54,287 bases of DNA from a virus. The number at the start of each line of letters is the position of its first letter. The first letter of the stretch is position 1. The notes beneath the pieces were generated by a model. It was not told where the DNA came from, did not search any database, and saw nothing but the letters and a program-made list of their open reading frames with translations. Positions 1 through 54,287 of this stretch are shown here, one piece after another. The position numbers were made by a program, and so were the translations under genes. Location of the stretch: the IMG/VR virus record IMGVR_UViG_3300017593_002049, positions 1 to 54,287 of that record. One strand, written 5' to 3'.

Positions 1-192
1 TTAGGCGTCATTTTTGTCTTTGTTGGTATCGTTTACTAACGCATCGATCTTAACCTTTAACCATTTATTAGGCCGTCCTTCAAGATCAGGTGGCGGTAAA
101 AAGCCAGCATCACGCTTGCGATGAATGGTCGTATTAGATTCCCAGCCAAATATTTCCTTGATGTCGCCTGTGGTGTAATACCTACCTATCAT
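1..192 (-). CDS. AlpA/excisionase-like small HTH protein
   Basis: Small DNA-binding protein of 63 aa. The segment RYYTTGDIKEIFGW followed by a basic stretch (TTIHRKRDAGFLPPP) and a W/K-rich tail is typical of AlpA/MerR-type winged-helix excisionases that bend DNA at att sites or regulate the integrase. The longer reading frame reaches base 237, but I place the start at 190-192 because AAGGAG lies 6 nt upstream of that ATG. It is the last gene of the leftward operon driven from 1907-1935, the position of xis in lambdoid phages, which suggests that an integrase lies just left of the window. A purely regulatory AlpA role is the alternative. Confidence 0.6.
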   Translation of the reverse strand: MIGRYYTTGDIKEIFGWESNTTIHRKRDAGFLPPPDLEGRPNKWLKVKIDALVNDTNKDKNDA

Positions 193-296
193 TTCAATCT
201 CCTTTGTCTTCAATACTCTTACAATCAATTCTTCCAATTGAAGAAGGGTTTATACATTGTTTCTTCAAGTTATGTGATATAACAATCAGCTACTCT

Positions 297-710
297 TTAT
301 CCGCAACTGGTCGCTCTAGCCTTACATTCCTCAAAATGTGTGTGGGCCCAACTGATCGCTGCGCTCTCAAGATTCCCAATATCCTCAGCATAAAACCATT
401 TAGTCTGACACCATCCCCAATCGCTAAAGCAAATACTACCATCCGATGAAAAGTTATGAGGGGTAGGGGTGGCAAATTGTGCGAGGTAACCAACTTTACC
501 GTTACGCTGCAGCTCTTCAGCAATACAGTCATCACCTTCTATATCATTAGGTAGTTGAAGTAATCTACAAACGTCATTGCAACCAAATATAGCGTCTGTT
601 AAGTCTTCGCTAAGCGTGTCGGCTAAGCACATATAAATAGGTATCATTTTTTCACAGCGCACATTCGCAGTGTAAGTTTCATCTATTAATTTTTTTCTAC
701 TATGATTCAT
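297..710 (-). CDS. hypothetical early protein
   Basis: 137-aa protein that I do not recognise. It has no signal peptide or membrane segment and contains several Cys residues (for example CEK, CLAD, GCNDVC, DDCIAEE, ECKAR) and aromatic patches (SDWGWCQTKWFYAED). The start is well placed: AGGAG is 6 nt upstream of the ATG at 708-710. It is third in the leftward early operon, between the 222-aa gene and the xis-like gene, and so is probably expressed only when the repressor is lost. Host take-over or anti-defence roles are common for genes in this position, but nothing in the sequence shows one. Confidence 0.5.
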   Translation of the reverse strand: MNHSRKKLIDETYTANVRCEKMIPIYMCLADTLSEDLTDAIFGCNDVCRLLQLPNDIEGDDCIAEELQRNGKVGYLAQFATPTPHNFSSDGSICFSDWGWCQTKWFYAEDIGNLESAAISWAHTHFEECKARATSCG

Positions 711-850
711 GATTAACTCCTAATACCTATTTTCAGTATTTATCGCTACTAAGCGGTTTGTATCATCAATTATTGGATTGTTTTTGCTTTACATTGAGAA
801 CGGAGAGGTATCTTCGATGAAAGAGATTGAGATAGCTGTCTACCAGGTCT

Positions 851-1519
851 CTAAGCTCTATCACGTTGAAGTTCGCGGTGGTTATACCGAGATTTGCCAA
901 ACTCTTTGCGATCATTTTGATTTGCTGCCCAGGACATACCGCCAATCGGCCTACTGTTTCTGCCAGCCATGTATTTTTTCTTAGCAACATCAAACTGTTT
1001 TTGTAGGCGCTTGGCTATGTATGGTTCGTCAGCTAAATTAAGACTCAGGATATGTAGTGGGTCACCGATTAGACGGTACTCGATTGTATTTTGGCCATTA
1101 GCTAAAAGAGAGATAGCATCTTTGGACTCAAAGACTTTGTCGTCTATTTTCAATTTGTGTTTGCCACCGCTATCAGCGATAGCGACAACTGCATCAGTCC
1201 ACATACCAAACTGTTTACCGTCTCTGCCTTCAGAGACGTCTTTAGTGAATAGGTGAGCGTATGACGATACGAAGTTGCGCATTGCACCTGCCAGCTTTTT
1301 GGCCAATGCATCATTAACGGTAGCAGTCTGCCAGCGGCCAGAGATGAACTCATGAACATTGCTGCGATCAAGCTCTACTTCGAATGGAGCAGTGCGCTTA
1401 ACTTTGCAGGCATAGAACGCATGATTGTCGTCAGCATCTGAAGTGATCACTTGGGCGCCAAACGTACCATCAGGGAACTTGCGTACTGAGTTCAGGTTTA
1501 GCTTGATATGTAAGTTCAT
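851..1519 (-). CDS. hypothetical early phage protein
   Basis: 222-aa soluble protein. The start ATG (1517-1519) overlaps the upstream stop codon by 3 bases and has GGAGG 6 nt upstream, so it is translationally coupled to the membrane-protein gene before it. The N-terminal half looks like a beta-rich domain (MNLHIKLNLN, GTFGAQVITSD, AFYACKV); the C-terminus is basic. I do not recognise the family. Two other open frames overlap its 3' end (766-993 minus, 778-984 plus) and are treated as shadows. Confidence 0.5.
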   Translation of the reverse strand: MNLHIKLNLNSVRKFPDGTFGAQVITSDADDNHAFYACKVKRTAPFEVELDRSNVHEFISGRWQTATVNDALAKKLAGAMRNFVSSYAHLFTKDVSEGRDGKQFGMWTDAVVAIADSGGKHKLKIDDKVFESKDAISLLANGQNTIEYRLIGDPLHILSLNLADEPYIAKRLQKQFDVAKKKYMAGRNSRPIGGMSWAANQNDRKEFGKSRYNHRELQRDRA

Positions 1520-1794
1520 TGGCTGCCTCCAGTAGCGTATAAGCGCATTTCAGCGAGTTTTTGATTGGCGTAAGCGTTCTGCTTTCTGAACTCTATAAGC
1601 TCAGGGCTATCGATTGAGCTCATGCGCGGCTCAAGCGTTGATGTCGCTACGTCTTGCTCGGCTTGGCTGAGCAGGTAGCTATTACATCCCGTGATGTTGC
1701 CGATTACTACAAGCGACATACCTGCTGCCAGTCCTGCAGCGATATGTGCACCGCCTGACTTTATCTGGTTGAGTAGTGCTAGATGTTGTGCCAT
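1516..1794 (-). CDS. small membrane-anchored early protein
   Basis: 92-aa protein with one hydrophobic segment at about residues 15-36 (HIAAGLAAGMSLVVIGNITG) ending at a Cys, followed by a polar helical tail. It could be an inner-membrane protein with an N-in anchor. AAGGAG lies 10 nt before the ATG. It is the first gene of the leftward operon, downstream of the repressor-controlled promoter at 1907-1935, and its stop overlaps the start of the next gene. Membrane proteins in this position often act in superinfection exclusion or host interference; that is only an analogy. Confidence 0.5.
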   Translation of the reverse strand: MAQHLALLNQIKSGGAHIAAGLAAGMSLVVIGNITGCNSYLLSQAEQDVATSTLEPRMSSIDSPELIEFRKQNAYANQKLAEMRLYATGGSQ

Positions 1795-1817
1795 AATCTG
1801 TTCACTCCTTGTTGAGT

Positions 1818-1857
1818 AAAGCCCCTTTAGATGTCCAGTCGAGAAGGGGCTTTTTTA
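1818..1857 (+). terminator. hairpin with T-run in the leftward leader
   Basis: Inverted repeat AAAGCCCCTT / AAGGGGCTTTTTT with a 16-nt loop. The long T-run is on the plus strand, so it would stop plus-strand transcription. On the minus strand the same hairpin sits in the leader, between the leftward promoter and the first ribosome-binding site, with only three T after it. It could be a weak leftward attenuator or antitermination target. Confidence 0.5.
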
Positions 1858-1906
1858 TTGTCTAAAATTTGGTACTACTGCTAACTCGTGATTAGCTCAT
1901 GAATTA

Positions 1907-1935
1907 ATTATGAACTTATGGTTCTCATATGTCAA
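1907..1935 (-). promoter_or_regulatory. leftward early promoter (PL-like)
   Basis: Read on the minus strand: TTGACA (1935-1930), a 17-nt spacer, and CATAAT (1912-1907). This is a near-consensus sigma-70 promoter upstream of the leftward operon ending in the xis-like gene. The 13-bp operator GAACTTATGGTTC overlaps the spacer and -10 box, so repressor binding should block RNA polymerase. Two further copies of GTTCTTATT lie just upstream (about 1943-1969) and may be auxiliary half-sites. Confidence 0.7.
1912..1924. promoter_or_regulatory. repressor operator at PL
   Basis: GAAC-TTATG-GTTC, the same GAAC-N5-GTTC dyad found on both sides of the repressor/cro promoters at 7142-7154 and 7198-7210. 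All three share the extension TGAAC. It lies inside the leftward promoter. Confidence 0.65.
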
Positions 1936-1987
1936 CTTTAATAAGAACTAAAAAGTCTTAAATAAGAACCAATGAAAATTTTAGATA

Positions 1988-2011
1988 CAAAAAATCCTGC
2001 TCAAGGCAGGC
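1988..2011 (-). terminator. leftward terminator before PL
   Basis: On the minus strand the stem CCTGC / GCAGG (loop TTGAG) is followed by ATTTTTT. It would stop leftward transcription arriving from the cargo region before it reaches the early operon. The rest of the 1795-2132 gene-free stretch holds the leftward promoter, its operator and AT-rich sequence. A weak plus-strand promoter for the next gene is possible (TTGCTA at 2068, 17 nt, TAAATT at 2091). Confidence 0.5.
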
Positions 2012-2132
2012 TATAGATTTATGATTTAAACAAGTCCTTATAAAGATAAACATAAGTAAGATAATAGTTGCTAATAATATAGTGTAGTGATAAATTCTAA
2101 ACTTACGTCATCTACCTATTAAGGCTATTGTT

Positions 2133-2306
2133 ATGAAGCTATTTCCAGCGTTTCTCGTATCTATATTAATGATGGCGCCAGTAATGCAGGCGAATGCTCA
2201 AAACTATCCTTGTTCTAAGAGCATGGGTGGTGTATCGCATTGTAAGGATGGTAAATTTGTTTGTAAGAATGGTAAGATTAGCCAATCTAAGAAGGTGTGC
2301 AGTTAG
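2133..2306 (+). CDS. small secreted Cys-containing protein
   Basis: 57-aa protein: signal peptide (MKLFPAFLVSILMMAPVMQANA, cleavage expected after ANA) followed by a 35-residue mature part with three Cys, PCSKSMGGVSHCKDGKFVC...KVCS (four Cys in total). Small periplasmic proteins with this layout occur in Acinetobacter and Psychrobacter relatives; the function is unknown to me. It has a clear downstream terminator and lies outside the phage operons, so it is probably lysogen-expressed cargo. Confidence 0.65.
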   Translation: MKLFPAFLVSILMMAPVMQANAQNYPCSKSMGGVSHCKDGKFVCKNGKISQSKKVCS

Positions 2307-2333
2307 GGTTTAGTTGGCAGATAAGTAATAAGA

Positions 2334-2360
2334 AACCGCCTTATAAATAGGCGGTTTTTT
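2334..2360 (+). terminator. Rho-independent terminator
   Basis: AACCGCC / GGCGGTT stem with a 9-nt loop followed by T residues, 28 nt after the stop codon of the small secreted protein. Confidence 0.8.
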
Positions 2361-2479
2361 AGGTTTGCTATGCAAGAGTACTATGACGAAAGTAGTGTAG
2401 ATTATCTTCACTTTGAATTGAAGTATGAGCATGTATATTTCCAGTCTATGGTAAAATAGAAGAAAAATTTGCAGGTAAT

Positions 2480-3799
2480 ATGATTCAATTTATTAGTCAC
2501 ACAAAAACTCTCGAACATGCGATTCACTCTCGTTTAACATTAAATGAAAACATCTTACTGACTGATTTGGTGGATCTCGACTTAATTGACGGCGTTCTGC
2601 GGAGTTACTTAACACCATCTGAAATGAAAGAGGCAGGTAGTTATTTTACGGGCCAACAGCTCGCTACAAAAACCCTAAGCTCATTTACTAAGGCTATCAA
2701 TTCCAGATCTGTGGTTTTAGATCCTACTTGTGGAGCCGGAAATCTGTTGGTTGAGGCTTCAAGATATTTATGTATCGAAAACAGTCTGCTATCTACTTTA
2801 GAGAAATGGGGAGCTGTTCTTTGGGGATATGATATTCATGATTCATTCATTCAGGCTGCAAAATTAAGATTGGTTATTGAGGCTTTAAATAGAGGCTGTG
2901 AACTAGACTGTACTCTTGATTCAGCTATGAATATGTTTACTAATATAAAAGTAAAAGATGTCATGACTCTAAGTGCTGATAATCTGGCCTTGGTAACTCA
3001 CTTAATAATGAACCCTCCTTTTAACTCTTGGCCCTCTACTACAGACAATTATTGGAAAAAAGGTAAAGTTAGTGCTGCAGGGATAATATTTGACAAGATT
3101 TTAAGATGTATGCAAAAGGACTGTTTAATAAGTGCAATATTACCAGACGTTTTGCGATCAGGAAGTAGGTATAAAGATTTTAGAGAGTTCGTTTCCTCTA
3201 ATATGTTTGGTTCTTGTATAACGTGGGGTAGATTTAACAATACTACTGACGTTGATGTCTTTGTTCTTTCGGGTCGTGTAGGCGCGTCAGCTCAAAATAT
3301 TGAATGGCATAAACCTTTGGGTGAATATACACCTTTATCATCTAAATATGATGTATGTATAGGACCACTAGTTGCTTATAGAGATTGTGAAACTGGTACT
3401 CTTTATCCTTATATTCATGCAAAAAATACAAAAAATTGGTGTGAGTTGATAGAAGTGAGCGAGACAAGACGCTTTTCTGGAAGGGTCATAAAATGTCCTT
3501 TCGTAGTTATAAAAAGAACATCAAGTCCCTCTGATAAGAACCGTGCAGCTGCAGCGATTATAGCTATTCAGAATTATGAAGTAGCTGTAGAAAACCATTT
3601 GATAGTGGTTAGGCCGAAATCTGGTAGCGTTGAAGATTGTAGAAAACTATTGGAAGTATTAAAGTCTTCACAAACTAACCAGTTCCTCAATGATAGATCA
3701 CGTATGCGGCACTTAACGGTAGGAGTAATCAAGGATATTCCATTAGACATACTTAACGACACTAAACCTTCAAATAATGTTTATCAGACGCAGCGGTAA
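2480..3799 (+). CDS. N6-adenine DNA methyltransferase (gamma-type)
   Basis: 439-aa N-6 DNA methylase. Motif order fits the gamma class: a motif-X-like GSYFTGQQLA near residue 54, SAM-binding motif I LDPTCGAGNLL near 80-90, and catalytic motif IV NPPF near 180. No clear separate target-recognition domain or nuclease is fused. It probably methylates adenine in a specific site. Its 3' end overlaps the convergent HEPN gene by 38 bp, and DUF262 follows on the other strand, so the three look like one restriction-type or abortive defence cassette with the methylase marking self. The region is more AT-rich than the late genes, consistent with acquired cargo. A solitary modification enzyme is the alternative. 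Confidence 0.8.
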   Translation: MIQFISHTKTLEHAIHSRLTLNENILLTDLVDLDLIDGVLRSYLTPSEMKEAGSYFTGQQLATKTLSSFTKAINSRSVVLDPTCGAGNLLVEASRYLCIENSLLSTLEKWGAVLWGYDIHDSFIQAAKLRLVIEALNRGCELDCTLDSAMNMFTNIKVKDVMTLSADNLALVTHLIMNPPFNSWPSTTDNYWKKGKVSAAGIIFDKILRCMQKDCLISAILPDVLRSGSRYKDFREFVSSNMFGSCITWGRFNNTTDVDVFVLSGRVGASAQNIEWHKPLGEYTPLSSKYDVCIGPLVAYRDCETGTLYPYIHAKNTKNWCELIEVSETRRFSGRVIKCPFVVIKRTSSPSDKNRAAAAIIAIQNYEVAVENHLIVVRPKSGSVEDCRKLLEVLKSSQTNQFLNDRSRMRHLTVGVIKDIPLDILNDTKPSNNVYQTQR

Positions 3800-4412
3800 T
3801 AACAAGGTTATGAAATGTTTGGATCATTTCTAATAGTTCATCTTCTATTTGATTATAAACATTATTAAGATCATTTGAGTTTAGCTCTTCACCGTGAGAA
3901 ATAGAGTTCCTGTTTTTCAGTAAAATTGTATCTATAAAAGTGCTTTTTAATTCGAAAGAGTCATTAGAAAGACCCAATTGACTAAGTATATTCAAAAGTA
4001 CCTCAGAGTTTAGATTTGATTTCGTATCTATTGTTTTATCGGCCACGACTTTGAATTTGAATTTAGATAAATTAGAAAAATAATCGTGTATATCTTTTTG
4101 ATTCTTAGTAGATTTTACAGAAAAATTACTGTCGAATGTAGAACATAGGTTTAGCTGTATAAAATTATCTGCTATTTTATTGCATTGTAACCCCAGACTG
4201 TTTAAGTAGTTTAAATAGACTAAAGAACAATGCTTGATATGCCCTTCCCAATGTGAGTAGAGTAAAGCTATCGCAGCTCTATGAAGTATATTTTTTTTGT
4301 GTAAAGGTTTATTCTCTTTAATCATAAACTTCAATGTAGTAAGCTCTCTTTTCCGCCACTTTATATCCCTAGTTAGTGACCCTTCTAGCTCTTCAAGTGT
4401 TCTAATCTTCAC
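3762..4412 (-). CDS. MAE_28990/MAE_18760-type HEPN nuclease
   Basis: 216-aa protein. The N-terminal pattern LTRDIKWRKRELTTLK followed by RAAIALLYSHWEGHIK is characteristic of the MAE_28990 HEPN-like family, and the C-terminal NRNSISHGE carries the HEPN Rx4H signature, expected to form an RNase active site at a dimer interface. Start is GTG (4410-4412) with GGAG 8 nt upstream; it overlaps the end of the DUF262 gene by 11 bp, so the two are co-transcribed and coupled. HEPN proteins in restriction-type neighbourhoods are thought to act as toxins or nucleases in defence; activation in this system is inferred only. Confidence 0.7.
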   Translation of the reverse strand: MKIRTLEELEGSLTRDIKWRKRELTTLKFMIKENKPLHKKNILHRAAIALLYSHWEGHIKHCSLVYLNYLNSLGLQCNKIADNFIQLNLCSTFDSNFSVKSTKNQKDIHDYFSNLSKFKFKVVADKTIDTKSNLNSEVLLNILSQLGLSNDSFELKSTFIDTILLKNRNSISHGEELNSNDLNNVYNQIEDELLEMIQTFHNLVITAASDKHYLKV

Positions 4413-5526
4413 TAAACAAACTCCGTCCTATATTGATCATCATTTTGGTTCTTTCTATAGGCCTAGCACGAGTGGCATAGGAATCTATGAAAACAGGATC
4501 ATCTACAAGATCTTTTGTCTTTCTTTTTATTATTTCCTTTAAGTCGTCTTGTACTAGATCGTCTTGTACTAAGAACGATAAACCAGTAGAAATAGCTTCA
4601 AACACAGGTAAGCTGAAAGCACCTTCATATTTTCTTTTCTCGACACTATATTTTTTAAACGCTTCTTCACCTAAAGAGGTTTCAATGCTATCAAATGTCT
4701 TTTTGAACACAGCTAGTTCATTTTCGTAGTCAAAATTTGAATTAGGATCAAATAGCCTAATTGTTTCTTCATTAAGATAGGGATGTACGTCAGTATGCTT
4801 AGAACTTATTTCAGGAGAAAAGTTTCTATTAATAAAGAACCTTAAAACAAGTTCATAGTAATATGCCTGATCTTCTTTAGCTTCTGTAACAGGAACAGAG
4901 TTTTTAAATGAAGGGTAGGTAGTAAGTTCTTTAACAAATTCAAAAGCACTATTGTTTAGCATTATTAATAAGCAGTTTCTTACCTCTTGTGGTGATAAAA
5001 CTGAACCTCCAGTATTCAATCTTTGAAATAGTTCAAATTTTGCATCATCATCGCTTTCACGCTCCATAATATTTACAGTAATCTTTTGTCTTTTAAATAA
5101 TAGTTTAAGATTATTAGGTAATAAGTGGCCTGAATTTGGATCCTCTGTTTCCCACATTCTTCCTTTCAGAGAGGCAAGATATTTAGTTGCCTCTGGATCA
5201 AATGGTTTTTGAATTTCGCCATTCTCGTTCTTTAGCTTATTCATGAAAGAAAAAATAGTTGATAATCTTTGAAGTCCGTCTACTAAATCCCAAACGCCAT
5301 CCTGCCTTTGCGAAACAAAGATAGAAGGAATTGGTATGCCCAAAAATATGGACTCAATAAAGTTACTCTTCTGTTCATCACTCCACCGGAAGACTCTTTG
5401 AAAAGCTGGATGTATTTCTAATTCGCCATCGTCATACATACTTGCAAGCTCGCCTATAGACATTGAATAGTTATCTGTCCTAATATCATGTCTTGCTTTT
5501 TCAATCTCGTTATCTAGATCTGTCAT
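4402..5526 (-). CDS. DUF262 (ParB/Srx-fold) protein
   Basis: 374-aa protein. An N-terminal DUF262 domain is shown by LEIHPAFQRVFRWSDEQKSNFIESIFLGIPIPSIF (split here: LEIHPAFQR, then FRWS, then GIPIPSIF) and by WDLVDGLQRLSTI, a variant of the DGQQR motif of this NTP-dependent nuclease-like fold seen in GmrSD, SspE and BrxU. The C-terminal half is helical and has no HNH motif that I can see, so it is a DUF262-only protein. AAGGA is 7 nt before the ATG. First gene of the minus-strand pair with the HEPN gene. Likely sensor or nuclease part of the cassette. Confidence 0.75.
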   Translation of the reverse strand: MTDLDNEIEKARHDIRTDNYSMSIGELASMYDDGELEIHPAFQRVFRWSDEQKSNFIESIFLGIPIPSIFVSQRQDGVWDLVDGLQRLSTIFSFMNKLKNENGEIQKPFDPEATKYLASLKGRMWETEDPNSGHLLPNNLKLLFKRQKITVNIMERESDDDAKFELFQRLNTGGSVLSPQEVRNCLLIMLNNSAFEFVKELTTYPSFKNSVPVTEAKEDQAYYYELVLRFFINRNFSPEISSKHTDVHPYLNEETIRLFDPNSNFDYENELAVFKKTFDSIETSLGEEAFKKYSVEKRKYEGAFSLPVFEAISTGLSFLVQDDLVQDDLKEIIKRKTKDLVDDPVFIDSYATRARPIERTKMMINIGRSLFSED

Positions 5527-5579
5527 GTTAAATCCTTGTCTAAAAAGGTAAGTTGAAAATCTATCTTTAATCTAATTTT

Positions 5580-5969
5580 TCATAATATGCAAAGACTAAG
5601 CCCAACCCCTATAGCCTCACTCAAATCAACACCTTTCTTAATACTGTATGGCACATTTGGAATCATGCCGTCTTTCTTCAAAGATTCTACAGCTGCCTTA
5701 TTAAGCGGCGTACCAATAGAAGAGTCTTCGATATAGCCGAAAGGTTGAAAATACACTTCAATACCAAAATCTGGATAATAAACACATGATATCTCGCCAT
5801 CTGTAGTGAACGGATAGGGCGTATCATGATCAGCGGGCCAGAACGCTTCATGTACCGCAACACCACCAGAAACGAATTGATGAGCGTAGCTATCATCCTG
5901 AGCAGGAGAGCATGCAGCTATCAATAGGGCTGTTAGAATGATTAACCACCCGGGCATATTGACTCGCAT
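5580..5969 (-). CDS. DUF2511-like lipoprotein
   Basis: 129-aa predicted lipoprotein: the hydrophobic leader LIILTALLIAAC ends in a lipobox Cys at about residue 20. The mature part, with FWPADHDTPYPFTTDGEISCVYYP and a later single Cys, resembles the YebY/DUF2511 family of small envelope proteins. The start ATG (5967-5969) has GGAG 4 nt upstream, and the gene overlaps the end of the Excalibur gene by 28 bp, so both are one two-gene unit. Probably envelope-modifying cargo. Confidence 0.55.
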   Translation of the reverse strand: MRVNMPGWLIILTALLIAACSPAQDDSYAHQFVSGGVAVHEAFWPADHDTPYPFTTDGEISCVYYPDFGIEVYFQPFGYIEDSSIGTPLNKAAVESLKKDGMIPNVPYSIKKGVDLSEAIGVGLSLCIL

Positions 5970-6235
5970 GGTACTCCGTCTTTGTCTCTATCTAGTCGTT
6001 TGTTACCGCACGCCAATGCTTGCTTAGCCTGCTCGCAATTAGCCATTTGGCCGCAGGTACGAGGTAAGCCTTTGCACTGGTCGCCGCCAGAATTCTTAGC
6101 GAATAGAGGATGATCTACTTCAACAGAATCCTTCAAAACCGTATTGCTTTGAAATGGGTTATCTATCGTAGTAACGCCTGCATTGGACGATAAAGCGAAC
6201 ACAGATAGTGCCGCGGCTAGCATTAATCTATTCAT
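5942..6235 (-). CDS. secreted Excalibur-domain protein
   Basis: 97-aa protein with a signal peptide (MNRLMLAAALSVFALSSNA) and a C-terminal Excalibur-type extracellular calcium-binding motif, DRDKDGVPCESICPGG, with upstream Cys residues (CKGLPRTCGQM, CEQAKQALAC). AAGGA lies about 9 nt upstream of the ATG. It is co-transcribed with the following lipoprotein gene. Excalibur domains often pair with envelope or nuclease proteins; its role in this lysogen is unknown. Confidence 0.65.
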   Translation of the reverse strand: MNRLMLAAALSVFALSSNAGVTTIDNPFQSNTVLKDSVEVDHPLFAKNSGGDQCKGLPRTCGQMANCEQAKQALACGNKRLDRDKDGVPCESICPGG

Positions 6236-6373
6236 TTATCACATCCTTATGTTATTCGAAATCTACTGCTTCACGATATACGCACCAACCTAATGGCGGT
6301 GTGTTAATTGGCTTGGCAAACTTTAGAAAGTGGCATATCCACATGTAAGCTCAGTCATTAGTATTCGACATAT

Positions 6374-7126
6374 TTAACCTGCTCTATAAACTTGTTCGCC
6401 AACAACTATCAAGCTGCTATGATTTTCGGCCGTTACTAGACGGTCAGGATAGTCAGAATTGAAACTGTGCAGTCTCAATGAACCGCCAGCTTCTCTAAAT
6501 ATCTGTTTAAACATTCTATCGCCATCTAATAAGATGGCATACACCTTACCGTCATGCACTTCCGTTGATGCTAAATTAAGACCTACCTCATCTTTATCAT
6601 TAATATATGGCGCCATACTGCCGTTAGACGCACAAACCAACTTAAAGTTTTCAGGCTGTATATTTCTTTCTCTGAAAAAAGAAGGTGGAAATCTGCGAGT
6701 ACCTTTTATTTCCTGAAACTCACAATTAGTGTCGCCATGCCCGCAACAAAAGTAAACACCATATAAGGGTATTTCTATCATTCCGTTGGCGTCATCAGAA
6801 ACTTGCACTGTATTGCTACTCTTTATACTCTCAAGTTCTGTTGGTTGCTGAGAAAGATCAGACTTATTTTGCTTCACTATCTTTTCGCCCTGTCCAGCAG
6901 CCAGCCAATTGAAGTTAACACCAAGAAACTTAGCTAACACTTCTATATTTTGATGATCCGGCAGTGTCTCAGCTTTTAGCCATTTATTTATGGCTCTATC
7001 AGAAATGGTGAACTTTGCCTCTCGCTTGAGACGTTGGGCACTGCCTCTTTGCGTATAACCCTTTTCAGTCAAAGTGTCGTTCAGCCTTTTTGCAAATTCT
7101 GTCTTTGCGTCATCTGAACTATTCAT
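6374..7126 (-). CDS. CI-type phage repressor (XRE HTH + S24 peptidase)
   Basis: 250-aa lysogeny repressor. N-terminal HTH at about residues 8-75 (SAQRLKREAKFTISDRAINKWL). C-terminal LexA/CI-like S24 domain with Ser170 (SNGSMAPYI) and Lys207 (RMFKQIF) as the expected catalytic dyad; C128-G129 in YFCCGHGD is a plausible RecA-stimulated self-cleavage site of the Cys-Gly type. A longer frame exists from a TTG at 7156, but the ATG at 7124-7126 has AAGGAA 7 nt upstream and is chosen. It faces the cro-like gene, and operators GAAC-N5-GTTC flank their overlapping promoters, with a third at PL. Expected to be SOS-inducible. Confidence 0.85.
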   Translation of the reverse strand: MNSSDDAKTEFAKRLNDTLTEKGYTQRGSAQRLKREAKFTISDRAINKWLKAETLPDHQNIEVLAKFLGVNFNWLAAGQGEKIVKQNKSDLSQQPTELESIKSSNTVQVSDDANGMIEIPLYGVYFCCGHGDTNCEFQEIKGTRRFPPSFFRERNIQPENFKLVCASNGSMAPYINDKDEVGLNLASTEVHDGKVYAILLDGDRMFKQIFREAGGSLRLHSFNSDYPDRLVTAENHSSLIVVGEQVYRAG

Positions 7127-7141
7127 ATTTTTATTCCTTAT

Positions 7142-7154
7142 GAACCATTTGTTC
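7142..7154. promoter_or_regulatory. repressor operator (PRM side)
   Basis: GAAC-CATTT-GTTC, lying just downstream of the leftward -10 box of the repressor promoter, around its start site. Occupation here would give negative autoregulation of the repressor. Confidence 0.65.
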
Positions 7155-7155
7155 A

Positions 7156-7184
7156 ATTGTATTTCTTATTGAATGAAAAGTCAG
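7156..7184 (-). promoter_or_regulatory. repressor promoter (PRM-like)
   Basis: On the minus strand: CTGACT (7184-7179), 17 nt, TACAAT (7161-7156), then operator 7142-7154. It overlaps the rightward promoter face to face, so the two are likely to exclude each other. Confidence 0.6.
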
Positions 7185-7197
7185 TACCTGTTAATAT
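7169..7197 (+). promoter_or_regulatory. rightward early promoter (PR-like)
   Basis: TTGAAT (7169-7174), exactly 17 nt, TAATAT (7192-7197), immediately followed by operator 7198-7210. It drives the cro-like gene and the early replication genes. Confidence 0.65.
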
Positions 7198-7210
7198 GAA
7201 CCAATTGTTC
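7198..7210. promoter_or_regulatory. repressor operator (PR side)
   Basis: GAAC-CAATT-GTTC, adjoining the rightward -10 box and covering its start site. Confidence 0.65.
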
Positions 7211-7224
7211 TTAAAATAGGAATC

Positions 7225-7482
7225 ATGAATATGCAACCGACTTTATTAAAACTATTTATTGATGATGAATGCGGAGGTGTAACTGCCGTTGCAGAAAAAA
7301 CTGGCTTAAGTGTCCGCGCTATTTATAAATGGGCTAAAAAAGGTTCTTTACCGCGCACTGAATTCACTAGCGAAACTAACTATTCGCAAAATCTTTCAGA
7401 TCTTTCAAAAATCTCAGTAGAAGAAATTAAAGATAGATTTAAACCACAACCACAACAGCAGATCGAACCAGAACCTGCCTAA
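7225..7482 (+). CDS. Cro-like HTH regulator
   Basis: 85-aa protein with a short HTH: GGVTAVAEKTGLSVRAIYKWAKKGSLPR (helix-turn-helix at about residues 17-44), the layout of YdaS/Cro-type antirepressors, followed by a Pro/Gln-rich tail. First gene of the rightward operon, divergent from the repressor and directly behind operator 7198-7210. AGGA lies 3 nt before the first ATG but 9 nt before the ATG at 7231, so the true start may be 7231. Expected to compete with the repressor at GAAC-N5-GTTC sites. Confidence 0.7.
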   Translation: MNMQPTLLKLFIDDECGGVTAVAEKTGLSVRAIYKWAKKGSLPRTEFTSETNYSQNLSDLSKISVEEIKDRFKPQPQQQIEPEPA

Positions 7483-7547
7483 CCCTATAGCAAAAGATAC
7501 AGAAGGATAGTCTTTAACAAAACGTGCAAATGAATAGGAAAAATACG

Positions 7548-8045
7548 ATGGATGTAATCGACACCGCGCACAAAACGGTACACAACGCTGCACATGGCGG
7601 TTCGGCTGCACTGGCAACACGGCTCGGCATGTCAGTGACTATCTTGAATAACAAAGTCAATCCGCATGCAAAAGCACATCATCTGAGACTAGATGAAGCA
7701 CTCGCTATTATGGAGTTCACTGGTGATCACAGCATCATACAAGCCATGGCCCATCGTCTAGGTGGCGTGTACTGCGAAGTTAGTAGCGCTACTAAAAAAG
7801 ATGATCTCATCATGACTGCACTGTCGGCGTCTGCCTGCCAAGGCGATGTTATGACTGAGCTGCACCAAGCACTTGAAGACGGCCAGATAAGCTGTGATCA
7901 ACGCGTTGCACTAAAGGCGAAGATTCAAACAGCATTGTCTGAGCTGCAAGCCCTTGGTCAGCACGTTGACGAAAAGCACGCCAGCGACAACCCGCACATC
8001 GTTGCACGCTGGGGAGCTGAAAAAGCTCAGGATGGTAACCAGTGA
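7548..8045 (+). CDS. phage regulatory CII (CP76-type) protein
   Basis: 165 aa. The N-terminal part (VIDTAHKTVHNAAHGGSAALATRLGMSVTILNNKVNP) is typical of the phage regulatory protein CII/CP76 family, an HTH regulator found beside cro in many proteobacterial phages. An upstream GTG frame extends to 7524, but the ATG at 7548 has AGGAA 7 nt upstream and is preferred. Its stop overlaps the next start. Likely part of the lysis-lysogeny switch or replication timing; not related in sequence to lambda CII. Confidence 0.7.
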   Translation: MDVIDTAHKTVHNAAHGGSAALATRLGMSVTILNNKVNPHAKAHHLRLDEALAIMEFTGDHSIIQAMAHRLGGVYCEVSSATKKDDLIMTALSASACQGDVMTELHQALEDGQISCDQRVALKAKIQTALSELQALGQHVDEKHASDNPHIVARWGAEKAQDGNQ

Positions 8046-8278
8046 AGCCTCTTTCTCAGATGGGTCTCGAAGACGAAAACTTTTTGCGTACGCAGGCATA
8101 TATCGAAGCATTGCAACAACAGCAAAAAAATGAACAAAAACAGTGGGAGCAAATGAAACTGATAAGTGAAAGAGAAAGCCAAGCCAAAAAGATTGCCGAT
8201 GCGTTCGTTTATGCCACATTCCTTTCAAGCTTTGTTGCTTGCATCCTCCTGATCATTATCTTCAGACTCGGGCAATAA
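8042..8278 (+). CDS. small coiled-coil membrane protein
   Basis: 78-aa protein with a Gln/Glu-rich coiled-coil N-terminus (EALQQQQKNEQKQWEQMKLI) and one C-terminal transmembrane helix (FVYATFLSSFVACILLIIIF). GTG start overlapping the previous stop codon (GTGA), so translation is coupled. Directly followed by a terminator. Function unknown; tail-anchored small early proteins may act in exclusion. Confidence 0.5.
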   Translation: MKPLSQMGLEDENFLRTQAYIEALQQQQKNEQKQWEQMKLISERESQAKKIADAFVYATFLSSFVACILLIIIFRLGQ

Positions 8279-8312
8279 AAAACCCCAATCAGTTGCACCT
8301 GATCGGGGTTTT
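8279..8312 (+). terminator. Rho-independent terminator in the early operon
   Basis: AACCCC-A-ATCAG / CTGAT-CGGGGTTTT stem right after the small membrane-protein gene. It splits the early operon after three genes in the manner of a tR-type terminator, so genes from 8351 on need read-through, antitermination or another promoter. Confidence 0.75.
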
Positions 8313-8350
8313 GCATCTTACATAAAACTCAATACAAAGGAGATTATGCC

Positions 8351-9079
8351 ATGAAACTACCAAAGCTACAACAACACAAAGAGCTGAAGCATGCAGTAGA
8401 TGCTAAAGAGCTTTATCGGTCATTGGGGCTCAATACAGCTCATTGGGCCAAATGGCATGCACGCAATATAGACAGTAATGAGTTTGCCATCAAAGGGACC
8501 GATTACCAAGGGTTCACCCAATGGGTGAACGGCAATAAAACGCAAAATTATCTACTTTCTATCGAATTTGCAAAAAAGCTGGCCATGCAGGTTAAGACTG
8601 AAATGGGCGAGCGAGTTAGAAACTACTTTTTAGAGTGTGAGCGCCGCATGTCACCCTCAATCACACAGCAGCCGGCAGTCGCATTGCCTCAGAACTATAT
8701 CGAAGCATTAGAAGCTCACTTGCAAGCTGTAAAAGAGAAAACAGCATTAGAGCATCAACTACAGATCAGCCAGCCAAAAATTGATTTTCATGACACTGTT
8801 GCCGCAAGCAGTGTCCTTGTCACGATATCTGATGTGGCCAAAAAACTAAACATGTCGGCTCAAGCACTGAATGTGAAGTTGATTGAACTTGGTGTATATG
8901 ACAAGCGGCGGTTGCCAAAGAAAGTATTTAACCACTGGTTTCTTCAAAAAAGCTATGGACAGATGAAACTTACGAAACAAGGCCGTGATCGTAATCTGAT
9001 CACCCAAGCAGGCCAGATTTACATCATCGACTTGATATCAGAGCAAATGAAGCTGGTAAGCGGAAAGGAGGCAGTGTAA
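8351..9079 (+). CDS. phage antirepressor (AntA/AntB + KilAC)
   Basis: 242 aa. N-terminal AntA/AntB-type antirepressor domain (VDAKELYRSLGLNTAHWAKWHARNI, spelled here in parts: VDAKELYRSLGL, WAKWHARNI, KTQNYLLSIEFAKKLAM), a Gln-rich linker near 120-140, and a C-terminal ANT/KilAC domain (TISDVAKKLNMSAQALNVKL, GQIYIIDLI). Such proteins bind and inactivate repressors. AGGAG lies 8 nt upstream of the ATG. Its stop overlaps the start of the replication gene by one base. Confidence 0.75.
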   Translation: MKLPKLQQHKELKHAVDAKELYRSLGLNTAHWAKWHARNIDSNEFAIKGTDYQGFTQWVNGNKTQNYLLSIEFAKKLAMQVKTEMGERVRNYFLECERRMSPSITQQPAVALPQNYIEALEAHLQAVKEKTALEHQLQISQPKIDFHDTVAASSVLVTISDVAKKLNMSAQALNVKLIELGVYDKRRLPKKVFNHWFLQKSYGQMKLTKQGRDRNLITQAGQIYIIDLISEQMKLVSGKEAV

Positions 9080-10602
9080 TGCATTATATCGCACACAACT
9101 TTAGCGACTGGGATAGCAGCACGCTTCATATGACGCGCACTGAGCGCAGTATCTATTTTGACTTGCGATCACTGTATCTACTACAGGAAAAGCCCATTGA
9201 TGGTGGCGATATGGCACTACTGCAGCGTCGTGTACGTGCCACCAATGATGAAGAAAAAGCAGCGCTAACTTTTGTCCTCAAAGATAAGTTCAAGAAGACT
9301 GGAAAATTATATAAGCGTCCAGAATGGGACAAAATAATTAGTGGCTATCACTACCAAGCCATATCAAGTGCAACCAAAGAAATGATCAAGCGGTTGTCAG
9401 ATGCTGGCGAGACTGTCGCCGCCAATGCGGGCGTACTTAATATACGTGTTGCCTATATTGAAAAGTTTGGCCATGACGAACACACACGAATCACGAACAA
9501 AGCGAACGAGGGCGAACGCCATCACGAACGCACGAACGCGAAAGCGAACGATGACGAAAATCAGGACGAACGCGAAAGCGAACAGCTAAGTGCACGTGAG
9601 CGAAGCAAGCGCGAACGCAAATATATGGTCGAAAAGCTTAAAGCTGCTGGCGAGTCTGTCACGCTAAAAACAGCTATAGCAACGCTTAGAGCTTTATACG
9701 GTAAACATTTTAACGGTGACGCATTAACAGATATGCAAGAAGACGAACGGACGAACGCGAAAGCGAACGCCAATATAAGTAGTGACGAACGAATGGGCGA
9801 ACAGCAAAGCGAACAAGCGAACCAAATCACGAACAAAGCGAACGCGCAAAATTCATCACATAACCAAGAACCAGAAACCACTAACCATAAACCATCAACC
9901 AATAACCAAGTGAGTGAGGGCACACACACAAGCCCTGTGACTGTTGATGATTCTTTTGAGAACAGTTTTGAGTTGACTCAGCAAACAGAAGAAGACATTA
10001 GGCTGGCAGAGCAAAAGCGCCTAAATGCTCAGGTACCAGTTCAAGCCGAACAAATACGTAGTCAGCATGCAGATGATATCGAGAACTGGATAGCGCCATC
10101 AATAGATACGATGCGCGGTGAACTATTCCGTGCCGGCAAGATGATGCAGCTGACTGATGACCAGTACGAGTTGCACATTGAAGAATTCAAAGCACATTAC
10201 GCTGAGCAGGCTCTACGTGGCAATCCAATAATCACTGAATCAAATCGTAAAGCTAAACTTCGTAAGTGGTTAGCAGGCGAGATAGATAAACAAAAAATCA
10301 CTCAAGCACGTCAGGAAAAGGCGAAAGGCCGCTTTACCACAGATAACGAAGACTGGACCGGTACCACTGCCAAAAACGCTTCAGATTTTGATAGTGATTT
10401 GCCTCCTATTTACCATCCAAGCCATCAAACTACTAAGGCCGATGACAACATGCCACTGTTTTTGAATGGCTGTAAGCGCATGCCTTTACCTGGTATGACC
10501 AATCCTGAGACTGAGGCTTATGTGGATAGATATGTTCAACCTGGCGAAGCTCGAGTAGTAGCTTATGACAGGTTATTGGTAGAAATGAAAGAGGCAGTAT
10601 GA
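9079..10602 (+). CDS. replication initiation protein (DUF1376 + DnaT-like)
   Basis: 507 aa. N-terminal DUF1376-type domain (MHYIAHNFSDWDSSTLHMTRTE, in parts HNFSDWDSSTLHMT and RSLYLLQEKPI) and C-terminal DnaT-like DNA-binding domain at about 335-415 (ENWIAPSIDTMRGEL, KAKLRKWLAGEI). Between them a motif is duplicated (IKRLSDAGETV near 108; VEKLKAAGESV near 190), each copy followed by Asn/Ala/Glu-rich sequence encoded by CGAAC repeats. The gene order (antirepressor, this gene, small protein) and the internal repeats suggest that the phage origin lies within it, as in lambda O. It probably recruits the host primosome. Confidence 0.65.
   Translation: MHYIAHNFSDWDSSTLHMTRTERSIYFDLRSLYLLQEKPIDGGDMALLQRRVRATNDEEKAALTFVLKDKFKKTGKLYKRPEWDKIISGYHYQAISSATKEMIKRLSDAGETVAANAGVLNIRVAYIEKFGHDEHTRITNKANEGERHHERTNAKANDDENQDERESEQLSARERSKRERKYMVEKLKAAGESVTLKTAIATLRALYGKHFNGDALTDMQEDERTNAKANANISSDERMGEQQSEQANQITNKANAQNSSHNQEPETTNHKPSTNNQVSEGTHTSPVTVDDSFENSFELTQQTEEDIRLAEQKRLNAQVPVQAEQIRSQHADDIENWIAPSIDTMRGELFRAGKMMQLTDDQYELHIEEFKAHYAEQALRGNPIITESNRKAKLRKWLAGEIDKQKITQARQEKAKGRFTTDNEDWTGTTAKNASDFDSDLPPIYHPSHQTTKADDNMPLFLNGCKRMPLPGMTNPETEAYVDRYVQPGEARVVAYDRLLVEMKEAV
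9477..9843 (+). repeat. iteron-like CGAAC repeat array (candidate origin)
   Basis: About 19 copies of RCGAAC (mostly ACGAAC or GCGAAC, often in the longer unit ACGAACGCGAAAGCGAAC) in two clusters, about 9477-9619 and 9749-9843, inside the replication gene. They are followed at 9863-9910 by seven copies of AACCA. Direct repeats inside an initiator gene are the known layout of lambda-type origins; this is inference from layout. Simple codon-repeat expansion is the alternative. Confidence 0.5.
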
Positions 10603-11000
10603 GCACATCGGACCAAAAGCTATCTACAAAACAGGCAGAAAAAATAGAAGTAGGGCGTGGCGCTTGGAAGTTTGAGCGCTGGCTAAACAAGCAAAAGACA
10701 GAGAAAGAGCTGGCTGATATTGAATATAAAAAGAATCATCCAGACCGTTACTTTGTCGCTTTTGTGAAAGTAAGCTTGCCACGCGCAACATTGCCAGAAC
10801 ACTTATGGCCAACAGTAATTAACGACACATTGTTGTTTGAGCAGCCAGAGCCGCTAGCTTTTGAAGACATCATACGTGTGGCTAATAAAGCATGGATTCT
10901 TGCAGACAGGATTGAGCTGACCAACTTTTATGAAATGAATGCCAGTGACTTTGCTGCGTTTGTTGGTGATGAGGCTGGCTGGGCGGTAATAGAGGAATGA
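10599..11000 (+). CDS. hypothetical early protein
   Basis: 133-aa protein with ATGA overlap to the replication gene, so translationally coupled to it. Basic N-terminal third (KQAEKIEVGRGAWKFERWLNKQ), acidic C-terminus. It occupies the place of a helicase loader but is far too short and has no Walker motif. I do not recognise the family. Confidence 0.5.
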   Translation: MSTSDQKLSTKQAEKIEVGRGAWKFERWLNKQKTEKELADIEYKKNHPDRYFVAFVKVSLPRATLPEHLWPTVINDTLLFEQPEPLAFEDIIRVANKAWILADRIELTNFYEMNASDFAAFVGDEAGWAVIEE

Positions 11001-11040
11001 AAGGGCATAAAAACTAACGACAAACCAATTAGAGGAGAAT

Positions 11041-11517
11041 ATGGTTTTGGCTAAAAAACGCGGTATCAGCTGGACAGATATAGCTTCCACCAGTGTTGGT
11101 AAGATCAACGCGCACAAAGTATCTGAGTTATGGACAACCAAGCAAGCGACCAAAAAAAGTAAGTACGGTAACGTGAAGACGATCGTTGATGGTATTAAGT
11201 TTCACAGCAAAGGTGAAAGTGAGCGTTATATCTTTTTAAAGCTCAAAGAGCGCGCCGGTAGGATTAGAGACTTACGCTTACAAGTGCCTTATGAGCTCAT
11301 TCCCAAAAGCAGAAACGAGGCTGGCAAGGCAATTAGAGCGGTGATTTATAAAGCCGACTTTGTTTATATCGATACCAGGACCGGCTGTGAAGTGGTAGAA
11401 GATTTTAAGGGCACGCGTACGCAGGATTACATTAATAAAAGTAAGCACATGAAAGAAAAATACGGTATCGAAATATACGAAACTGATCGGACCCATCTAA
11501 AGGACGGTAGATTGTGA
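11041..11517 (+). CDS. DUF1064 nuclease-like protein
   Basis: 158 aa. The pattern KYGNVKTIVDGIKFHSKGESERY, then LRLQVPYELIP, then YKADFVYIDT and VVEDFKGTRTQDY matches DUF1064, a phage family with a PD-(D/E)XK-like core (E of GESER, D of ADF, E-D-x-K of VEDFKG) proposed to act as a Holliday-junction or structure-specific endonuclease. GAGGAG precedes the ATG. It probably acts in phage recombination or replication, since it follows the replication genes. Confidence 0.75.
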   Translation: MVLAKKRGISWTDIASTSVGKINAHKVSELWTTKQATKKSKYGNVKTIVDGIKFHSKGESERYIFLKLKERAGRIRDLRLQVPYELIPKSRNEAGKAIRAVIYKADFVYIDTRTGCEVVEDFKGTRTQDYINKSKHMKEKYGIEIYETDRTHLKDGRL

Positions 11518-11579
11518 GGAGGTTGATACTAACCTTGTAATTAAGGTCCATGTAAAAAATCTTGATGAGAATTAGACAA

Positions 11580-11615
11580 TAAAAAGCGCCAATGTTGGAA
11601 GCATTGACGCTTTTG
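11580..11615 (+). terminator. terminator ending the replication operon
   Basis: Stem AAAAGCG-C-CAATG / CATTG-A-CGCTTTT with a 7-nt loop, in the 185-nt gap after the DUF1064 gene. The near symmetry means it could also work on the minus strand. Confidence 0.7.
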
Positions 11616-11625
11616 AATACATAGT

Positions 11626-11654
11626 TTGTTCTGAGTAGCTAAGCATCTTAATTA
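11626..11654 (+). promoter_or_regulatory. candidate promoter of the XRE regulator
   Basis: TTGTTC (11626-11631), 17 nt, TAATTA (11649-11654), between the terminator and the next gene, which otherwise would have no transcription. A dyad lies just downstream at 11660. Confidence 0.4.
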
Positions 11655-11659
11655 TATGA

Positions 11660-11682
11660 ACATTGCCAGTATTTTGCAATGT
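11660..11682. promoter_or_regulatory. inverted-repeat operator before XRE gene
   Basis: Perfect dyad ACATTGC-N9-GCAATGT, placed 5-28 nt after the candidate -10 box and 19 nt before the GTG start. It is a likely binding site for the XRE protein encoded next (autoregulation) or another early regulator. It is different from the repressor operators. Confidence 0.45.
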
Positions 11683-11701
11683 ATGACGCTCAGGGGGAAT
11701 A

Positions 11702-12400
11702 GTGGCTAAACGATCAGGATATACAAGGCGTGATATTAAAAACATCAATGTCACGGTAGGTTTAAATTTAGCAGCGGCGCGGCGTAATGCTGGTATGTCT
11801 CAAACTGAGGTCATGCAAGCTGTGTGGGGTGTCTCAAACAACCGAAATCGTATTAGTGAGATTGAGAACGGCAAAAAAGATTTAACGCTTATTGATCTTC
11901 TTATATTTCAGGATCTTTACGGCCAATCATTAGATTATATATGTGGCCTATCGACAGAACCTGAAATCGATATGTTGGCGGGTACCGTGAATCACGTTGT
12001 TAACCAATCACACGCACTTATTGAGATGTTAACAGGCAATGTGGCTGACGTGATCGTTAGTCATGTGAAGTCGATCTGTAAAAATGACCATGCCGCGCTA
12101 TTAGATGCTTCAAAACGTCTATGTAGTATCGTCAGAGAGGAACATAAGGCCGATAGCGCCAGTGTTGAGACAGTCGTGGCCGCTAGTACTGTGATGCGTG
12201 TTGTCAGGTCCATAGAGGTCAAACAGGCACGGCAAGCACAAGCTATTGATACGCAAATGATGCAGATCACCGAGCGTGTTGATCGTGAAGACCGCCACCG
12301 TTTACTAAAGGACCGTGACCGTCACTACCAATACAGCATACCGCTACCTAAACCATCCATGATAGAGGATGCCGTGGTTGTAGGAGTGAACCATGAGTGA
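11702..12400 (+). CDS. XRE-family regulator (candidate late activator)
   Basis: 232 aa. N-terminal XRE HTH (LNLAAARRNAGMSQTEVMQAV, RISEIENGKKDLTLIDLLIF), then a long helical C-terminal region that probably oligomerises. Start is GTG with AGGGGGAA just upstream. It is a new transcription unit placed after replication genes and directly before the possible terminase small subunit and the late genes. No other activator is obvious, so it is my best candidate for the protein that recognises the GGAACAC late promoters; the sequence alone does not prove this. Confidence 0.6.
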   Translation: MAKRSGYTRRDIKNINVTVGLNLAAARRNAGMSQTEVMQAVWGVSNNRNRISEIENGKKDLTLIDLLIFQDLYGQSLDYICGLSTEPEIDMLAGTVNHVVNQSHALIEMLTGNVADVIVSHVKSICKNDHAALLDASKRLCSIVREEHKADSASVETVVAASTVMRVVRSIEVKQARQAQAIDTQMMQITERVDREDRHRLLKDRDRHYQYSIPLPKPSMIEDAVVVGVNHE

Positions 12401-13328
12401 TCGGTATTCAAAAGATGAGATATGGGCGGCGGCCAAACTTATATGGGAGAACACACCTCAAATAACTGACCGAGAATTACTGGATCAGCTACAAACGACC
12501 TATGGAAATAGTGCACCAAAGTCTAGTGGTTCGGTGAGCAAAAGGCGAAGAAAGGAAGCATGGACGAAGCAAAGCCTCGTTAAATCGCCTAAAAATAGCC
12601 TGAAAACAGAGGGAGAGGACGCAGGAAGCAAGCAATCTAGGAAGCAGGAGTCGCAAAATAGTACTTTGATTCCCTCAAAAACTAATAAAGCACAAAATAG
12701 GGAATCAGAGGAGGAAGTGGAAGCAGCGGGAAGCAGGATTGGCGAAATAGCCGACAATGTAGTAATCGATGCCAAAGGCCGTGCCGCCATTATTGTTAAA
12801 ACTCGACGTAGGTATGCTAATTTAGGCGGCTTATTTGATCAGGCGCTTGCTATAACATTGAGTATTCCTGAATTAGCAGATGAGGCGGCTAGAATAGAGC
12901 AAGAGGCGCTAGCAGGTGAGTACGGCGTTAATTTTGAGATAGGTGAGAACGATAAAAAAGAACCAATAGCCGAGGTCGAAGCCGCCGCGCAAAAGTTGCA
13001 ACAGGCTATGGTGCTAAGCAAGTCTTTAACCGAGACTACAACCAGCTTGGCTATGGCGCTTAAAACCATATCAGAGGTTGAAATGCCGTTATGCGGGATC
13101 ACAGCGGACGACTTCAAGCAATCAGATCAAGACCGCCGTTTAGGTGCATTGGCGGCGCTTGGTGATATTGATAAGAAAGAGCGTGAAGCACGTGAACGAC
13201 TGAAACCAGAGTTACATGAGCGTTTAAAAAGGATCAAGGAAGCCGAAGCAAGCGCTGATTTTGGTCTCTATGATGAGAACAATGACGGCGGCGATATTGA
13301 CGATGTTGATTATACTGCTATTGATTGA
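12393..13328 (+). CDS. possible small terminase / DNA-binding protein
   Basis: 311 aa. The N-terminus (YSKDEIWAAAKLIWENTPQITDRELLDQL, in parts SKDEIWAAAKLIWEN and ITDRELLDQL) looks like an HTH of the kind in small terminase subunits; it is followed by a Lys/Ser/Glu-rich linker (about 45-115) and a helical acidic C-terminal region. It overlaps the XRE gene by 8 bp. Large terminase is 8.5 kb downstream. A regulator role is equally possible. Confidence 0.4.
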   Translation: MSDRYSKDEIWAAAKLIWENTPQITDRELLDQLQTTYGNSAPKSSGSVSKRRRKEAWTKQSLVKSPKNSLKTEGEDAGSKQSRKQESQNSTLIPSKTNKAQNRESEEEVEAAGSRIGEIADNVVIDAKGRAAIIVKTRRRYANLGGLFDQALAITLSIPELADEAARIEQEALAGEYGVNFEIGENDKKEPIAEVEAAAQKLQQAMVLSKSLTETTTSLAMALKTISEVEMPLCGITADDFKQSDQDRRLGALAALGDIDKKEREARERLKPELHERLKRIKEAEASADFGLYDENNDGGDIDDVDYTAID

Positions 13329-13421
13329 AGGTTGGTTATATGAAAAAGCTCCATATCCACATAATTAACATTCATAGGAAATAAGTATAAAACGTAGCGC
13401 TGTTATATCTGCTTGTGAGTT

Positions 13422-13450
13422 AAAGCCCCACGTTTTGACGTAGGGCTTTT
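13422..13450 (+). terminator. terminator between convergent genes
   Basis: AAAGCCC-C-ACGT / ACGT-A-GGGCTTTT stem with TTTG loop, ending the regulator operon before the convergent DUF4917 gene. Confidence 0.75.
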
Positions 13451-13493
13451 GCTTGCTAATTGGCATTATAATAGGTTTGATTAACTCAATTAT

Positions 13494-14474
13494 TTAAAGC
13501 CAAATTGGTGCGGTGGAAGCATCGTAGAATTCGATACTGATTTTTGGTGTCTTAATAAAGCGTGTAGCGTTCGCTATGGTTTCTTTATTCTGTTTAGAAC
13601 TCTCATCTCCAAATATGCTGATAAATACTTTGCTCACACTGCTTTTTGTTATTTGATCAAAAACATGTGCGTCATTGTCAGCCATCGAATGTCCATGAAT
13701 AAACAATGACTCTCCTAAGTTTTCTAAAGCCCCAAAACAGTAGTTTAGATAAGGATTGTGTTTAATACGTGCTAACTTTTTTTCATGTGTAGGCTCTGAG
13801 ACAAATAACGGGAATTTTCCTTGACTTAAATTCTCTCGAACTTGTTCAACTATACTAGTATCATCATCTTTCTTGAACGTGTGCTTGTGAATAGAAGAGC
13901 CATTGTCATAAATATGGAGACCTCCATGTAAAAAATACACGTCTTGACTTAGCTCATTTTTCCAGGTTGTTCCACGAAAACCATCATCTGTGAAGTAACC
14001 CTTTCGATCAACATCATTTTTATTGACAATCCAATAAAGTAATAAATCATAATTTAAAGTAAATATGTTCTGAAATCTTTCAATAAATGACCTTGCAATT
14101 TTATACTGTTGAGTTGTTACCCTACTAGATCTAGGGGGATGAGTTTGTGAAATAACGTCAACCAGTGAACTCTTCAAAGTTTCTTGGTCAGCTTTGATTT
14201 CATCAATCTTAGTCTGGTCAAACCCATAGCTCACACAGACAGATTCAGCTGCTTCAAGTGCGCGCATTATTTTTTCAAAATCGTAAGTTTTAAAGTTATC
14301 AAAAATATCTTTTATTAATGTATTGCGAGTACCAAAATCTGCCTTTTGAAGTAAGTTTTGATAATTAAAAATACTGTGATCCCACGCTTGAGAAAAGCCA
14401 TTGGCCAACAAAATAGAGGGTTTCTCTCCAGGCTTTAACTTACTAAATGCATCTTCAAATGTTTGTAATGACAC
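13494..14474 (-). CDS. DUF4917 SIR2-like protein (candidate defence cargo)
   Basis: 326 aa. LLANGFSQAWDHSIFNYQNL near residue 22, FTLNYDLLLYW near 147, VYFLHGGLHIY near 183 and LFIHGHSMADNDAHV near 252 form the pattern of DUF4917, a family with a SIR2-like fold (GNGFS, NYD and HG motifs). SIR2-like proteins in prophages often act as NAD+-depleting defence effectors. GTG start with AGGGA 9 nt upstream. It is single, on the opposite strand to its neighbours and clearly more AT-rich, so it is probably an acquired moron gene expressed in the lysogen. No partner gene is visible. Confidence 0.65.
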   Translation of the reverse strand: MSLQTFEDAFSKLKPGEKPSILLANGFSQAWDHSIFNYQNLLQKADFGTRNTLIKDIFDNFKTYDFEKIMRALEAAESVCVSYGFDQTKIDEIKADQETLKSSLVDVISQTHPPRSSRVTTQQYKIARSFIERFQNIFTLNYDLLLYWIVNKNDVDRKGYFTDDGFRGTTWKNELSQDVYFLHGGLHIYDNGSSIHKHTFKKDDDTSIVEQVRENLSQGKFPLFVSEPTHEKKLARIKHNPYLNYCFGALENLGESLFIHGHSMADNDAHVFDQITKSSVSKVFISIFGDESSKQNKETIANATRFIKTPKISIEFYDASTAPIWL

Positions 14475-14663
14475 TATATTGTCCCTATGTGAATGGTCAT
14501 GAATAACGTTATCCGCTTTTATAGAGCAACTCTATATGAGTGTAGTCTATAGCAGTAAGCTAGCATGAGCATCGATATTTTAATAGACAAAAGTTTTATT
14601 AAAATTATTGTTAAAAGTCTATTGTAGAGCATGCCAACTAAAGTTATAAGGTGGTAAGTAATA

Positions 14664-14703
14664 GGAACACCAAGGCCGCCGTATCACTTAGCAGTGCCAT
14701 AAT
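14664..14703 (+). promoter_or_regulatory. late promoter A
   Basis: GGAACACC at 14664, then 26 nt, then CATAAT (14698-14703); no -35 hexamer. Start codon of the tape-measure gene is 31 nt after the -10 box. One of nine sites with the same architecture. Confidence 0.75.
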
Positions 14704-14734
14704 CTAATGACCGAATTATCAAAAGGCATAGATC

Positions 14735-17098
14735 ATGACATACCTAAACTATGATGCTGGCGGCTTTATCGTTGGCGTGAACAAAATTAATGATGGGATT
14801 GACCGCGTGCACGATGACACGCAAGAGATCATCCAAATATTAAAGAGCCAAAATCAAATTGCTAATACGCGCATGACTGAACTAACCAGGGCGGTGAGGA
14901 AGGCGACCTATCAAGCCAGCAGCCAGAGCAGCGTTAACAGCAACCGAGAACGCGCCGCCAGTGGTCGCACCTTATCCTCAAGTCGTATTACTGGCGAACC
15001 CGCCAGCATAACCCGACAAGCGCCAAGCGCCAGCCGGCGCACGCAACCAAACAGCAATACTCAAAACATTGGCAGTCAGGCTCACGCCGCAAGACGCAAC
15101 CAAGGCAGTGGTCAGACAGGTAGTGATACCGTGCCGATCAGCCGTGACAGCACTAATGCCAGCAGTCGAACGCGCAGCCCTAACAACGACAGCCCCGCCA
15201 GTACGGACGCAGCAGGGCGCGAACGTGACGCAAGAGGCCGTTTTACTGGGGGTGGTAGTAGCTCAGCGTCCGAAAACGAGCATAAAAAGCTGGGTTTTGG
15301 CTCATTAAGTGGTGGCCGCAGTGATACCAGTGGTATTGATCCATTGGTCGATAGTTTTAGAGAGGCAAAAGATCTTTTATCCCCGCTTGGACGCGTTGGC
15401 AAGCTGGCAGGTCGAGGGGTTAAGTTTAGCGTATCAAAACTAAAGGCCATGAAGCGGCGGGAACCGTTGCCAAACGATCAATCACGTCATAACAACGAAA
15501 ATGAAAAACTACTGGATAAGATACTAAAAGCCATTAGAAAGCAGCGTGGTAATGGTGCCGGCAGCGGTTTGATTGGCGGCTTGCTTGGCAGCAGTCGTGG
15601 TGGTCGTGGCGGCGGCCTTAAAAACCTATTTAAGAAAATGGGCGGCCTGAAAATGCTAGGGGCGCTTAGCGCCGTTGCTGGTACAGCTGGCCTTGCGATG
15701 GACTGGGATAACCTTGACTATCAAGGCAAATCAGAGGGCGTGGGTAAACTGGCGGGTGCTGGCGCTGGTGCAATCGCTGGAGCGACCGTTGGTTCAGTCG
15801 TGCCAGTGGTCGGCACAGCTATTGGCGCGGTTGTTGGTGGCTGGCTTGGTAGTGAGGGCGGCGAATGGCTTGGCGGCGTGGCTTCACCTTATATTGAGAG
15901 TTGGACAAGTGCGATCACAGCCTACAACTTGCCAGCAAAAATGAGCGACACATGGGATGAGGGTATCAAGCCGTTTTTTGCGACTATGACTAGTGCAGCC
16001 AGTAAATTCTATGAAGCTTCATTATCAGCAGTCTCAGCCGCAATCGACAATGTTGGCAACTTTATTGATGGTGGTATGGACGGCATAACGTCAGCCAATG
16101 CGGGGGCAAATGGAGCAACCGCAGCCAATTTGTCCGAAAAGCAAAACAAAAATCAAATGATGGTTTATGAGTCGTTTAGAAATGCTGGCTTGTCAGATGC
16201 TCAGGCAAGAGCTATGACGGCAGAGGTTGGACGCGAGAACAGCTACCAAGATAAATACTTGTTTGGTGGTCATAGCGACCCTGCTAATAATGAGTACAAC
16301 TTAGGTATGTTCTCATGGCAGAAGGAACGCGGCAAAAAGCTGTATAAGCACTTAAACTCTAAAGGTATGATTCAAAATGGCAAGATCATACAGTCGCAAG
16401 AGGCGTTGAACGAGCAAGCGAGATTCGCCGTTAATGAAATCAATACGGACCCTAGTTATAGTCGGACTAAGAAAGAGTTTTTAAACAATCCTAATGTGTC
16501 CTATGGGAAGGCCAATGAAGTATTAGGCCGAAATTACATACGCTGGCGCTATACCGACCCTCAGTATGCAAAGCATCACCAGTACCGCGATCAATACAAA
16601 GCGCTGATTGATCAGCAGTTAAAGCCCATTGAAGATACCACTATCATTGACGAGGCTAAAGAAAAGACGGGTAAGATTGCTCAAAACGTTAAAGATGCCG
16701 TTATACAAAAACAGCAAGTAAGTAAGGAGGTTGAAGGTTCGCTGGCAAATAAAGCTAAAAATAATAGCAGTGCGCTTGGCGTTGAGCTCGGCAAGATGAC
16801 ACCCAATAAAGGCAGCGCTGGTGACGTTAAGAGTAATTTTAGTGACAACACACCAATGATCTTTAATTCGAGCAAGTCAGCTGGCAAGGATCTTGGTTAT
16901 GCCCCCGCGCATTTTCCATCAACACCTATGCTGAATGTGCCTAATATGCCAAAGGTCAAACAGCGCCTCGATAGTGGCGGGGATAGTAAGCCGATCATGA
17001 TTCAAAGTAATAATGACAGTATTCATCAAAACGTGTCAGACCGCAGCTTGGCTCATGCTATTACAGGCGGGTTAGGCCAACAGCGTCAGTGGGGTTAA
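14735..17098 (+). CDS. tape measure protein with tail lysozyme domain
   Basis: 787 aa. Short structured N-terminus, then a Ser/Arg/Asn-rich low-complexity stretch (about 60-170), a Gly/Ala-rich hydrophobic region with membrane-like segments (about 300-390: LGALSAVAGTAGLAM, AGAGAGAIAGATVGSVVPVV) and a phage tail lysozyme domain at about 465-630 (NAGLSDAQARAMTAEVGRE, YNLGMFSW). This is the composition of tape measure proteins that form a membrane channel and cut peptidoglycan. At about 0.15 nm per residue it would set a tail of roughly 110-120 nm. It is unusually far (about 32 kb) from the tail chaperone genes. Confidence 0.65.
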   Translation: MTYLNYDAGGFIVGVNKINDGIDRVHDDTQEIIQILKSQNQIANTRMTELTRAVRKATYQASSQSSVNSNRERAASGRTLSSSRITGEPASITRQAPSASRRTQPNSNTQNIGSQAHAARRNQGSGQTGSDTVPISRDSTNASSRTRSPNNDSPASTDAAGRERDARGRFTGGGSSSASENEHKKLGFGSLSGGRSDTSGIDPLVDSFREAKDLLSPLGRVGKLAGRGVKFSVSKLKAMKRREPLPNDQSRHNNENEKLLDKILKAIRKQRGNGAGSGLIGGLLGSSRGGRGGGLKNLFKKMGGLKMLGALSAVAGTAGLAMDWDNLDYQGKSEGVGKLAGAGAGAIAGATVGSVVPVVGTAIGAVVGGWLGSEGGEWLGGVASPYIESWTSAITAYNLPAKMSDTWDEGIKPFFATMTSAASKFYEASLSAVSAAIDNVGNFIDGGMDGITSANAGANGATAANLSEKQNKNQMMVYESFRNAGLSDAQARAMTAEVGRENSYQDKYLFGGHSDPANNEYNLGMFSWQKERGKKLYKHLNSKGMIQNGKIIQSQEALNEQARFAVNEINTDPSYSRTKKEFLNNPNVSYGKANEVLGRNYIRWRYTDPQYAKHHQYRDQYKALIDQQLKPIEDTTIIDEAKEKTGKIAQNVKDAVIQKQQVSKEVEGSLANKAKNNSSALGVELGKMTPNKGSAGDVKSNFSDNTPMIFNSSKSAGKDLGYAPAHFPSTPMLNVPNMPKVKQRLDSGGDSKPIMIQSNNDSIHQNVSDRSLAHAITGGLGQQRQWG

Positions 17099-17108
17099 TT
17101 GAAGAAAA

Positions 17109-17138
17109 GTGACGCATTGTTATTAGCAGTGATACAAT
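17109..17138 (+). promoter_or_regulatory. extended -10 promoter
   Basis: GTGACG (17109-17114), 18 nt, TGATACAAT (TG extension, -10 at 17133-17138). It lacks the GGAACAC element and would let the following gene be expressed in the lysogen. Confidence 0.4.
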
Positions 17139-17165
17139 CGGCATTTGTTAGACTAGAGGTCAATT

Positions 17166-17669
17166 ATGCAGTTACAGACAGTTTTAAAACGTGCCAGCGC
17201 TAGCTTTTTAGTTGGTTTAGCTATGATCGGTCAGGCACAAGCGGTCGGCTCATCAAAAGATGACAACCTGATGTGCGCCGCTTACATGGATATTGCCGTG
17301 GCAGATCTTTACCCGCTAAAGCTCATACCGTATGCCAAAGCCAAGCAAATGCTAACCAGTCGGTTTATGCGTTTGGCCACCACATCCATATCAATCAACG
17401 AGCCGACCAGTACGGTCGTTAGCAACTTTATTACGGCGCGGAACCAAGCAAGAGAGGACTTGCTTAAAAATAATCAGTTTAACGACTTGCGCTTAGATCC
17501 TGAACGTGACCTTCTCACGTATGCGCAAGCGATCGATAAGCAAATAAACCAGTATTGCCCAAAGGGTAATCCCAGCTATGAAGCCATGGCCAATAGTCAT
17601 ACTAAAGATGAGATTGTGGCTATGGCCGTTGAAGTGTCAAACGAGCTGAAAAAACACGGCGAAAAATAG
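17166..17669 (+). CDS. exported hypothetical protein
   Basis: 167 aa with a signal peptide (ASFLVGLAMIGQAQA, cleavage expected after AQA) and a mainly helical mature part with two Cys (LMCAAYMD, QYCPKG) that may pair in the periplasm. AGAGG precedes the ATG. It has its own sigma-70-like promoter and a strong terminator, so it is an independent unit inside the late region, probably lysogenic cargo. The family is not recognised. Confidence 0.5.
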   Translation: MQLQTVLKRASASFLVGLAMIGQAQAVGSSKDDNLMCAAYMDIAVADLYPLKLIPYAKAKQMLTSRFMRLATTSISINEPTSTVVSNFITARNQAREDLLKNNQFNDLRLDPERDLLTYAQAIDKQINQYCPKGNPSYEAMANSHTKDEIVAMAVEVSNELKKHGEK

Positions 17670-17686
17670 CGATTCATGCAGTTAAT

Positions 17687-17718
17687 AAAAAACCCACCTT
17701 TTAAAAGGTGGGTTTTTT
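17687..17718 (+). terminator. strong bidirectional terminator
   Basis: AAAAAACCCACCTTTT / AAAAGGTGGGTTTTTT perfect stem between two convergent genes. Confidence 0.9.
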
Positions 17719-17723
17719 ATTGT

Positions 17724-18155
17724 TTACTTACCAACAGGGTAGCTATACCAAATACGAATACCGTAAAGGACTTCTTGATCTTTTCTATGTATCTTTTGGG
17801 TCCGGCTTTTAAACTCAAAACTAATTAGTTCATGGCTTGGGTAATCATTAAAAAAGTCACTCATATACTTTGAACAAGCCATTCGGACCTTTTCGTTATG
17901 ACTCATAAAACTATCACTATCTTCCAGCTCAAGGTGGGTCGGATGCCATTCTGTAAAGATGATTTTTCGACTCAATTTCTTTAATGAAGTAAGCCCTTGG
18001 TTTATCAAAACAAGCAAAGATGTATTAAAAGAGGAGACATCTTCCTCAGCGGCGTAGTCAGTTACAGCCTTATGTAGAGTGGGTGTCAGCCTAATTTGAC
18101 TGCGCTTCCAAGTATTTTGTGATTGCAATAATTCTGACTCTAATAAATACGTCAT
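17724..18155 (-). CDS. ribbon-helix-helix-type protein
   Basis: 143 aa. An RHH-like segment at about 18-57 (SQIRLTPTLHKAVTDYAAEE, then SLLVLINQGL) suggests Arc/MetJ-type DNA binding, followed by a C-terminal alpha/beta domain of unknown role. It is the only minus-strand gene in the late region and its promoter (18193-18222) is filled with TGACA/TGTCA sites, suggesting self-repression. It is AT-rich and lysogen-expressed in appearance. Confidence 0.5.
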   Translation of the reverse strand: MTYLLESELLQSQNTWKRSQIRLTPTLHKAVTDYAAEEDVSSFNTSLLVLINQGLTSLKKLSRKIIFTEWHPTHLELEDSDSFMSHNEKVRMACSKYMSDFFNDYPSHELISFEFKSRTQKIHRKDQEVLYGIRIWYSYPVGK

Positions 18156-18182
18156 TGTTACATCCTATAATTTAAAATATTG

Positions 18183-18242
18183 GTTGACATCAATTATAGT
18201 GTCATGAAAACAATATTGTCAATGACATTATTTTTAGTGTCG
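18183..18242 (-). promoter_or_regulatory. RHH-gene promoter with TGACA operator array
   Basis: On the minus strand: TTGACA (18222-18217), 18 nt, TATAAT (18198-18193), near-consensus. TGACA or TGTCA occurs at 18184, 18200, 18217 and 18223, with a partial copy at 18238: several inverted copies in 60 bp, the layout expected of an autorepressing RHH protein. Confidence 0.6.
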
Positions 18243-18354
18243 TTAGTTTAGATGTAAAATCTCGTAAATATCTTTTGAAAGCTTGGTAAGAGGTCATTGA
18301 TCCAAACTATAAATAGCACTTCCGCATAAAAGTCGATTATTATTCATTTTAACG

Positions 18355-19383
18355 GTGATACAATCAATAAAAATTCACCGTTATCAAGGATATTGCATAT
18401 CTATTACCAAATCTCTACTTCTGATACTGTTTTCTACGGTATTAATCACTGCGTGCGATTCATCACTTGATACATCGGATGACACTGAGGGGGTAGCCGC
18501 GAAAGAAAATCTAGTTGAGGCGACTGGAAACCCTTGTTTAGAGCCTTGGGCCATTGACAGAATGAAAGAGCATATTAAGGAACAAGCAGAAGAGGTAATT
18601 ACTACTAAGTACGGTGCGGGTGTTATTGATACGTCGTTACTTTATGACTCAGAGATATCCTTTGACTATATTTCACAGCCCACCACTCTTGAAAATGGAG
18701 ATTTGTCTTGCTCAGCAGAGGTAAACGTATCCTATTTAGGAAATGCGAATTCAGCAGATGATCTAGCGGTTATGTATAGTAAATTGGTCAACAGTAATAT
18801 TGGGTACAACTCCAATCCTTTTGCTAATGTTTATAGTGGTTATGATATCAAGCTAGAGCTGGCAAGTATGGGTATTAGTGAATTTAATATTAATGAGTTT
18901 AATGATATTTCAGGTAATACATTTTCAACTAAAATGGATTATCAGCTGAAAAAAACGTATTCAGAAACTGGAGAGGAACAGCAAAGTTATGAAGCAGGTA
19001 TTGGCAAACCGGCTGCAATGCTTGCAACGATAGCGCTATTAGATAAGTTTATACAAAAAAATAAAAATTCTGACAATGCTTCAGGTGTTGATAGCATGGA
19101 AGATCAGGCAGTGAAAGCAGATAGCTATTATGAAGATGAGTATGTAGAAGACTATGAAGATTTTGAGGAAGATTCAGCTGTTATTACTGATCAGACGCAG
19201 CAAGCTTCTAATGTAGAAGAACCTAGAAGCGAAAAGCCTGGTAATGAAAATCAAAAGGTAGGTGATAGAAAGCCAACTAAGGCTGTGACAAGTACTTATG
19301 CAGACGAGGTTGATACTGATATAGATGAAGATAAATACGATACTTCTTATGTTTATGGTTATGAAGCCGAAAATGTAGAGTAG
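18355..19383 (+). CDS. lipoprotein with acidic C-terminal tail
   Basis: 342 aa. Hydrophobic leader LLLILFSTVLITAC with lipobox Cys at about residue 34; the body (about 60-225) has two Cys (NPCLEPW, LSCSAEV), and the C-terminal 90 residues are acidic low complexity (EDEYVEDYEDFEED). The only upstream start I can support is GTG at 18355, without a good ribosome-binding site, so the start is uncertain. Probably envelope cargo; family not recognised. It ends just before late promoter B and its overlapping terminator. Confidence 0.5.
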   Translation: MIQSIKIHRYQGYCISITKSLLLILFSTVLITACDSSLDTSDDTEGVAAKENLVEATGNPCLEPWAIDRMKEHIKEQAEEVITTKYGAGVIDTSLLYDSEISFDYISQPTTLENGDLSCSAEVNVSYLGNANSADDLAVMYSKLVNSNIGYNSNPFANVYSGYDIKLELASMGISEFNINEFNDISGNTFSTKMDYQLKKTYSETGEEQQSYEAGIGKPAAMLATIALLDKFIQKNKNSDNASGVDSMEDQAVKADSYYEDEYVEDYEDFEEDSAVITDQTQQASNVEEPRSEKPGNENQKVGDRKPTKAVTSTYADEVDTDIDEDKYDTSYVYGYEAENVE

Positions 19384-19414
19384 GAAAGCTAGAAATAGTA
19401 CGAAGCCAGTCAAA

Positions 19415-19454
19415 GGAACACCCCACAAGCCAGCCCCTGCAAGCCCCTTAAACT
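19415..19454 (+). promoter_or_regulatory. late promoter B
   Basis: GGAACACC at 19415, 26 nt, TAAACT (19449-19454). The -10 box lies inside the left arm of the hairpin 19443-19484. Confidence 0.7.
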
Positions 19455-19491
19455 AGACGTATTCACTACGTTTATTTAAGGGGCATTTTTT
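19443..19491 (+). terminator. terminator hairpin overlapping promoter B and the SD
   Basis: GCCCCTTAAA pairs with TTTAAGGGGC, and inside it TAGACGTA with TACGTTTA (one G-T pair), then ATTTTTT. The left arm contains the promoter B -10 box; the right arm contains AAGGGG, the Shine-Dalgarno of the gene starting at 19492. Read-through RNA would terminate and hide the SD; RNA started at B (about 19461, in the loop) has only the right arm. Confidence 0.75.
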
Positions 19492-20421
19492 ATGTCAAAA
19501 AGAACAGACCCAATCACTTACAACCTAGCAGATCGCGGCCGCAAGCATGTTGGCGTTGATCGGTCGGACATGAACGTTCAATCGATGATCGAACGTATTA
19601 ACGCGCCTGATGTTCAAGAGTTGGTTGCCAGTGGTGATCTATACGGTTATTACGGCCATGAAATACGCGCACGTTTTGGCATGAACCCGCCTGATGTTTG
19701 GCTAAACCCCAAGACTGGCGAAAACATACGGATTGAGCCAGCCCTACGCACAATCGAGCTAAGCGCCGACAGTGACGGCAATGTCACATCAAGACATGAG
19801 TTTTTAGATACCGATACTGGTAAATACTCACAAAAACTTTATACGAGCAAGGCTGGCGGGTTTAGCAGCGCCGTTATGCGCAAGCGCGGTGAGTCAGGTA
19901 AGTTTGATGTCACAAGATTTTATGGGTTCGACTACGTTCGCCAGCCTAATTACAACACCAATCGCGGTAGCGGTACGTTCGATAGCTTGTTTTGGCTAGA
20001 TGAAGATGAAGCTGAAATGGCGTTTGACAGTATGGACGGCCTAACCCCGCAGCAAGCCAGCCACAAGGCAGCACTTGAAGCCGCTATTTTGCACCAGTAC
20101 GACAGTATAGCGACCGCCAACGAAGCGGACGTGATGATCAGTCATTACCAAAACGAATTAATGCGATCACAGGACGAGCAGGTTAGCCGCCAAGAGAAAC
20201 TAGAGCGCCTACGCCAGCGCCGCCACGACCGCAAACAAGAGGTTTTTGACAGCTTGATTTGTCCGTCAGTTGATTTTGGTCAAGCTATGGCGCAGTGGGA
20301 TAACTTCAATGCGCAAGGCACAAGTGATCTTGATCTACGCACGATAGCCGATAGCAAGCAAGCCAAAGCGGATCAAGAGGCACATCACCGTGAACGCACC
20401 CGCATTTTCAAAGGCCGCTAA
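19492..20421 (+). CDS. putative prohead maturation protease
   Basis: 309 aa. GDLYGYYGHEIRARFGM (His56) and KAGGFSSAV (Ser125), about 69 residues apart, resemble the His/Ser arrangement of herpesvirus-type and HK97/gp21-type capsid maturation proteases. EPALRTIEL and RHEFLDTDTG lie between. The C-terminal part is helical and basic and carries FDSL at 163, FDSM at 178 and FDSL at 252, the same motif found in the capsid protein N-terminus, suggesting self-processing sites. The first gene of cassette B, with large terminase at the end of the cassette. Assignment is by pattern only. Confidence 0.5.
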   Translation: MSKRTDPITYNLADRGRKHVGVDRSDMNVQSMIERINAPDVQELVASGDLYGYYGHEIRARFGMNPPDVWLNPKTGENIRIEPALRTIELSADSDGNVTSRHEFLDTDTGKYSQKLYTSKAGGFSSAVMRKRGESGKFDVTRFYGFDYVRQPNYNTNRGSGTFDSLFWLDEDEAEMAFDSMDGLTPQQASHKAALEAAILHQYDSIATANEADVMISHYQNELMRSQDEQVSRQEKLERLRQRRHDRKQEVFDSLICPSVDFGQAMAQWDNFNAQGTSDLDLRTIADSKQAKADQEAHHRERTRIFKGR

Positions 20422-20430
20422 GGGGATATT

Positions 20431-21333
20431 ATGAACAAGGTTAGCCGTTTGTTATCCCCGCTGGAATCAATACAGAACGCATGGGGATTAAAGCTAAGGG
20501 ATTTTCGCCAGTGGTGCACGCCAGCTGGCCAAAAGTCTATTAGAGACTGGAAAACGCGCCGCGTTGAGGGCGCTATTATCGTGGCCAAAGGCAGCATGGT
20601 TGATGACGTTGAAAATATGCTAAAAGCTGTCCAGCAGAACGAAAACGCCGAGGCCATGGGTGATACGACTAACTCAGGCACGTCAGTAAACCTACCAATC
20701 ATGGTGACGGCCATAAGTGCCGTTGAATCCCCGCCCGAACGTGAAGCGGTTATTGGTTCCCCAACATGGCAAAATGTGGTAGTTCCGACCGACCCATTAC
20801 GGCGCGTGGTGCAAATGAGGACAGCCGCCGTGTCTTATCGTTGCCAAATAGCCTTTTTTGCCCCTGATCCTCATGCGGCCTCATCGATTGCCAATCAGTT
20901 TGTTAACTTTTGGAAGCATGAAGCCAAGCGCGGCATCGATGTTTCTTATGAGCTGGGTTTTGCTGGCGAGTCAATCATTAAGGATGTATGGAATTTTAGA
21001 GTCGTAGAAAACACGCTTTACCCTGATAAGGCAGACGTAGGCATTGAGACTGTGCACGCCGTAACGGTTGATTGCATTGTGGTAGGTGCTGAGCCAAACG
21101 TAGTGGGGCTTGACGGCTATGATGACGACATTACCGACACTGGCGAACCTGACGGCAGCATACCGCCAAACTTGCCACCAGTGGGCGGCCACCGTGACCC
21201 GCCTGATAAGTTGAATAGTTTTGTCATTGAGGCCGACATTATCGAGTGTGAAGCGAACCGACACACCCGCGTAACAGCTGATCCTATGACTGGTGATATT
21301 AGCCAGCAAGATATTAAGGATGACGCGCTATGA
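20431..21333 (+). CDS. putative virion structural protein
   Basis: 300 aa. The central part (NLPIMVTAISAV, then PTDPLRRVVQMRTAAVSYRCQIAFF) resembles head-tail joining or tail-completion type proteins of large myophages, and a Pro/Asp/Gly-rich loop lies near 228-260. AAGGGG precedes the ATG by 6 nt. It is co-transcribed with the protease-like and terminase genes and overlaps the next gene (ATGA). Specific role not identified. Confidence 0.45.
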   Translation: MNKVSRLLSPLESIQNAWGLKLRDFRQWCTPAGQKSIRDWKTRRVEGAIIVAKGSMVDDVENMLKAVQQNENAEAMGDTTNSGTSVNLPIMVTAISAVESPPEREAVIGSPTWQNVVVPTDPLRRVVQMRTAAVSYRCQIAFFAPDPHAASSIANQFVNFWKHEAKRGIDVSYELGFAGESIIKDVWNFRVVENTLYPDKADVGIETVHAVTVDCIVVGAEPNVVGLDGYDDDITDTGEPDGSIPPNLPPVGGHRDPPDKLNSFVIEADIIECEANRHTRVTADPMTGDISQQDIKDDAL

Positions 21334-21860
21334 GTAATAAAAAACCAGCCAACCCGCACGCAATCTACATTGATTCACGCGCCGCTACCTATGACGGTGA
21401 AGCCGTGCGCATCTTGGCCGTAACCCTTGCTGACAGCGGTAAGATTTTGATCAGTAAAGAGGTTGAATGGCGCGACCAGCCAGCCGCCAAAGGTGACACG
21501 ATCGTTGTAACCGATACGCCTAACGTCTTCAATCACTGGGGCTTGGCGTTCAATGAAAAAGAGCAGATGCAAGCGGTTATGGCAGCTTATAAGGCCAGCT
21601 TAGCCGCTGGCTTGCTAGTGATCGATAGCTCAGTGCAGCGTTACGACCCTAAACAGGTGATCCAAACACGTAAGGTCGATGAGCGCGGTAAGGCGCTCGA
21701 TTTTGACAGCATGGGGATTAATAACGGCCATATTGCAGTATTGCTTGCAGTATGGGCGGCAAGATCAGCCCACGGCGGCTATGTTATAACCCGCCAGCCC
21801 GAAGCCGAAGCAAAAGAGGCCGAAGCTGACGAGTTCGACATGATGCCGTTTAGTATCTAG
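21330..21860 (+). CDS. hypothetical structural or packaging protein
   Basis: 176 aa, coupled by ATGA to the previous gene and 11 nt upstream of large terminase. Beta-rich N-terminus (GEAVRILAVTLADSGKILIS), helical centre and acidic C-terminus (EAEAKEAEADEFDMM). Contains one FDSM at about residue 125. Not recognised. Confidence 0.45.
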   Translation: MSNKKPANPHAIYIDSRAATYDGEAVRILAVTLADSGKILISKEVEWRDQPAAKGDTIVVTDTPNVFNHWGLAFNEKEQMQAVMAAYKASLAAGLLVIDSSVQRYDPKQVIQTRKVDERGKALDFDSMGINNGHIAVLLAVWAARSAHGGYVITRQPEAEAKEAEADEFDMMPFSI

Positions 21861-21871
21861 GCGGCGGCGGT

Positions 21872-23425
21872 ATGGTTGATAGTTTATTAGAGTTACCCGA
21901 ATGGCTAGAAGTGTGCGACCGATACCGCTATGACATAACACGTTTTGCGGTTGAAGCGCTGGACATGACGATCGATTCAGGACAGGCCGTAACCCCGCAG
22001 CAGGAATTGCTTTTTGAATCGATCCAAATTCCAAGTAGTCGCACGTCCGTTGCGTCAGGACACGGTACAGGTAAATCACGTAGTGCTGGCATTATCGCGT
22101 TGTGGCATTTACTTTTTTACCCTGAATCCGTCATGCTTTTTACCGCGCCGCAAATTGGCCAGTTAAGGACGGTCGTTTGGAAAGAGATTAATATTTGTAT
22201 TCAGCGCTTGCGTAATAACCCCGCGCTTGGCTGGCTGGCTGATTTTGTCGTGGTACTGACAGAAAAGATATACATCAAGGGCTTTAAAGATACGTGGTTC
22301 GTTTTCGCTAAGACCGCGCCCAAACACCAGCCGACCAACATTGCTGGCCAGCATGGTGATCATTATATGGTATGGGCTGATGAGGCTTGCGGTATCGATG
22401 ATGCGGTGATGGAAGTTGCTATCGGTGCCTTGACCCATGAAAACAACAGAGCCGTGCTGACGAGCCAGCCCGCGACCAATACAGGCTTTTTCTATGACAC
22501 ACACCATAAGCTAAGCCACCATAACGGCGGCGTGTGGATTGCATTGGAGTTTAACGGCGAATTATCCCCGCTAGTCAGTGAATCTAAATTGATCGAGGCG
22601 CTATACCAGTATGGCAGCCGTGATCATGCAGGTTACATGATCCGCATACGCGGTAAGTTCCCTGAGTTAAAGGGCAAATTCTTACTGACGCGATCCGAAA
22701 TAACGCAAATGCTAAAGCGTAAACCCGCGATCACTGAGGAAGACGAGTACGGCTATATCATAACCGTGGACGTTGGCGGTGACGTTGGCCGTGATAGCAG
22801 CGTAATTAGTGTGTTTAAGGTCGTGGATAAGGACTACCAAGGCCGCATTGAGCGCCATGCCCACTTGATTGATATACCGCTATTTAGCAACAGAGCCGAT
22901 ATTAACGAGCTTAAAGCCAAGATCTATGCAACGGTTGCCGAATATGCTGGCGCGACCATTGTTATCGATCCTATGGGCGCTGGTATGGGTTTATGCCAGT
23001 CACTTAAAGCTGAGGGCTTGTATTTTGAAACGGTAAACTGGGGCGTGCCTTGTTTCAATAACAACCTAAAAACGCTTTACTTCAACAAACGTGCTCACGC
23101 TTATGTGACCATGGCAAAAACCGTTGAGCGTGGCATATTCAGCATAGCGCCAAAAGTGCGCCGCATGTACCAAGTTGTCACCAACCTTGAAACGCAAATG
23201 AGCCGCTTGCCGTACTTCTTTGATGAAAAATCACGCTGGGGGATCACCAGTAAAAAGGACATGCTAAAAGAGGGTATCACCTCACCCGATATTGCCGATA
23301 CGTTCGCGTTCGCCTTTATGGAGAATATCAATTACACGCCAGCCAACAAGGTCGGATTTAAGGGCAGCGATAAGGATAAACAGCAATGGGAGGACTTGGA
23401 CGAGCTGGCCGCGCTTATGGGATAA
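21872..23425 (+). CDS. terminase large subunit
   Basis: 517 aa packaging motor. Walker A GHGTGKS (63-69), Walker B MVWADEACG (D170, E171), and a C-terminal RNase-H-like nuclease domain with ITVDVGGDVGRDSS (D300, D304), IVIDPMGAG (D366) and SPDIADTFAFAF. It cuts concatemeric DNA and drives it into the prohead through the portal (41429). Last gene of cassette B. The family is clear; the packaging strategy (cos or pac) cannot be told. Confidence 0.88.
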   Translation: MVDSLLELPEWLEVCDRYRYDITRFAVEALDMTIDSGQAVTPQQELLFESIQIPSSRTSVASGHGTGKSRSAGIIALWHLLFYPESVMLFTAPQIGQLRTVVWKEINICIQRLRNNPALGWLADFVVVLTEKIYIKGFKDTWFVFAKTAPKHQPTNIAGQHGDHYMVWADEACGIDDAVMEVAIGALTHENNRAVLTSQPATNTGFFYDTHHKLSHHNGGVWIALEFNGELSPLVSESKLIEALYQYGSRDHAGYMIRIRGKFPELKGKFLLTRSEITQMLKRKPAITEEDEYGYIITVDVGGDVGRDSSVISVFKVVDKDYQGRIERHAHLIDIPLFSNRADINELKAKIYATVAEYAGATIVIDPMGAGMGLCQSLKAEGLYFETVNWGVPCFNNNLKTLYFNKRAHAYVTMAKTVERGIFSIAPKVRRMYQVVTNLETQMSRLPYFFDEKSRWGITSKKDMLKEGITSPDIADTFAFAFMENINYTPANKVGFKGSDKDKQQWEDLDELAALMG

Positions 23426-23489
23426 AGTAAACATTAGTTTTGGTAAATTTTTTGGCCAATTTACCATTTAAAAAAATAACCCTAATAAT

Positions 23490-23517
23490 CAACGGTTTAT
23501 AAAAAAGCCGTTTTTAT
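23490..23517 (+). terminator. weak terminator after terminase
   Basis: AACGG / CCGTT with T-run; a second hairpin, TGGTAAAT / ATTTACCA, lies just before it at about 23440-23466. The rest of the 247-nt gap holds late promoter C. Confidence 0.45.
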
Positions 23518-23596
23518 ATTTAATGAACCATTGTTTGTATAAAGAGGCGAAATAGTAAGGGACAACAACCCCGCCATGACCCTCAGTCAAAGTGGT

Positions 23597-23635
23597 GGAA
23601 CACAGCCCATCAAGCCAGCTGGCACGCTGTAAAAT
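23597..23635 (+). promoter_or_regulatory. late promoter C
   Basis: GGAACACA at 23597 and TAAAAT at 23630-23635: start-to-start distance 33 nt, one less than in the other eight sites. Drives the fibre/baseplate cassette. Confidence 0.65.
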
Positions 23636-23672
23636 TAAGCCATACACGTAAATTGCATATTGGACAATAATT

Positions 23673-26057
23673 ATGGCGGCAAATATAAGTTCTGTTATTT
23701 TCAAAATAACCAAGGCTGGCAAGCAAGCAGCATTGGAGGCCAGCGGCGATAGCGCAAAGATATTGATTGATCTGTCTTATGTGGCTGTGGGAACCAGTAA
23801 ATACACCCCAACAGGCAATGAAACTGGGTTAAAAAACGAGATCAGTCGCGGTAGCGTTGTGTCCGCTGAGATTGACGAAAATACCTTGCGATTTTCTACC
23901 ACGATTTATAGCGATACTATCGTGCCAGTCTACGAAATGGGGATTTTTACCAAGTCAGGCGTATTGTTTGCGGTGGCCGCATCCAATAGCAGCCCTATTG
24001 TCACGCTTTACCCTAACATCGCGTTTGTGACCTCGTTTGGCTTGGCGGTAGACGATATTGATGCAGGTAGCATTACGGTCAACACAGATCACAATAGCGT
24101 CCTTGCTAATACCCTGATGCAAAACCACTTAGCCGCCGTGAACCCGCACCCTCAATACGTGGCAGTCAGCCGCTTTCAGTTCCTTTTGGATGTATTGTTC
24201 CCTATGGGTTACTTGTACTACTCGCACAGTACAACCAACCCTAAAGCCAAGTTTGACCAGCTGCTAGGTATCGATACGTCATGGCGTAGGCTGGCTGGCA
24301 GAATTATTGTCGGTACAGATCCAAATGACAATTACATTAAGGACGCAGGTTTAACGCTTGGCCAAAAGGGTATGACCGATCTTGCTGGCAGTAACGAACG
24401 GCCAAACGTCTACCCGCTTCAAACAACCCATATTTTTGAGCGTTACGATCCAAACGATGTGATCGTGACAGTATGGAATATCAGCGCCAACAAATCGTCT
24501 GTCACTGAGGGCGGCGTGGTACGCTTTACCGTGACGGCAAACAACATACCTGATGGGCAGATCTTAGACTGGACGGTGAAAGAGGGGCGGTTAAATAGCG
24601 CAAGCAATGATGTAACCTCGCCTGATAAGTCTCAGACTGGCACGGTTATTATAAAAAATGGTAGTGCAACGATTGATTTTACCACCACGCCTGATGACAA
24701 CGCCGCTGAGCCGCAAAAGCATGTACGGCTAACCGTTGGCGCACCCGCCAGCCTATCAATAAACGTACCTATCAACGATCTTGGCAACAACGAAACAGCA
24801 TTGCATATCACGCAAAGCACGACCAATGGTATGCAGCTTGATGAATACTACAAACAGCAAAGCGGCAGCTACCCTACATCGACCGATAAGATCCGCTTTA
24901 TCGTTGATGCTGGCGTGGATATTATCGCACCCAACACTAGCAAGCCAGCCTTGATAGACGGTGATAAATGGCCGTCAGGATCTCAAATTGTTGTTGAGAA
25001 TCGCGGACGCATTTTAGGGCGCGGTGGCGCGGGCGGGCTTGGTGGCACTTTTCTTGACGGTTACAGTAATTTTAGCGCAAACACCTCAACACCAAAACTA
25101 CTCGCAACGAAAGGCGGTAACGGCGGCACAGCGATCAAGGGTGATATGCTAGTAGAAAATTACGGCCTCATTGCTGGCGGCGGCGGTGGCGGCGGGGGTA
25201 ACGGTAGCTGGCGCTTAAAAGAATCAGACAACTATCAGATTTACATGGGCGGTGATAGCTCAGGCGGTGGCGGCGCACCTTTAGGGGAGGCGTTTTACAA
25301 CAGAACGCATATAGAGGGGTGGTTAAATGAGCCAACCATTAACAGTGCTGCTATCGACAACCTAAAAGAGATCATAAGACTTGCTAACGTGCCAGTCGAG
25401 GGCAAAAATGATGATATTTCAAATATTAGCCTCAGACCTGATGAAAAAAACTGGTTCGCTAACTACTTGCGCAACACTGAGTACAACTACACGACAGGCT
25501 ATAGCGCCGCGCCTATTGTTGACGCGTTAGGGCTTAAAGGAACGGCGGTTACAGTGACTATGCCTATCCCCAAAACAGGCTATATGACAGCTGATAGCGT
25601 TGGCGTGTCAGACAGCTACTTTAACGATCCTAACACCTATTTTGTTGATACGTGGACGGCAGGTAATAGCCCGACATACAAAGCAAGCCTACCTATGCAA
25701 AACCCTTTTGCTGGCGAGACTTTAAAGGGCGGTAAGGGTGGCTTAGGGTTTACTTCAACAACCTCATTCGTAAGGTCGCATGCTAAACGAGCGTTTGAGG
25801 GCAAAAGTTACGAATCCTTTATGCGTGCAGGTAGCGGCGGTGATGTTGGCGAAAGCGGAGAGGGCGGCCATTTAAGTCATGTTAGTGTTTACACCATAGG
25901 ATCGCCTAATACTTTCAACATTACAGCCATTGAAGATATACCAAGCGACTTTGTTATTCAGACAACGCCAGCGGCCAGCGGTGGCCTTGCAGGTTACGTT
26001 AAAGAGGGTAGCGCAACCATTACCAACTATTCAGCTGGTACAACCAAGGGGCGTTAA
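23673..26057 (+). CDS. tail collar fibre with Gly-rich tip
   Basis: 794 aa. N-terminal phage tail-collar fibre domain (DUF3751-like; about 1-265, IKFTITKAG-type start IFKITKAGKQA, VYEMGIFTKSGVLFAVA, HPQYV), an Ig/Calx-beta-like domain (about 270-370, SVTEGGVVRFTVTANN) and a C-terminal receptor-binding part with Gly-rich loops (GRGGAGGLGG, AGGGGGGGGNG, GGGAPLGEA), as in gp38/J-tip adhesins. It decides host range. The next gene is a truncated paralogue of the first 250 residues. Confidence 0.75.
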   Translation: MAANISSVIFKITKAGKQAALEASGDSAKILIDLSYVAVGTSKYTPTGNETGLKNEISRGSVVSAEIDENTLRFSTTIYSDTIVPVYEMGIFTKSGVLFAVAASNSSPIVTLYPNIAFVTSFGLAVDDIDAGSITVNTDHNSVLANTLMQNHLAAVNPHPQYVAVSRFQFLLDVLFPMGYLYYSHSTTNPKAKFDQLLGIDTSWRRLAGRIIVGTDPNDNYIKDAGLTLGQKGMTDLAGSNERPNVYPLQTTHIFERYDPNDVIVTVWNISANKSSVTEGGVVRFTVTANNIPDGQILDWTVKEGRLNSASNDVTSPDKSQTGTVIIKNGSATIDFTTTPDDNAAEPQKHVRLTVGAPASLSINVPINDLGNNETALHITQSTTNGMQLDEYYKQQSGSYPTSTDKIRFIVDAGVDIIAPNTSKPALIDGDKWPSGSQIVVENRGRILGRGGAGGLGGTFLDGYSNFSANTSTPKLLATKGGNGGTAIKGDMLVENYGLIAGGGGGGGGNGSWRLKESDNYQIYMGGDSSGGGGAPLGEAFYNRTHIEGWLNEPTINSAAIDNLKEIIRLANVPVEGKNDDISNISLRPDEKNWFANYLRNTEYNYTTGYSAAPIVDALGLKGTAVTVTMPIPKTGYMTADSVGVSDSYFNDPNTYFVDTWTAGNSPTYKASLPMQNPFAGETLKGGKGGLGFTSTTSFVRSHAKRAFEGKSYESFMRAGSGGDVGESGEGGHLSHVSVYTIGSPNTFNITAIEDIPSDFVIQTTPAASGGLAGYVKEGSATITNYSAGTTKGR

Positions 26058-26059
26058 TC

Positions 26060-26803
26060 ATGGCAGATCCTATTACATTTATAGTAACCAATGCTGGCAA
26101 GAGCGCCCTTGCCAGCGGCGCGGTCAAACTGGCTTATGTGGCACTGGGTAGCACCAAGCGCGTATCGAGTGGCAGTGAGACAGCCTTGTCAAACGAGGTT
26201 GTCAGAACCCCAATTATAAGTGGCGGCGTTGAACCGATCAGCCATGTTTTAAGATTTAGCGCGGACACCAAGACACCAAACGGCCATTCTATTTTTGAGG
26301 TCGGTTTGATCACCGATCGCGGTATTCTTTTTGCGATCGCCAGTTCAAACAGTACGCCCTTTTTCTCAACAAGCCCCACAAGCAATATTGCCACCTCGTT
26401 TGGCATGTTGCTCAGTGAGAGTGAAGCGGCTGGCGTGTCAGTCATTAGTAACGCCAGCGACAATCCAGCGCTGGCTGTTATGGAGTCGCACTTAGGCGAT
26501 CAGTATGCCCATGATCAGTATTTAACCGTTCCGCGCTTTCAACAGTTGCTAGATACCATGTTCCCTATTGGTTATTTCTACCACAGCGAAGCGAACCCCA
26601 AAGCCTTGTTTGATGAGCTATTAGGGGTTAGCACTCAATGGCGGCGTGTTACTGGCAAGATCATTGTAGCGACAGATGCTAACGATTCGTTTATCGATTC
26701 CCCTCAAATAACTTTAGGGATAGAGGGCATGACGACTGAGGCCATAAGCCAGCGACCACAAGCCTACCCATTACATACCAGTCATATATGGGAGCGTATC
26801 TAA
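26060..26803 (+). CDS. short collar-fibre paralogue
   Basis: 247 aa. Aligns over its whole length with residues 1-250 of the preceding fibre (VTNAGKSALASG, IFEVGLITDRGILFAIAS, WRRVTGKIIVATDAND, YPLHTSHIWERI) but stops exactly where the other enters its Ig-like domain. It may be a collar/adaptor subunit or a remnant of a second adhesin that lost its tip. AGGGG lies about 9 nt upstream of the ATG. Confidence 0.7.
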   Translation: MADPITFIVTNAGKSALASGAVKLAYVALGSTKRVSSGSETALSNEVVRTPIISGGVEPISHVLRFSADTKTPNGHSIFEVGLITDRGILFAIASSNSTPFFSTSPTSNIATSFGMLLSESEAAGVSVISNASDNPALAVMESHLGDQYAHDQYLTVPRFQQLLDTMFPIGYFYHSEANPKALFDELLGVSTQWRRVTGKIIVATDANDSFIDSPQITLGIEGMTTEAISQRPQAYPLHTSHIWERI

Positions 26804-26805
26804 CC

Positions 26806-27099
26806 ATGCAAAATATCTACCTAAACGCCGTCAGAACGCACGTTGATTTATTGGTACGCCGATCGCGTACCGACAAGCTTATCGTGTGGGATGTTGGTAC
26901 AGACGAGATCAACGACCCAAGCCTTATCGCTTATCGTGTGTATGGTGATCGTGATAATGCAGACGTGGTAATGCTATGCGCTGGCACTAATCGCATAGGA
27001 GAACCCTTGCTAAGCCGTACCATATTTTTACCCTTGCCAGCCAACTTGGTGCAGCTTAAACGAACCCGTTTAAGCAAGGACTTTATGAGCTATGGATAA
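26806..27099 (+). CDS. baseplate wedge gp53/tail X-like small protein
   Basis: 97 aa when started at the ATG 26806, with GGGAG 12 nt upstream. LIAYRVYGDRDNADVVMLCAGTN and EPLLSRTIFLPLP follow the LysM-like pattern (Y-x-YGD...N...P-x-I-x-LP) of baseplate wedge gp53 and tail protein X. It overlaps the next gene by 8 bp. Confidence 0.45.
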   Translation: MQNIYLNAVRTHVDLLVRRSRTDKLIVWDVGTDEINDPSLIAYRVYGDRDNADVVMLCAGTNRIGEPLLSRTIFLPLPANLVQLKRTRLSKDFMSYG

Positions 27100-28285
27100 T
27101 TATCCCGAAGACTTTTTGAGTCCTGATCGTGAAGACAGCACCAGTTACCAAGATCGACAGCTTAACGGCATGACGCTTGACGAGCTTAGACGCTGGCGCA
27201 CACAGACAGGCAAAACCGTTGGTCAGCAGCGCAAGCACGCCAGCCGCCAAAAGCAGTATTTTAAAGACGTATTGCAGGATATCGAGCAGGGCGAACGCCT
27301 GACGACCAAAAAGCTAGCCTCATTGGTTAAGACGGCCAAAAACAGGGCTGGCATTAGCGCTGGCGAGTTACTAGAGTTCACGCTAGGCGATACCAAGCGC
27401 AACCGTGAGTTAAAAAAGACGCTTAACGCCGCGATACTTGATGCCTACCTCGCCCATGTCAAAGCGGCCTCAAACAAGTTTTTAGGCGGGATCACGCCGC
27501 AACAGGTGATCAATCAATCCCGCGTAGAGGATATCAAGCGTGCTAATACTCAGATCCACCTTGCCAGCGTTTTTAAGCGCAAGGGTAACGTGATCCATTT
27601 TGTCACGAACGCAGGTATCGGTAGTAAGGACACGCACCACTATGTGACGGTGCAGTTGCTCGACTATCCAAACTTGCTGCTAGGCTGTACCAAAGCGCCA
27701 AGCGTGGTGAACGTTAAGAACGCCGTCATTGACGGTAAAATACGGTTTGATTGTGACTGTGGTCGTCATCGCTACTGGTACAGGTATGTGGCCACCGTGG
27801 GCAAGTACAATTATGGCCTTGATGAAAACCGATACCCCTCAACACGTAACCCCAAACTAACTGGCGTGGCTTGTAAGCATGCCTTACGTGTCATGAAGTA
27901 CGTTATCAGTGCGCACATGATCGCCAAGATCAAAGATTATGCGCGTGAAGACATAGCCAAGGCCAGTAACCAAGTTAAGTCGCACCGTAGGCCAGCCAAG
28001 ACGCTAGAACGTGAAGCCATGAAGCAAACAGAGGCGCTTAACAACTGGAATGGCCATTTGCATTGGAGCAAAAAGATCAAGCAAGCCGCTACCGCCGCGC
28101 AAAAGCAGATCAAGGCTGAGCAGAAATGCCAGCAAGCCAAATCACCTCACCAGCCAACGCAAGCCGAACGCGCCAGCTACCAGTACGCCAAAAATCAGCT
28201 GGGCAAAAAGAACGTGCCAGCCAATTTTAAAGAGATCTATCAGACCGAAATTAACAACTATCAGAAAAAATGGGGCAACAAATGA
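27092..28285 (+). CDS. SWIM zinc-finger protein of the late region
   Basis: 397 aa. A SWIM-type zinc finger is visible: C221-D-C223 ... C261-K-H263 (FDCDCGRHRYWYRY, VACKHALRVMKYV). The flanking regions are very basic and helical (N-terminus RKHASRQKQYFKDVL; C-terminus KQAATAAQKQIKAEQK). SWIM domains bind DNA or protein. It is translated with fibre and baseplate genes, so it is probably a minor virion or assembly protein; its exact role is unknown. Confidence 0.6.
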   Translation: MDNYPEDFLSPDREDSTSYQDRQLNGMTLDELRRWRTQTGKTVGQQRKHASRQKQYFKDVLQDIEQGERLTTKKLASLVKTAKNRAGISAGELLEFTLGDTKRNRELKKTLNAAILDAYLAHVKAASNKFLGGITPQQVINQSRVEDIKRANTQIHLASVFKRKGNVIHFVTNAGIGSKDTHHYVTVQLLDYPNLLLGCTKAPSVVNVKNAVIDGKIRFDCDCGRHRYWYRYVATVGKYNYGLDENRYPSTRNPKLTGVACKHALRVMKYVISAHMIAKIKDYAREDIAKASNQVKSHRRPAKTLEREAMKQTEALNNWNGHLHWSKKIKQAATAAQKQIKAEQKCQQAKSPHQPTQAERASYQYAKNQLGKKNVPANFKEIYQTEINNYQKKWGNK

Positions 28286-28848
28286 GCTTACGGATAGAAA
28301 ACGAGCTGGTGACGAACGGCCAGCGTTTGACCAATCGCCTTATTACGTTACGAAGCCAGTCAGTGATACCGACATTCGCTTTTAGACGGACGGTTTTGCC
28401 AGTCGATGACAGTACCAACGACCGCGACCGCGATACTTGGTCAGGCTTAGGATCGGTAAGCAATAGCGATGAACACGCGATCGATTATGAGCCATTAGGT
28501 CATGCGATGGTTTTAATGCTCGATAGCTTGGGCGGCGCGTTTCACGATACTGGCAATTTTGTTTTGCCCGAAGAAATGTCATCGATCGTACTTGTTGAGC
28601 CTTACGATATCGAATTACAGGGCGATGAGCGCTTAAAAAATATGCCAAACTGGGAACCAAAAAAAGGCGATCTTCTTTGTTTCATGCTAAATGGCCATAA
28701 GGAATACCACGAAGTCACAGGTATTATGGCGCAAGCAATGCTTGCCAGCGCTGGCAAGCGATATGCACTGGCGCAGCGGTTCGATCTTGATTATCTTGAC
28801 GCGTTCGATGAAGCCGACATAAAAGACGTGGCCACACCCTACGAGTAA
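28282..28848 (+). CDS. hypothetical late protein
   Basis: 188 aa starting at the ATG that overlaps the previous stop (ATGA, 28282-28285). A longer frame from 28270 is possible. Alpha/beta composition with NELVTNGQRLTNRLITLR and a C-terminal acidic tail (DLDYLDAFDEADIKD). Last gene of cassette C and followed by a terminator. Similar in position to neck or tail-completion proteins, but not recognised. Confidence 0.45.
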   Translation: MSLRIENELVTNGQRLTNRLITLRSQSVIPTFAFRRTVLPVDDSTNDRDRDTWSGLGSVSNSDEHAIDYEPLGHAMVLMLDSLGGAFHDTGNFVLPEEMSSIVLVEPYDIELQGDERLKNMPNWEPKKGDLLCFMLNGHKEYHEVTGIMAQAMLASAGKRYALAQRFDLDYLDAFDEADIKDVATPYE

Positions 28849-28868
28849 AAGCCGACATGTCAGCCATT

Positions 28869-28897
28869 AAAAAAGCCGCCTAATAAGCGGCTTTTTT
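28869..28897 (+). terminator. terminator before late promoter D
   Basis: AAAAGCCGC / GCGGCTTTTTT stem; ends 7 nt before the GGAACAC element of promoter D. Confidence 0.9.
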
Positions 28898-28903
28898 GCG
28901 TTT

Positions 28904-28943
28904 GGAACACCCCTAAAACGCCCATTTGAAACGCTATTAACAT
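28904..28943 (+). promoter_or_regulatory. late promoter D (major capsid)
   Basis: GGAACACC at 28904 (extended CCTAAAA), 26 nt, TAACAT (28938-28943). The start site should fall near 28950, inside the left arm of the inverted repeat 28943-28952. Confidence 0.75.
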
Positions 28944-28997
28944 TAATCCTATCAGTTTAGATGTTCTATCACTATCCAACCGACCACATAGGATTAA
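28943..28997 (+). promoter_or_regulatory. SD-sequestering inverted repeat
   Basis: TTAATCCTAT (28943-28952) and ATAGGATTAA (28988-28997) are perfectly complementary. The right arm contains AGGA, the ribosome-binding site of the major capsid gene at 29002. RNA started at promoter D loses most of the left arm. Confidence 0.55.
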
Positions 28998-29001
28998 CCC
29001 C

Positions 29002-30816
29002 ATGGATAAGAAGCAAGCCGCAGTATTTGATGTAGCAGCACATAAAGAGGTACAAGCAACACGCCGCCTTATGCGCTTTTTAGAAGACAAGAGTAATGGC
29101 AATAATCAGGTAGCAGCGTTTGACTCAATGCTAGCAAGTCACACCAAAGGCCGTGAAGCAGCAATGAGTGAATTGCCTGAGTCGCTACAGCGTATCTTAA
29201 ACAGTAAATACATGGCAGAAGACCAGCAAGCGGTATTTGATGGTTTAGAAGACGGTATTGTTGAATTTAAGCGCCGTAACGGTGGTGAAATGCCGTCAGA
29301 ATATGCAATCGCAGCAGCATTGACCACAGCCGCAGCGCCGTTTGGTGGTGCTGAAAAGTACGATAACAACTCAGAGCCTACGTTTGATAGCTTGTCACTT
29401 GGCCACCACGAAGCGTTATCAATCGTGCCAGCCGCAACACAAGTAATTATTGCTTATGGTATTTCTAATTCACTACCGCTGCTATCAATGTTACCTAACC
29501 CAATGGGTAGTAACGAATTGCCAATCGTTTACGGTTCAGCTGTCGCAGGTTTAGACATGGGCGTTATGCGCCGTGGTGAGTTGATGGACGGCGATAAAGC
29601 GGGTATGCCATACCTAGAAAACCGTCATACATTGACCATGGAAAAGACCGCCGCTGGCACGTTCACGCTAGAATCTCATGTCGCTTATACCGCTGAAAAG
29701 CGCGGCGATAAAACTGTTAAATTTACCGTGGATAAAAACTCAGCCGTTGCACCGTTCTTAGGTGGCCGTGTTGCCATTATGATTAAGGGCATTGAGATTG
29801 CCAACGACAAGCACCGTGATCACCCGACCAATGGTGGCCGTAGTGTTCTACAGCCGCTAGATCCAGTTGAGATCGGTACAGATACTTATATCGTAACGAC
29901 CGCCGTTGCCGATCTTGATACGCATACTATCGAAGTTAATTTTGACACAACAAACGGCGTTGATCCTGAAGCTGACGATGTTAGCCTTGAGCTTGTCTTT
30001 GACTATGAGCGTAAAGACAGCAACGGCAACAACATTTTGCGTGAACCATCGGTAGACATGGAGTTTTTACACCGTTCTATCTATGCAGCCCCTCATCGTT
30101 CGCGTTCTACCGCGTCAATCGATGCGATCACTCAGTTATCTAATGAGCTTGGTATCAACTGGTACGGAGCCGCGCAAACAATCGCTATGCAGCGTTACTA
30201 CTTTGAGCAGACAGGCCGCTTATTGCGTACCGCATTTAATATGTGTCTATCAGACCAAAGCGCGAAAACTGGCCGCGTGGTTACGTTTGACTTTAACAAG
30301 ACTGGTGTGTCACCAACAAACCTACCTGATGCGTTCTCTAACATTAATATCACGTTAGGGCTGGCACGTACTCGCTTGTCTCGCGCTATTAACACGGCGA
30401 TTGCAGGTTACGACCTTTATGTTTCAGATCGCGGCGCGGCGTTCTTCTCAGGCATGGGTGGCCAAAATTACGAATCAACAGGCGTACCGTTTGGTGATCA
30501 ATATTCTGTCTATCGTATTGGCCGTCTTAAAAACAACGGCGCAAACGTTTATTACGTCCCATCAAGCATGGGCGTGTTTGACGAAGAAACAGACACCACT
30601 ACAGCACACGCATTGCTAGTGCCACGCGCTATCACGCCAGCACAAGCACCGTTTGTAGGCTTTACCGCAGTACCGCCAATGGTACTAACATCAAATGCCA
30701 GCGCGTTTGAAAAAGACGTGGCGATCTATAGCCGCATGGCTGGCGAGGTTAACCCAATTCCACGCTATCGCAATCAGTGCATGTTGATCGAAATGATTAA
30801 CTTACCAGCGCTTTAA
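29002..30816 (+). CDS. major capsid protein precursor
   Basis: 604 aa. Strongly expressed position, directly behind its own late promoter and followed by a strong terminator. Body from about 135 on (VPAATQVIIAYGISNSLPLL, PSVDMEFLHRSIYAAPHRSR, GAAFFSGMGGQ) looks like an HK97-fold capsid with an inserted beta domain. The first 130 residues are helical and charged and contain FDV at 9, FDSM at 40, FDGL at 79 and FDSL at 128, spaced 31-49 residues apart: a probable scaffolding-type propeptide (delta domain) with repeated protease sites, leaving a mature protein of about 475 aa. Cleavage is inferred. Confidence 0.75.
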   Translation: MDKKQAAVFDVAAHKEVQATRRLMRFLEDKSNGNNQVAAFDSMLASHTKGREAAMSELPESLQRILNSKYMAEDQQAVFDGLEDGIVEFKRRNGGEMPSEYAIAAALTTAAAPFGGAEKYDNNSEPTFDSLSLGHHEALSIVPAATQVIIAYGISNSLPLLSMLPNPMGSNELPIVYGSAVAGLDMGVMRRGELMDGDKAGMPYLENRHTLTMEKTAAGTFTLESHVAYTAEKRGDKTVKFTVDKNSAVAPFLGGRVAIMIKGIEIANDKHRDHPTNGGRSVLQPLDPVEIGTDTYIVTTAVADLDTHTIEVNFDTTNGVDPEADDVSLELVFDYERKDSNGNNILREPSVDMEFLHRSIYAAPHRSRSTASIDAITQLSNELGINWYGAAQTIAMQRYYFEQTGRLLRTAFNMCLSDQSAKTGRVVTFDFNKTGVSPTNLPDAFSNINITLGLARTRLSRAINTAIAGYDLYVSDRGAAFFSGMGGQNYESTGVPFGDQYSVYRIGRLKNNGANVYYVPSSMGVFDEETDTTTAHALLVPRAITPAQAPFVGFTAVPPMVLTSNASAFEKDVAIYSRMAGEVNPIPRYRNQCMLIEMINLPAL

Positions 30817-30840
30817 TAAACAAGCACAGGTTTAGCCACT

Positions 30841-30878
30841 AAAGCCTTGCTGTCATAAGTGGCAGCAAGGCTTTTTTT
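30841..30878 (+). terminator. strong terminator after the capsid gene
   Basis: AAAGCCTTGCTG / CAGCAAGGCTTTTTTT perfect 12-bp stem. No GGAACAC promoter follows, so the next genes depend on partial read-through, which would keep their level below that of the capsid protein. Confidence 0.9.
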
Positions 30879-30913
30879 AATCTCATATTTAACCAAACCA
30901 AAGGATTATCCAA

Positions 30914-31531
30914 ATGACAGACGTAAAGCAATTACCTGACAACCTTGAACAACTAGAGCAGATGACAGAGTTTAAGCGCGTATATAAAAAATATACCGTT
31001 GATCAGCTAGAATATCTATTGACCGAAGCCGAGGTTGATTACCTAAGTGCTGATAACAAGTCAGAGCTTACATGGCGTTTGCTCGATCATCGCAACTTTG
31101 ATTTTGAGGCCGTGCTTGCCGAAGCGAACGGCGAACAGTCAGAGCCACAGGACGCACCAGCAGACGAGCCGACCGATGAGCAGCCAGTACAGCAAGACGA
31201 GCCGACCGACACGCCAGCTGACGCAGCAGATCCAGCACCAGCGGATGAGCCGACCGATGAGCCGACGCCACAAAAACCTTGGTTTCAACGTAGGAGTCAA
31301 TCTAACGAGGTGTCAGAGCCTACCAGTACCACAGCAATAGACAATGAAGACTATGTGGAGGTTTTGAATGTGGGGGCGTTCCCTTTTTTCGAGACAGCAA
31401 CCAGTACGCTAGTACCAGCAAAGAAAAAAACCAAAATCTACCCTACACCCTTAGTCGGTGTAGATCAGATCATGCGTAACGTGAAGCAATATAATCACAC
31501 TCGCGGTAATAAGTTGTGCGTTCTTAATTAA
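30914..31531 (+). CDS. SAP-like / Pro-Thr-Asp repeat virion protein
   Basis: 205 aa. N-terminal helical part resembles a SAP/HeH domain (YTVDQLEYLLTEAEVDYLS, KSELTWRLLDH). Residues about 75-125 are repeats of DEPTDE/PADxAD (coded by GACGAGCCGACCGAT-type repeats). The C-terminal 60 residues form a compact domain (YVEVLNVGAFPFFETA, VGVDQIMRNVKQYNHTRGN). Next to the capsid gene; may be a head decoration or head-tail protein. AAGGA precedes the ATG. Confidence 0.45.
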   Translation: MTDVKQLPDNLEQLEQMTEFKRVYKKYTVDQLEYLLTEAEVDYLSADNKSELTWRLLDHRNFDFEAVLAEANGEQSEPQDAPADEPTDEQPVQQDEPTDTPADAADPAPADEPTDEPTPQKPWFQRRSQSNEVSEPTSTTAIDNEDYVEVLNVGAFPFFETATSTLVPAKKKTKIYPTPLVGVDQIMRNVKQYNHTRGNKLCVLN

Positions 31532-31547
31532 GCGACTGGCGACCATG

Positions 31548-31572
31548 GCAGCCGCAATCTTATTGCGGCTGC
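31548..31572 (+). other. perfect intergenic hairpin without T-run
   Basis: GCAGCCGCAAT / ATTGCGGCTGC, 11 bp with a 3-nt loop, followed by TATCTTAA. Too T-poor for a normal terminator; may protect or process mRNA. Confidence 0.55.
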
Positions 31573-31600
31573 TATCTTAAACTTATTAATAGGATTGATT

Positions 31601-31963
31601 ATGATTGAGAGCAAAACATTAGGTAGCGCCGCTGGTGTCCAGTATCAAGGCGTTATAGACAACTCAGAAAGCACCAGTTTACCGTCATTGGCCAATGGTG
31701 TTATTACTGGCCGTTTCAAGCGTGGTCGCATGGATAAGCCGTTTAAAGTGACGGCCAACAATTACCAAGCGTTGTTAGGGCGCGATCCATCGAACCCAAG
31801 TTACTTGGCCGTTGAGGACGCATTTAAGCGTGGTATCAGCGAGGTTAGCATCTTGCGTACAGGGGGTATGGAGCAAGCGCCAGCTAACACCAATGTTAAT
31901 TACATTAAATTGATAGCCCCACCGTCAGTCATCCCTTTTGATAGAGGAGTTGCGCCGTTATGA
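31601..31963 (+). CDS. tail-sheath N-terminal-like protein
   Basis: 120 aa starting at the ATG 31601 (AGGA 6 nt upstream; a TTG at 31595 is less likely). GVITGRFKRGRMDKPFKVTANNY, in parts GRFKRGRMDKPF and VEDAFKRGISEVSILRTGG, follows the layout of the N-terminal domain of contractile sheath proteins (G-x-F-x-KG...VT...A...G-x-VLR). The C-terminal sheath fold is in a separate gene (32784). May be a partial sheath-like or head-fibre protein. Confidence 0.4.
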   Translation: MIESKTLGSAAGVQYQGVIDNSESTSLPSLANGVITGRFKRGRMDKPFKVTANNYQALLGRDPSNPSYLAVEDAFKRGISEVSILRTGGMEQAPANTNVNYIKLIAPPSVIPFDRGVAPL

Positions 31964-32694
31964 ACTCAGTTGCAGCGTGTTTGAAAGTGCAAATAGGTAA
32001 CAAACCAGTACAGCTTAAAAGCGTTATTGAAAACTTTTATAATTTCGCAGACATTGCGCCGCCAGAGGTGATGATAGAGCAGGTTATAGCACTTAGTTTT
32101 TTAGGTGAGTATTTTTCAGGTTTTACTAACTGGTTTAACATGCTACCACTTGTTCCCATGCCTATGCCTGAGGGTGATGTGAAGGTGATACAGGTTGGAT
32201 TTACCGTTGACGAAAACGCCAATTCTCTTGACGATGTGTTTAACAATAACGCCGAGCCAGCATCATCAAATATCGCATCTAGCATTACATTGTCAGGATA
32301 TGACGATGCTGGCTTAAAAGAGGGGGTTAAAAACTTGATAGGCGTAGGCGTTCCGCTTAATTGGACAGATCTTGTTGATAATACGCCAGCTAGCGAGTTG
32401 CAAAACCTTATTGATAATGTTGGTTTTAATGAAAGTCAGTTTCAGATTCATTACGAACCCATCGAGCTAAAGATCCATCGTTGTACGCAAGATGATATTA
32501 GCGGCTTGTTTCAAGGTGATCATCCTGAACATGTAGATATGTTTGATAGCGTAAGAATTATGCTCACAGGTCGTTTGAGTGAGCTTGACGACAGAGGCTT
32601 ATCGCCAGCTTATTACGATAGCGCCAACGATGTGATCGTATTGCGCTCTAATTACTATACGACTCGTATAGAGAGTTTCATGCAGGATGTTTAG
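31960..32694 (+). CDS. hypothetical virion protein
   Basis: 244 aa, coupled by ATGA to the sheath-N-like gene. Contains alternating hydrophobic and acidic segments (VIALSFLGEYFSGFTNWFNML, ASSITLSGYDDAGLKEG) and one FDSV near residue 199. Not recognised. Possibly functions together with the preceding small protein. Confidence 0.45.
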   Translation: MNSVAACLKVQIGNKPVQLKSVIENFYNFADIAPPEVMIEQVIALSFLGEYFSGFTNWFNMLPLVPMPMPEGDVKVIQVGFTVDENANSLDDVFNNNAEPASSNIASSITLSGYDDAGLKEGVKNLIGVGVPLNWTDLVDNTPASELQNLIDNVGFNESQFQIHYEPIELKIHRCTQDDISGLFQGDHPEHVDMFDSVRIMLTGRLSELDDRGLSPAYYDSANDVIVLRSNYYTTRIESFMQDV

Positions 32695-32710
32695 TGGCAA
32701 TAGTTGCTAT

Positions 32711-32750
32711 GGAACACCCCTAAAAGCGTAAATCAAACCTTGCCTATACT
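32711..32750 (+). promoter_or_regulatory. late promoter E (tail sheath)
   Basis: GGAACACC at 32711 (extended CCTAAAAGCG), 26 nt, TATACT (32745-32750), the best -10 of the set. Confidence 0.8.
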
Positions 32751-32776
32751 GATGGAATACCAACACAGTATAGGCA
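32741..32776 (+). promoter_or_regulatory. inverted repeat over promoter E -10 and sheath SD
   Basis: TGCCTATACTG (32741-32751) and CAGTATAGGCA (32766-32776) are perfectly complementary, 11 bp, followed by TTTTATT. The left arm contains the -10 box, the right arm the TAGG ribosome-binding site of the gene at 32784. It can act as a terminator and SD trap for read-through RNA. Confidence 0.65.
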
Positions 32777-32783
32777 TTTTATT

Positions 32784-34172
32784 ATGAGCGCTCAGACCCT
32801 TTATTTAAGTATTCTAGCGTCTTCTATGGCGCTGACGGAATCACCAAATCCCGCAGCGCTGGCAAGTATTGAGCTTGTCACAGAATACGCGTTTGACTCA
32901 AATGTTGTGGCAAAAGTCATGGCAGTTGATGAAAAAACCTTTACCGAGTCAGCAGACCCCTTGAACAATCTTGTTTTTAAGATCAGCCTTACCGATAAGA
33001 TAGATGCAAGCGTCATAACCGAGTTGACAGGCCGCTTATACACTGGCGGCGGCGTTGAAGCCCTAGAGGAGCACCACGGCGATGATTTTGGCTATATTAC
33101 CAGTAAGTTAGACTTCTACGGCGCGTTAGACAGCCAGTATGATTTTTTTGAGACAGTTACCACAAGCTATAACGCAGCTGATGCAGCAGCGATCATGACA
33201 GCGCTTGATACCATGGGCGCGTTAAACCAGCTTGGCGATTATCGCGTGAAAGAGGTTGAGCTTGCCGTACCAGCCAGCACCGTAACCGACCTCACACCGA
33301 CAGAGATCAAAAACGCATTGTTAGACATGCGCGATCGTCCGCGTTACCTAGTAACTTGTGACGTGGCCAGCCTACCAAATATCGAAGCATTGGCCGAGAC
33401 AATGGGCAAGCTAAACTGTCACGTATTGCTTGATATTGGCGATATCAACGACTGGCAATCAGCGGTAGCACTGGCTGAAACGCTAAACATTAACGATCAC
33501 CGTTTTTGGGTTTTTTGGAACCCTAACAAGTCACGCCCAAGCAATGCAGCAACCGTACTGGCGCGTAAAAAATGGCGGCCTTGTGTTGGTGACTACCTAG
33601 CGCAATTACTGATCCGAAATGCAGCCAGCAACGCGGCAGGAATCCCGCCTATTTACCGTCCGATCGCAGGTTATGACTTCCCTTTATCGTTCCGTGATAT
33701 GGAGAAAAAAGGCGGCCTATCGCTTGATGAAGAAGCGCAAAACGCGCTTGCCAGCGCTGGCGTGAACGTGGTTATCAATGAACGTTTTGAGGGCGGCGAT
33801 CGCTGGATTTATGGCGATGCGCTCACCCAGTACGACAGCAAAACAAGCGCCTTGCGTTTGATCAATGCCTCAGAGATCGAGACTTACACCGCAAACGTTG
33901 TTATTGGTATTGCTAAAAAGCATTTATTAAAAGGCATGAGCAGCTATATCAAAGACGCGACCAGCGAGTGTGAGCGCTTCTTAGATGCTTGTGTTGTCGA
34001 TGACAGCGGTAAAGGCTTATTGGTGCAGTCGTCAGAGCTTGGCGGTCGTTATTATGCGCTAAGCATTACCCCTCGCGCCGATGATCCGTTCTCAAAAGTT
34101 GATATTAAGTTTAGCCGCCGTCCGCAAGGTTGCGCACGTCAGGCGTTCTTAGAAACCACCATTACCAAGTAA
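32784..34172 (+). CDS. contractile tail sheath protein
   Basis: 462 aa. The C-terminal half has the sheath pattern: AGIPPIYRPIAGYDFPLSF, LDEEAQNALASAGVNVVINE, DRWIYGDALTQY, and a final domain ending ARQAFLETTITK. This shows a myovirus-type tail. N-terminal part (1-150) is less typical of sheaths; the usual N-terminal sheath motif instead appears in the small gene at 31601. Has its own late promoter, as expected for an abundant protein. Confidence 0.75.
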   Translation: MSAQTLYLSILASSMALTESPNPAALASIELVTEYAFDSNVVAKVMAVDEKTFTESADPLNNLVFKISLTDKIDASVITELTGRLYTGGGVEALEEHHGDDFGYITSKLDFYGALDSQYDFFETVTTSYNAADAAAIMTALDTMGALNQLGDYRVKEVELAVPASTVTDLTPTEIKNALLDMRDRPRYLVTCDVASLPNIEALAETMGKLNCHVLLDIGDINDWQSAVALAETLNINDHRFWVFWNPNKSRPSNAATVLARKKWRPCVGDYLAQLLIRNAASNAAGIPPIYRPIAGYDFPLSFRDMEKKGGLSLDEEAQNALASAGVNVVINERFEGGDRWIYGDALTQYDSKTSALRLINASEIETYTANVVIGIAKKHLLKGMSSYIKDATSECERFLDACVVDDSGKGLLVQSSELGGRYYALSITPRADDPFSKVDIKFSRRPQGCARQAFLETTITK

Positions 34173-34181
34173 CAACCCGCT

Positions 34182-34211
34182 TGATCACCAGCACGCCAGC
34201 GTTGGTGATCA
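34182..34211 (+). other. perfect intergenic hairpin without T-run
   Basis: TGATCACCA / TTGGTGATCA stem with an 11-nt loop, between sheath and the next gene; no T-run. Partial terminator or RNA-stability element. Confidence 0.5.
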
Positions 34212-34251
34212 GCAATAACCTCATGTAAGTAACTATTTTCAAGGAAAAATT

Positions 34252-35145
34252 ATGCTAAACCCAATGATGAACCAGCGCCGCCGCGACCGTAACCATGAGC
34301 GCCAACAAGCCCAGTTTGACGCAATGAACCCAAAAGATGCCGCCGATAAGCTAGGGGCTGACCCAATCAGCGAGCGTATGGCTATGGTCGCTAACAGTCA
34401 AATGCGTATTCAGGCGCTATCGGTCGCGTTTATGCTGGCCGCTACGCTATCAGAAGCCGACTATGACGATGAAGATATCTTGCCAAGCGAAGTGCTAGAT
34501 GCGTTGATGCTTGAAGCGTTTGTCGATGATGACGATGAAGATATCGAGGGTATCGATGAAAACGTTAAGGTCGTATTCTCAGCCCACGTAGCAGACGCAC
34601 TATCAACGCTTAGCGTTGAAGACTCAGTGATTGATGATTTGTTTGATGATGACGTTGAGGTTGCCGATGCAGCAGCACTTGCCGCCGCCGAAACTGTGCT
34701 AGAAAACATGCCTGATGACGGTGATGATTTTGATCTTTTTGTGGCCGCGTTTGCTTATAGCGATGAAGACGTGGACGATGCAGAAGAATCGTTTGATAGC
34801 ATGAATGGTCAAGAGCCACAGTTTGATGCCGCTGGCAAAAAATTACGCGTTGGTAAAAAGACAGTGAAAAAAGTTAACGGTAAAACGCTGACTTACAAAG
34901 CAGTCAAAGCCATTCGTAACGGTAAAAAAGTCACCATTAACAAGCGTATTGGCGGCAAACCGCTACTTAAAGCTGGCCAAAAAGCCGCGCTCAAAAAAGC
35001 ACGCCGCAAAGCGGGTACTGGTTCCGCGATCAAAAAACAGATGAAATCGTTTAGTAAAGGTATGCGCATGAACCTCTACAAAGGCAATAAAAATCGATTG
35101 AACGCTTTACAAAAGGCAGGATCAGCGCGTTATTTTAACGCTTAA
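34252..35145 (+). CDS. bipartite acidic/basic scaffold-like protein
   Basis: 297 aa in two opposite parts. Residues about 65-180 are extremely acidic (DYDDEDILPSE, VDDDDEDIEG, DDGDDFDLF); residues about 193-297 are extremely basic (GKKTVKKVNGKTLTY, KAALKKARRKAGTGSAIKKQ). The junction carries FDSM (181) and FDAA (191), and FDAM lies at 22, so the putative protease could remove the acidic part and free a DNA-binding basic domain. This would suit an internal head protein or scaffold. Separated from the sheath gene by a hairpin; AAGGA is well placed. Confidence 0.5.
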   Translation: MLNPMMNQRRRDRNHERQQAQFDAMNPKDAADKLGADPISERMAMVANSQMRIQALSVAFMLAATLSEADYDDEDILPSEVLDALMLEAFVDDDDEDIEGIDENVKVVFSAHVADALSTLSVEDSVIDDLFDDDVEVADAAALAAAETVLENMPDDGDDFDLFVAAFAYSDEDVDDAEESFDSMNGQEPQFDAAGKKLRVGKKTVKKVNGKTLTYKAVKAIRNGKKVTINKRIGGKPLLKAGQKAALKKARRKAGTGSAIKKQMKSFSKGMRMNLYKGNKNRLNALQKAGSARYFNA

Positions 35146-35162
35146 TAACGACATGCCAGCCT

Positions 35163-35196
35163 AAAAAAGCCGCCTCAATATGGGGCGGCTTTTTTA
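35163..35196 (+). terminator. terminator before late promoter F
   Basis: AAAAAAGCCGCC / GGCGGCTTTTTT stem, 3 nt before the GGAACAC element of promoter F. Confidence 0.9.
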
Positions 35197-35198
35197 TT

Positions 35199-35238
35199 GG
35201 AACACCGCCAGTAAGCCGTCAGGCTATCAACCTACAAT
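35199..35238 (+). promoter_or_regulatory. late promoter F
   Basis: GGAACACC at 35199, 26 nt, TACAAT (35233-35238). Drives the baseplate-wedge cassette. Confidence 0.78.
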
Positions 35239-35280
35239 AGATGGATAAGAACGCTAACGTTTATTTTATACAGGTGATCC

Positions 35281-35823
35281 ATGAAACTATCAAACATTAC
35301 AGCAAAGACAAAATTAGTGGCCGACTTCTCAAAACGCCTTTCTCGTAGCACCAAACAAAAGATAGTAGACACAGCCGTTGAAAAGGTAAAGCGGCTATCA
35401 GGCGCAAGCGTGCGCCCAGTCAGCATGGCATTAGAGAACGGCCAAACGGTTAAGATCTATTTACGCTTGGTTGATAACGGCGAAAAATACGACATATTCC
35501 GCATTGATGTTAACGGCAAAATGATCCCGCTATCAGGTGATTTTGACAACAGTTATAGCGATTCGTTTAATGCCTCAGTCGATGCGCTAGCAACCATGAT
35601 CAACACAGGGCAAAAGAAGTTTGACGCTAAGCGTGCCAAGATGAAAGTGCGCAAGACACCCGCTGGCGGTAAAAGTAGAGCCAATCGACCGATGAATAAA
35701 TCGCAGCAGCGTAACGCCTTGTTTGACGAGATCGCAGATCTTGACGCGATTATCAAAACTAAGGCCGAGGAAAAAGCCGCGCTAACGGATCAGTTGGCCA
35801 AAATCAAAGCAAGCAATAAGTAA
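35281..35823 (+). CDS. basic head-associated protein (hypothetical)
   Basis: 180 aa, basic. N-terminal helix (KLVADFSKRLSRSTKQKIV), a beta-rich centre (VKIYLRLVDNGEKYDIFRID) and a Lys/Arg-rich segment 117-145 bounded by FDA (114) and FDE (148), then a coiled coil. The flanking FD motifs suggest virion packaging with processing, as for the bipartite protein before it. Family not recognised. Confidence 0.45.
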   Translation: MKLSNITAKTKLVADFSKRLSRSTKQKIVDTAVEKVKRLSGASVRPVSMALENGQTVKIYLRLVDNGEKYDIFRIDVNGKMIPLSGDFDNSYSDSFNASVDALATMINTGQKKFDAKRAKMKVRKTPAGGKSRANRPMNKSQQRNALFDEIADLDAIIKTKAEEKAALTDQLAKIKASNK

Positions 35824-35834
35824 CAGGTGAGATC

Positions 35835-36254
35835 ATGCAAAACAGCTACATAGTAGACGCTTTTTTGACTGGTGCAGCGTGGATGACGCTTATCTTCTTA
35901 TATTTTGACAGCCGCGCACGTATCAAGGGGCTTAGCGAGGTCATTAGTGCCAATACGCTAGCCGTGGCACTATCAAGATCGGTAAAGGCGGCAACCAGTT
36001 TGGCCGTGCCAGCCGCCGCGCTTTATTTATTCGCGTTATGGCGCTTTTATGCCTTGATGGTACAGACGCAAACTTGGGGCGCTGGTGGCATAGGTTTACT
36101 AACGGCGCTGGCGTGTATAGGTGTGCCTTTAATATGGTTGTTTGTCATGCTCGTTTTCGTAAGTCATAGCCCATTCGCTAACTTACCCCTACCTGAGTCA
36201 ACCAACAAATACTCAAAACGCCCAAACGTTGTAAATAAGGCTGGCTATGATTGA
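35835..36254 (+). CDS. late integral membrane protein
   Basis: 139 aa with three probable transmembrane helices (FLTGAAWMTLIFLYF; SLAVPAAALYLFALWRFYALM; IGLLTALACIGVPLIWLFVMLVFV). CAGGTGA precedes the ATG. It is unusual in a baseplate operon; perhaps a second holin-type or infection-related membrane protein. It overlaps the next gene by 8 bp. Confidence 0.5.
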   Translation: MQNSYIVDAFLTGAAWMTLIFLYFDSRARIKGLSEVISANTLAVALSRSVKAATSLAVPAAALYLFALWRFYALMVQTQTWGAGGIGLLTALACIGVPLIWLFVMLVFVSHSPFANLPLPESTNKYSKRPNVVNKAGYD

Positions 36255-36576
36255 TACTCAAAAGATAAAAGCCATGATTGATCACTGGCTGGCCACGCCG
36301 CCAAACGGCTATTTTGGCCAAAGTTACGGCGCTGATGTGCGCAACATGCTATTGCGTGAGCTGAACACTGACAACGCAGACGGCTTTTTGGCGAAGTTGC
36401 GCCGTGATATACCGCTATTAAACCAGCTTGATGATAGCCAGCTTAGTATCAACGTGGTAACAGAGGGTTATGACAAGCTGTATGTTTATCTAAAGGTCGG
36501 AGGCGTTAACATCGAGCTTGGCGAGTCAACAACACAAACCACAGATCAGGATTATTACGATGTCAGAGCGCAGTAA
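36247..36576 (+). CDS. baseplate wedge protein, gp25/W-like
   Basis: 109 aa. WLATPPNGYFGQSYGADVRNMLL and LDDSQLSINVVTEGYDKLYVYLKVGG fit the T4 gp25/P2 W family that joins sheath to baseplate. It precedes J- and I-like genes in the standard baseplate order. AAGG lies 6 nt before the ATG. Confidence 0.6.
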   Translation: MIDTQKIKAMIDHWLATPPNGYFGQSYGADVRNMLLRELNTDNADGFLAKLRRDIPLLNQLDDSQLSINVVTEGYDKLYVYLKVGGVNIELGESTTQTTDQDYYDVRAQ

Positions 36577-38023
36577 ATTATTAGAGAGTATCAGCAGTAA
36601 TATCAACGACTACCCCGAGGTGGCCGAGCGCTGGCGTGCTGGTGATCCGACCGTTAGAGCAATGCTAACATCGATCGTTGAGGCGGCAATCTTCCTAAAG
36701 CGGGATAACGATGTAAACACGGTTGAGCCGTTTATCAAGTCTAAAAACCGCACGATTATTGCTGATGCGATCAACAAAGGCGTGTTGCCAACAGCCACGC
36801 CATGCCAGCACCTTTTGACGGTAGAAAACAACTCACAAGCCACGGTCGTATTGTCACAAGGCCGTGTTATTGAAGACGGTACAGGGCGGCAATGGCGCTT
36901 TATGGCAGCCCTAAACTTGGCCGCTGGTGAGAAAAAAACCGTGCTGGTAGAGCAAAGCATTATTAACCGCGTGAGTATGACGGTTCCTATTAATGAGCCG
37001 TTTTATACCGTGGCGCTATCAACGACTGACGGCGCGTACTTCTCAGGCGTGGGGATCACAAACACGACCACTGGTGATATTTACACGCATACGCCTAAAT
37101 TCATGAACGCCGCTATAGATGCGCCAGTCTATACCTTGCAAAGCGATGATCTAGTGACAATCAAGGTTGTTTTTGGGGCAAGCGACCGCGCTGGTAAGAC
37201 CGTACAGGCGGGCGAAACGTATGAGTTTGCGATCACTCAATGTTATGGCGAGATCGAAGCCGCCAGCTTATCCCAAGCCGCGCTTAGCGAGATCAATAGC
37301 AGCAACGAAAGCAAGCTAAACCTCTATTTCAAAGCAGGTGATATGATTCGTGCTGGCGCGAACCCGCTAACGATCAACCAGCTAAGACTACTTGCCAGCT
37401 TCCCATCTATGTATGACCGTAACGCCGTCTTTATGGGTAACTTTACCTTTTTGGTAATGCAGCACTTCATGAACCGTTTTGACTATATGGCGATATGGAA
37501 CGAAACCACGCATGAGAAATATTACGGCGCGTCATTAGATAGCATCAATCACCTAAACCTTGCTGTGGTAGCCAAGAGCAGCAGCACCAGTGAGAAAAAC
37601 CAGCTGATCAGCGACATTCAACAACTGGTCGCACGCGCTGACAGCTTGCTAGAGGGGCGCGTTAGGATTAAAACCGTGGTAGAGCGACCTTACAAGATCA
37701 CCATTACAGGCCGCTTGGGTGCGGTGCATGATATGGACTCAGTGCGAACGCAGATCAAAGAATTGCTACTGGTCAGCTATGGTAAAGGCTCCCTTGCCGC
37801 CATTCATCATAACGCCGATGGATTCAACCAATTAGAGATCGCAACGCGCTTGCGTGCTGAGATATCAGCCTTTCAAGATCGTATCAGTGATTTTACCGTG
37901 AGTAGTGAAGACGTGAGCGCCAATCCAGTTAAGCCGCATGAGTGGGCTTACCTAAGTAGCAGTAGCATAACCATCAACCTAACCCGAACGGCAGACAGTG
38001 GTAACGCGATATGGACAATGTAA
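36560..38023 (+). CDS. baseplate wedge protein, J-like
   Basis: 487 aa from the ATG at 36560 (AGGA 9 nt upstream; overlaps the previous gene by 17 bp). Composition and context fit baseplate J/gp6-type proteins: helical N-terminus (LRSMLTSIVEA-type segment VRAMLTSIVEAAIFLK), beta-rich centre (RVIEDGTGRQWRF, LAAGEKKTVLVEQ) and a C-terminal domain with VRTQIKELLLVSYGKGSLA. It forms the wedge backbone with the W- and I-like proteins. Confidence 0.6.
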   Translation: MSERSKLLESISSNINDYPEVAERWRAGDPTVRAMLTSIVEAAIFLKRDNDVNTVEPFIKSKNRTIIADAINKGVLPTATPCQHLLTVENNSQATVVLSQGRVIEDGTGRQWRFMAALNLAAGEKKTVLVEQSIINRVSMTVPINEPFYTVALSTTDGAYFSGVGITNTTTGDIYTHTPKFMNAAIDAPVYTLQSDDLVTIKVVFGASDRAGKTVQAGETYEFAITQCYGEIEAASLSQAALSEINSSNESKLNLYFKAGDMIRAGANPLTINQLRLLASFPSMYDRNAVFMGNFTFLVMQHFMNRFDYMAIWNETTHEKYYGASLDSINHLNLAVVAKSSSTSEKNQLISDIQQLVARADSLLEGRVRIKTVVERPYKITITGRLGAVHDMDSVRTQIKELLLVSYGKGSLAAIHHNADGFNQLEIATRLRAEISAFQDRISDFTVSSEDVSANPVKPHEWAYLSSSSITINLTRTADSGNAIWTM

Positions 38024-38640
38024 CCCTAACAGCCAGTGATTTTTTATCACCGATCTTGCATAGCAGCGCGGCCAACGAATTAGAACGCGCTATGGCTGGC
38101 GTGTTTGTTGATACTGTGCAAGATAAAATGATCGACCAGCTAAACGATATCTACAATTACGGTGCGGCATGGCAGGGCGGTCGTACTGTTGTTGAGCGCT
38201 TTACCAAGCTAAACGGCCTTGCTGTATTGCGGCGTGATGATGACGGTCTAAGCGACAAACTAATGAGCGTCATTTACGCAAATTGGGAGGCCATGGCCAG
38301 CGAACGCGGCTTGGCTTTCTTACAATTTGTTTTAGACATGCTTTACCCAAGCCAAAGCCAAGTTAAGCAGTTGTGGCACTCAAAAGCGCTGGCCAGTAGC
38401 TACCCAAACCACGTCAGAGAAAAGGGCGGTGATGGATTGTTTTTAACCAGCCGCGTGCGTATTAAGATCGATTCATCCGTTGATATTGCGGAGCTATCAG
38501 AGCTTGCGCCAACAATGACCCGCCTTGTGCCATGGCATATCGTGCCCGAGGTTGCCGTAAGCATTAATACTGATGACACAGGGCTAGCGTTCGCCGCCGC
38601 TGGCACGTTGTATCAAGCGGTTAATTTTTCGCCTTATTAA
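38011..38640 (+). CDS. baseplate wedge protein, I-like
   Basis: 209 aa, overlapping the J-like gene by 13 bp. NELERAMAGVFVDTVQDKMIDQLNDIYNY, in parts ELERAMAGVFVDTVQDKM and GLAFLQFVLDMLYP, with a C-terminal LVPWHIVPEVAVSIN, resembles P2 I-type tail proteins. Ends cassette F. Confidence 0.5.
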   Translation: MDNVTLTASDFLSPILHSSAANELERAMAGVFVDTVQDKMIDQLNDIYNYGAAWQGGRTVVERFTKLNGLAVLRRDDDGLSDKLMSVIYANWEAMASERGLAFLQFVLDMLYPSQSQVKQLWHSKALASSYPNHVREKGGDGLFLTSRVRIKIDSSVDIAELSELAPTMTRLVPWHIVPEVAVSINTDDTGLAFAAAGTLYQAVNFSPY

Positions 38641-38650
38641 AACAACCACT

Positions 38651-38684
38651 AAAAAAGCCGCCTTTAATCTTGGCGGCTTTTTTT
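38651..38684 (+). terminator. terminator before late promoter G
   Basis: AAAAAAGCCGCC / GGCGGCTTTTTTT stem, 17 nt before the promoter G element. Confidence 0.9.
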
Positions 38685-38700
38685 ATGTCGGTTGATCGAT

Positions 38701-38740
38701 GGAACACCCCTAAAAGGTACGGCTAATAACTTGTCAAAAT
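38701..38740 (+). promoter_or_regulatory. late promoter G (tail tube)
   Basis: GGAACACC at 38701 (extended CCTAAAAGG), 26 nt, CAAAAT (38735-38740). The -10 context AACTTGTCAAAATAACC is almost the same as in promoter H. An imperfect inverted repeat, ACCCTTATT / AATAAAGGT (38743-38770), reaches the SD. Confidence 0.75.
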
Positions 38741-38777
38741 AACCCTTATTACTTACTTATCAATAAAGGTCGTTACT

Positions 38778-39398
38778 ATGAAGACAAACACCCCAAGCCT
38801 TGCAGCATACCGCAAGCAATACCAAACCATGAAGTCACTAGGCGCGGCTATGCTCGCTTGTAACGCCGTTTTGGTTATTGAGGGCTACGAGAACCTATAC
38901 ATGCTGCTACAGAACTTCCAGCGGCCAATTACCAGCCACCATGACTCAGCCGATGTGGATGCAGCACGCGGCTTACAGATGCACGCAGCTGGCACGCGTA
39001 AAACCAACTTTGAGTCACAATGGACGTTTATTGAAACCGAAAGCGGCGTTATCTCACAGTTTGCAGACGACTTGGTGAATATTCACAACGGCATTATTCC
39101 ACTGGCACGCGTTTATGACGGTTTTGTTGATGACGGCGATAACATCAAAGGTATGCGCGAATATGAGCTTATCGATTGTGCGATCACGTTTGCTGACGGC
39201 GGCGGTGAGATCGATGCGGCCAGCCGCAGCCAAATCCTACAGGTACAGGCAAGTTGCCGCTACAACTACTTTGGTAATAGCAGCAAATTAGGCTCAACAG
39301 GCACGGACGTTTTCGCTAATACGCTAAACAGCGCACTAAGCACTCTTGGCGGCTTAACCCCATCATTCACTTCAAATGACGTTACCATTTTTGGTTAA
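38778..39398 (+). CDS. probable tail tube protein
   Basis: 206 aa. FESQWTFIETESGVISQFADDL, in parts TFIETESGVISQ, and ELIDCAITFADGGGEIDAAS, then ILQVQASCRYNYFG, fit a tube-type beta barrel. Own late promoter and terminator upstream indicate high expression, as expected for the major tube subunit. A related protein is encoded at 43020. Confidence 0.55.
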   Translation: MKTNTPSLAAYRKQYQTMKSLGAAMLACNAVLVIEGYENLYMLLQNFQRPITSHHDSADVDAARGLQMHAAGTRKTNFESQWTFIETESGVISQFADDLVNIHNGIIPLARVYDGFVDDGDNIKGMREYELIDCAITFADGGGEIDAASRSQILQVQASCRYNYFGNSSKLGSTGTDVFANTLNSALSTLGGLTPSFTSNDVTIFG

Positions 39399-39407
39399 GG
39401 CGGCCTT

Positions 39408-39899
39408 GTGAGCGTTAATGACACAGACGTAAATCACGTCATTGGCACGATCCAAGATGCGGCCAGTGAGTTGTATGAGGAGCTTTTAACGACTGGATAT
39501 TCTTTATTGCTCAGTGACGTTGTTAAAGTATTTGTTATCAACGCTAAGAAATATGCGGGATGGTCAGGCGAGTTGCAGCATTGCCCTAAAAGCGATGAAT
39601 CGTGCGTTAAGCCATTATTGGTGATTGATGAAAATACGGTTTTGGGGGTAGATGACTGGCTAATTGTTGAGCCAGTCATCCGCGCTCATTGTGATCTAGT
39701 ACAGGCGCGGCGTATGGAGGGGGCGCAGAATTTAGGCGTTCAACCCGCTGGCATGTCGTCAAGCGAGGCACGCCAGCTATATGATGATGCCGTAAAAACA
39801 ATGCAAAAAGAGGCGTTCCAATTCCAGCCGTTTAGCATTGAGATACCCAAAGACGATCCGCGCTATCCCAACGTTAGCCCTTGGTTGCTATGCCGCTGA
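39408..39899 (+). CDS. hypothetical tail/neck protein
   Basis: 163 aa with GTG start. Helical N-terminus (VIGTIQDAASELYEELL), a hydrophobic strand region (LLLSDVVKVFVINAKKYAGW) and C-terminal FQFQPFSIEIPKDDPRYPN. Lies between tube and hub genes; tail terminator or neck role possible, not shown. Confidence 0.45.
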   Translation: MSVNDTDVNHVIGTIQDAASELYEELLTTGYSLLLSDVVKVFVINAKKYAGWSGELQHCPKSDESCVKPLLVIDENTVLGVDDWLIVEPVIRAHCDLVQARRMEGAQNLGVQPAGMSSSEARQLYDDAVKTMQKEAFQFQPFSIEIPKDDPRYPNVSPWLLCR

Positions 39900-39904
39900 T
39901 AAAC

Positions 39905-39930
39905 GTGGCCACCGATCCATTGGTGGCCAC
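39905..39930 (+). other. perfect intergenic hairpin without T-run
   Basis: GTGGCCACC / GGTGGCCAC, 9 bp with an 8-nt loop, six bases after a stop codon and without T-run; third of its kind in the late region. Confidence 0.5.
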
Positions 39931-39961
39931 ACCCTAACAAATCATTAATCGAGACAAACGC

Positions 39962-40855
39962 GTGAATATTCAGCTTGAAGATGGTAGTCAAATTGGCGGC
40001 GGTAATTTAATCAGCGCAATCTATCGAACCGACCTTGTGCCAGTACCAGTAACGTTGGAGCTAGTGGTAAAGGCTGATGATAGATTGCGTGATTTACTTA
40101 CCATTGACCGCAAGATGACCACGCCAAAAGGCGTGCCGCTGGTAATTGTTAAGTCACAAGTAATAAACGAGCAAGCGATCAAGGCTGGCCGCCGCGTTAC
40201 GGCTATTCATGTAATCGCTGTGATCGCTGGCTGTGAGGCACTACTTGGCGTAACCAATAAAGCTGTGCACTTAGAGAACACCAATTTTAATGAGGTTTAC
40301 CGAGCACTTGGCGCAAAGGTGAGAATCAAGCGTGATATCAAGCTGGCCAGCTTCACTTGCTTAAAAGGGCAGTTGCCAACCGTAACAATAGCGCTGGCAC
40401 TACAAAGAGAGGCCGCTGTAGTTTGTAGTACCGACAGTGGCTTATCTGTCATACGCCTAAATGAGATCGTTAGCGAAGATGCGATACTTTTTGATAAAAG
40501 TGCCGTCCAGTGGATCGATAACCCAAATGCGATCAAGCACGGCAACGTTAATTATCTGTCCATCGATGATAACGGTTCAGATATTTTAGGTACGGCAAAA
40601 GCTGAGCGATCAATACAGTATTACCCCCGCGCTGATACCCGCGAACTACAAAACCTACGCCGCATACTGATCACCAAGGCCACAATCACGCGCCAGCTAG
40701 ATGAGCGCTTGGATGCTGGCAAGACCATATCCGTTGATGGGCAATCATTGATCACGCTCACTGGCGTACACACCTATGAGTCAGGGGCGGTAGGCGGTCG
40801 ATCAGTCGCAGCAACAAAAGCATGGCTGGCACAGGTAGAGGACACCAGACAATGA
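39962..40855 (+). CDS. putative baseplate hub protein (D-like)
   Basis: 297 aa from a GTG. Immediately upstream of the spike gene, as P2 D is near V in many myophages. Beta-rich N-terminus (YRTDLVPVPVTLELVVKADDRL, in parts VPVPVTLELVVKAD) and C-terminal RRILITKATITRQLDERLDAG. Overlaps the spike gene (ATGA). The identity is mainly positional. Confidence 0.4.
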   Translation: MNIQLEDGSQIGGGNLISAIYRTDLVPVPVTLELVVKADDRLRDLLTIDRKMTTPKGVPLVIVKSQVINEQAIKAGRRVTAIHVIAVIAGCEALLGVTNKAVHLENTNFNEVYRALGAKVRIKRDIKLASFTCLKGQLPTVTIALALQREAAVVCSTDSGLSVIRLNEIVSEDAILFDKSAVQWIDNPNAIKHGNVNYLSIDDNGSDILGTAKAERSIQYYPRADTRELQNLRRILITKATITRQLDERLDAGKTISVDGQSLITLTGVHTYESGAVGGRSVAATKAWLAQVEDTRQ

Positions 40856-41409
40856 GCTTTATATCCCCTTACATGCACCCCGCCAAGCTAATGAGCTATG
40901 ACAATGCTAACCGTACCGCAAAAGTCACTATTGCTGGCTTAACGGACGGCTTAACCGAGGGGATCACCGCGATGCTGGCCTATCCTATTGGTGATGACGA
41001 CTTGGACACCGAGCGCGAATTACTGGTAGGGGCTGACGTATGGGTATTTTTTGAGCAAGGCGATGTATCAATGCCAGTGGTGGCTTTTTATCGCCGTCAT
41101 GGTCAAGGCCGCGCAACCGTGGATGTTCGCCGCATACGTCAAGAGAACATCGAGCTATTAGCGCGTACCAGCGTGACGATCACCGCTAAAGACTTTATCG
41201 ATATAAAAGCCAAAAATGTAAATATCGAGGCCGACACAATCAATATCAAAGGTAATGTTAAACACGTTGGCAACTATGCCATGACTGGCAATCAGAGTGT
41301 GACAGGCAAGATCACCTCAACGGTTGATGTTGTCGCTGGCAATATATCCGTTCGATATCACAAGCATGGCAACGTTAAGAATGGTAGTAGCAATACCAGC
41401 GCACCATAA
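40852..41409 (+). CDS. baseplate spike protein (V-like) with HxH tip
   Basis: 185 aa from the ATG overlapping the previous stop. N-terminal OB-type domain (RTAKVTIAGLTDG, GADVWVFFEQGDVSMPVVA), then a triple beta-helix repeat region (NIELLARTSVTITAKDF, IDIKAKNVNIEADTINIKG) and an apex HKHGNVKNGSS with the HxH iron-binding signature of P2 V/phi92 spikes. It pierces the outer membrane when the sheath contracts. Confidence 0.75.
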   Translation: MSFISPYMHPAKLMSYDNANRTAKVTIAGLTDGLTEGITAMLAYPIGDDDLDTERELLVGADVWVFFEQGDVSMPVVAFYRRHGQGRATVDVRRIRQENIELLARTSVTITAKDFIDIKAKNVNIEADTINIKGNVKHVGNYAMTGNQSVTGKITSTVDVVAGNISVRYHKHGNVKNGSSNTSAP

Positions 41410-41428
41410 TAATTAATCAGGCGGCAAT

Positions 41429-43030
41429 ATGAAACTTTTTGACAGAATGGCAGGGATGATGATAGGCCACCGCGAAATGAAACAGACGCGCACGCCGTCC
41501 AGTATTCATGACGCAAACCATCAATATGATGCCATGAACCAATTTGAACTTGGCACGTTCTACAACCAAGAAAAAATACCGCGCACCCGCCAGCAGATCT
41601 ACACCATGTGGGAGTTAATGCAAAAAGACCCACAGATTGCAGAAGCGTTGAGCTTGCACGTAACCGCCGCATTAGGTGGCCACGAAACGACAGGGGATAT
41701 GATCTTTATGACCCCGCATGACCGAATTAGAGGCAAAGGCCGCCGCGCCAAAGAATTACGTGACAAAGTGGAGCGCGAATCGCGCCACATGACGGCCATT
41801 ATTAACCGTCATATCTTTTCGCTGGCACGTCAGGCAATCGGTTTTGGTGATAGCTATGCGCGTATTTATACCGACAAACGCGTGGGCGTGGTTGGCTTGA
41901 TGAATAATCGACACACCGCGCCGCCGCTGATCATGCCGTTTGAGCAAGCAGGGGATACGATCGGTTTTCATGCGTTAGAGGAGGAGGATTTTGAGCGCTC
42001 AATAGCCAAACTAACACCCATGCAAATGTTGCGGGTAAAGATGCCGCGCATTACCAACGTGCCGCAAATGCCATTGCAGGTATGGCAGGACGAAAAAACG
42101 CTTATTTATGACAATCGGTATGACAATCCAATCTTACCGAGTGAAATTGGCGGCTCGTTCCTATATCCAATCGAGGAACCATGGCAAGACGTGACCATTA
42201 GCCGTGCTGGACTCAATAACCAGCAGATTGCAGACAGCGTAAAGCAAGCCTTTTTAACGATCAATATGGAGGGTATGCCGCCAGCGCAAGCTAAAAAATA
42301 CAAAGAGGGCATTACTAAGATGCTCAAAAACTATCGCGGACAGGTAGAGGACGCGTTTAAAGGCGGCGAGGCATTGTACGGTACAAGCTACCACGTATTA
42401 CCACAATGGGGCGACAAGCAGATATTGCAATCAGTGGGGGATATATCACAGCGCCAAGCGCCGCTTAATGAGGGCACGTTAATGATCAACCTAAGACGCT
42501 TAGCGGGTGGCCTTGGTATCGATCTAGCACTTATTGGCTGGGCTGATATGCTGGCGGGCGGTCTAGGTGATGGGGCGGCGTTCCATACGTCAGCACAGAT
42601 TATGAACAGATCCATGTTGATTCGTCAGGCTGTCATTGACGCACTAAACCACTTAATGAGTATTCACTGGGGGATCAAGTACGGTGAACACTTTGATTCT
42701 AAAGAGTACCCATGGCAGTTTGATTTTTACAGTGACCAAAACGCGGCGGCCTCACAAGCGCTCAACAACAAGCAGAACCGCGCCAACACAACAACCATTC
42801 AGGTACAGGCCATACAGATGATCAAGGAGTTGGGCTTGGACAAAGAAACGGCACAACTAATACTAGAAGACGAGATGGGTTATGACATGGCCATGGCCGA
42901 GAAGATCGCTATTTCTATTACCACGCCACCGCCAGCTGAGGGTGATCACATGATGATGCCTGATGGACAGCCAGCGCCACCACAAGACGATGAACTACCT
43001 GATGAATTGGACTTTGACGATGAAGGATAA
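41429..43030 (+). CDS. portal protein
   Basis: 533 aa. Early helical part (IYTMWELMQKDPQIAEALSLHVTAALGG in parts: MWELMQKDPQIAEAL, HVTAALGGHE), central VEDAFKGGEALYGTSYHVLPQWG and SVGDISQRQAPLNEG, a long helix and an acidic Asp-rich C-terminus (DELPDELDFDDEG). This matches portals of myophages, with the dodecameric ring docking large terminase. Located among tail genes, far from capsid and terminase genes. Confidence 0.65.
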   Translation: MKLFDRMAGMMIGHREMKQTRTPSSIHDANHQYDAMNQFELGTFYNQEKIPRTRQQIYTMWELMQKDPQIAEALSLHVTAALGGHETTGDMIFMTPHDRIRGKGRRAKELRDKVERESRHMTAIINRHIFSLARQAIGFGDSYARIYTDKRVGVVGLMNNRHTAPPLIMPFEQAGDTIGFHALEEEDFERSIAKLTPMQMLRVKMPRITNVPQMPLQVWQDEKTLIYDNRYDNPILPSEIGGSFLYPIEEPWQDVTISRAGLNNQQIADSVKQAFLTINMEGMPPAQAKKYKEGITKMLKNYRGQVEDAFKGGEALYGTSYHVLPQWGDKQILQSVGDISQRQAPLNEGTLMINLRRLAGGLGIDLALIGWADMLAGGLGDGAAFHTSAQIMNRSMLIRQAVIDALNHLMSIHWGIKYGEHFDSKEYPWQFDFYSDQNAAASQALNNKQNRANTTTIQVQAIQMIKELGLDKETAQLILEDEMGYDMAMAEKIAISITTPPPAEGDHMMMPDGQPAPPQDDELPDELDFDDEG

Positions 43031-43655
43031 TTTTTTTACCGCAGGGCGTATTACTAATAGTTTTTCCATGAACCTAGAGCGCCACCAAGCAGCACTACAA
43101 GCTAGATCGCCAGCGGCGGCCATACAAGATCTTAGAAAAATGTATGGCAAAGTTAAGGCGCACGATATCTTATTGCAGTGTATGTACGTTGTCACGATCG
43201 AGGATATTTACAGCATTGGCGCTGGCATACCATGGTTTACCGACCAGTCGTTGAGCTATCTTGTGACCGAAGCTGATTTATCGCTAGGCAGTGCTGATGC
43301 TGAGTCGTTTCATGTTGGCGCGTTACCCTCCAGCTATTTAACGCAAAAAACCGCTGATGAAATGGACATGACATTCATCGAAACAAGCACAGGCGCAATC
43401 TTTAAATCATTCAGGGCTTGCTACGACTTGGCGTTCAATAAAGACGGCACGGTAAACGTGCCTAAAGATTATTGTTTTAAGCTAAGCATTGGCCTATTCA
43501 ATCACAAAAAAACATACGACCCGCCAGCAGTTGCGCGATCTTGGATTGTAGCGGCCAAAAGCGGACGTACCGAGGCAAGCGCCATTGGCAGAAGTGAGGT
43601 TGTTAAAGAGACAATCACTTTTCAAAAAATGCGTCCACTTATTTTTGAGCGTTAA
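43020..43655 (+). CDS. second tail-tube-like protein (gp19-like)
   Basis: 211 aa from the ATG at 43020, overlapping the portal stop by 11 bp. FHVGALPSSYLTQKTADEMDMTFIET, in parts YLTQKTADEMDMTFIE, and DLAFNKDGTVNVPKDYCFKLSIGLF resemble the gp19/tube fold. May be a tube initiator or the true tube with 38778 as the initiator. Last gene of cassette G; no terminator seen before promoter H. Confidence 0.45.
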   Translation: MKDNFFTAGRITNSFSMNLERHQAALQARSPAAAIQDLRKMYGKVKAHDILLQCMYVVTIEDIYSIGAGIPWFTDQSLSYLVTEADLSLGSADAESFHVGALPSSYLTQKTADEMDMTFIETSTGAIFKSFRACYDLAFNKDGTVNVPKDYCFKLSIGLFNHKKTYDPPAVARSWIVAAKSGRTEASAIGRSEVVKETITFQKMRPLIFER

Positions 43656-43660
43656 CTCGC

Positions 43661-43700
43661 GGAACACCCCTAAAGCGCCCACCTAAAAACTTGTCAGAAT
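43661..43700 (+). promoter_or_regulatory. late promoter H
   Basis: GGAACACC at 43661 (extended CCTAAAGCG), 26 nt, CAGAAT (43695-43700). CCGTATCT (43703) can pair with AGGTACGG (43725) by 8 bp with one wobble, covering the SD of the gene at 43737. Confidence 0.75.
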
Positions 43701-43736
43701 AACCGTATCTTATTAATTACTCATAGGTACGGCTAA

Positions 43737-46700
43737 ATGGCATACACCACACAGAATAAAGCGCACAGCACCCACCACATCCCAACCCCCAACGGTCAAT
43801 CGTTCAGTCGGTACAGCCGTTATGAGACTGGCACTATCACTGGCAAACATCGTGACATGCCAGCCGTAATAGCTGATAGCACAGGCTTTGATAGCTTGGG
43901 TTTCGATAGCACGGTCGATAGTGCTGATGATAGCTGGCACGTTGTGAACGTTTTTGACTCGGTAAACACTTATATCGACAGTATGGCTATTGGCGGCGCG
44001 ATGGATAGTGACCACGCGTTACATATCGCCAATGCACAGATGGACAGCTTGGGCGGCGCTACTTGTAAGCTCGTCACCAATAATGCCGCTCAGTTTGACG
44101 GTATTGATCACGATCATACATGGTCGATTGATGCCATTAACAAGTTAATGAGCAACCCCTCACAAAACAAAAGCTACCTACCAGTAATTACCGCACCTGA
44201 ATTGATCGTTGAGGCTGAGCGCGTCACTTTTGATAGCGTGCAATGGAGCGATGATAACCATCTAATCAGCCATGGCGGTAAAGACAGCAACCTATACCTT
44301 GACCTTACCCGCGCCGATACCCGCCATGAACTTGTTACTGACTTTGATTTAGCAGACGCGCTTTTTGAAATGGACGCAGAGGAGGCGGGTTTTGACGCGT
44401 TGATGACAGAAAAACACCGCTTACACACCCTAAAGGATCGCTTGTTTCAAGCCATGGTACAGGCTGGTGATAAACCGCCAGCCATGCGCGAAAAAGGCGA
44501 CACCACGCCAGCCGAAAAAGACACAGGTTTTTACGTGGCCAACGTCACGCAAACCAAAGAGTTTAAGCGCCAAGGCGTGATTAATATCGCGTTTGTCTTT
44601 GATTTGTCGGACGGCCAAAAGCTGTCTATTTGGTTCCACAAGCCGCTAGAGTCCTCATCCAAACTGCTACCAAGCGACTACATGGTGTCGTGGAAGTGGA
44701 TGTTGAATAAGCGTGATGTAACCGCCGCCTTATCACCAAAACACGGCGAAAACGTGCAGTTGCCAGCGCTGGCACGCCGTATCATGCGTTTGGCCGCTAA
44801 GAACTCTAAACGCTTTAAAGCCGCGCAAGCACGCAAAGCTAAGGTTGAGCAAGAGCTATTGGACACAGAACAGATGGTCGCTGATAGAAAATCTACGATC
44901 AGCATGTTAGATATCGACATTATGGATTTAAACAAAAAAATCGATATGGCATTGCAAGCGCGTAAGGACGAGGCAGAGAAAGCGCCTGAGCCTGAGAAGC
45001 CAAAGGGCGGTGCTTTCTCAGAGGGTGACGCGGTTATATGGATGGGTGAGTACGGCGAGATCAGCCGTGGTACGTTCAAAAGTTATTCAGCTGATGGAAC
45101 TATGGCCACCTTTATTGATGAAGGTGGCCAAATGAACGCGCCAGTAAGCCAGCTGATTTTCAATCCTGACGTACAGCTTACGGATGAGCAGATCGCAGCC
45201 CAAAGCGAGGCCAATAAGTACAACGAAATGGAAGCGGTTATCAGCAGCTTGTCTAAGTCCAGCAAGCGTTTTAAAGAATGGGATATGACCATAGAGTCTG
45301 TCCAAGCGCTACCTAAAGAGCAGTTTTTTAGACTGGCTGATGCGCTGGCAGCGGCCAAAATGCCAGCTTACGAGCAGCTATTGACTGCTTATCGCGTAGG
45401 TAAGCAAGATTTGATCGGCATTGCTCAATCAATCATGGACAACGAGAGATCAGCTGGCCAAACAACCATTGGAATTACTAAGCGCCGCGAGCGTTTGGCG
45501 CAAATATTAAACACCGAGTTAACGTTGGTGGGATCAAAAAAAGATGACAACAGCAATGAGGACGCGACAGTCTCTATCACAGGTCAAGAGATAGACGTGA
45601 GCGAGGGCGTAGACTTCAAAACCGCCAAAAACAATGCAATGGCTTATTTTGATGAAAACCTAAAAGACAAGGTAGTTTTTTGCCGAGCTATTGATAGCGA
45701 TGTGGCCTTGAAGCGCCGTGGTGGTAAGCATATTGCAAAAGCAAATCATACATTCCGCGACAAATTACAGCTGGTTGCCGCGATTCCCGAAATGATCAAA
45801 AAAGGTAAGTATCACAGCTACACCGAAGCATACAAAGACAAAGCCCCGAATATATATGGTTACTATATTTTGACGGTATCGGTAGAAGTTGATGGTATCG
45901 CTAGAGATGCAAGAGTGGTACTTGAGAAAACAGATAAAGGCGAAGCGCTTTATGATATTGGAATAAACAAAAAAGAAGCCTTGGCAGCTCTAGGGGATGC
46001 TGTCTCAAACGAATCGTTTGATCGGCTCTCCGATCCCAGCCATTACCAAGGCTTAGATAAATCTTATCAAGATGATAATGAAAGTGTCAAGCAATTTGAC
46101 AAAGTGCCAACGAACGATGAGGTAGCTAATGACTTGATCTTAAATATTTTCTTTGATGAAGATTTAGACCTTACCAGCGACACCACTACCGATAACAAAG
46201 TAACCAAAGGCAGCGTCAACGAGTCGACGACAGTCAAAGCCACTAAGATCAGCAGTAATTTTGCGCTAGTAGAAGCAAAAAAACTAATCGTATCGCATGA
46301 TGCGGCAGGTGTTGCCAATCCTGATTTTCCACAAGCACTACAGCCGCGTGATCGTAGCGATAAAAAATCCGTTGAGGCGATCAAGGCCAATGCTAAAAAA
46401 CTTCAACCCGAAAAACTAGGCCAAACAGACCGAGTGGGGAACGGTGCGCCTATCGTGGGTGATGACTTAGTTGTTGAAAGTGGCAACGGTAGAGCTATGG
46501 CCGTAAAGCTGGCATACGACAATGGCGATGCCGAAAACTACCGCGCATGGCTTGTTGAAAATGCTAATGAGTTTGGGTTTAGCGCTGAACAGGTCGAAAA
46601 CTACAAACAGCCAGTGTTAGTGAGGGTTCGCACGACCGCTATAGATAGAATGGATTTTGCTATTGAAGCAAATCAAGACGGTTATCCACAATATTTCGAT

Positions 46701-47993
46701 AACGAAGAAAGCGGCGATGGAGTAGAAAAAACCGTTTCAGTTTATGTCAACAGCCGTGGCCGCGTACTGGCCACCGTAACCGAACAGGCTGGCAAGTACC
46801 ATGTCAAAGGCGAGAACTTTAGCGGCGGCAATTATCCTGATGATGCCAGCGTTCTAAAACAGCTTGAAGTGATCAAAGCAAGCAACGCGTCCATGAAGCT
46901 AAAAGAGGGTAAAGAGTTTTTTAGCGCTGATGATACTGGTAAGAGCTACCCGCCAGTAGAGCGCGATCAAGACGGCAACTATATCGCTTACATGGACAAC
47001 ACCAAAAAAGATCATTGGTCAGCAGCCATGCAATCGGACGGCAGCTTTATCGTCTACCCCGACAACGCCCAAACCCGCGCCTATAGAAACAGTAAGCCTA
47101 AATTCTTTGACGGCGTGGCAGACCTATTGGCCGCATACCCCGCGTTTAAAGGTATTGAAAAGCTAATCGCTGAGGAATTGCAAGCCGAAGCTGATTATGA
47201 CGAATACGATGAGATCGACAGCAGCGAATACCCGCAAATGTTCCTAGACCGCAATAAGGACAAGCTAAACATTTTAGGTATTGGCGATGACGATATTCAT
47301 GTCGGACTTGAAGACGACTACGAAAATAAATCGGATTATAACGACCTATACCACATTGACAGCGGCCTTTTTGCACGACAGACGCTAAATTTTGCCGATG
47401 CCGTTTGTAAGACCGTGGACGCGGCGATCTCGCTTGGCGCTGATGCTGTGGTTGGTGACTTTACCGCTACCGCTTATCAAAACTCAATGTTTGACGGCCT
47501 AGATAGTAAATCTAACCCAACTTACGGTATCACCGTTCAGATCGAAAAGGGCGGCGTTTACTTGCGTGCTGAGATCAATGCGTATGGAGAGTGCAAGATA
47601 TTAAAAGGTGCAAGCGGTACTGACGTTATTACCACGATTAAGCACGTATTCACTGACAACACTAACGAATATCAATCAGCGCTGGCAGACGCGCTAGACA
47701 TACAGGTAGATGAGGATATGACCACAACAGATACGCATGACATACCTGATGCCACTCTACCGGTCGAGCCAGCTGAAAGTGCACTTGCTAAACGTATCAA
47801 TGAGATTGAGCAGCAAATGAGCACCGCCGACTTTGACCCCACGGCAGTTGATACTGACGAGCTCATCGACTTGGTAGATCAGGTTGAGGACGATGCCGAG
47901 CTTACCGCCAAGCTAGAAGCTATCAGCGTGACCTTGCAGCAAAAAACGATTGCTATCAGCTTAAGAGCCCTTACCGACATGGCTGGCGCGTAA
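43737..47993 (+). CDS. giant polyvalent protein: DarA-like + LPD-like + DdrB-ParB
   Basis: 1418 aa. Residues 1-230 hold a cluster of FDS-type motifs (FDSL 51, FDST 56, FDSV 73, FDGI 120, FDSV 165, FDAL 219) and look like a head-targeting propeptide. Residues about 262-370 (FVFDLSDGQKLSIWFHKP, YMVSWKWMLNKRDVTAAL) match defence-against-restriction DarA-related proteins. About 618-770 looks like a large-polyvalent-protein (LPD) domain. About 835-970 (LIVSHDAAGVANPDFPQALQ in part, DDLVVESGNGRAMAV, QPVLVRVRT) is a DdrB-like ParB domain. By analogy with P1 Dar/Ddr proteins it is packaged in the head, injected and protects phage DNA. Confidence 0.7.
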   Translation: MAYTTQNKAHSTHHIPTPNGQSFSRYSRYETGTITGKHRDMPAVIADSTGFDSLGFDSTVDSADDSWHVVNVFDSVNTYIDSMAIGGAMDSDHALHIANAQMDSLGGATCKLVTNNAAQFDGIDHDHTWSIDAINKLMSNPSQNKSYLPVITAPELIVEAERVTFDSVQWSDDNHLISHGGKDSNLYLDLTRADTRHELVTDFDLADALFEMDAEEAGFDALMTEKHRLHTLKDRLFQAMVQAGDKPPAMREKGDTTPAEKDTGFYVANVTQTKEFKRQGVINIAFVFDLSDGQKLSIWFHKPLESSSKLLPSDYMVSWKWMLNKRDVTAALSPKHGENVQLPALARRIMRLAAKNSKRFKAAQARKAKVEQELLDTEQMVADRKSTISMLDIDIMDLNKKIDMALQARKDEAEKAPEPEKPKGGAFSEGDAVIWMGEYGEISRGTFKSYSADGTMATFIDEGGQMNAPVSQLIFNPDVQLTDEQIAAQSEANKYNEMEAVISSLSKSSKRFKEWDMTIESVQALPKEQFFRLADALAAAKMPAYEQLLTAYRVGKQDLIGIAQSIMDNERSAGQTTIGITKRRERLAQILNTELTLVGSKKDDNSNEDATVSITGQEIDVSEGVDFKTAKNNAMAYFDENLKDKVVFCRAIDSDVALKRRGGKHIAKANHTFRDKLQLVAAIPEMIKKGKYHSYTEAYKDKAPNIYGYYILTVSVEVDGIARDARVVLEKTDKGEALYDIGINKKEALAALGDAVSNESFDRLSDPSHYQGLDKSYQDDNESVKQFDKVPTNDEVANDLILNIFFDEDLDLTSDTTTDNKVTKGSVNESTTVKATKISSNFALVEAKKLIVSHDAAGVANPDFPQALQPRDRSDKKSVEAIKANAKKLQPEKLGQTDRVGNGAPIVGDDLVVESGNGRAMAVKLAYDNGDAENYRAWLVENANEFGFSAEQVENYKQPVLVRVRTTAIDRMDFAIEANQDGYPQYFDNEESGDGVEKTVSVYVNSRGRVLATVTEQAGKYHVKGENFSGGNYPDDASVLKQLEVIKASNASMKLKEGKEFFSADDTGKSYPPVERDQDGNYIAYMDNTKKDHWSAAMQSDGSFIVYPDNAQTRAYRNSKPKFFDGVADLLAAYPAFKGIEKLIAEELQAEADYDEYDEIDSSEYPQMFLDRNKDKLNILGIGDDDIHVGLEDDYENKSDYNDLYHIDSGLFARQTLNFADAVCKTVDAAISLGADAVVGDFTATAYQNSMFDGLDSKSNPTYGITVQIEKGGVYLRAEINAYGECKILKGASGTDVITTIKHVFTDNTNEYQSALADALDIQVDEDMTTTDTHDIPDATLPVEPAESALAKRINEIEQQMSTADFDPTAVDTDELIDLVDQVEDDAELTAKLEAISVTLQQKTIAISLRALTDMAGA

Positions 47994-48856
47994 TGCTGGA
48001 CACACCAGCCAACAACAAAAGCCAAAAGCCTAGCGGTAAAACGTTAGGCAGCGTTTGGCGTGAAAAAGGCTTAAACAAAAACCTTGTTGTAAAAATTAGA
48101 CCAGTTGTTGAGGGAAATTTTGAGGGCGGCCAAGGTCAGCAGACCTATAACATTGATACCAGCCAGCCCACGGTTGAATCTATTTTTGAGGATGCCGATT
48201 TTTCCATCGAAAGCCAGTACAGCACGCCGTTTGAATCATCAAACCCTGAGGGGCGCCTACCTAACCTAATGGGTATGATCCAGTCCGGCCAAATTAACGC
48301 CGCTTACTATAGCTTGTTTGCCCTATCAAATGATCCAACTGGTGTGGGTGCTACGGTTGCCGAGGGTGTTTCAATGGCAGCTAATGTAACAGGCGTGGGT
48401 GACATGCTGAGCGAGTCTGAGGGCAAACTTCAAGGTTTGCTCGGGCGCTCAAACTTCACTAAGTTAAACAGCCGTCAGATATTCACGTCTTCTAACTCTG
48501 TGCGCATCACTGGCACGTTGTTTTTTCAAGCATGGGCTAACGCAAAAGTTGAGGTAGAAGACGCTTTACAGCAATTACAAATATGGTCGTCAGCCGCTGA
48601 ACTATCTAAGCAATCGCTATTAGTTGGCGGGATAAAGGACGGTTTTTCTGAGGCCATGTTTCCCTCAATTATCCCCCCATTGGTACAACTTCAATACGGC
48701 GGTAAAACTTACAGCCCGATGGTAATTGAAAGTGTATCAGCACCTATAACGGCCCCCATGACCAAGGACGGCGACCGCATTGCCGTTAGGGTACAAGTCG
48801 TATTTTTATCATTAACCGCATGGGATGCACAAAACATCATCGACACAAGGCGCTAA
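47993..48856 (+). CDS. baseplate/tube-initiation protein (gp48/54-like)
   Basis: 287 aa; the ATG shares one base with the previous stop. C-terminal part (NSVRITGTLFFQAWANAK, FPSIIPPLVQLQYGGKTYSPMVIESVSAP in parts PPLVQLQYGGKTY, RIAVRVQVVFLSLTAWD) fits proteins that cap the baseplate and start tube growth. It precedes the tail chaperone gene. Assignment by pattern and neighbours. Confidence 0.45.
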   Translation: MLDTPANNKSQKPSGKTLGSVWREKGLNKNLVVKIRPVVEGNFEGGQGQQTYNIDTSQPTVESIFEDADFSIESQYSTPFESSNPEGRLPNLMGMIQSGQINAAYYSLFALSNDPTGVGATVAEGVSMAANVTGVGDMLSESEGKLQGLLGRSNFTKLNSRQIFTSSNSVRITGTLFFQAWANAKVEVEDALQQLQIWSSAAELSKQSLLVGGIKDGFSEAMFPSIIPPLVQLQYGGKTYSPMVIESVSAPITAPMTKDGDRIAVRVQVVFLSLTAWDAQNIIDTRR

Positions 48857-48858
48857 TC

Positions 48859-49596
48859 ATGACCACAACACTAACCATCCAGCTATTAAATGAAAGCGTA
48901 AGCTTACCTGATCTCACTATCGGCGGTGCGATAGACATTGCTCATATACCGTCAGAGTTTAACGAAAAACGCCTGAGCGCTTTAATCGGCCATTTAATCG
49001 GCGATGCAGCGCTGGCAGGTCGATTAACCGCGCAAGAGCGCTATTACATACTGCTAAACCATCAAGCCACCACCAGCCACAAGTACAACGCTGATGACGC
49101 TGGCGCAAACGATGAGTATATGTTTGAAACCATCCAATCAGACGTGCCAAATGAGGTGCAGGTGGGCGAGCTGACAATCAATCACTTACTGGGCGCTCAT
49201 GTTGTTGTTTTAGAGGGGATCTGCGAAAACGTGGCCGACTGGCTGATCGGACAAATGGCGTGCCAGCTTAGCGGCAATCTAGCCAGCATTATTGGTGGTG
49301 AAGACGTTGTATGGGAACCAATGCCAGCAACAATGACTGACAGCGAGATCAATGCAGCCATTCAAGAACGATTTAAGTTTATCAACGGTTTATCTGCTAC
49401 GAGCAAGTTTAACGATCTTGTCGATGCCTATAGTAACGGCACATATCAGCTGGCGCACTTTGTCAAATTAGGTAGCGACAATAAAGGCTTAACCGTTATT
49501 AAGTCAGGAGGTGACGGCGATATGGAGCCGTCACGATTTCACACCCTTGACCATTTATCAGGGGCGGCCGCAAGACTTGCAACATGCCTTGCTTGA
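48859..49596 (+). CDS. tail assembly chaperone (short form)
   Basis: 245 aa from the ATG at 48859. Soluble, beta-rich N-terminus (LTIQLLNESVSLPDLTIGGA) then helical (LSALIGHLIGDAALAG). It overlaps by 86 bp a second frame (49511-49795) lacking a usable start, the classic layout of the G/GT or E/E' tail chaperones. Here the second frame is +1. A GGGG run at 49561-49564 could allow tRNA-Gly to slip by one base. Confidence 0.5.
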   Translation: MTTTLTIQLLNESVSLPDLTIGGAIDIAHIPSEFNEKRLSALIGHLIGDAALAGRLTAQERYYILLNHQATTSHKYNADDAGANDEYMFETIQSDVPNEVQVGELTINHLLGAHVVVLEGICENVADWLIGQMACQLSGNLASIIGGEDVVWEPMPATMTDSEINAAIQERFKFINGLSATSKFNDLVDAYSNGTYQLAHFVKLGSDNKGLTVIKSGGDGDMEPSRFHTLDHLSGAAARLATCLA

Positions 49597-49795
49597 GGAT
49601 GCTTTTACCATGGTGGAACACGGCAAAATGAGCTTATCAGAAGCCCTTAAAATGGGATTGTCTTTTGTAAAGTTGTATCGAGACTCACCAAGTTTTGAGC
49701 GCGTATCAAAAACTATTGAAGCCGAGCGTCTTTACAAGGTAGGGGTTATTGATCGTTTAAATGCAATTGTTACGACCAATTCAGCAAGACGATAA
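49511..49795 (+). CDS. tail chaperone extension (probable +1 frameshift product)
   Basis: Frame of 94 codons whose first candidate start, GTG 49511, lies inside its own AGGAGG and so is badly spaced; no other good start exists before 49610. If the ribosome slips +1 at 49561-49564, the product is about 311 aa with 235 residues from the upstream frame and a helical tail (RPQDLQHALLEDAFTMVEHG). Extended chaperones bind the tape measure protein. Confidence 0.5.
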   Translation: MTAIWSRHDFTPLTIYQGRPQDLQHALLEDAFTMVEHGKMSLSEALKMGLSFVKLYRDSPSFERVSKTIEAERLYKVGVIDRLNAIVTTNSARR

Positions 49796-49833
49796 ATATA
49801 TAAAATTTAGCATAGTAAAAGGAGTGACACGGC

Positions 49834-50370
49834 ATGAGCCACAAAGTCGCCACCGCAAAAATTGCGCTGGCAAACATTGTTGGTAACGGCGCGAATGTGG
49901 CTGCTGTCGGCGCAGGTGGTGAGGTTTTCGCCCGCGAGCTTGGTCAGACGCATTTGTTCTTGTACCTAAATTTACCCATTTGGGTATTCTTTATCTTGAC
50001 CGTGGTGCTGGCCGCCATTGGATCGGTCGCATCCTTATACGTAGATGTAATGAAAGAGGCACGTTTGTCTTATACCCAAAAGTTTATGAATCTTGTGATG
50101 GGGTTTTTAGCGGGGTTGATCGGCGCATTTATCATTTTACCTACGTTTGTATCGAGTCCAACAATGGCGATGCTGATGTTTACAGGGCTATGTTCAGGGT
50201 TTGCAGGCACGCTACTGGTCTTCAATCTTGGCGAGGCTATCCGTAGTACTGAGCTCTGGGATGGTCTAAGAAAAATATTTACTACCTTCACCCTTAACGG
50301 TATCAAAACAATGGCAATGAGCCGCCTTAGGTTATTGGCTGCGTGGATTTTAAAGGAGGATGACAAGTGA
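49834..50370 (+). CDS. putative holin (LydA-like)
   Basis: 178 aa with three hydrophobic segments (LPIWVFFILTVVLAAIGSVA; LVMGFLAGLIGAFIILPTFV; MLMFTGLCSGFAGTLLVF) and a basic C-terminus. AGGAG is 9 nt before the ATG. Two genes upstream of the endolysin, so a holin of the LydA/superfamily III type is most likely: it opens the inner membrane for lysis. Confidence 0.55.
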   Translation: MSHKVATAKIALANIVGNGANVAAVGAGGEVFARELGQTHLFLYLNLPIWVFFILTVVLAAIGSVASLYVDVMKEARLSYTQKFMNLVMGFLAGLIGAFIILPTFVSSPTMAMLMFTGLCSGFAGTLLVFNLGEAIRSTELWDGLRKIFTTFTLNGIKTMAMSRLRLLAAWILKEDDK

Positions 50371-50756
50371 GCTACCTATACACACTATTTGACTGGCGCT
50401 TGATCAATCTCATTGCCCCATTTATTGGTATTACCGTATGCGTTTACCTACTGATGAGTAAAAACACTTGCACGGTCCAAAAGTCAATATCAACCATATT
50501 GGCGCTGGGCGTACTGTCGTGGCTCATGCTTATTTGGGCGGACTGGGGCAGCACCATATTTGAGCCCTCTTATCAGAGTGCTTTAGCACGGGTAATCATG
50601 GTCTTTATGATGCTGATTGTGGCTTTTGTTTTACGCCGTGCGACCAAGCGCAATCGATCTTTATCAATCAAAACAAGGATATTATCCGCTGAAAATGAGC
50701 TGCTAAAAGAACAGCTTAATATCATGCGCGGCAAAACCGAACCTACACAGGAGTAA
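50367..50756 (+). CDS. small lysis-cassette membrane protein
   Basis: 129 aa, GTG start overlapping the holin stop (GTGA), AGGAGG 7 nt upstream. Three hydrophobic segments (LIAPFIGITVCVYLLM; STILALGVLSWLMLIWA; VIMVFMMLIVAFVL) and a coiled-coil C-terminus (RILSAENELLKEQLNIM). Between holin and endolysin: antiholin or second holin. Confidence 0.5.
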   Translation: MSYLYTLFDWRLINLIAPFIGITVCVYLLMSKNTCTVQKSISTILALGVLSWLMLIWADWGSTIFEPSYQSALARVIMVFMMLIVAFVLRRATKRNRSLSIKTRILSAENELLKEQLNIMRGKTEPTQE

Positions 50757-50762
50757 TGCTTT

Positions 50763-51629
50763 ATGACTACTACCACAGTCACCGACACCGATATCTTTGC
50801 CAAATTGCGTGAGCACGTATCAGGTACCAGTATGCTGACACAACTGCTTGTTGATACTACCAATAAGGCAATGGAAGACGCAGCATTTCGCGATGAGCTT
50901 ATTGAGCGCTTAGGTGTAATACCTGCCGTATCAACAGAGAACAGACCATACAATCTCACATTGGCGAACCTTCGTAAGGTTTATCCTGGCGTCAATACTG
51001 AAGCGATTCCACTTATTTTAAAGTACGCACCGCAGTATGACATTTTGACTAAAAAGCAAATGTGTTCTTTTCTTTCAAACTGCATTGTTGAGTCCAACGG
51101 CTTTAATGCTAAGCGTGAAAGTTTTGCTTATACAGCAGGTCGATTGCGCCAGATTTTTAGCACTCGCATTGCCTCTATTGCAGCGGCTAAAAAATTATTG
51201 GCGAAAGGGCAGGTGGCCACGGCTAATTATCTGTATGGTGGGCGTTATGGCAATCGTCCTGGTACCAACGATGGTTGGGATTATCGCGGTGGCGGTATCA
51301 TTCAAAACACGTTCCGTAGTAACTACTATATCTTGCAGAACATGACAGGTATTCCGTTTGGCGAAAACCCAAAGCATATTGAAGATTTAGAGAATGCAGT
51401 AAAAGCAGCAATGGCTTTTTGGCAGTTAAACGGCTGCAACACCAAAGCTGAAAAAATCAATACGTATGATGATGGTTATACACTAAATACGCTGACTTCA
51501 AAGGGTATTGAAACCAAAGACTATAAGATGAATTATGGCGCTCGCATTGTCCGTGAGACGGTCAATGGTGGACTAAATGGCTATGAGCATTTTTGTCAGA
51601 CATTAGAAAAGTGCCTGCGGTATCTATAA
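50763..51629 (+). CDS. endolysin, GH19 chitinase-like
   Basis: 288 aa without signal peptide. GH19 pattern: FLSNCIVESNGF with the probable catalytic Glu near residue 117, FAYTAGRLRQIFSTR, GWDYRGGGIIQNTFRSNY, and the last helix FCQTLEKCLRYL. Degrades peptidoglycan after holin action. AGGAG is 9 nt before the ATG. Last gene of cassette H. Confidence 0.75.
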   Translation: MTTTTVTDTDIFAKLREHVSGTSMLTQLLVDTTNKAMEDAAFRDELIERLGVIPAVSTENRPYNLTLANLRKVYPGVNTEAIPLILKYAPQYDILTKKQMCSFLSNCIVESNGFNAKRESFAYTAGRLRQIFSTRIASIAAAKKLLAKGQVATANYLYGGRYGNRPGTNDGWDYRGGGIIQNTFRSNYYILQNMTGIPFGENPKHIEDLENAVKAAMAFWQLNGCNTKAEKINTYDDGYTLNTLTSKGIETKDYKMNYGARIVRETVNGGLNGYEHFCQTLEKCLRYL

Positions 51630-51671
51630 TAATATTTGTTTAAGGTTCAAATAGTAGTTAATAGACTTGAT

Positions 51672-51701
51672 AAAACCCCATCAATAATGATGGGGTTTTT
51701 T
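51672..51701 (+). terminator. terminator before late promoter I
   Basis: AAAACCCCATCA / TGATGGGGTTTTTT stem with ATAA loop, 3 nt before the promoter I element. Confidence 0.9.
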
Positions 51702-51704
51702 GTT

Positions 51705-51744
51705 GGAACACTATAAAAAGCATACCTTTTTTGTTTGCCATAAT
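51705..51744 (+). promoter_or_regulatory. late promoter I
   Basis: GGAACACT at 51705, 26 nt, CATAAT (51739-51744). A short repeat TTGATC / GATCAA (51744-51765) ends next to the SD region of the last gene. Confidence 0.75.
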
Positions 51745-51773
51745 TGATCATCTAAACACGATCAACTGGACCC

Positions 51774-54287
51774 ATGGTTATGAAACAAAAACTCGCTCAA
51801 TTAAAACGACTGCAGACAGCACTTACCAGCTTACAAGCGGCCACAAACATAAAGGCGCGCTTAATGGCCGCAAAAGAGCTTACCAACGTCTTAAAAGATA
51901 TCGGCGCAATAGGGAACTTAACATTAAAAGAGGTTCGACAGGCCGCCAAAGATTATGAATTAGATGGCGAGTTTGATGACGAGTACAGTGACAATCCAAA
52001 CGATGAGAATTATCGTTACGCCGATACCGGCTATATCGTAGGGTCGCACAAAGAACGTGCCAGTAGTCGTATTAAAGATTTGGCCAAAGACGGCATTACT
52101 GTTAAAGCTACTGATATTGAATGGGATGAAATCGAAGCTGATGCTTTAGTTGCTGAAGATGTGATTAAAAAATCTAACATTATGGGGAATGTCGATTATC
52201 AGGCGTTAAAAGATCAAAACGTGGAAGCCGGTACCGCCTATCTTATTCAAAAGGTTTTAGCATCTGTGGCACCTGAGCCTTATTGGGATGTAATGGGTTT
52301 CTTGCAAAATAGCACATCAGGGCGCCGAGTTATTGGTGGCCGTACTGAAAATAAGCTGAGACTTGCTGCGCATTTTAATGCTATTCCAATTGCTGATCAG
52401 AAGGCGCTGGCTCGTAGGGCCTATGTTAACGGTATCAATACGCTAAAATCACGCCTCACTGAGAATAAAAATATTATTGGTACCAGGGACCTGATTGCTG
52501 AGCTCAAAGCTATTGCCAGCGAAATGTCTGGTCACACTATTAGTGCATTGGATGAGGGCCAATATAATCAAGCAGTTTTTAAAGTAACAGAGCAAAGAGA
52601 GTTTATCGAAAATAAGTCTTTTGAGTTTGAGAGCGAATACAAGGCGGCTGAAAAGCTTGCACTAGAAACCTTGGATGTGCCTAACGATACTGCCAAGGAG
52701 CAAGGTTTTGTAGAATATGTGGGTGGTAGCTTTAGGGCTGCTCGCAGACGTGGTAGCTACTATGCACGGCAAACGTCAATGAGAAGCTGGCTTGCTGAGA
52801 AATATCCTAATATTGAATTCAACAAAAGATTTGCAAGAGATATAGCGCCGGTTGTCGTTAATGAGGATATTGATAAGTACAAAGAGCTTGTGGACGACGT
52901 CGAACGAATCGCTTTGGCTAACAAGTTAGTGGCGCTGGTTGATCCGCTATCAACCCTAGCATGGATATCACTAGGAGAGAGATTCTGGAATATTGTAGAG
53001 CTGCAGTCAGACGCCTTTATCAAACATGCCAATAGGGCCATTAAAGGTAAATACAATGACTGGGAATTAACTATTAAGCCTGATAAAGGTCCATCAGATG
53101 AGCAAGGCAAGCATAAGGGTAAAAGAAAGAGCACTTTTGAGTTGATTGTTGCTGACAGTATTGAACGTATTGGCGGTGACCCGGTAATGATTAACTCTAC
53201 TGAAGAGTTAAAGGATACGTTTGGCTTCCGTGATATCCAGTCAGGTAATTGGGTATTGAAGGATAAAACCAGTGCTAAATTTCACGTTGAGAATGCGGCA
53301 GCCGCTATGATGGACCTATCAGACATTGTGGGAATTGATCCTAAGTCCTTGGCTTTTGGTGGGAGGCTAGCACTGGCTTTAGGTGCCCGTGGTACTAAAG
53401 GAGCCTTGGCACATTATGAACCTGTTCAGCGTGTCATCAATATTACTAAAATGAAAGGTGGCGGTTCACTCGGCCATGAGTGGTTCCATGCGATCGATAA
53501 TATCTTGGGCGAAGTATTAGGCGTAGATGGTGCGACTGGTGCTGGCAAGTACTTAAGTATTGATCCTATGATGGTAGCTGAGAAGTCAATCAATCTGTCA
53601 GTAGCTTTTGCTAAGCTACAAGAGGCCATGAAGAATGGCGATGTTAGAGCACCTGAAGTATTCAGAATTACTGATAAGGATGTAGAACTTGCGCTACTTA
53701 ATATCAAAGAAAATAGTACGCGCTTGGCTAAACTGATATTTGACGCTAAAGATGCTAAGGAGGCAGTAGATATTGTTGATGCAAAACTTGGGTCGCCACA
53801 TAGGTCTAAACGTAGAAAAAATCATAACCAATGGCGCAAGGTTGCCGTTGCGTTTTTTAACCAAGATAAAATAGGGGAACCGATTGTTTTAAGAACCGGT
53901 GAGCTTATATCAGAATTTTATGCCAATTCTAAGAAGCTTGATGCTGAGCGTTCAAAGCCTTACTGGTCAACAACACACGAAATGGCCGCACGTGCGTTCC
54001 AAGCATTCTTAGAAGATAATCTCAAAGACAAGAACAGACGTAATGATTATTTAAGCTATGGGGCAGATAATGCGCTATACGGCGGCTATCATCAGGCTTA
54101 TCCTGAAGGCGAAGAACGTAGGAAAATTAATTTGGCCTTTGAGAGCTTGTTTGAGGTGATTAAAAGCGAGAAAATCTTTGAGAACGCTAGTGCTGACCAA
54201 GCCATGATGGATGCTATCTTTGGTTCGTCTAGTGTCTTCTTTGATGATAACTATAGAGATATACACTCACGGCAGTTATTTGATTAA
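51774..54287 (+). CDS. polyvalent protein with LPD1 and zincin motif
   Basis: 837 aa. Residues about 480-575 match the large polyvalent protein domain LPD1 (TFGFRDIQSGNWVLKD, LALALGARGTKGALAHYEP, VINITKMKGGGSLGHEWFHAID in parts) and include a zinc-metalloprotease motif H568-E-W-F-H572. The rest is helical; it ends FFDDNYRDIHSRQLFD. It has a private late promoter behind a terminator. By analogy with head-packaged polyvalent proteins it may be injected and cleave a host target. The start could also be the ATG at 51780. The gene ends exactly at the window edge. Confidence 0.65.
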   Translation: MVMKQKLAQLKRLQTALTSLQAATNIKARLMAAKELTNVLKDIGAIGNLTLKEVRQAAKDYELDGEFDDEYSDNPNDENYRYADTGYIVGSHKERASSRIKDLAKDGITVKATDIEWDEIEADALVAEDVIKKSNIMGNVDYQALKDQNVEAGTAYLIQKVLASVAPEPYWDVMGFLQNSTSGRRVIGGRTENKLRLAAHFNAIPIADQKALARRAYVNGINTLKSRLTENKNIIGTRDLIAELKAIASEMSGHTISALDEGQYNQAVFKVTEQREFIENKSFEFESEYKAAEKLALETLDVPNDTAKEQGFVEYVGGSFRAARRRGSYYARQTSMRSWLAEKYPNIEFNKRFARDIAPVVVNEDIDKYKELVDDVERIALANKLVALVDPLSTLAWISLGERFWNIVELQSDAFIKHANRAIKGKYNDWELTIKPDKGPSDEQGKHKGKRKSTFELIVADSIERIGGDPVMINSTEELKDTFGFRDIQSGNWVLKDKTSAKFHVENAAAAMMDLSDIVGIDPKSLAFGGRLALALGARGTKGALAHYEPVQRVINITKMKGGGSLGHEWFHAIDNILGEVLGVDGATGAGKYLSIDPMMVAEKSINLSVAFAKLQEAMKNGDVRAPEVFRITDKDVELALLNIKENSTRLAKLIFDAKDAKEAVDIVDAKLGSPHRSKRRKNHNQWRKVAVAFFNQDKIGEPIVLRTGELISEFYANSKKLDAERSKPYWSTTHEMAARAFQAFLEDNLKDKNRRNDYLSYGADNALYGGYHQAYPEGEERRKINLAFESLFEVIKSEKIFENASADQAMMDAIFGSSSVFFDDNYRDIHSRQLFD

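Follow-up and report, generated by a model that had tools for sequence, protein, structure and literature searches.

Late promoters of a P1-like phage

The stretch of DNA analysed here (the window) is a virus contig of 54,287 bases. PHROG matches among its proteins identify P1-type families, namely tail sheath (phrog_1036), Hdf-like, baseplate (phrog_1369), tube, portal and PmgG-like proteins, and the portal shares 24.5% identity with P1 Prt (1e-19) and 60-100% with portals from virus contigs and Psychrobacter genomes. P1 is a founding model of phage-plasmids, and relatives of the window phage are recorded as plasmids; near-identity DNA searches of phages and plasmids with the window gave no matches. 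On the basis of the family matches and the portal similarity, we conclude that the window is, as judged from its sequence, a P1-like phage of Psychrobacter. Along with sheath, baseplate, tube, portal, Hdf and Pmg proteins of P1 type it has many scattered late promoters, nine or perhaps ten in the window compared with 11 in P1.

The features that bear on late transcription are collected in Table 1. Each promoter pairs the box GGAACAC with a -10-like hexamer and precedes late genes. The 1418-aa gene downstream of the promoter at 43661 has a partial match to phrog_1926 (released on infection), and the 837-aa gene downstream of the last promoter is cut, or nearly so, by the end of the contig.

Table 1 Late promoters, candidate regulator and RNA structures in the window
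Feature	Position	Strand	Details
Probable late activator	11702..12400	+	232-aa Cro/CI-type HTH protein (PF01381 HTH_3, phrog_7396)
311-aa protein	12393..13328	+	Overlaps HTH gene; placed like small terminase of relatives
Late promoter	14664..14703	+	Box GGAACAC 14664-14670, -10 CATAAT 14698-14703; then tail lysozyme-like gene 14735-17098 (phrog_6922)
Late promoter	19415..19454	+	Box 19415-19421, -10 TAAACT 19449-19454; then 19492-20421 (phrog_4727, fibre-like)
Hairpin over promoter 19415	19443..19484	+	Left arm GCCCCTTAAA 19443-19452 (-18..-9); right arm TTTAAGGGGC 19475-19484 with Shine-Dalgarno, then ATTTTTTATG
Late promoter	23597..23635	+	Box 23597-23603, -10 TAAAAT 23630-23635, 33-nt spacing; then fibre/collar gene 23673-26057
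Ordinary terminator	28875..28897	+	GCCGC...GCGGC, T-run; just 5' of box 28904
Late promoter	28904..28943	+	Box 28904-28910, -10 TAACAT 28938-28943; then 29002-30816 (phrog_1014)
Inverted repeat at promoter 28904	28944..28996	+	TAATCCTAT ... ATAGGATTA; Shine-Dalgarno in right arm; no T-run; p=0.010
Late promoter	32711..32750	+	Box 32711-32717, -10 TATACT 32745-32750; then tail sheath gene 32784-34172
Hairpin over promoter 32711	32741..32776	+	Left arm TGCCTATACTG 32741-32751 (-16..-6); right arm CAGTATAGGCA 32766-32776, then TTTTATTATG
Ordinary terminator	35169..35195	+	Just 5' of box 35199
Late promoter	35199..35238	+	Box 35199-35205, -10 TACAAT 35233-35238; then Hdf-like gene 35281-35823
Ordinary terminator	38657..38684	+	Just 5' of box 38701
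Late promoter	38701..38740	+	Box 38701-38707, -10 CAAAAT 38735-38740; then tail tube gene 38778-39398
Late promoter	43661..43700	+	Box 43661-43667, -10 CAGAAT 43695-43700; then 1418-aa gene 43737-47993
Hairpin at promoter 43661	43700..43735	+	Left arm ~43700-43710; right arm with Shine-Dalgarno AGG ~43725-43735; no T-run
Tenth site, candidate only	49615..49653	+	Box 49615-49621, -10 TAAAAT 49648-49653, 33 nt; inside ORF 49511-49795
Ordinary terminator	51676..51701	+	Just 5' of box 51705
Late promoter	51705..51744	+	Box 51705-51711, -10 CATAAT 51739-51744; then 837-aa gene from 51774

A shared box at fixed spacing from the -10

The window contains ten copies of GGAACAC, all of them on the + strand (4.3 expected, both strands summed), and at all ten sites a -10-like hexamer lies 33 or 34 nt from its first base. 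Shuffled sequences contained 0.55 such pairs (maximum 3), pairs at 32 other spacings averaged 0.91, and the other strand of the window had none at 33 or 34 nt. When every 7-mer was scored blindly against every distance to a -10, in the window and in two relatives, GGAACAC at 34 nt ranked first. The nine box coordinates given by the first-pass annotation are all correct, as are its -10 hexamers and spacings (34 nt at eight sites, 33 nt at 23597). Its report that four sites share one longer continuation also holds, with CCCCTAAA following the box at 28904, 32711, 38701 and 43661.

Alignment of 55 sites from Psychrobacter phages gave the consensus (a)TGGAACACCCCnAAA, with TAnAAT-like hexamers 26-27 nt after GGAACAC. 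The absence of a -35 box claimed for the window was borne out, as no -35 hexamer is conserved among the 55 aligned promoters.

No GGAACAC site lies in the early region (1-14.6 kb). The transcription units had been described as starting 30-60 nt before late genes; their restriction to late genes stands, and the distance from -10 to ATG, measured at nine sites, is 35-64 nt. The same annotation counted nine cassettes and overlooked the site at 49615, upstream of genes 49834-50370, 50367-50756 and an endolysin gene, 50763-51629 (phrog_181). We regard it as only a candidate promoter, since ORF 49511-49795, in which it lies, is a conserved 94-aa gene and the leader from the site to the next gene would be ~180 nt long. 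The three codons of this box are invariant in four phages, as against 13 of the 26 other conserved codons in the compared stretch.

Conservation in relatives

A search of related phages, the check that the first-pass annotation had proposed, came out in favour of the element. Four other Psychrobacter phage genomes contain 11, 13, 11 and 11 pairs of box and -10, in each case confined to a single strand, where a reversed-pattern control gave 0-2 per strand; the promoter at 14664 is kept in genomes G002, G003, G004 and G005. Two Psychrobacter host genomes showed no excess of the pair over the reversed-pattern control, so we conclude that the box belongs to the phage. Conserved at fixed spacing and confined to late genes, these sites are best read as co-activated late promoters, and a late regulon sharing one box is very probable. 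Both observations support the activator-type element postulated before, and it is from them that we infer activation itself.

Outside Psychrobacter, variant boxes occur at spacings of 33-36 nt overall. They comprise GGAATA in Acinetobacter WCHA55 (15 sites versus 1 on the other strand), GGAAC[C/T] in A. baumannii phage ABMM1 (13 versus 1), GGAACAA in A. oleivorans (11 versus 0), GGAAAA at 34-36 nt in Xanthomonas phage Rb1 (12 versus 0), AGGAAAA with GG at 34-36 nt in Burkholderia pBVIE05 (9 versus 0) and, from a blind scan, GCAAACC at 35 nt in a P. fluorescens plasmid (9 of 16 copies). The excess in A. soli is weak (9 versus 4). P1 has no GGAACAC-plus--10 pair, and a P1-like plasmid of Vibrio has neither an HTH homologue nor Lpa nor a clear box at such spacing.

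GGAAC is also a common core of the -35 elements of ECF sigma factors, and a host factor or alternative sigma factor might recognise the box. We consider this very improbable: the 26-27-nt gap between box and -10 is too long for a -35 element, the -10 is sigma70-like in five host genera, the pattern is not in excess in the Psychrobacter host genomes and the box differs between phages of one host genus.

A candidate activator upstream of the putative terminase gene

A phage-encoded reader of the box is the preferred alternative, and only two early-region genes, 11702-12400 and the overlapping 12393-13328, are retained from Psychrobacter to A. soli. The first encodes an HTH protein that scores 23.5 bits for HTH_3 against a curated cut-off of 23, with two relatives scoring 37.1 and 32.3 bits. 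Its family co-occurs with the box, being present in every examined genome that has one. Matches by tblastn were found in nine Acinetobacter plasmid records, phage ABMM1 and one Rhizobium record (a short match), and a family HMM matched proteins of Rb1 (4e-12), pBVIE05 (6e-11) and P. fluorescens (1.4e-11); the HMM detected no member in P1 or in a Vibrio relative. The gene is syntenic, lying 3' of a nuclease gene and 5' of the (putative) small terminase gene, the place that lpa occupies before pacA in P1. The HTH protein has no similarity to P1 Lpa, and phmmer at full sensitivity found no Lpa homologue in the window, which may be incomplete, or in the relatives, which include complete plasmids. 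In an alignment, the NR..E of the predicted recognition helix is kept with GGAA[C/T] boxes and altered with GGAAAA or GCAAACC, a correlation only. We propose that the HTH protein is the likely activator of the late regulon, most likely by binding the late box.

Some observations count against this assignment. The family is better known for repressors, such proteins usually bind palindromes and the box is not palindromic, and the 311-aa neighbour is equally conserved. That neighbour, which belongs to the same overlapping pair and has an HTH-like segment at its start, or an unassigned early protein could itself read the box, with the Cro/CI-type protein repressing early genes, for example. We think this unlikely. 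The 311-aa protein weakly matches the small terminase of Rb1 in an HMM search of five proteins (5.6e-05), and Pfam assigns its counterparts beside the HTH gene of P. fluorescens and Rb1 to the small terminases (Terminase_2). The window protein is thus tentatively a small terminase, for which binding at the packaging site is likelier.

A CII-like protein (7524-8045) was considered as activator and rejected, since it has a match in only one of the relatives compared. AlphaFold models, with mean pLDDT of 46 and 62, were too poor for fold searches.

Promoters built into hairpins

Many of the promoters lie within the left arm of an inverted repeat, an arrangement that the first-pass annotation had overlooked; at 32711, for example, the repeat is GCCTATACTG...CAGTATAGGC-ATTTTATTATG. 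The presence of hairpins is statistically clear. Shuffling gave a hairpin at p≤0.05 for 34 of the 55 Psychrobacter phage promoters (2.75 by chance) and at p≤0.01 for 27, compared with 2 of 34 box-less window genes of equal geometry and 25 of 235 shifted positions. The right arm contains Shine-Dalgarno-like bases in 30 of the 34 significant hairpins. The register of the hairpin shifts between homologues, and the evidence consists of shuffles, matched controls and energies.

Left arms mostly lie 5' of the expected start, so transcripts started at the promoter would be without most or all of this arm. Predicted leader folding differs accordingly, with about -14 to -24 kcal/mol for read-through and about -1 to -5 kcal/mol for promoter-started RNA across the hairpin classes. 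Read-through and promoter-started values are -24.3 and -3.8 kcal/mol at 19415 (shuffle p=0.005), -19.2 and -2.2 kcal/mol at 32711 (0 of 200 shuffles) and -13.9 and -2.0 kcal/mol at 43661 (p=0.035).

Counted over sites, strong hairpins rarely coincide with a strong ordinary terminator upstream (odds ratio 0.066, p=1.7e-4). Counting promoter classes gives the same trend without significance (p=0.076); because homologous sites depend on one another, this second figure is the more cautious.

One explanation is that the hairpins do no more than terminate the unit before them, overlapping the promoter as an economy of space, and have no role in translation. This deserves serious weight, though we hold it to be the less probable account: T-runs are frequent, and few strong hairpins occur at promoters with a terminator of their own upstream, whereas the classes at 28904 and 43661 pair the Shine-Dalgarno without any T-run, and most right arms of significant hairpins contain Shine-Dalgarno-like bases (above). 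We somewhat favour the proposal, drawn from the folding and pairing analysis, that the hairpins silence or terminate read-through transcripts.

Together, these observations suggest a mechanism for the late switch. The late genes would be divided into about ten units, each transcribed from a promoter with a sigma70-type -10, no -35 and the box TGGAACACCCCnAAA, in which GGAACAC would span roughly -46 to -40. The box would be bound, beside sigma region 4, by a phage protein that the last early genes supply, most probably the HTH protein of 11702-12400. By substituting for the absent -35 contact, this protein would switch on all late units at once. Many promoters would be insulated from upstream transcription, either by an ordinary terminator before them or by lying in the left arm of a hairpin, the right arm of which carries the Shine-Dalgarno of the gene, often with a T-run. 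Promoter-started RNA, having lost most of the left arm, would be translated, and read-through RNA would be terminated or silent. We assign this reading as a whole (a box-driven late regulon, an HTH activator and insulated promoters) a probability of roughly 0.7.

Comparison with known systems

P1 has 11 scattered late promoters (PMC10695390), which its record annotates with -22 boxes. Since the window phage is P1-like, its multi-cassette layout is of P1's kind. The first-pass annotation had contrasted a regulon of nine cassettes with a single late operon and cited P1 (Lpa) and P2 (Ogr) as comparable strategies with different sequences; the box is indeed different and the late promoters appear to be co-activated, but the phage itself is P1-like and scattered units are already a P1 trait. 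The virion genes of the two phages are related, both have numerous dispersed late promoters whose -10 lacks a usable -35 partner, and both have an activator gene directly 5' of the small terminase gene (in the window, a candidate activator and a tentative terminase). They differ in that P1 uses Lpa (gp10) and a 9-bp -22 box, whereas the window phage has a box at -46 to -40. No letters are conserved from -35 to -13 in the 55 aligned Psychrobacter phage promoters, which leaves no 9-bp box near -22, and the Lpa/-22 box system is found nearly only in Enterobacterales plasmids. The differences from P1 concern the box itself, its place at -46 rather than -22, and the probable activator, not the multi-cassette layout. 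No account of the GGAACAC box turned up in a limited search of the open-access literature, which is weak evidence of novelty.

Phage activators of several late promoters without a good -35 are also known from P2 (Ogr) and P4 (Delta), and to that extent the candidate here resembles them. Ogr, however, is a small zinc-finger protein that binds a dyad near -55, whereas our candidate is of the Cro/CI HTH type and the box lacks dyad symmetry. CI and CII of lambda, HTH proteins like the candidate, bind near -35 to -42 and contact RNA polymerase; their sites are palindromic or direct-repeat, unlike the single asymmetric box found here, with a short A-rich patch 10-13 nt in.

T4 gene e (also soc, 49 and I-TevI) has its late promoter within the 5' strand of a leader hairpin, which masks the Shine-Dalgarno when RNA reads through from upstream (PMC3014915). 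Many late promoters of the Psychrobacter phages likewise lie in the 5' strand of a hairpin pairing the Shine-Dalgarno. T4 uses this device at a few genes, whereas here it extends to more than half of the late promoters, which have a sigma70-type -10, and a terminator T-run often accompanies the hairpin. The hairpins would thus be a regulon-wide version of the gene e trick, directly testable in an active phage such as ABMM1, which the title of PMC10345192 describes as active.

Related phages of five other host genera (Psychrobacter, Acinetobacter, Xanthomonas, Burkholderia and Pseudomonas) suggest that the P1 layout can persist when the regulator is unrelated and the box sits elsewhere, so the module for late control seems to have been swapped as a whole. 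We would put at even odds the broader proposal that P1-like phages outside Enterobacterales share a second late system, in which a Cro/CI-type activator would bind from about -46, the box would have changed in step with the protein (GGAACAC, GGAATA, GGAAAA, GCAAACC) while keeping its spacing, and promoters would be built regulon-wide into terminator or Shine-Dalgarno-hiding hairpins, so that only transcripts from late promoters are completed and translated. The box could serve to annotate late units in many uncharacterised phage-plasmids, including those of A. baumannii.

Hairpins of this kind are also present in Acinetobacter phages and at LPsit of P1. Among the eleven late promoters of P1, LPsit is overlapped by a strong hairpin (0 of 200 shuffles) and LPs reaches p=0.045, so hairpins are not a general P1 feature. 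Hairpins also lie in the spacer between box and -10, at 4 of 11 sites in P. fluorescens and 4 of 10 in Rb1, with 0-1 per genome elsewhere.

Late promoters and late control in other P1-like elements

Hairpins at late promoters also occur outside the Psychrobacter phages. At LPsit of P1 (L022:46608-46626, minus strand), the -10 lies inside a perfect 11-bp inverted repeat (CTCGTAGAATC...GATTCTACGAG), an arrangement that resembles the hairpins at late promoters of the window; among the other P1 late promoters, LPs alone reaches p = 0.045 for a hairpin. Some late promoters of the P. fluorescens (L056/L057) and Xanthomonas Rb1 (L052/L053) elements carry a hairpin within the spacer between box and -10, accompanied in P. 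fluorescens by a T-run.

In the Vibrio alginolyticus P1-like plasmid (L058/L059), searches found no Lpa and no member of the HTH family, and no conspicuous box emerged; this plasmid may use a third kind of late control. In Acinetobacter WCHA55, the protein encoded next after the HTH gene (L045:27338-28480, minus strand) has an additional HTH-like segment at its N-terminus, perhaps a domain duplication.

Box variation and gene content in the window

The four Psychrobacter phage relatives (G002-G005) have at least one box, in some cases several copies, ahead of the 122-aa gene. Unlike these relatives, the window has no box at the corresponding position (31480-31620), where a terminator-like hairpin is found instead.

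The repressor, CII-like protein and Ant relative make up the switch region (6374-9079). The DUF4917 gene and the PF03235 gene are possible cargo, the latter being possibly defence-related. Together with two genes without assignment, the endolysin gene probably forms a lysis region (49834-51629).

Switch, cargo-candidate and late genes of the window
Feature	Position	Strand	Assignment or context
GmrSD-type N-terminal domain protein	4402-5526	-	PF03235; within low-GC stretch (35% over 2-6 kb)
Repressor	6374-7156	-	HTH plus S24 peptidase
CII-like protein	7524-8045		phrog_101
Antirepressor Ant relative	8351-9079		
DUF4917 gene	13494-14474	-	PF16263; between early genes and first late promoter, on opposite strand
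122-aa gene	31595-31963		
Endolysin	50763-51629		phrog_181
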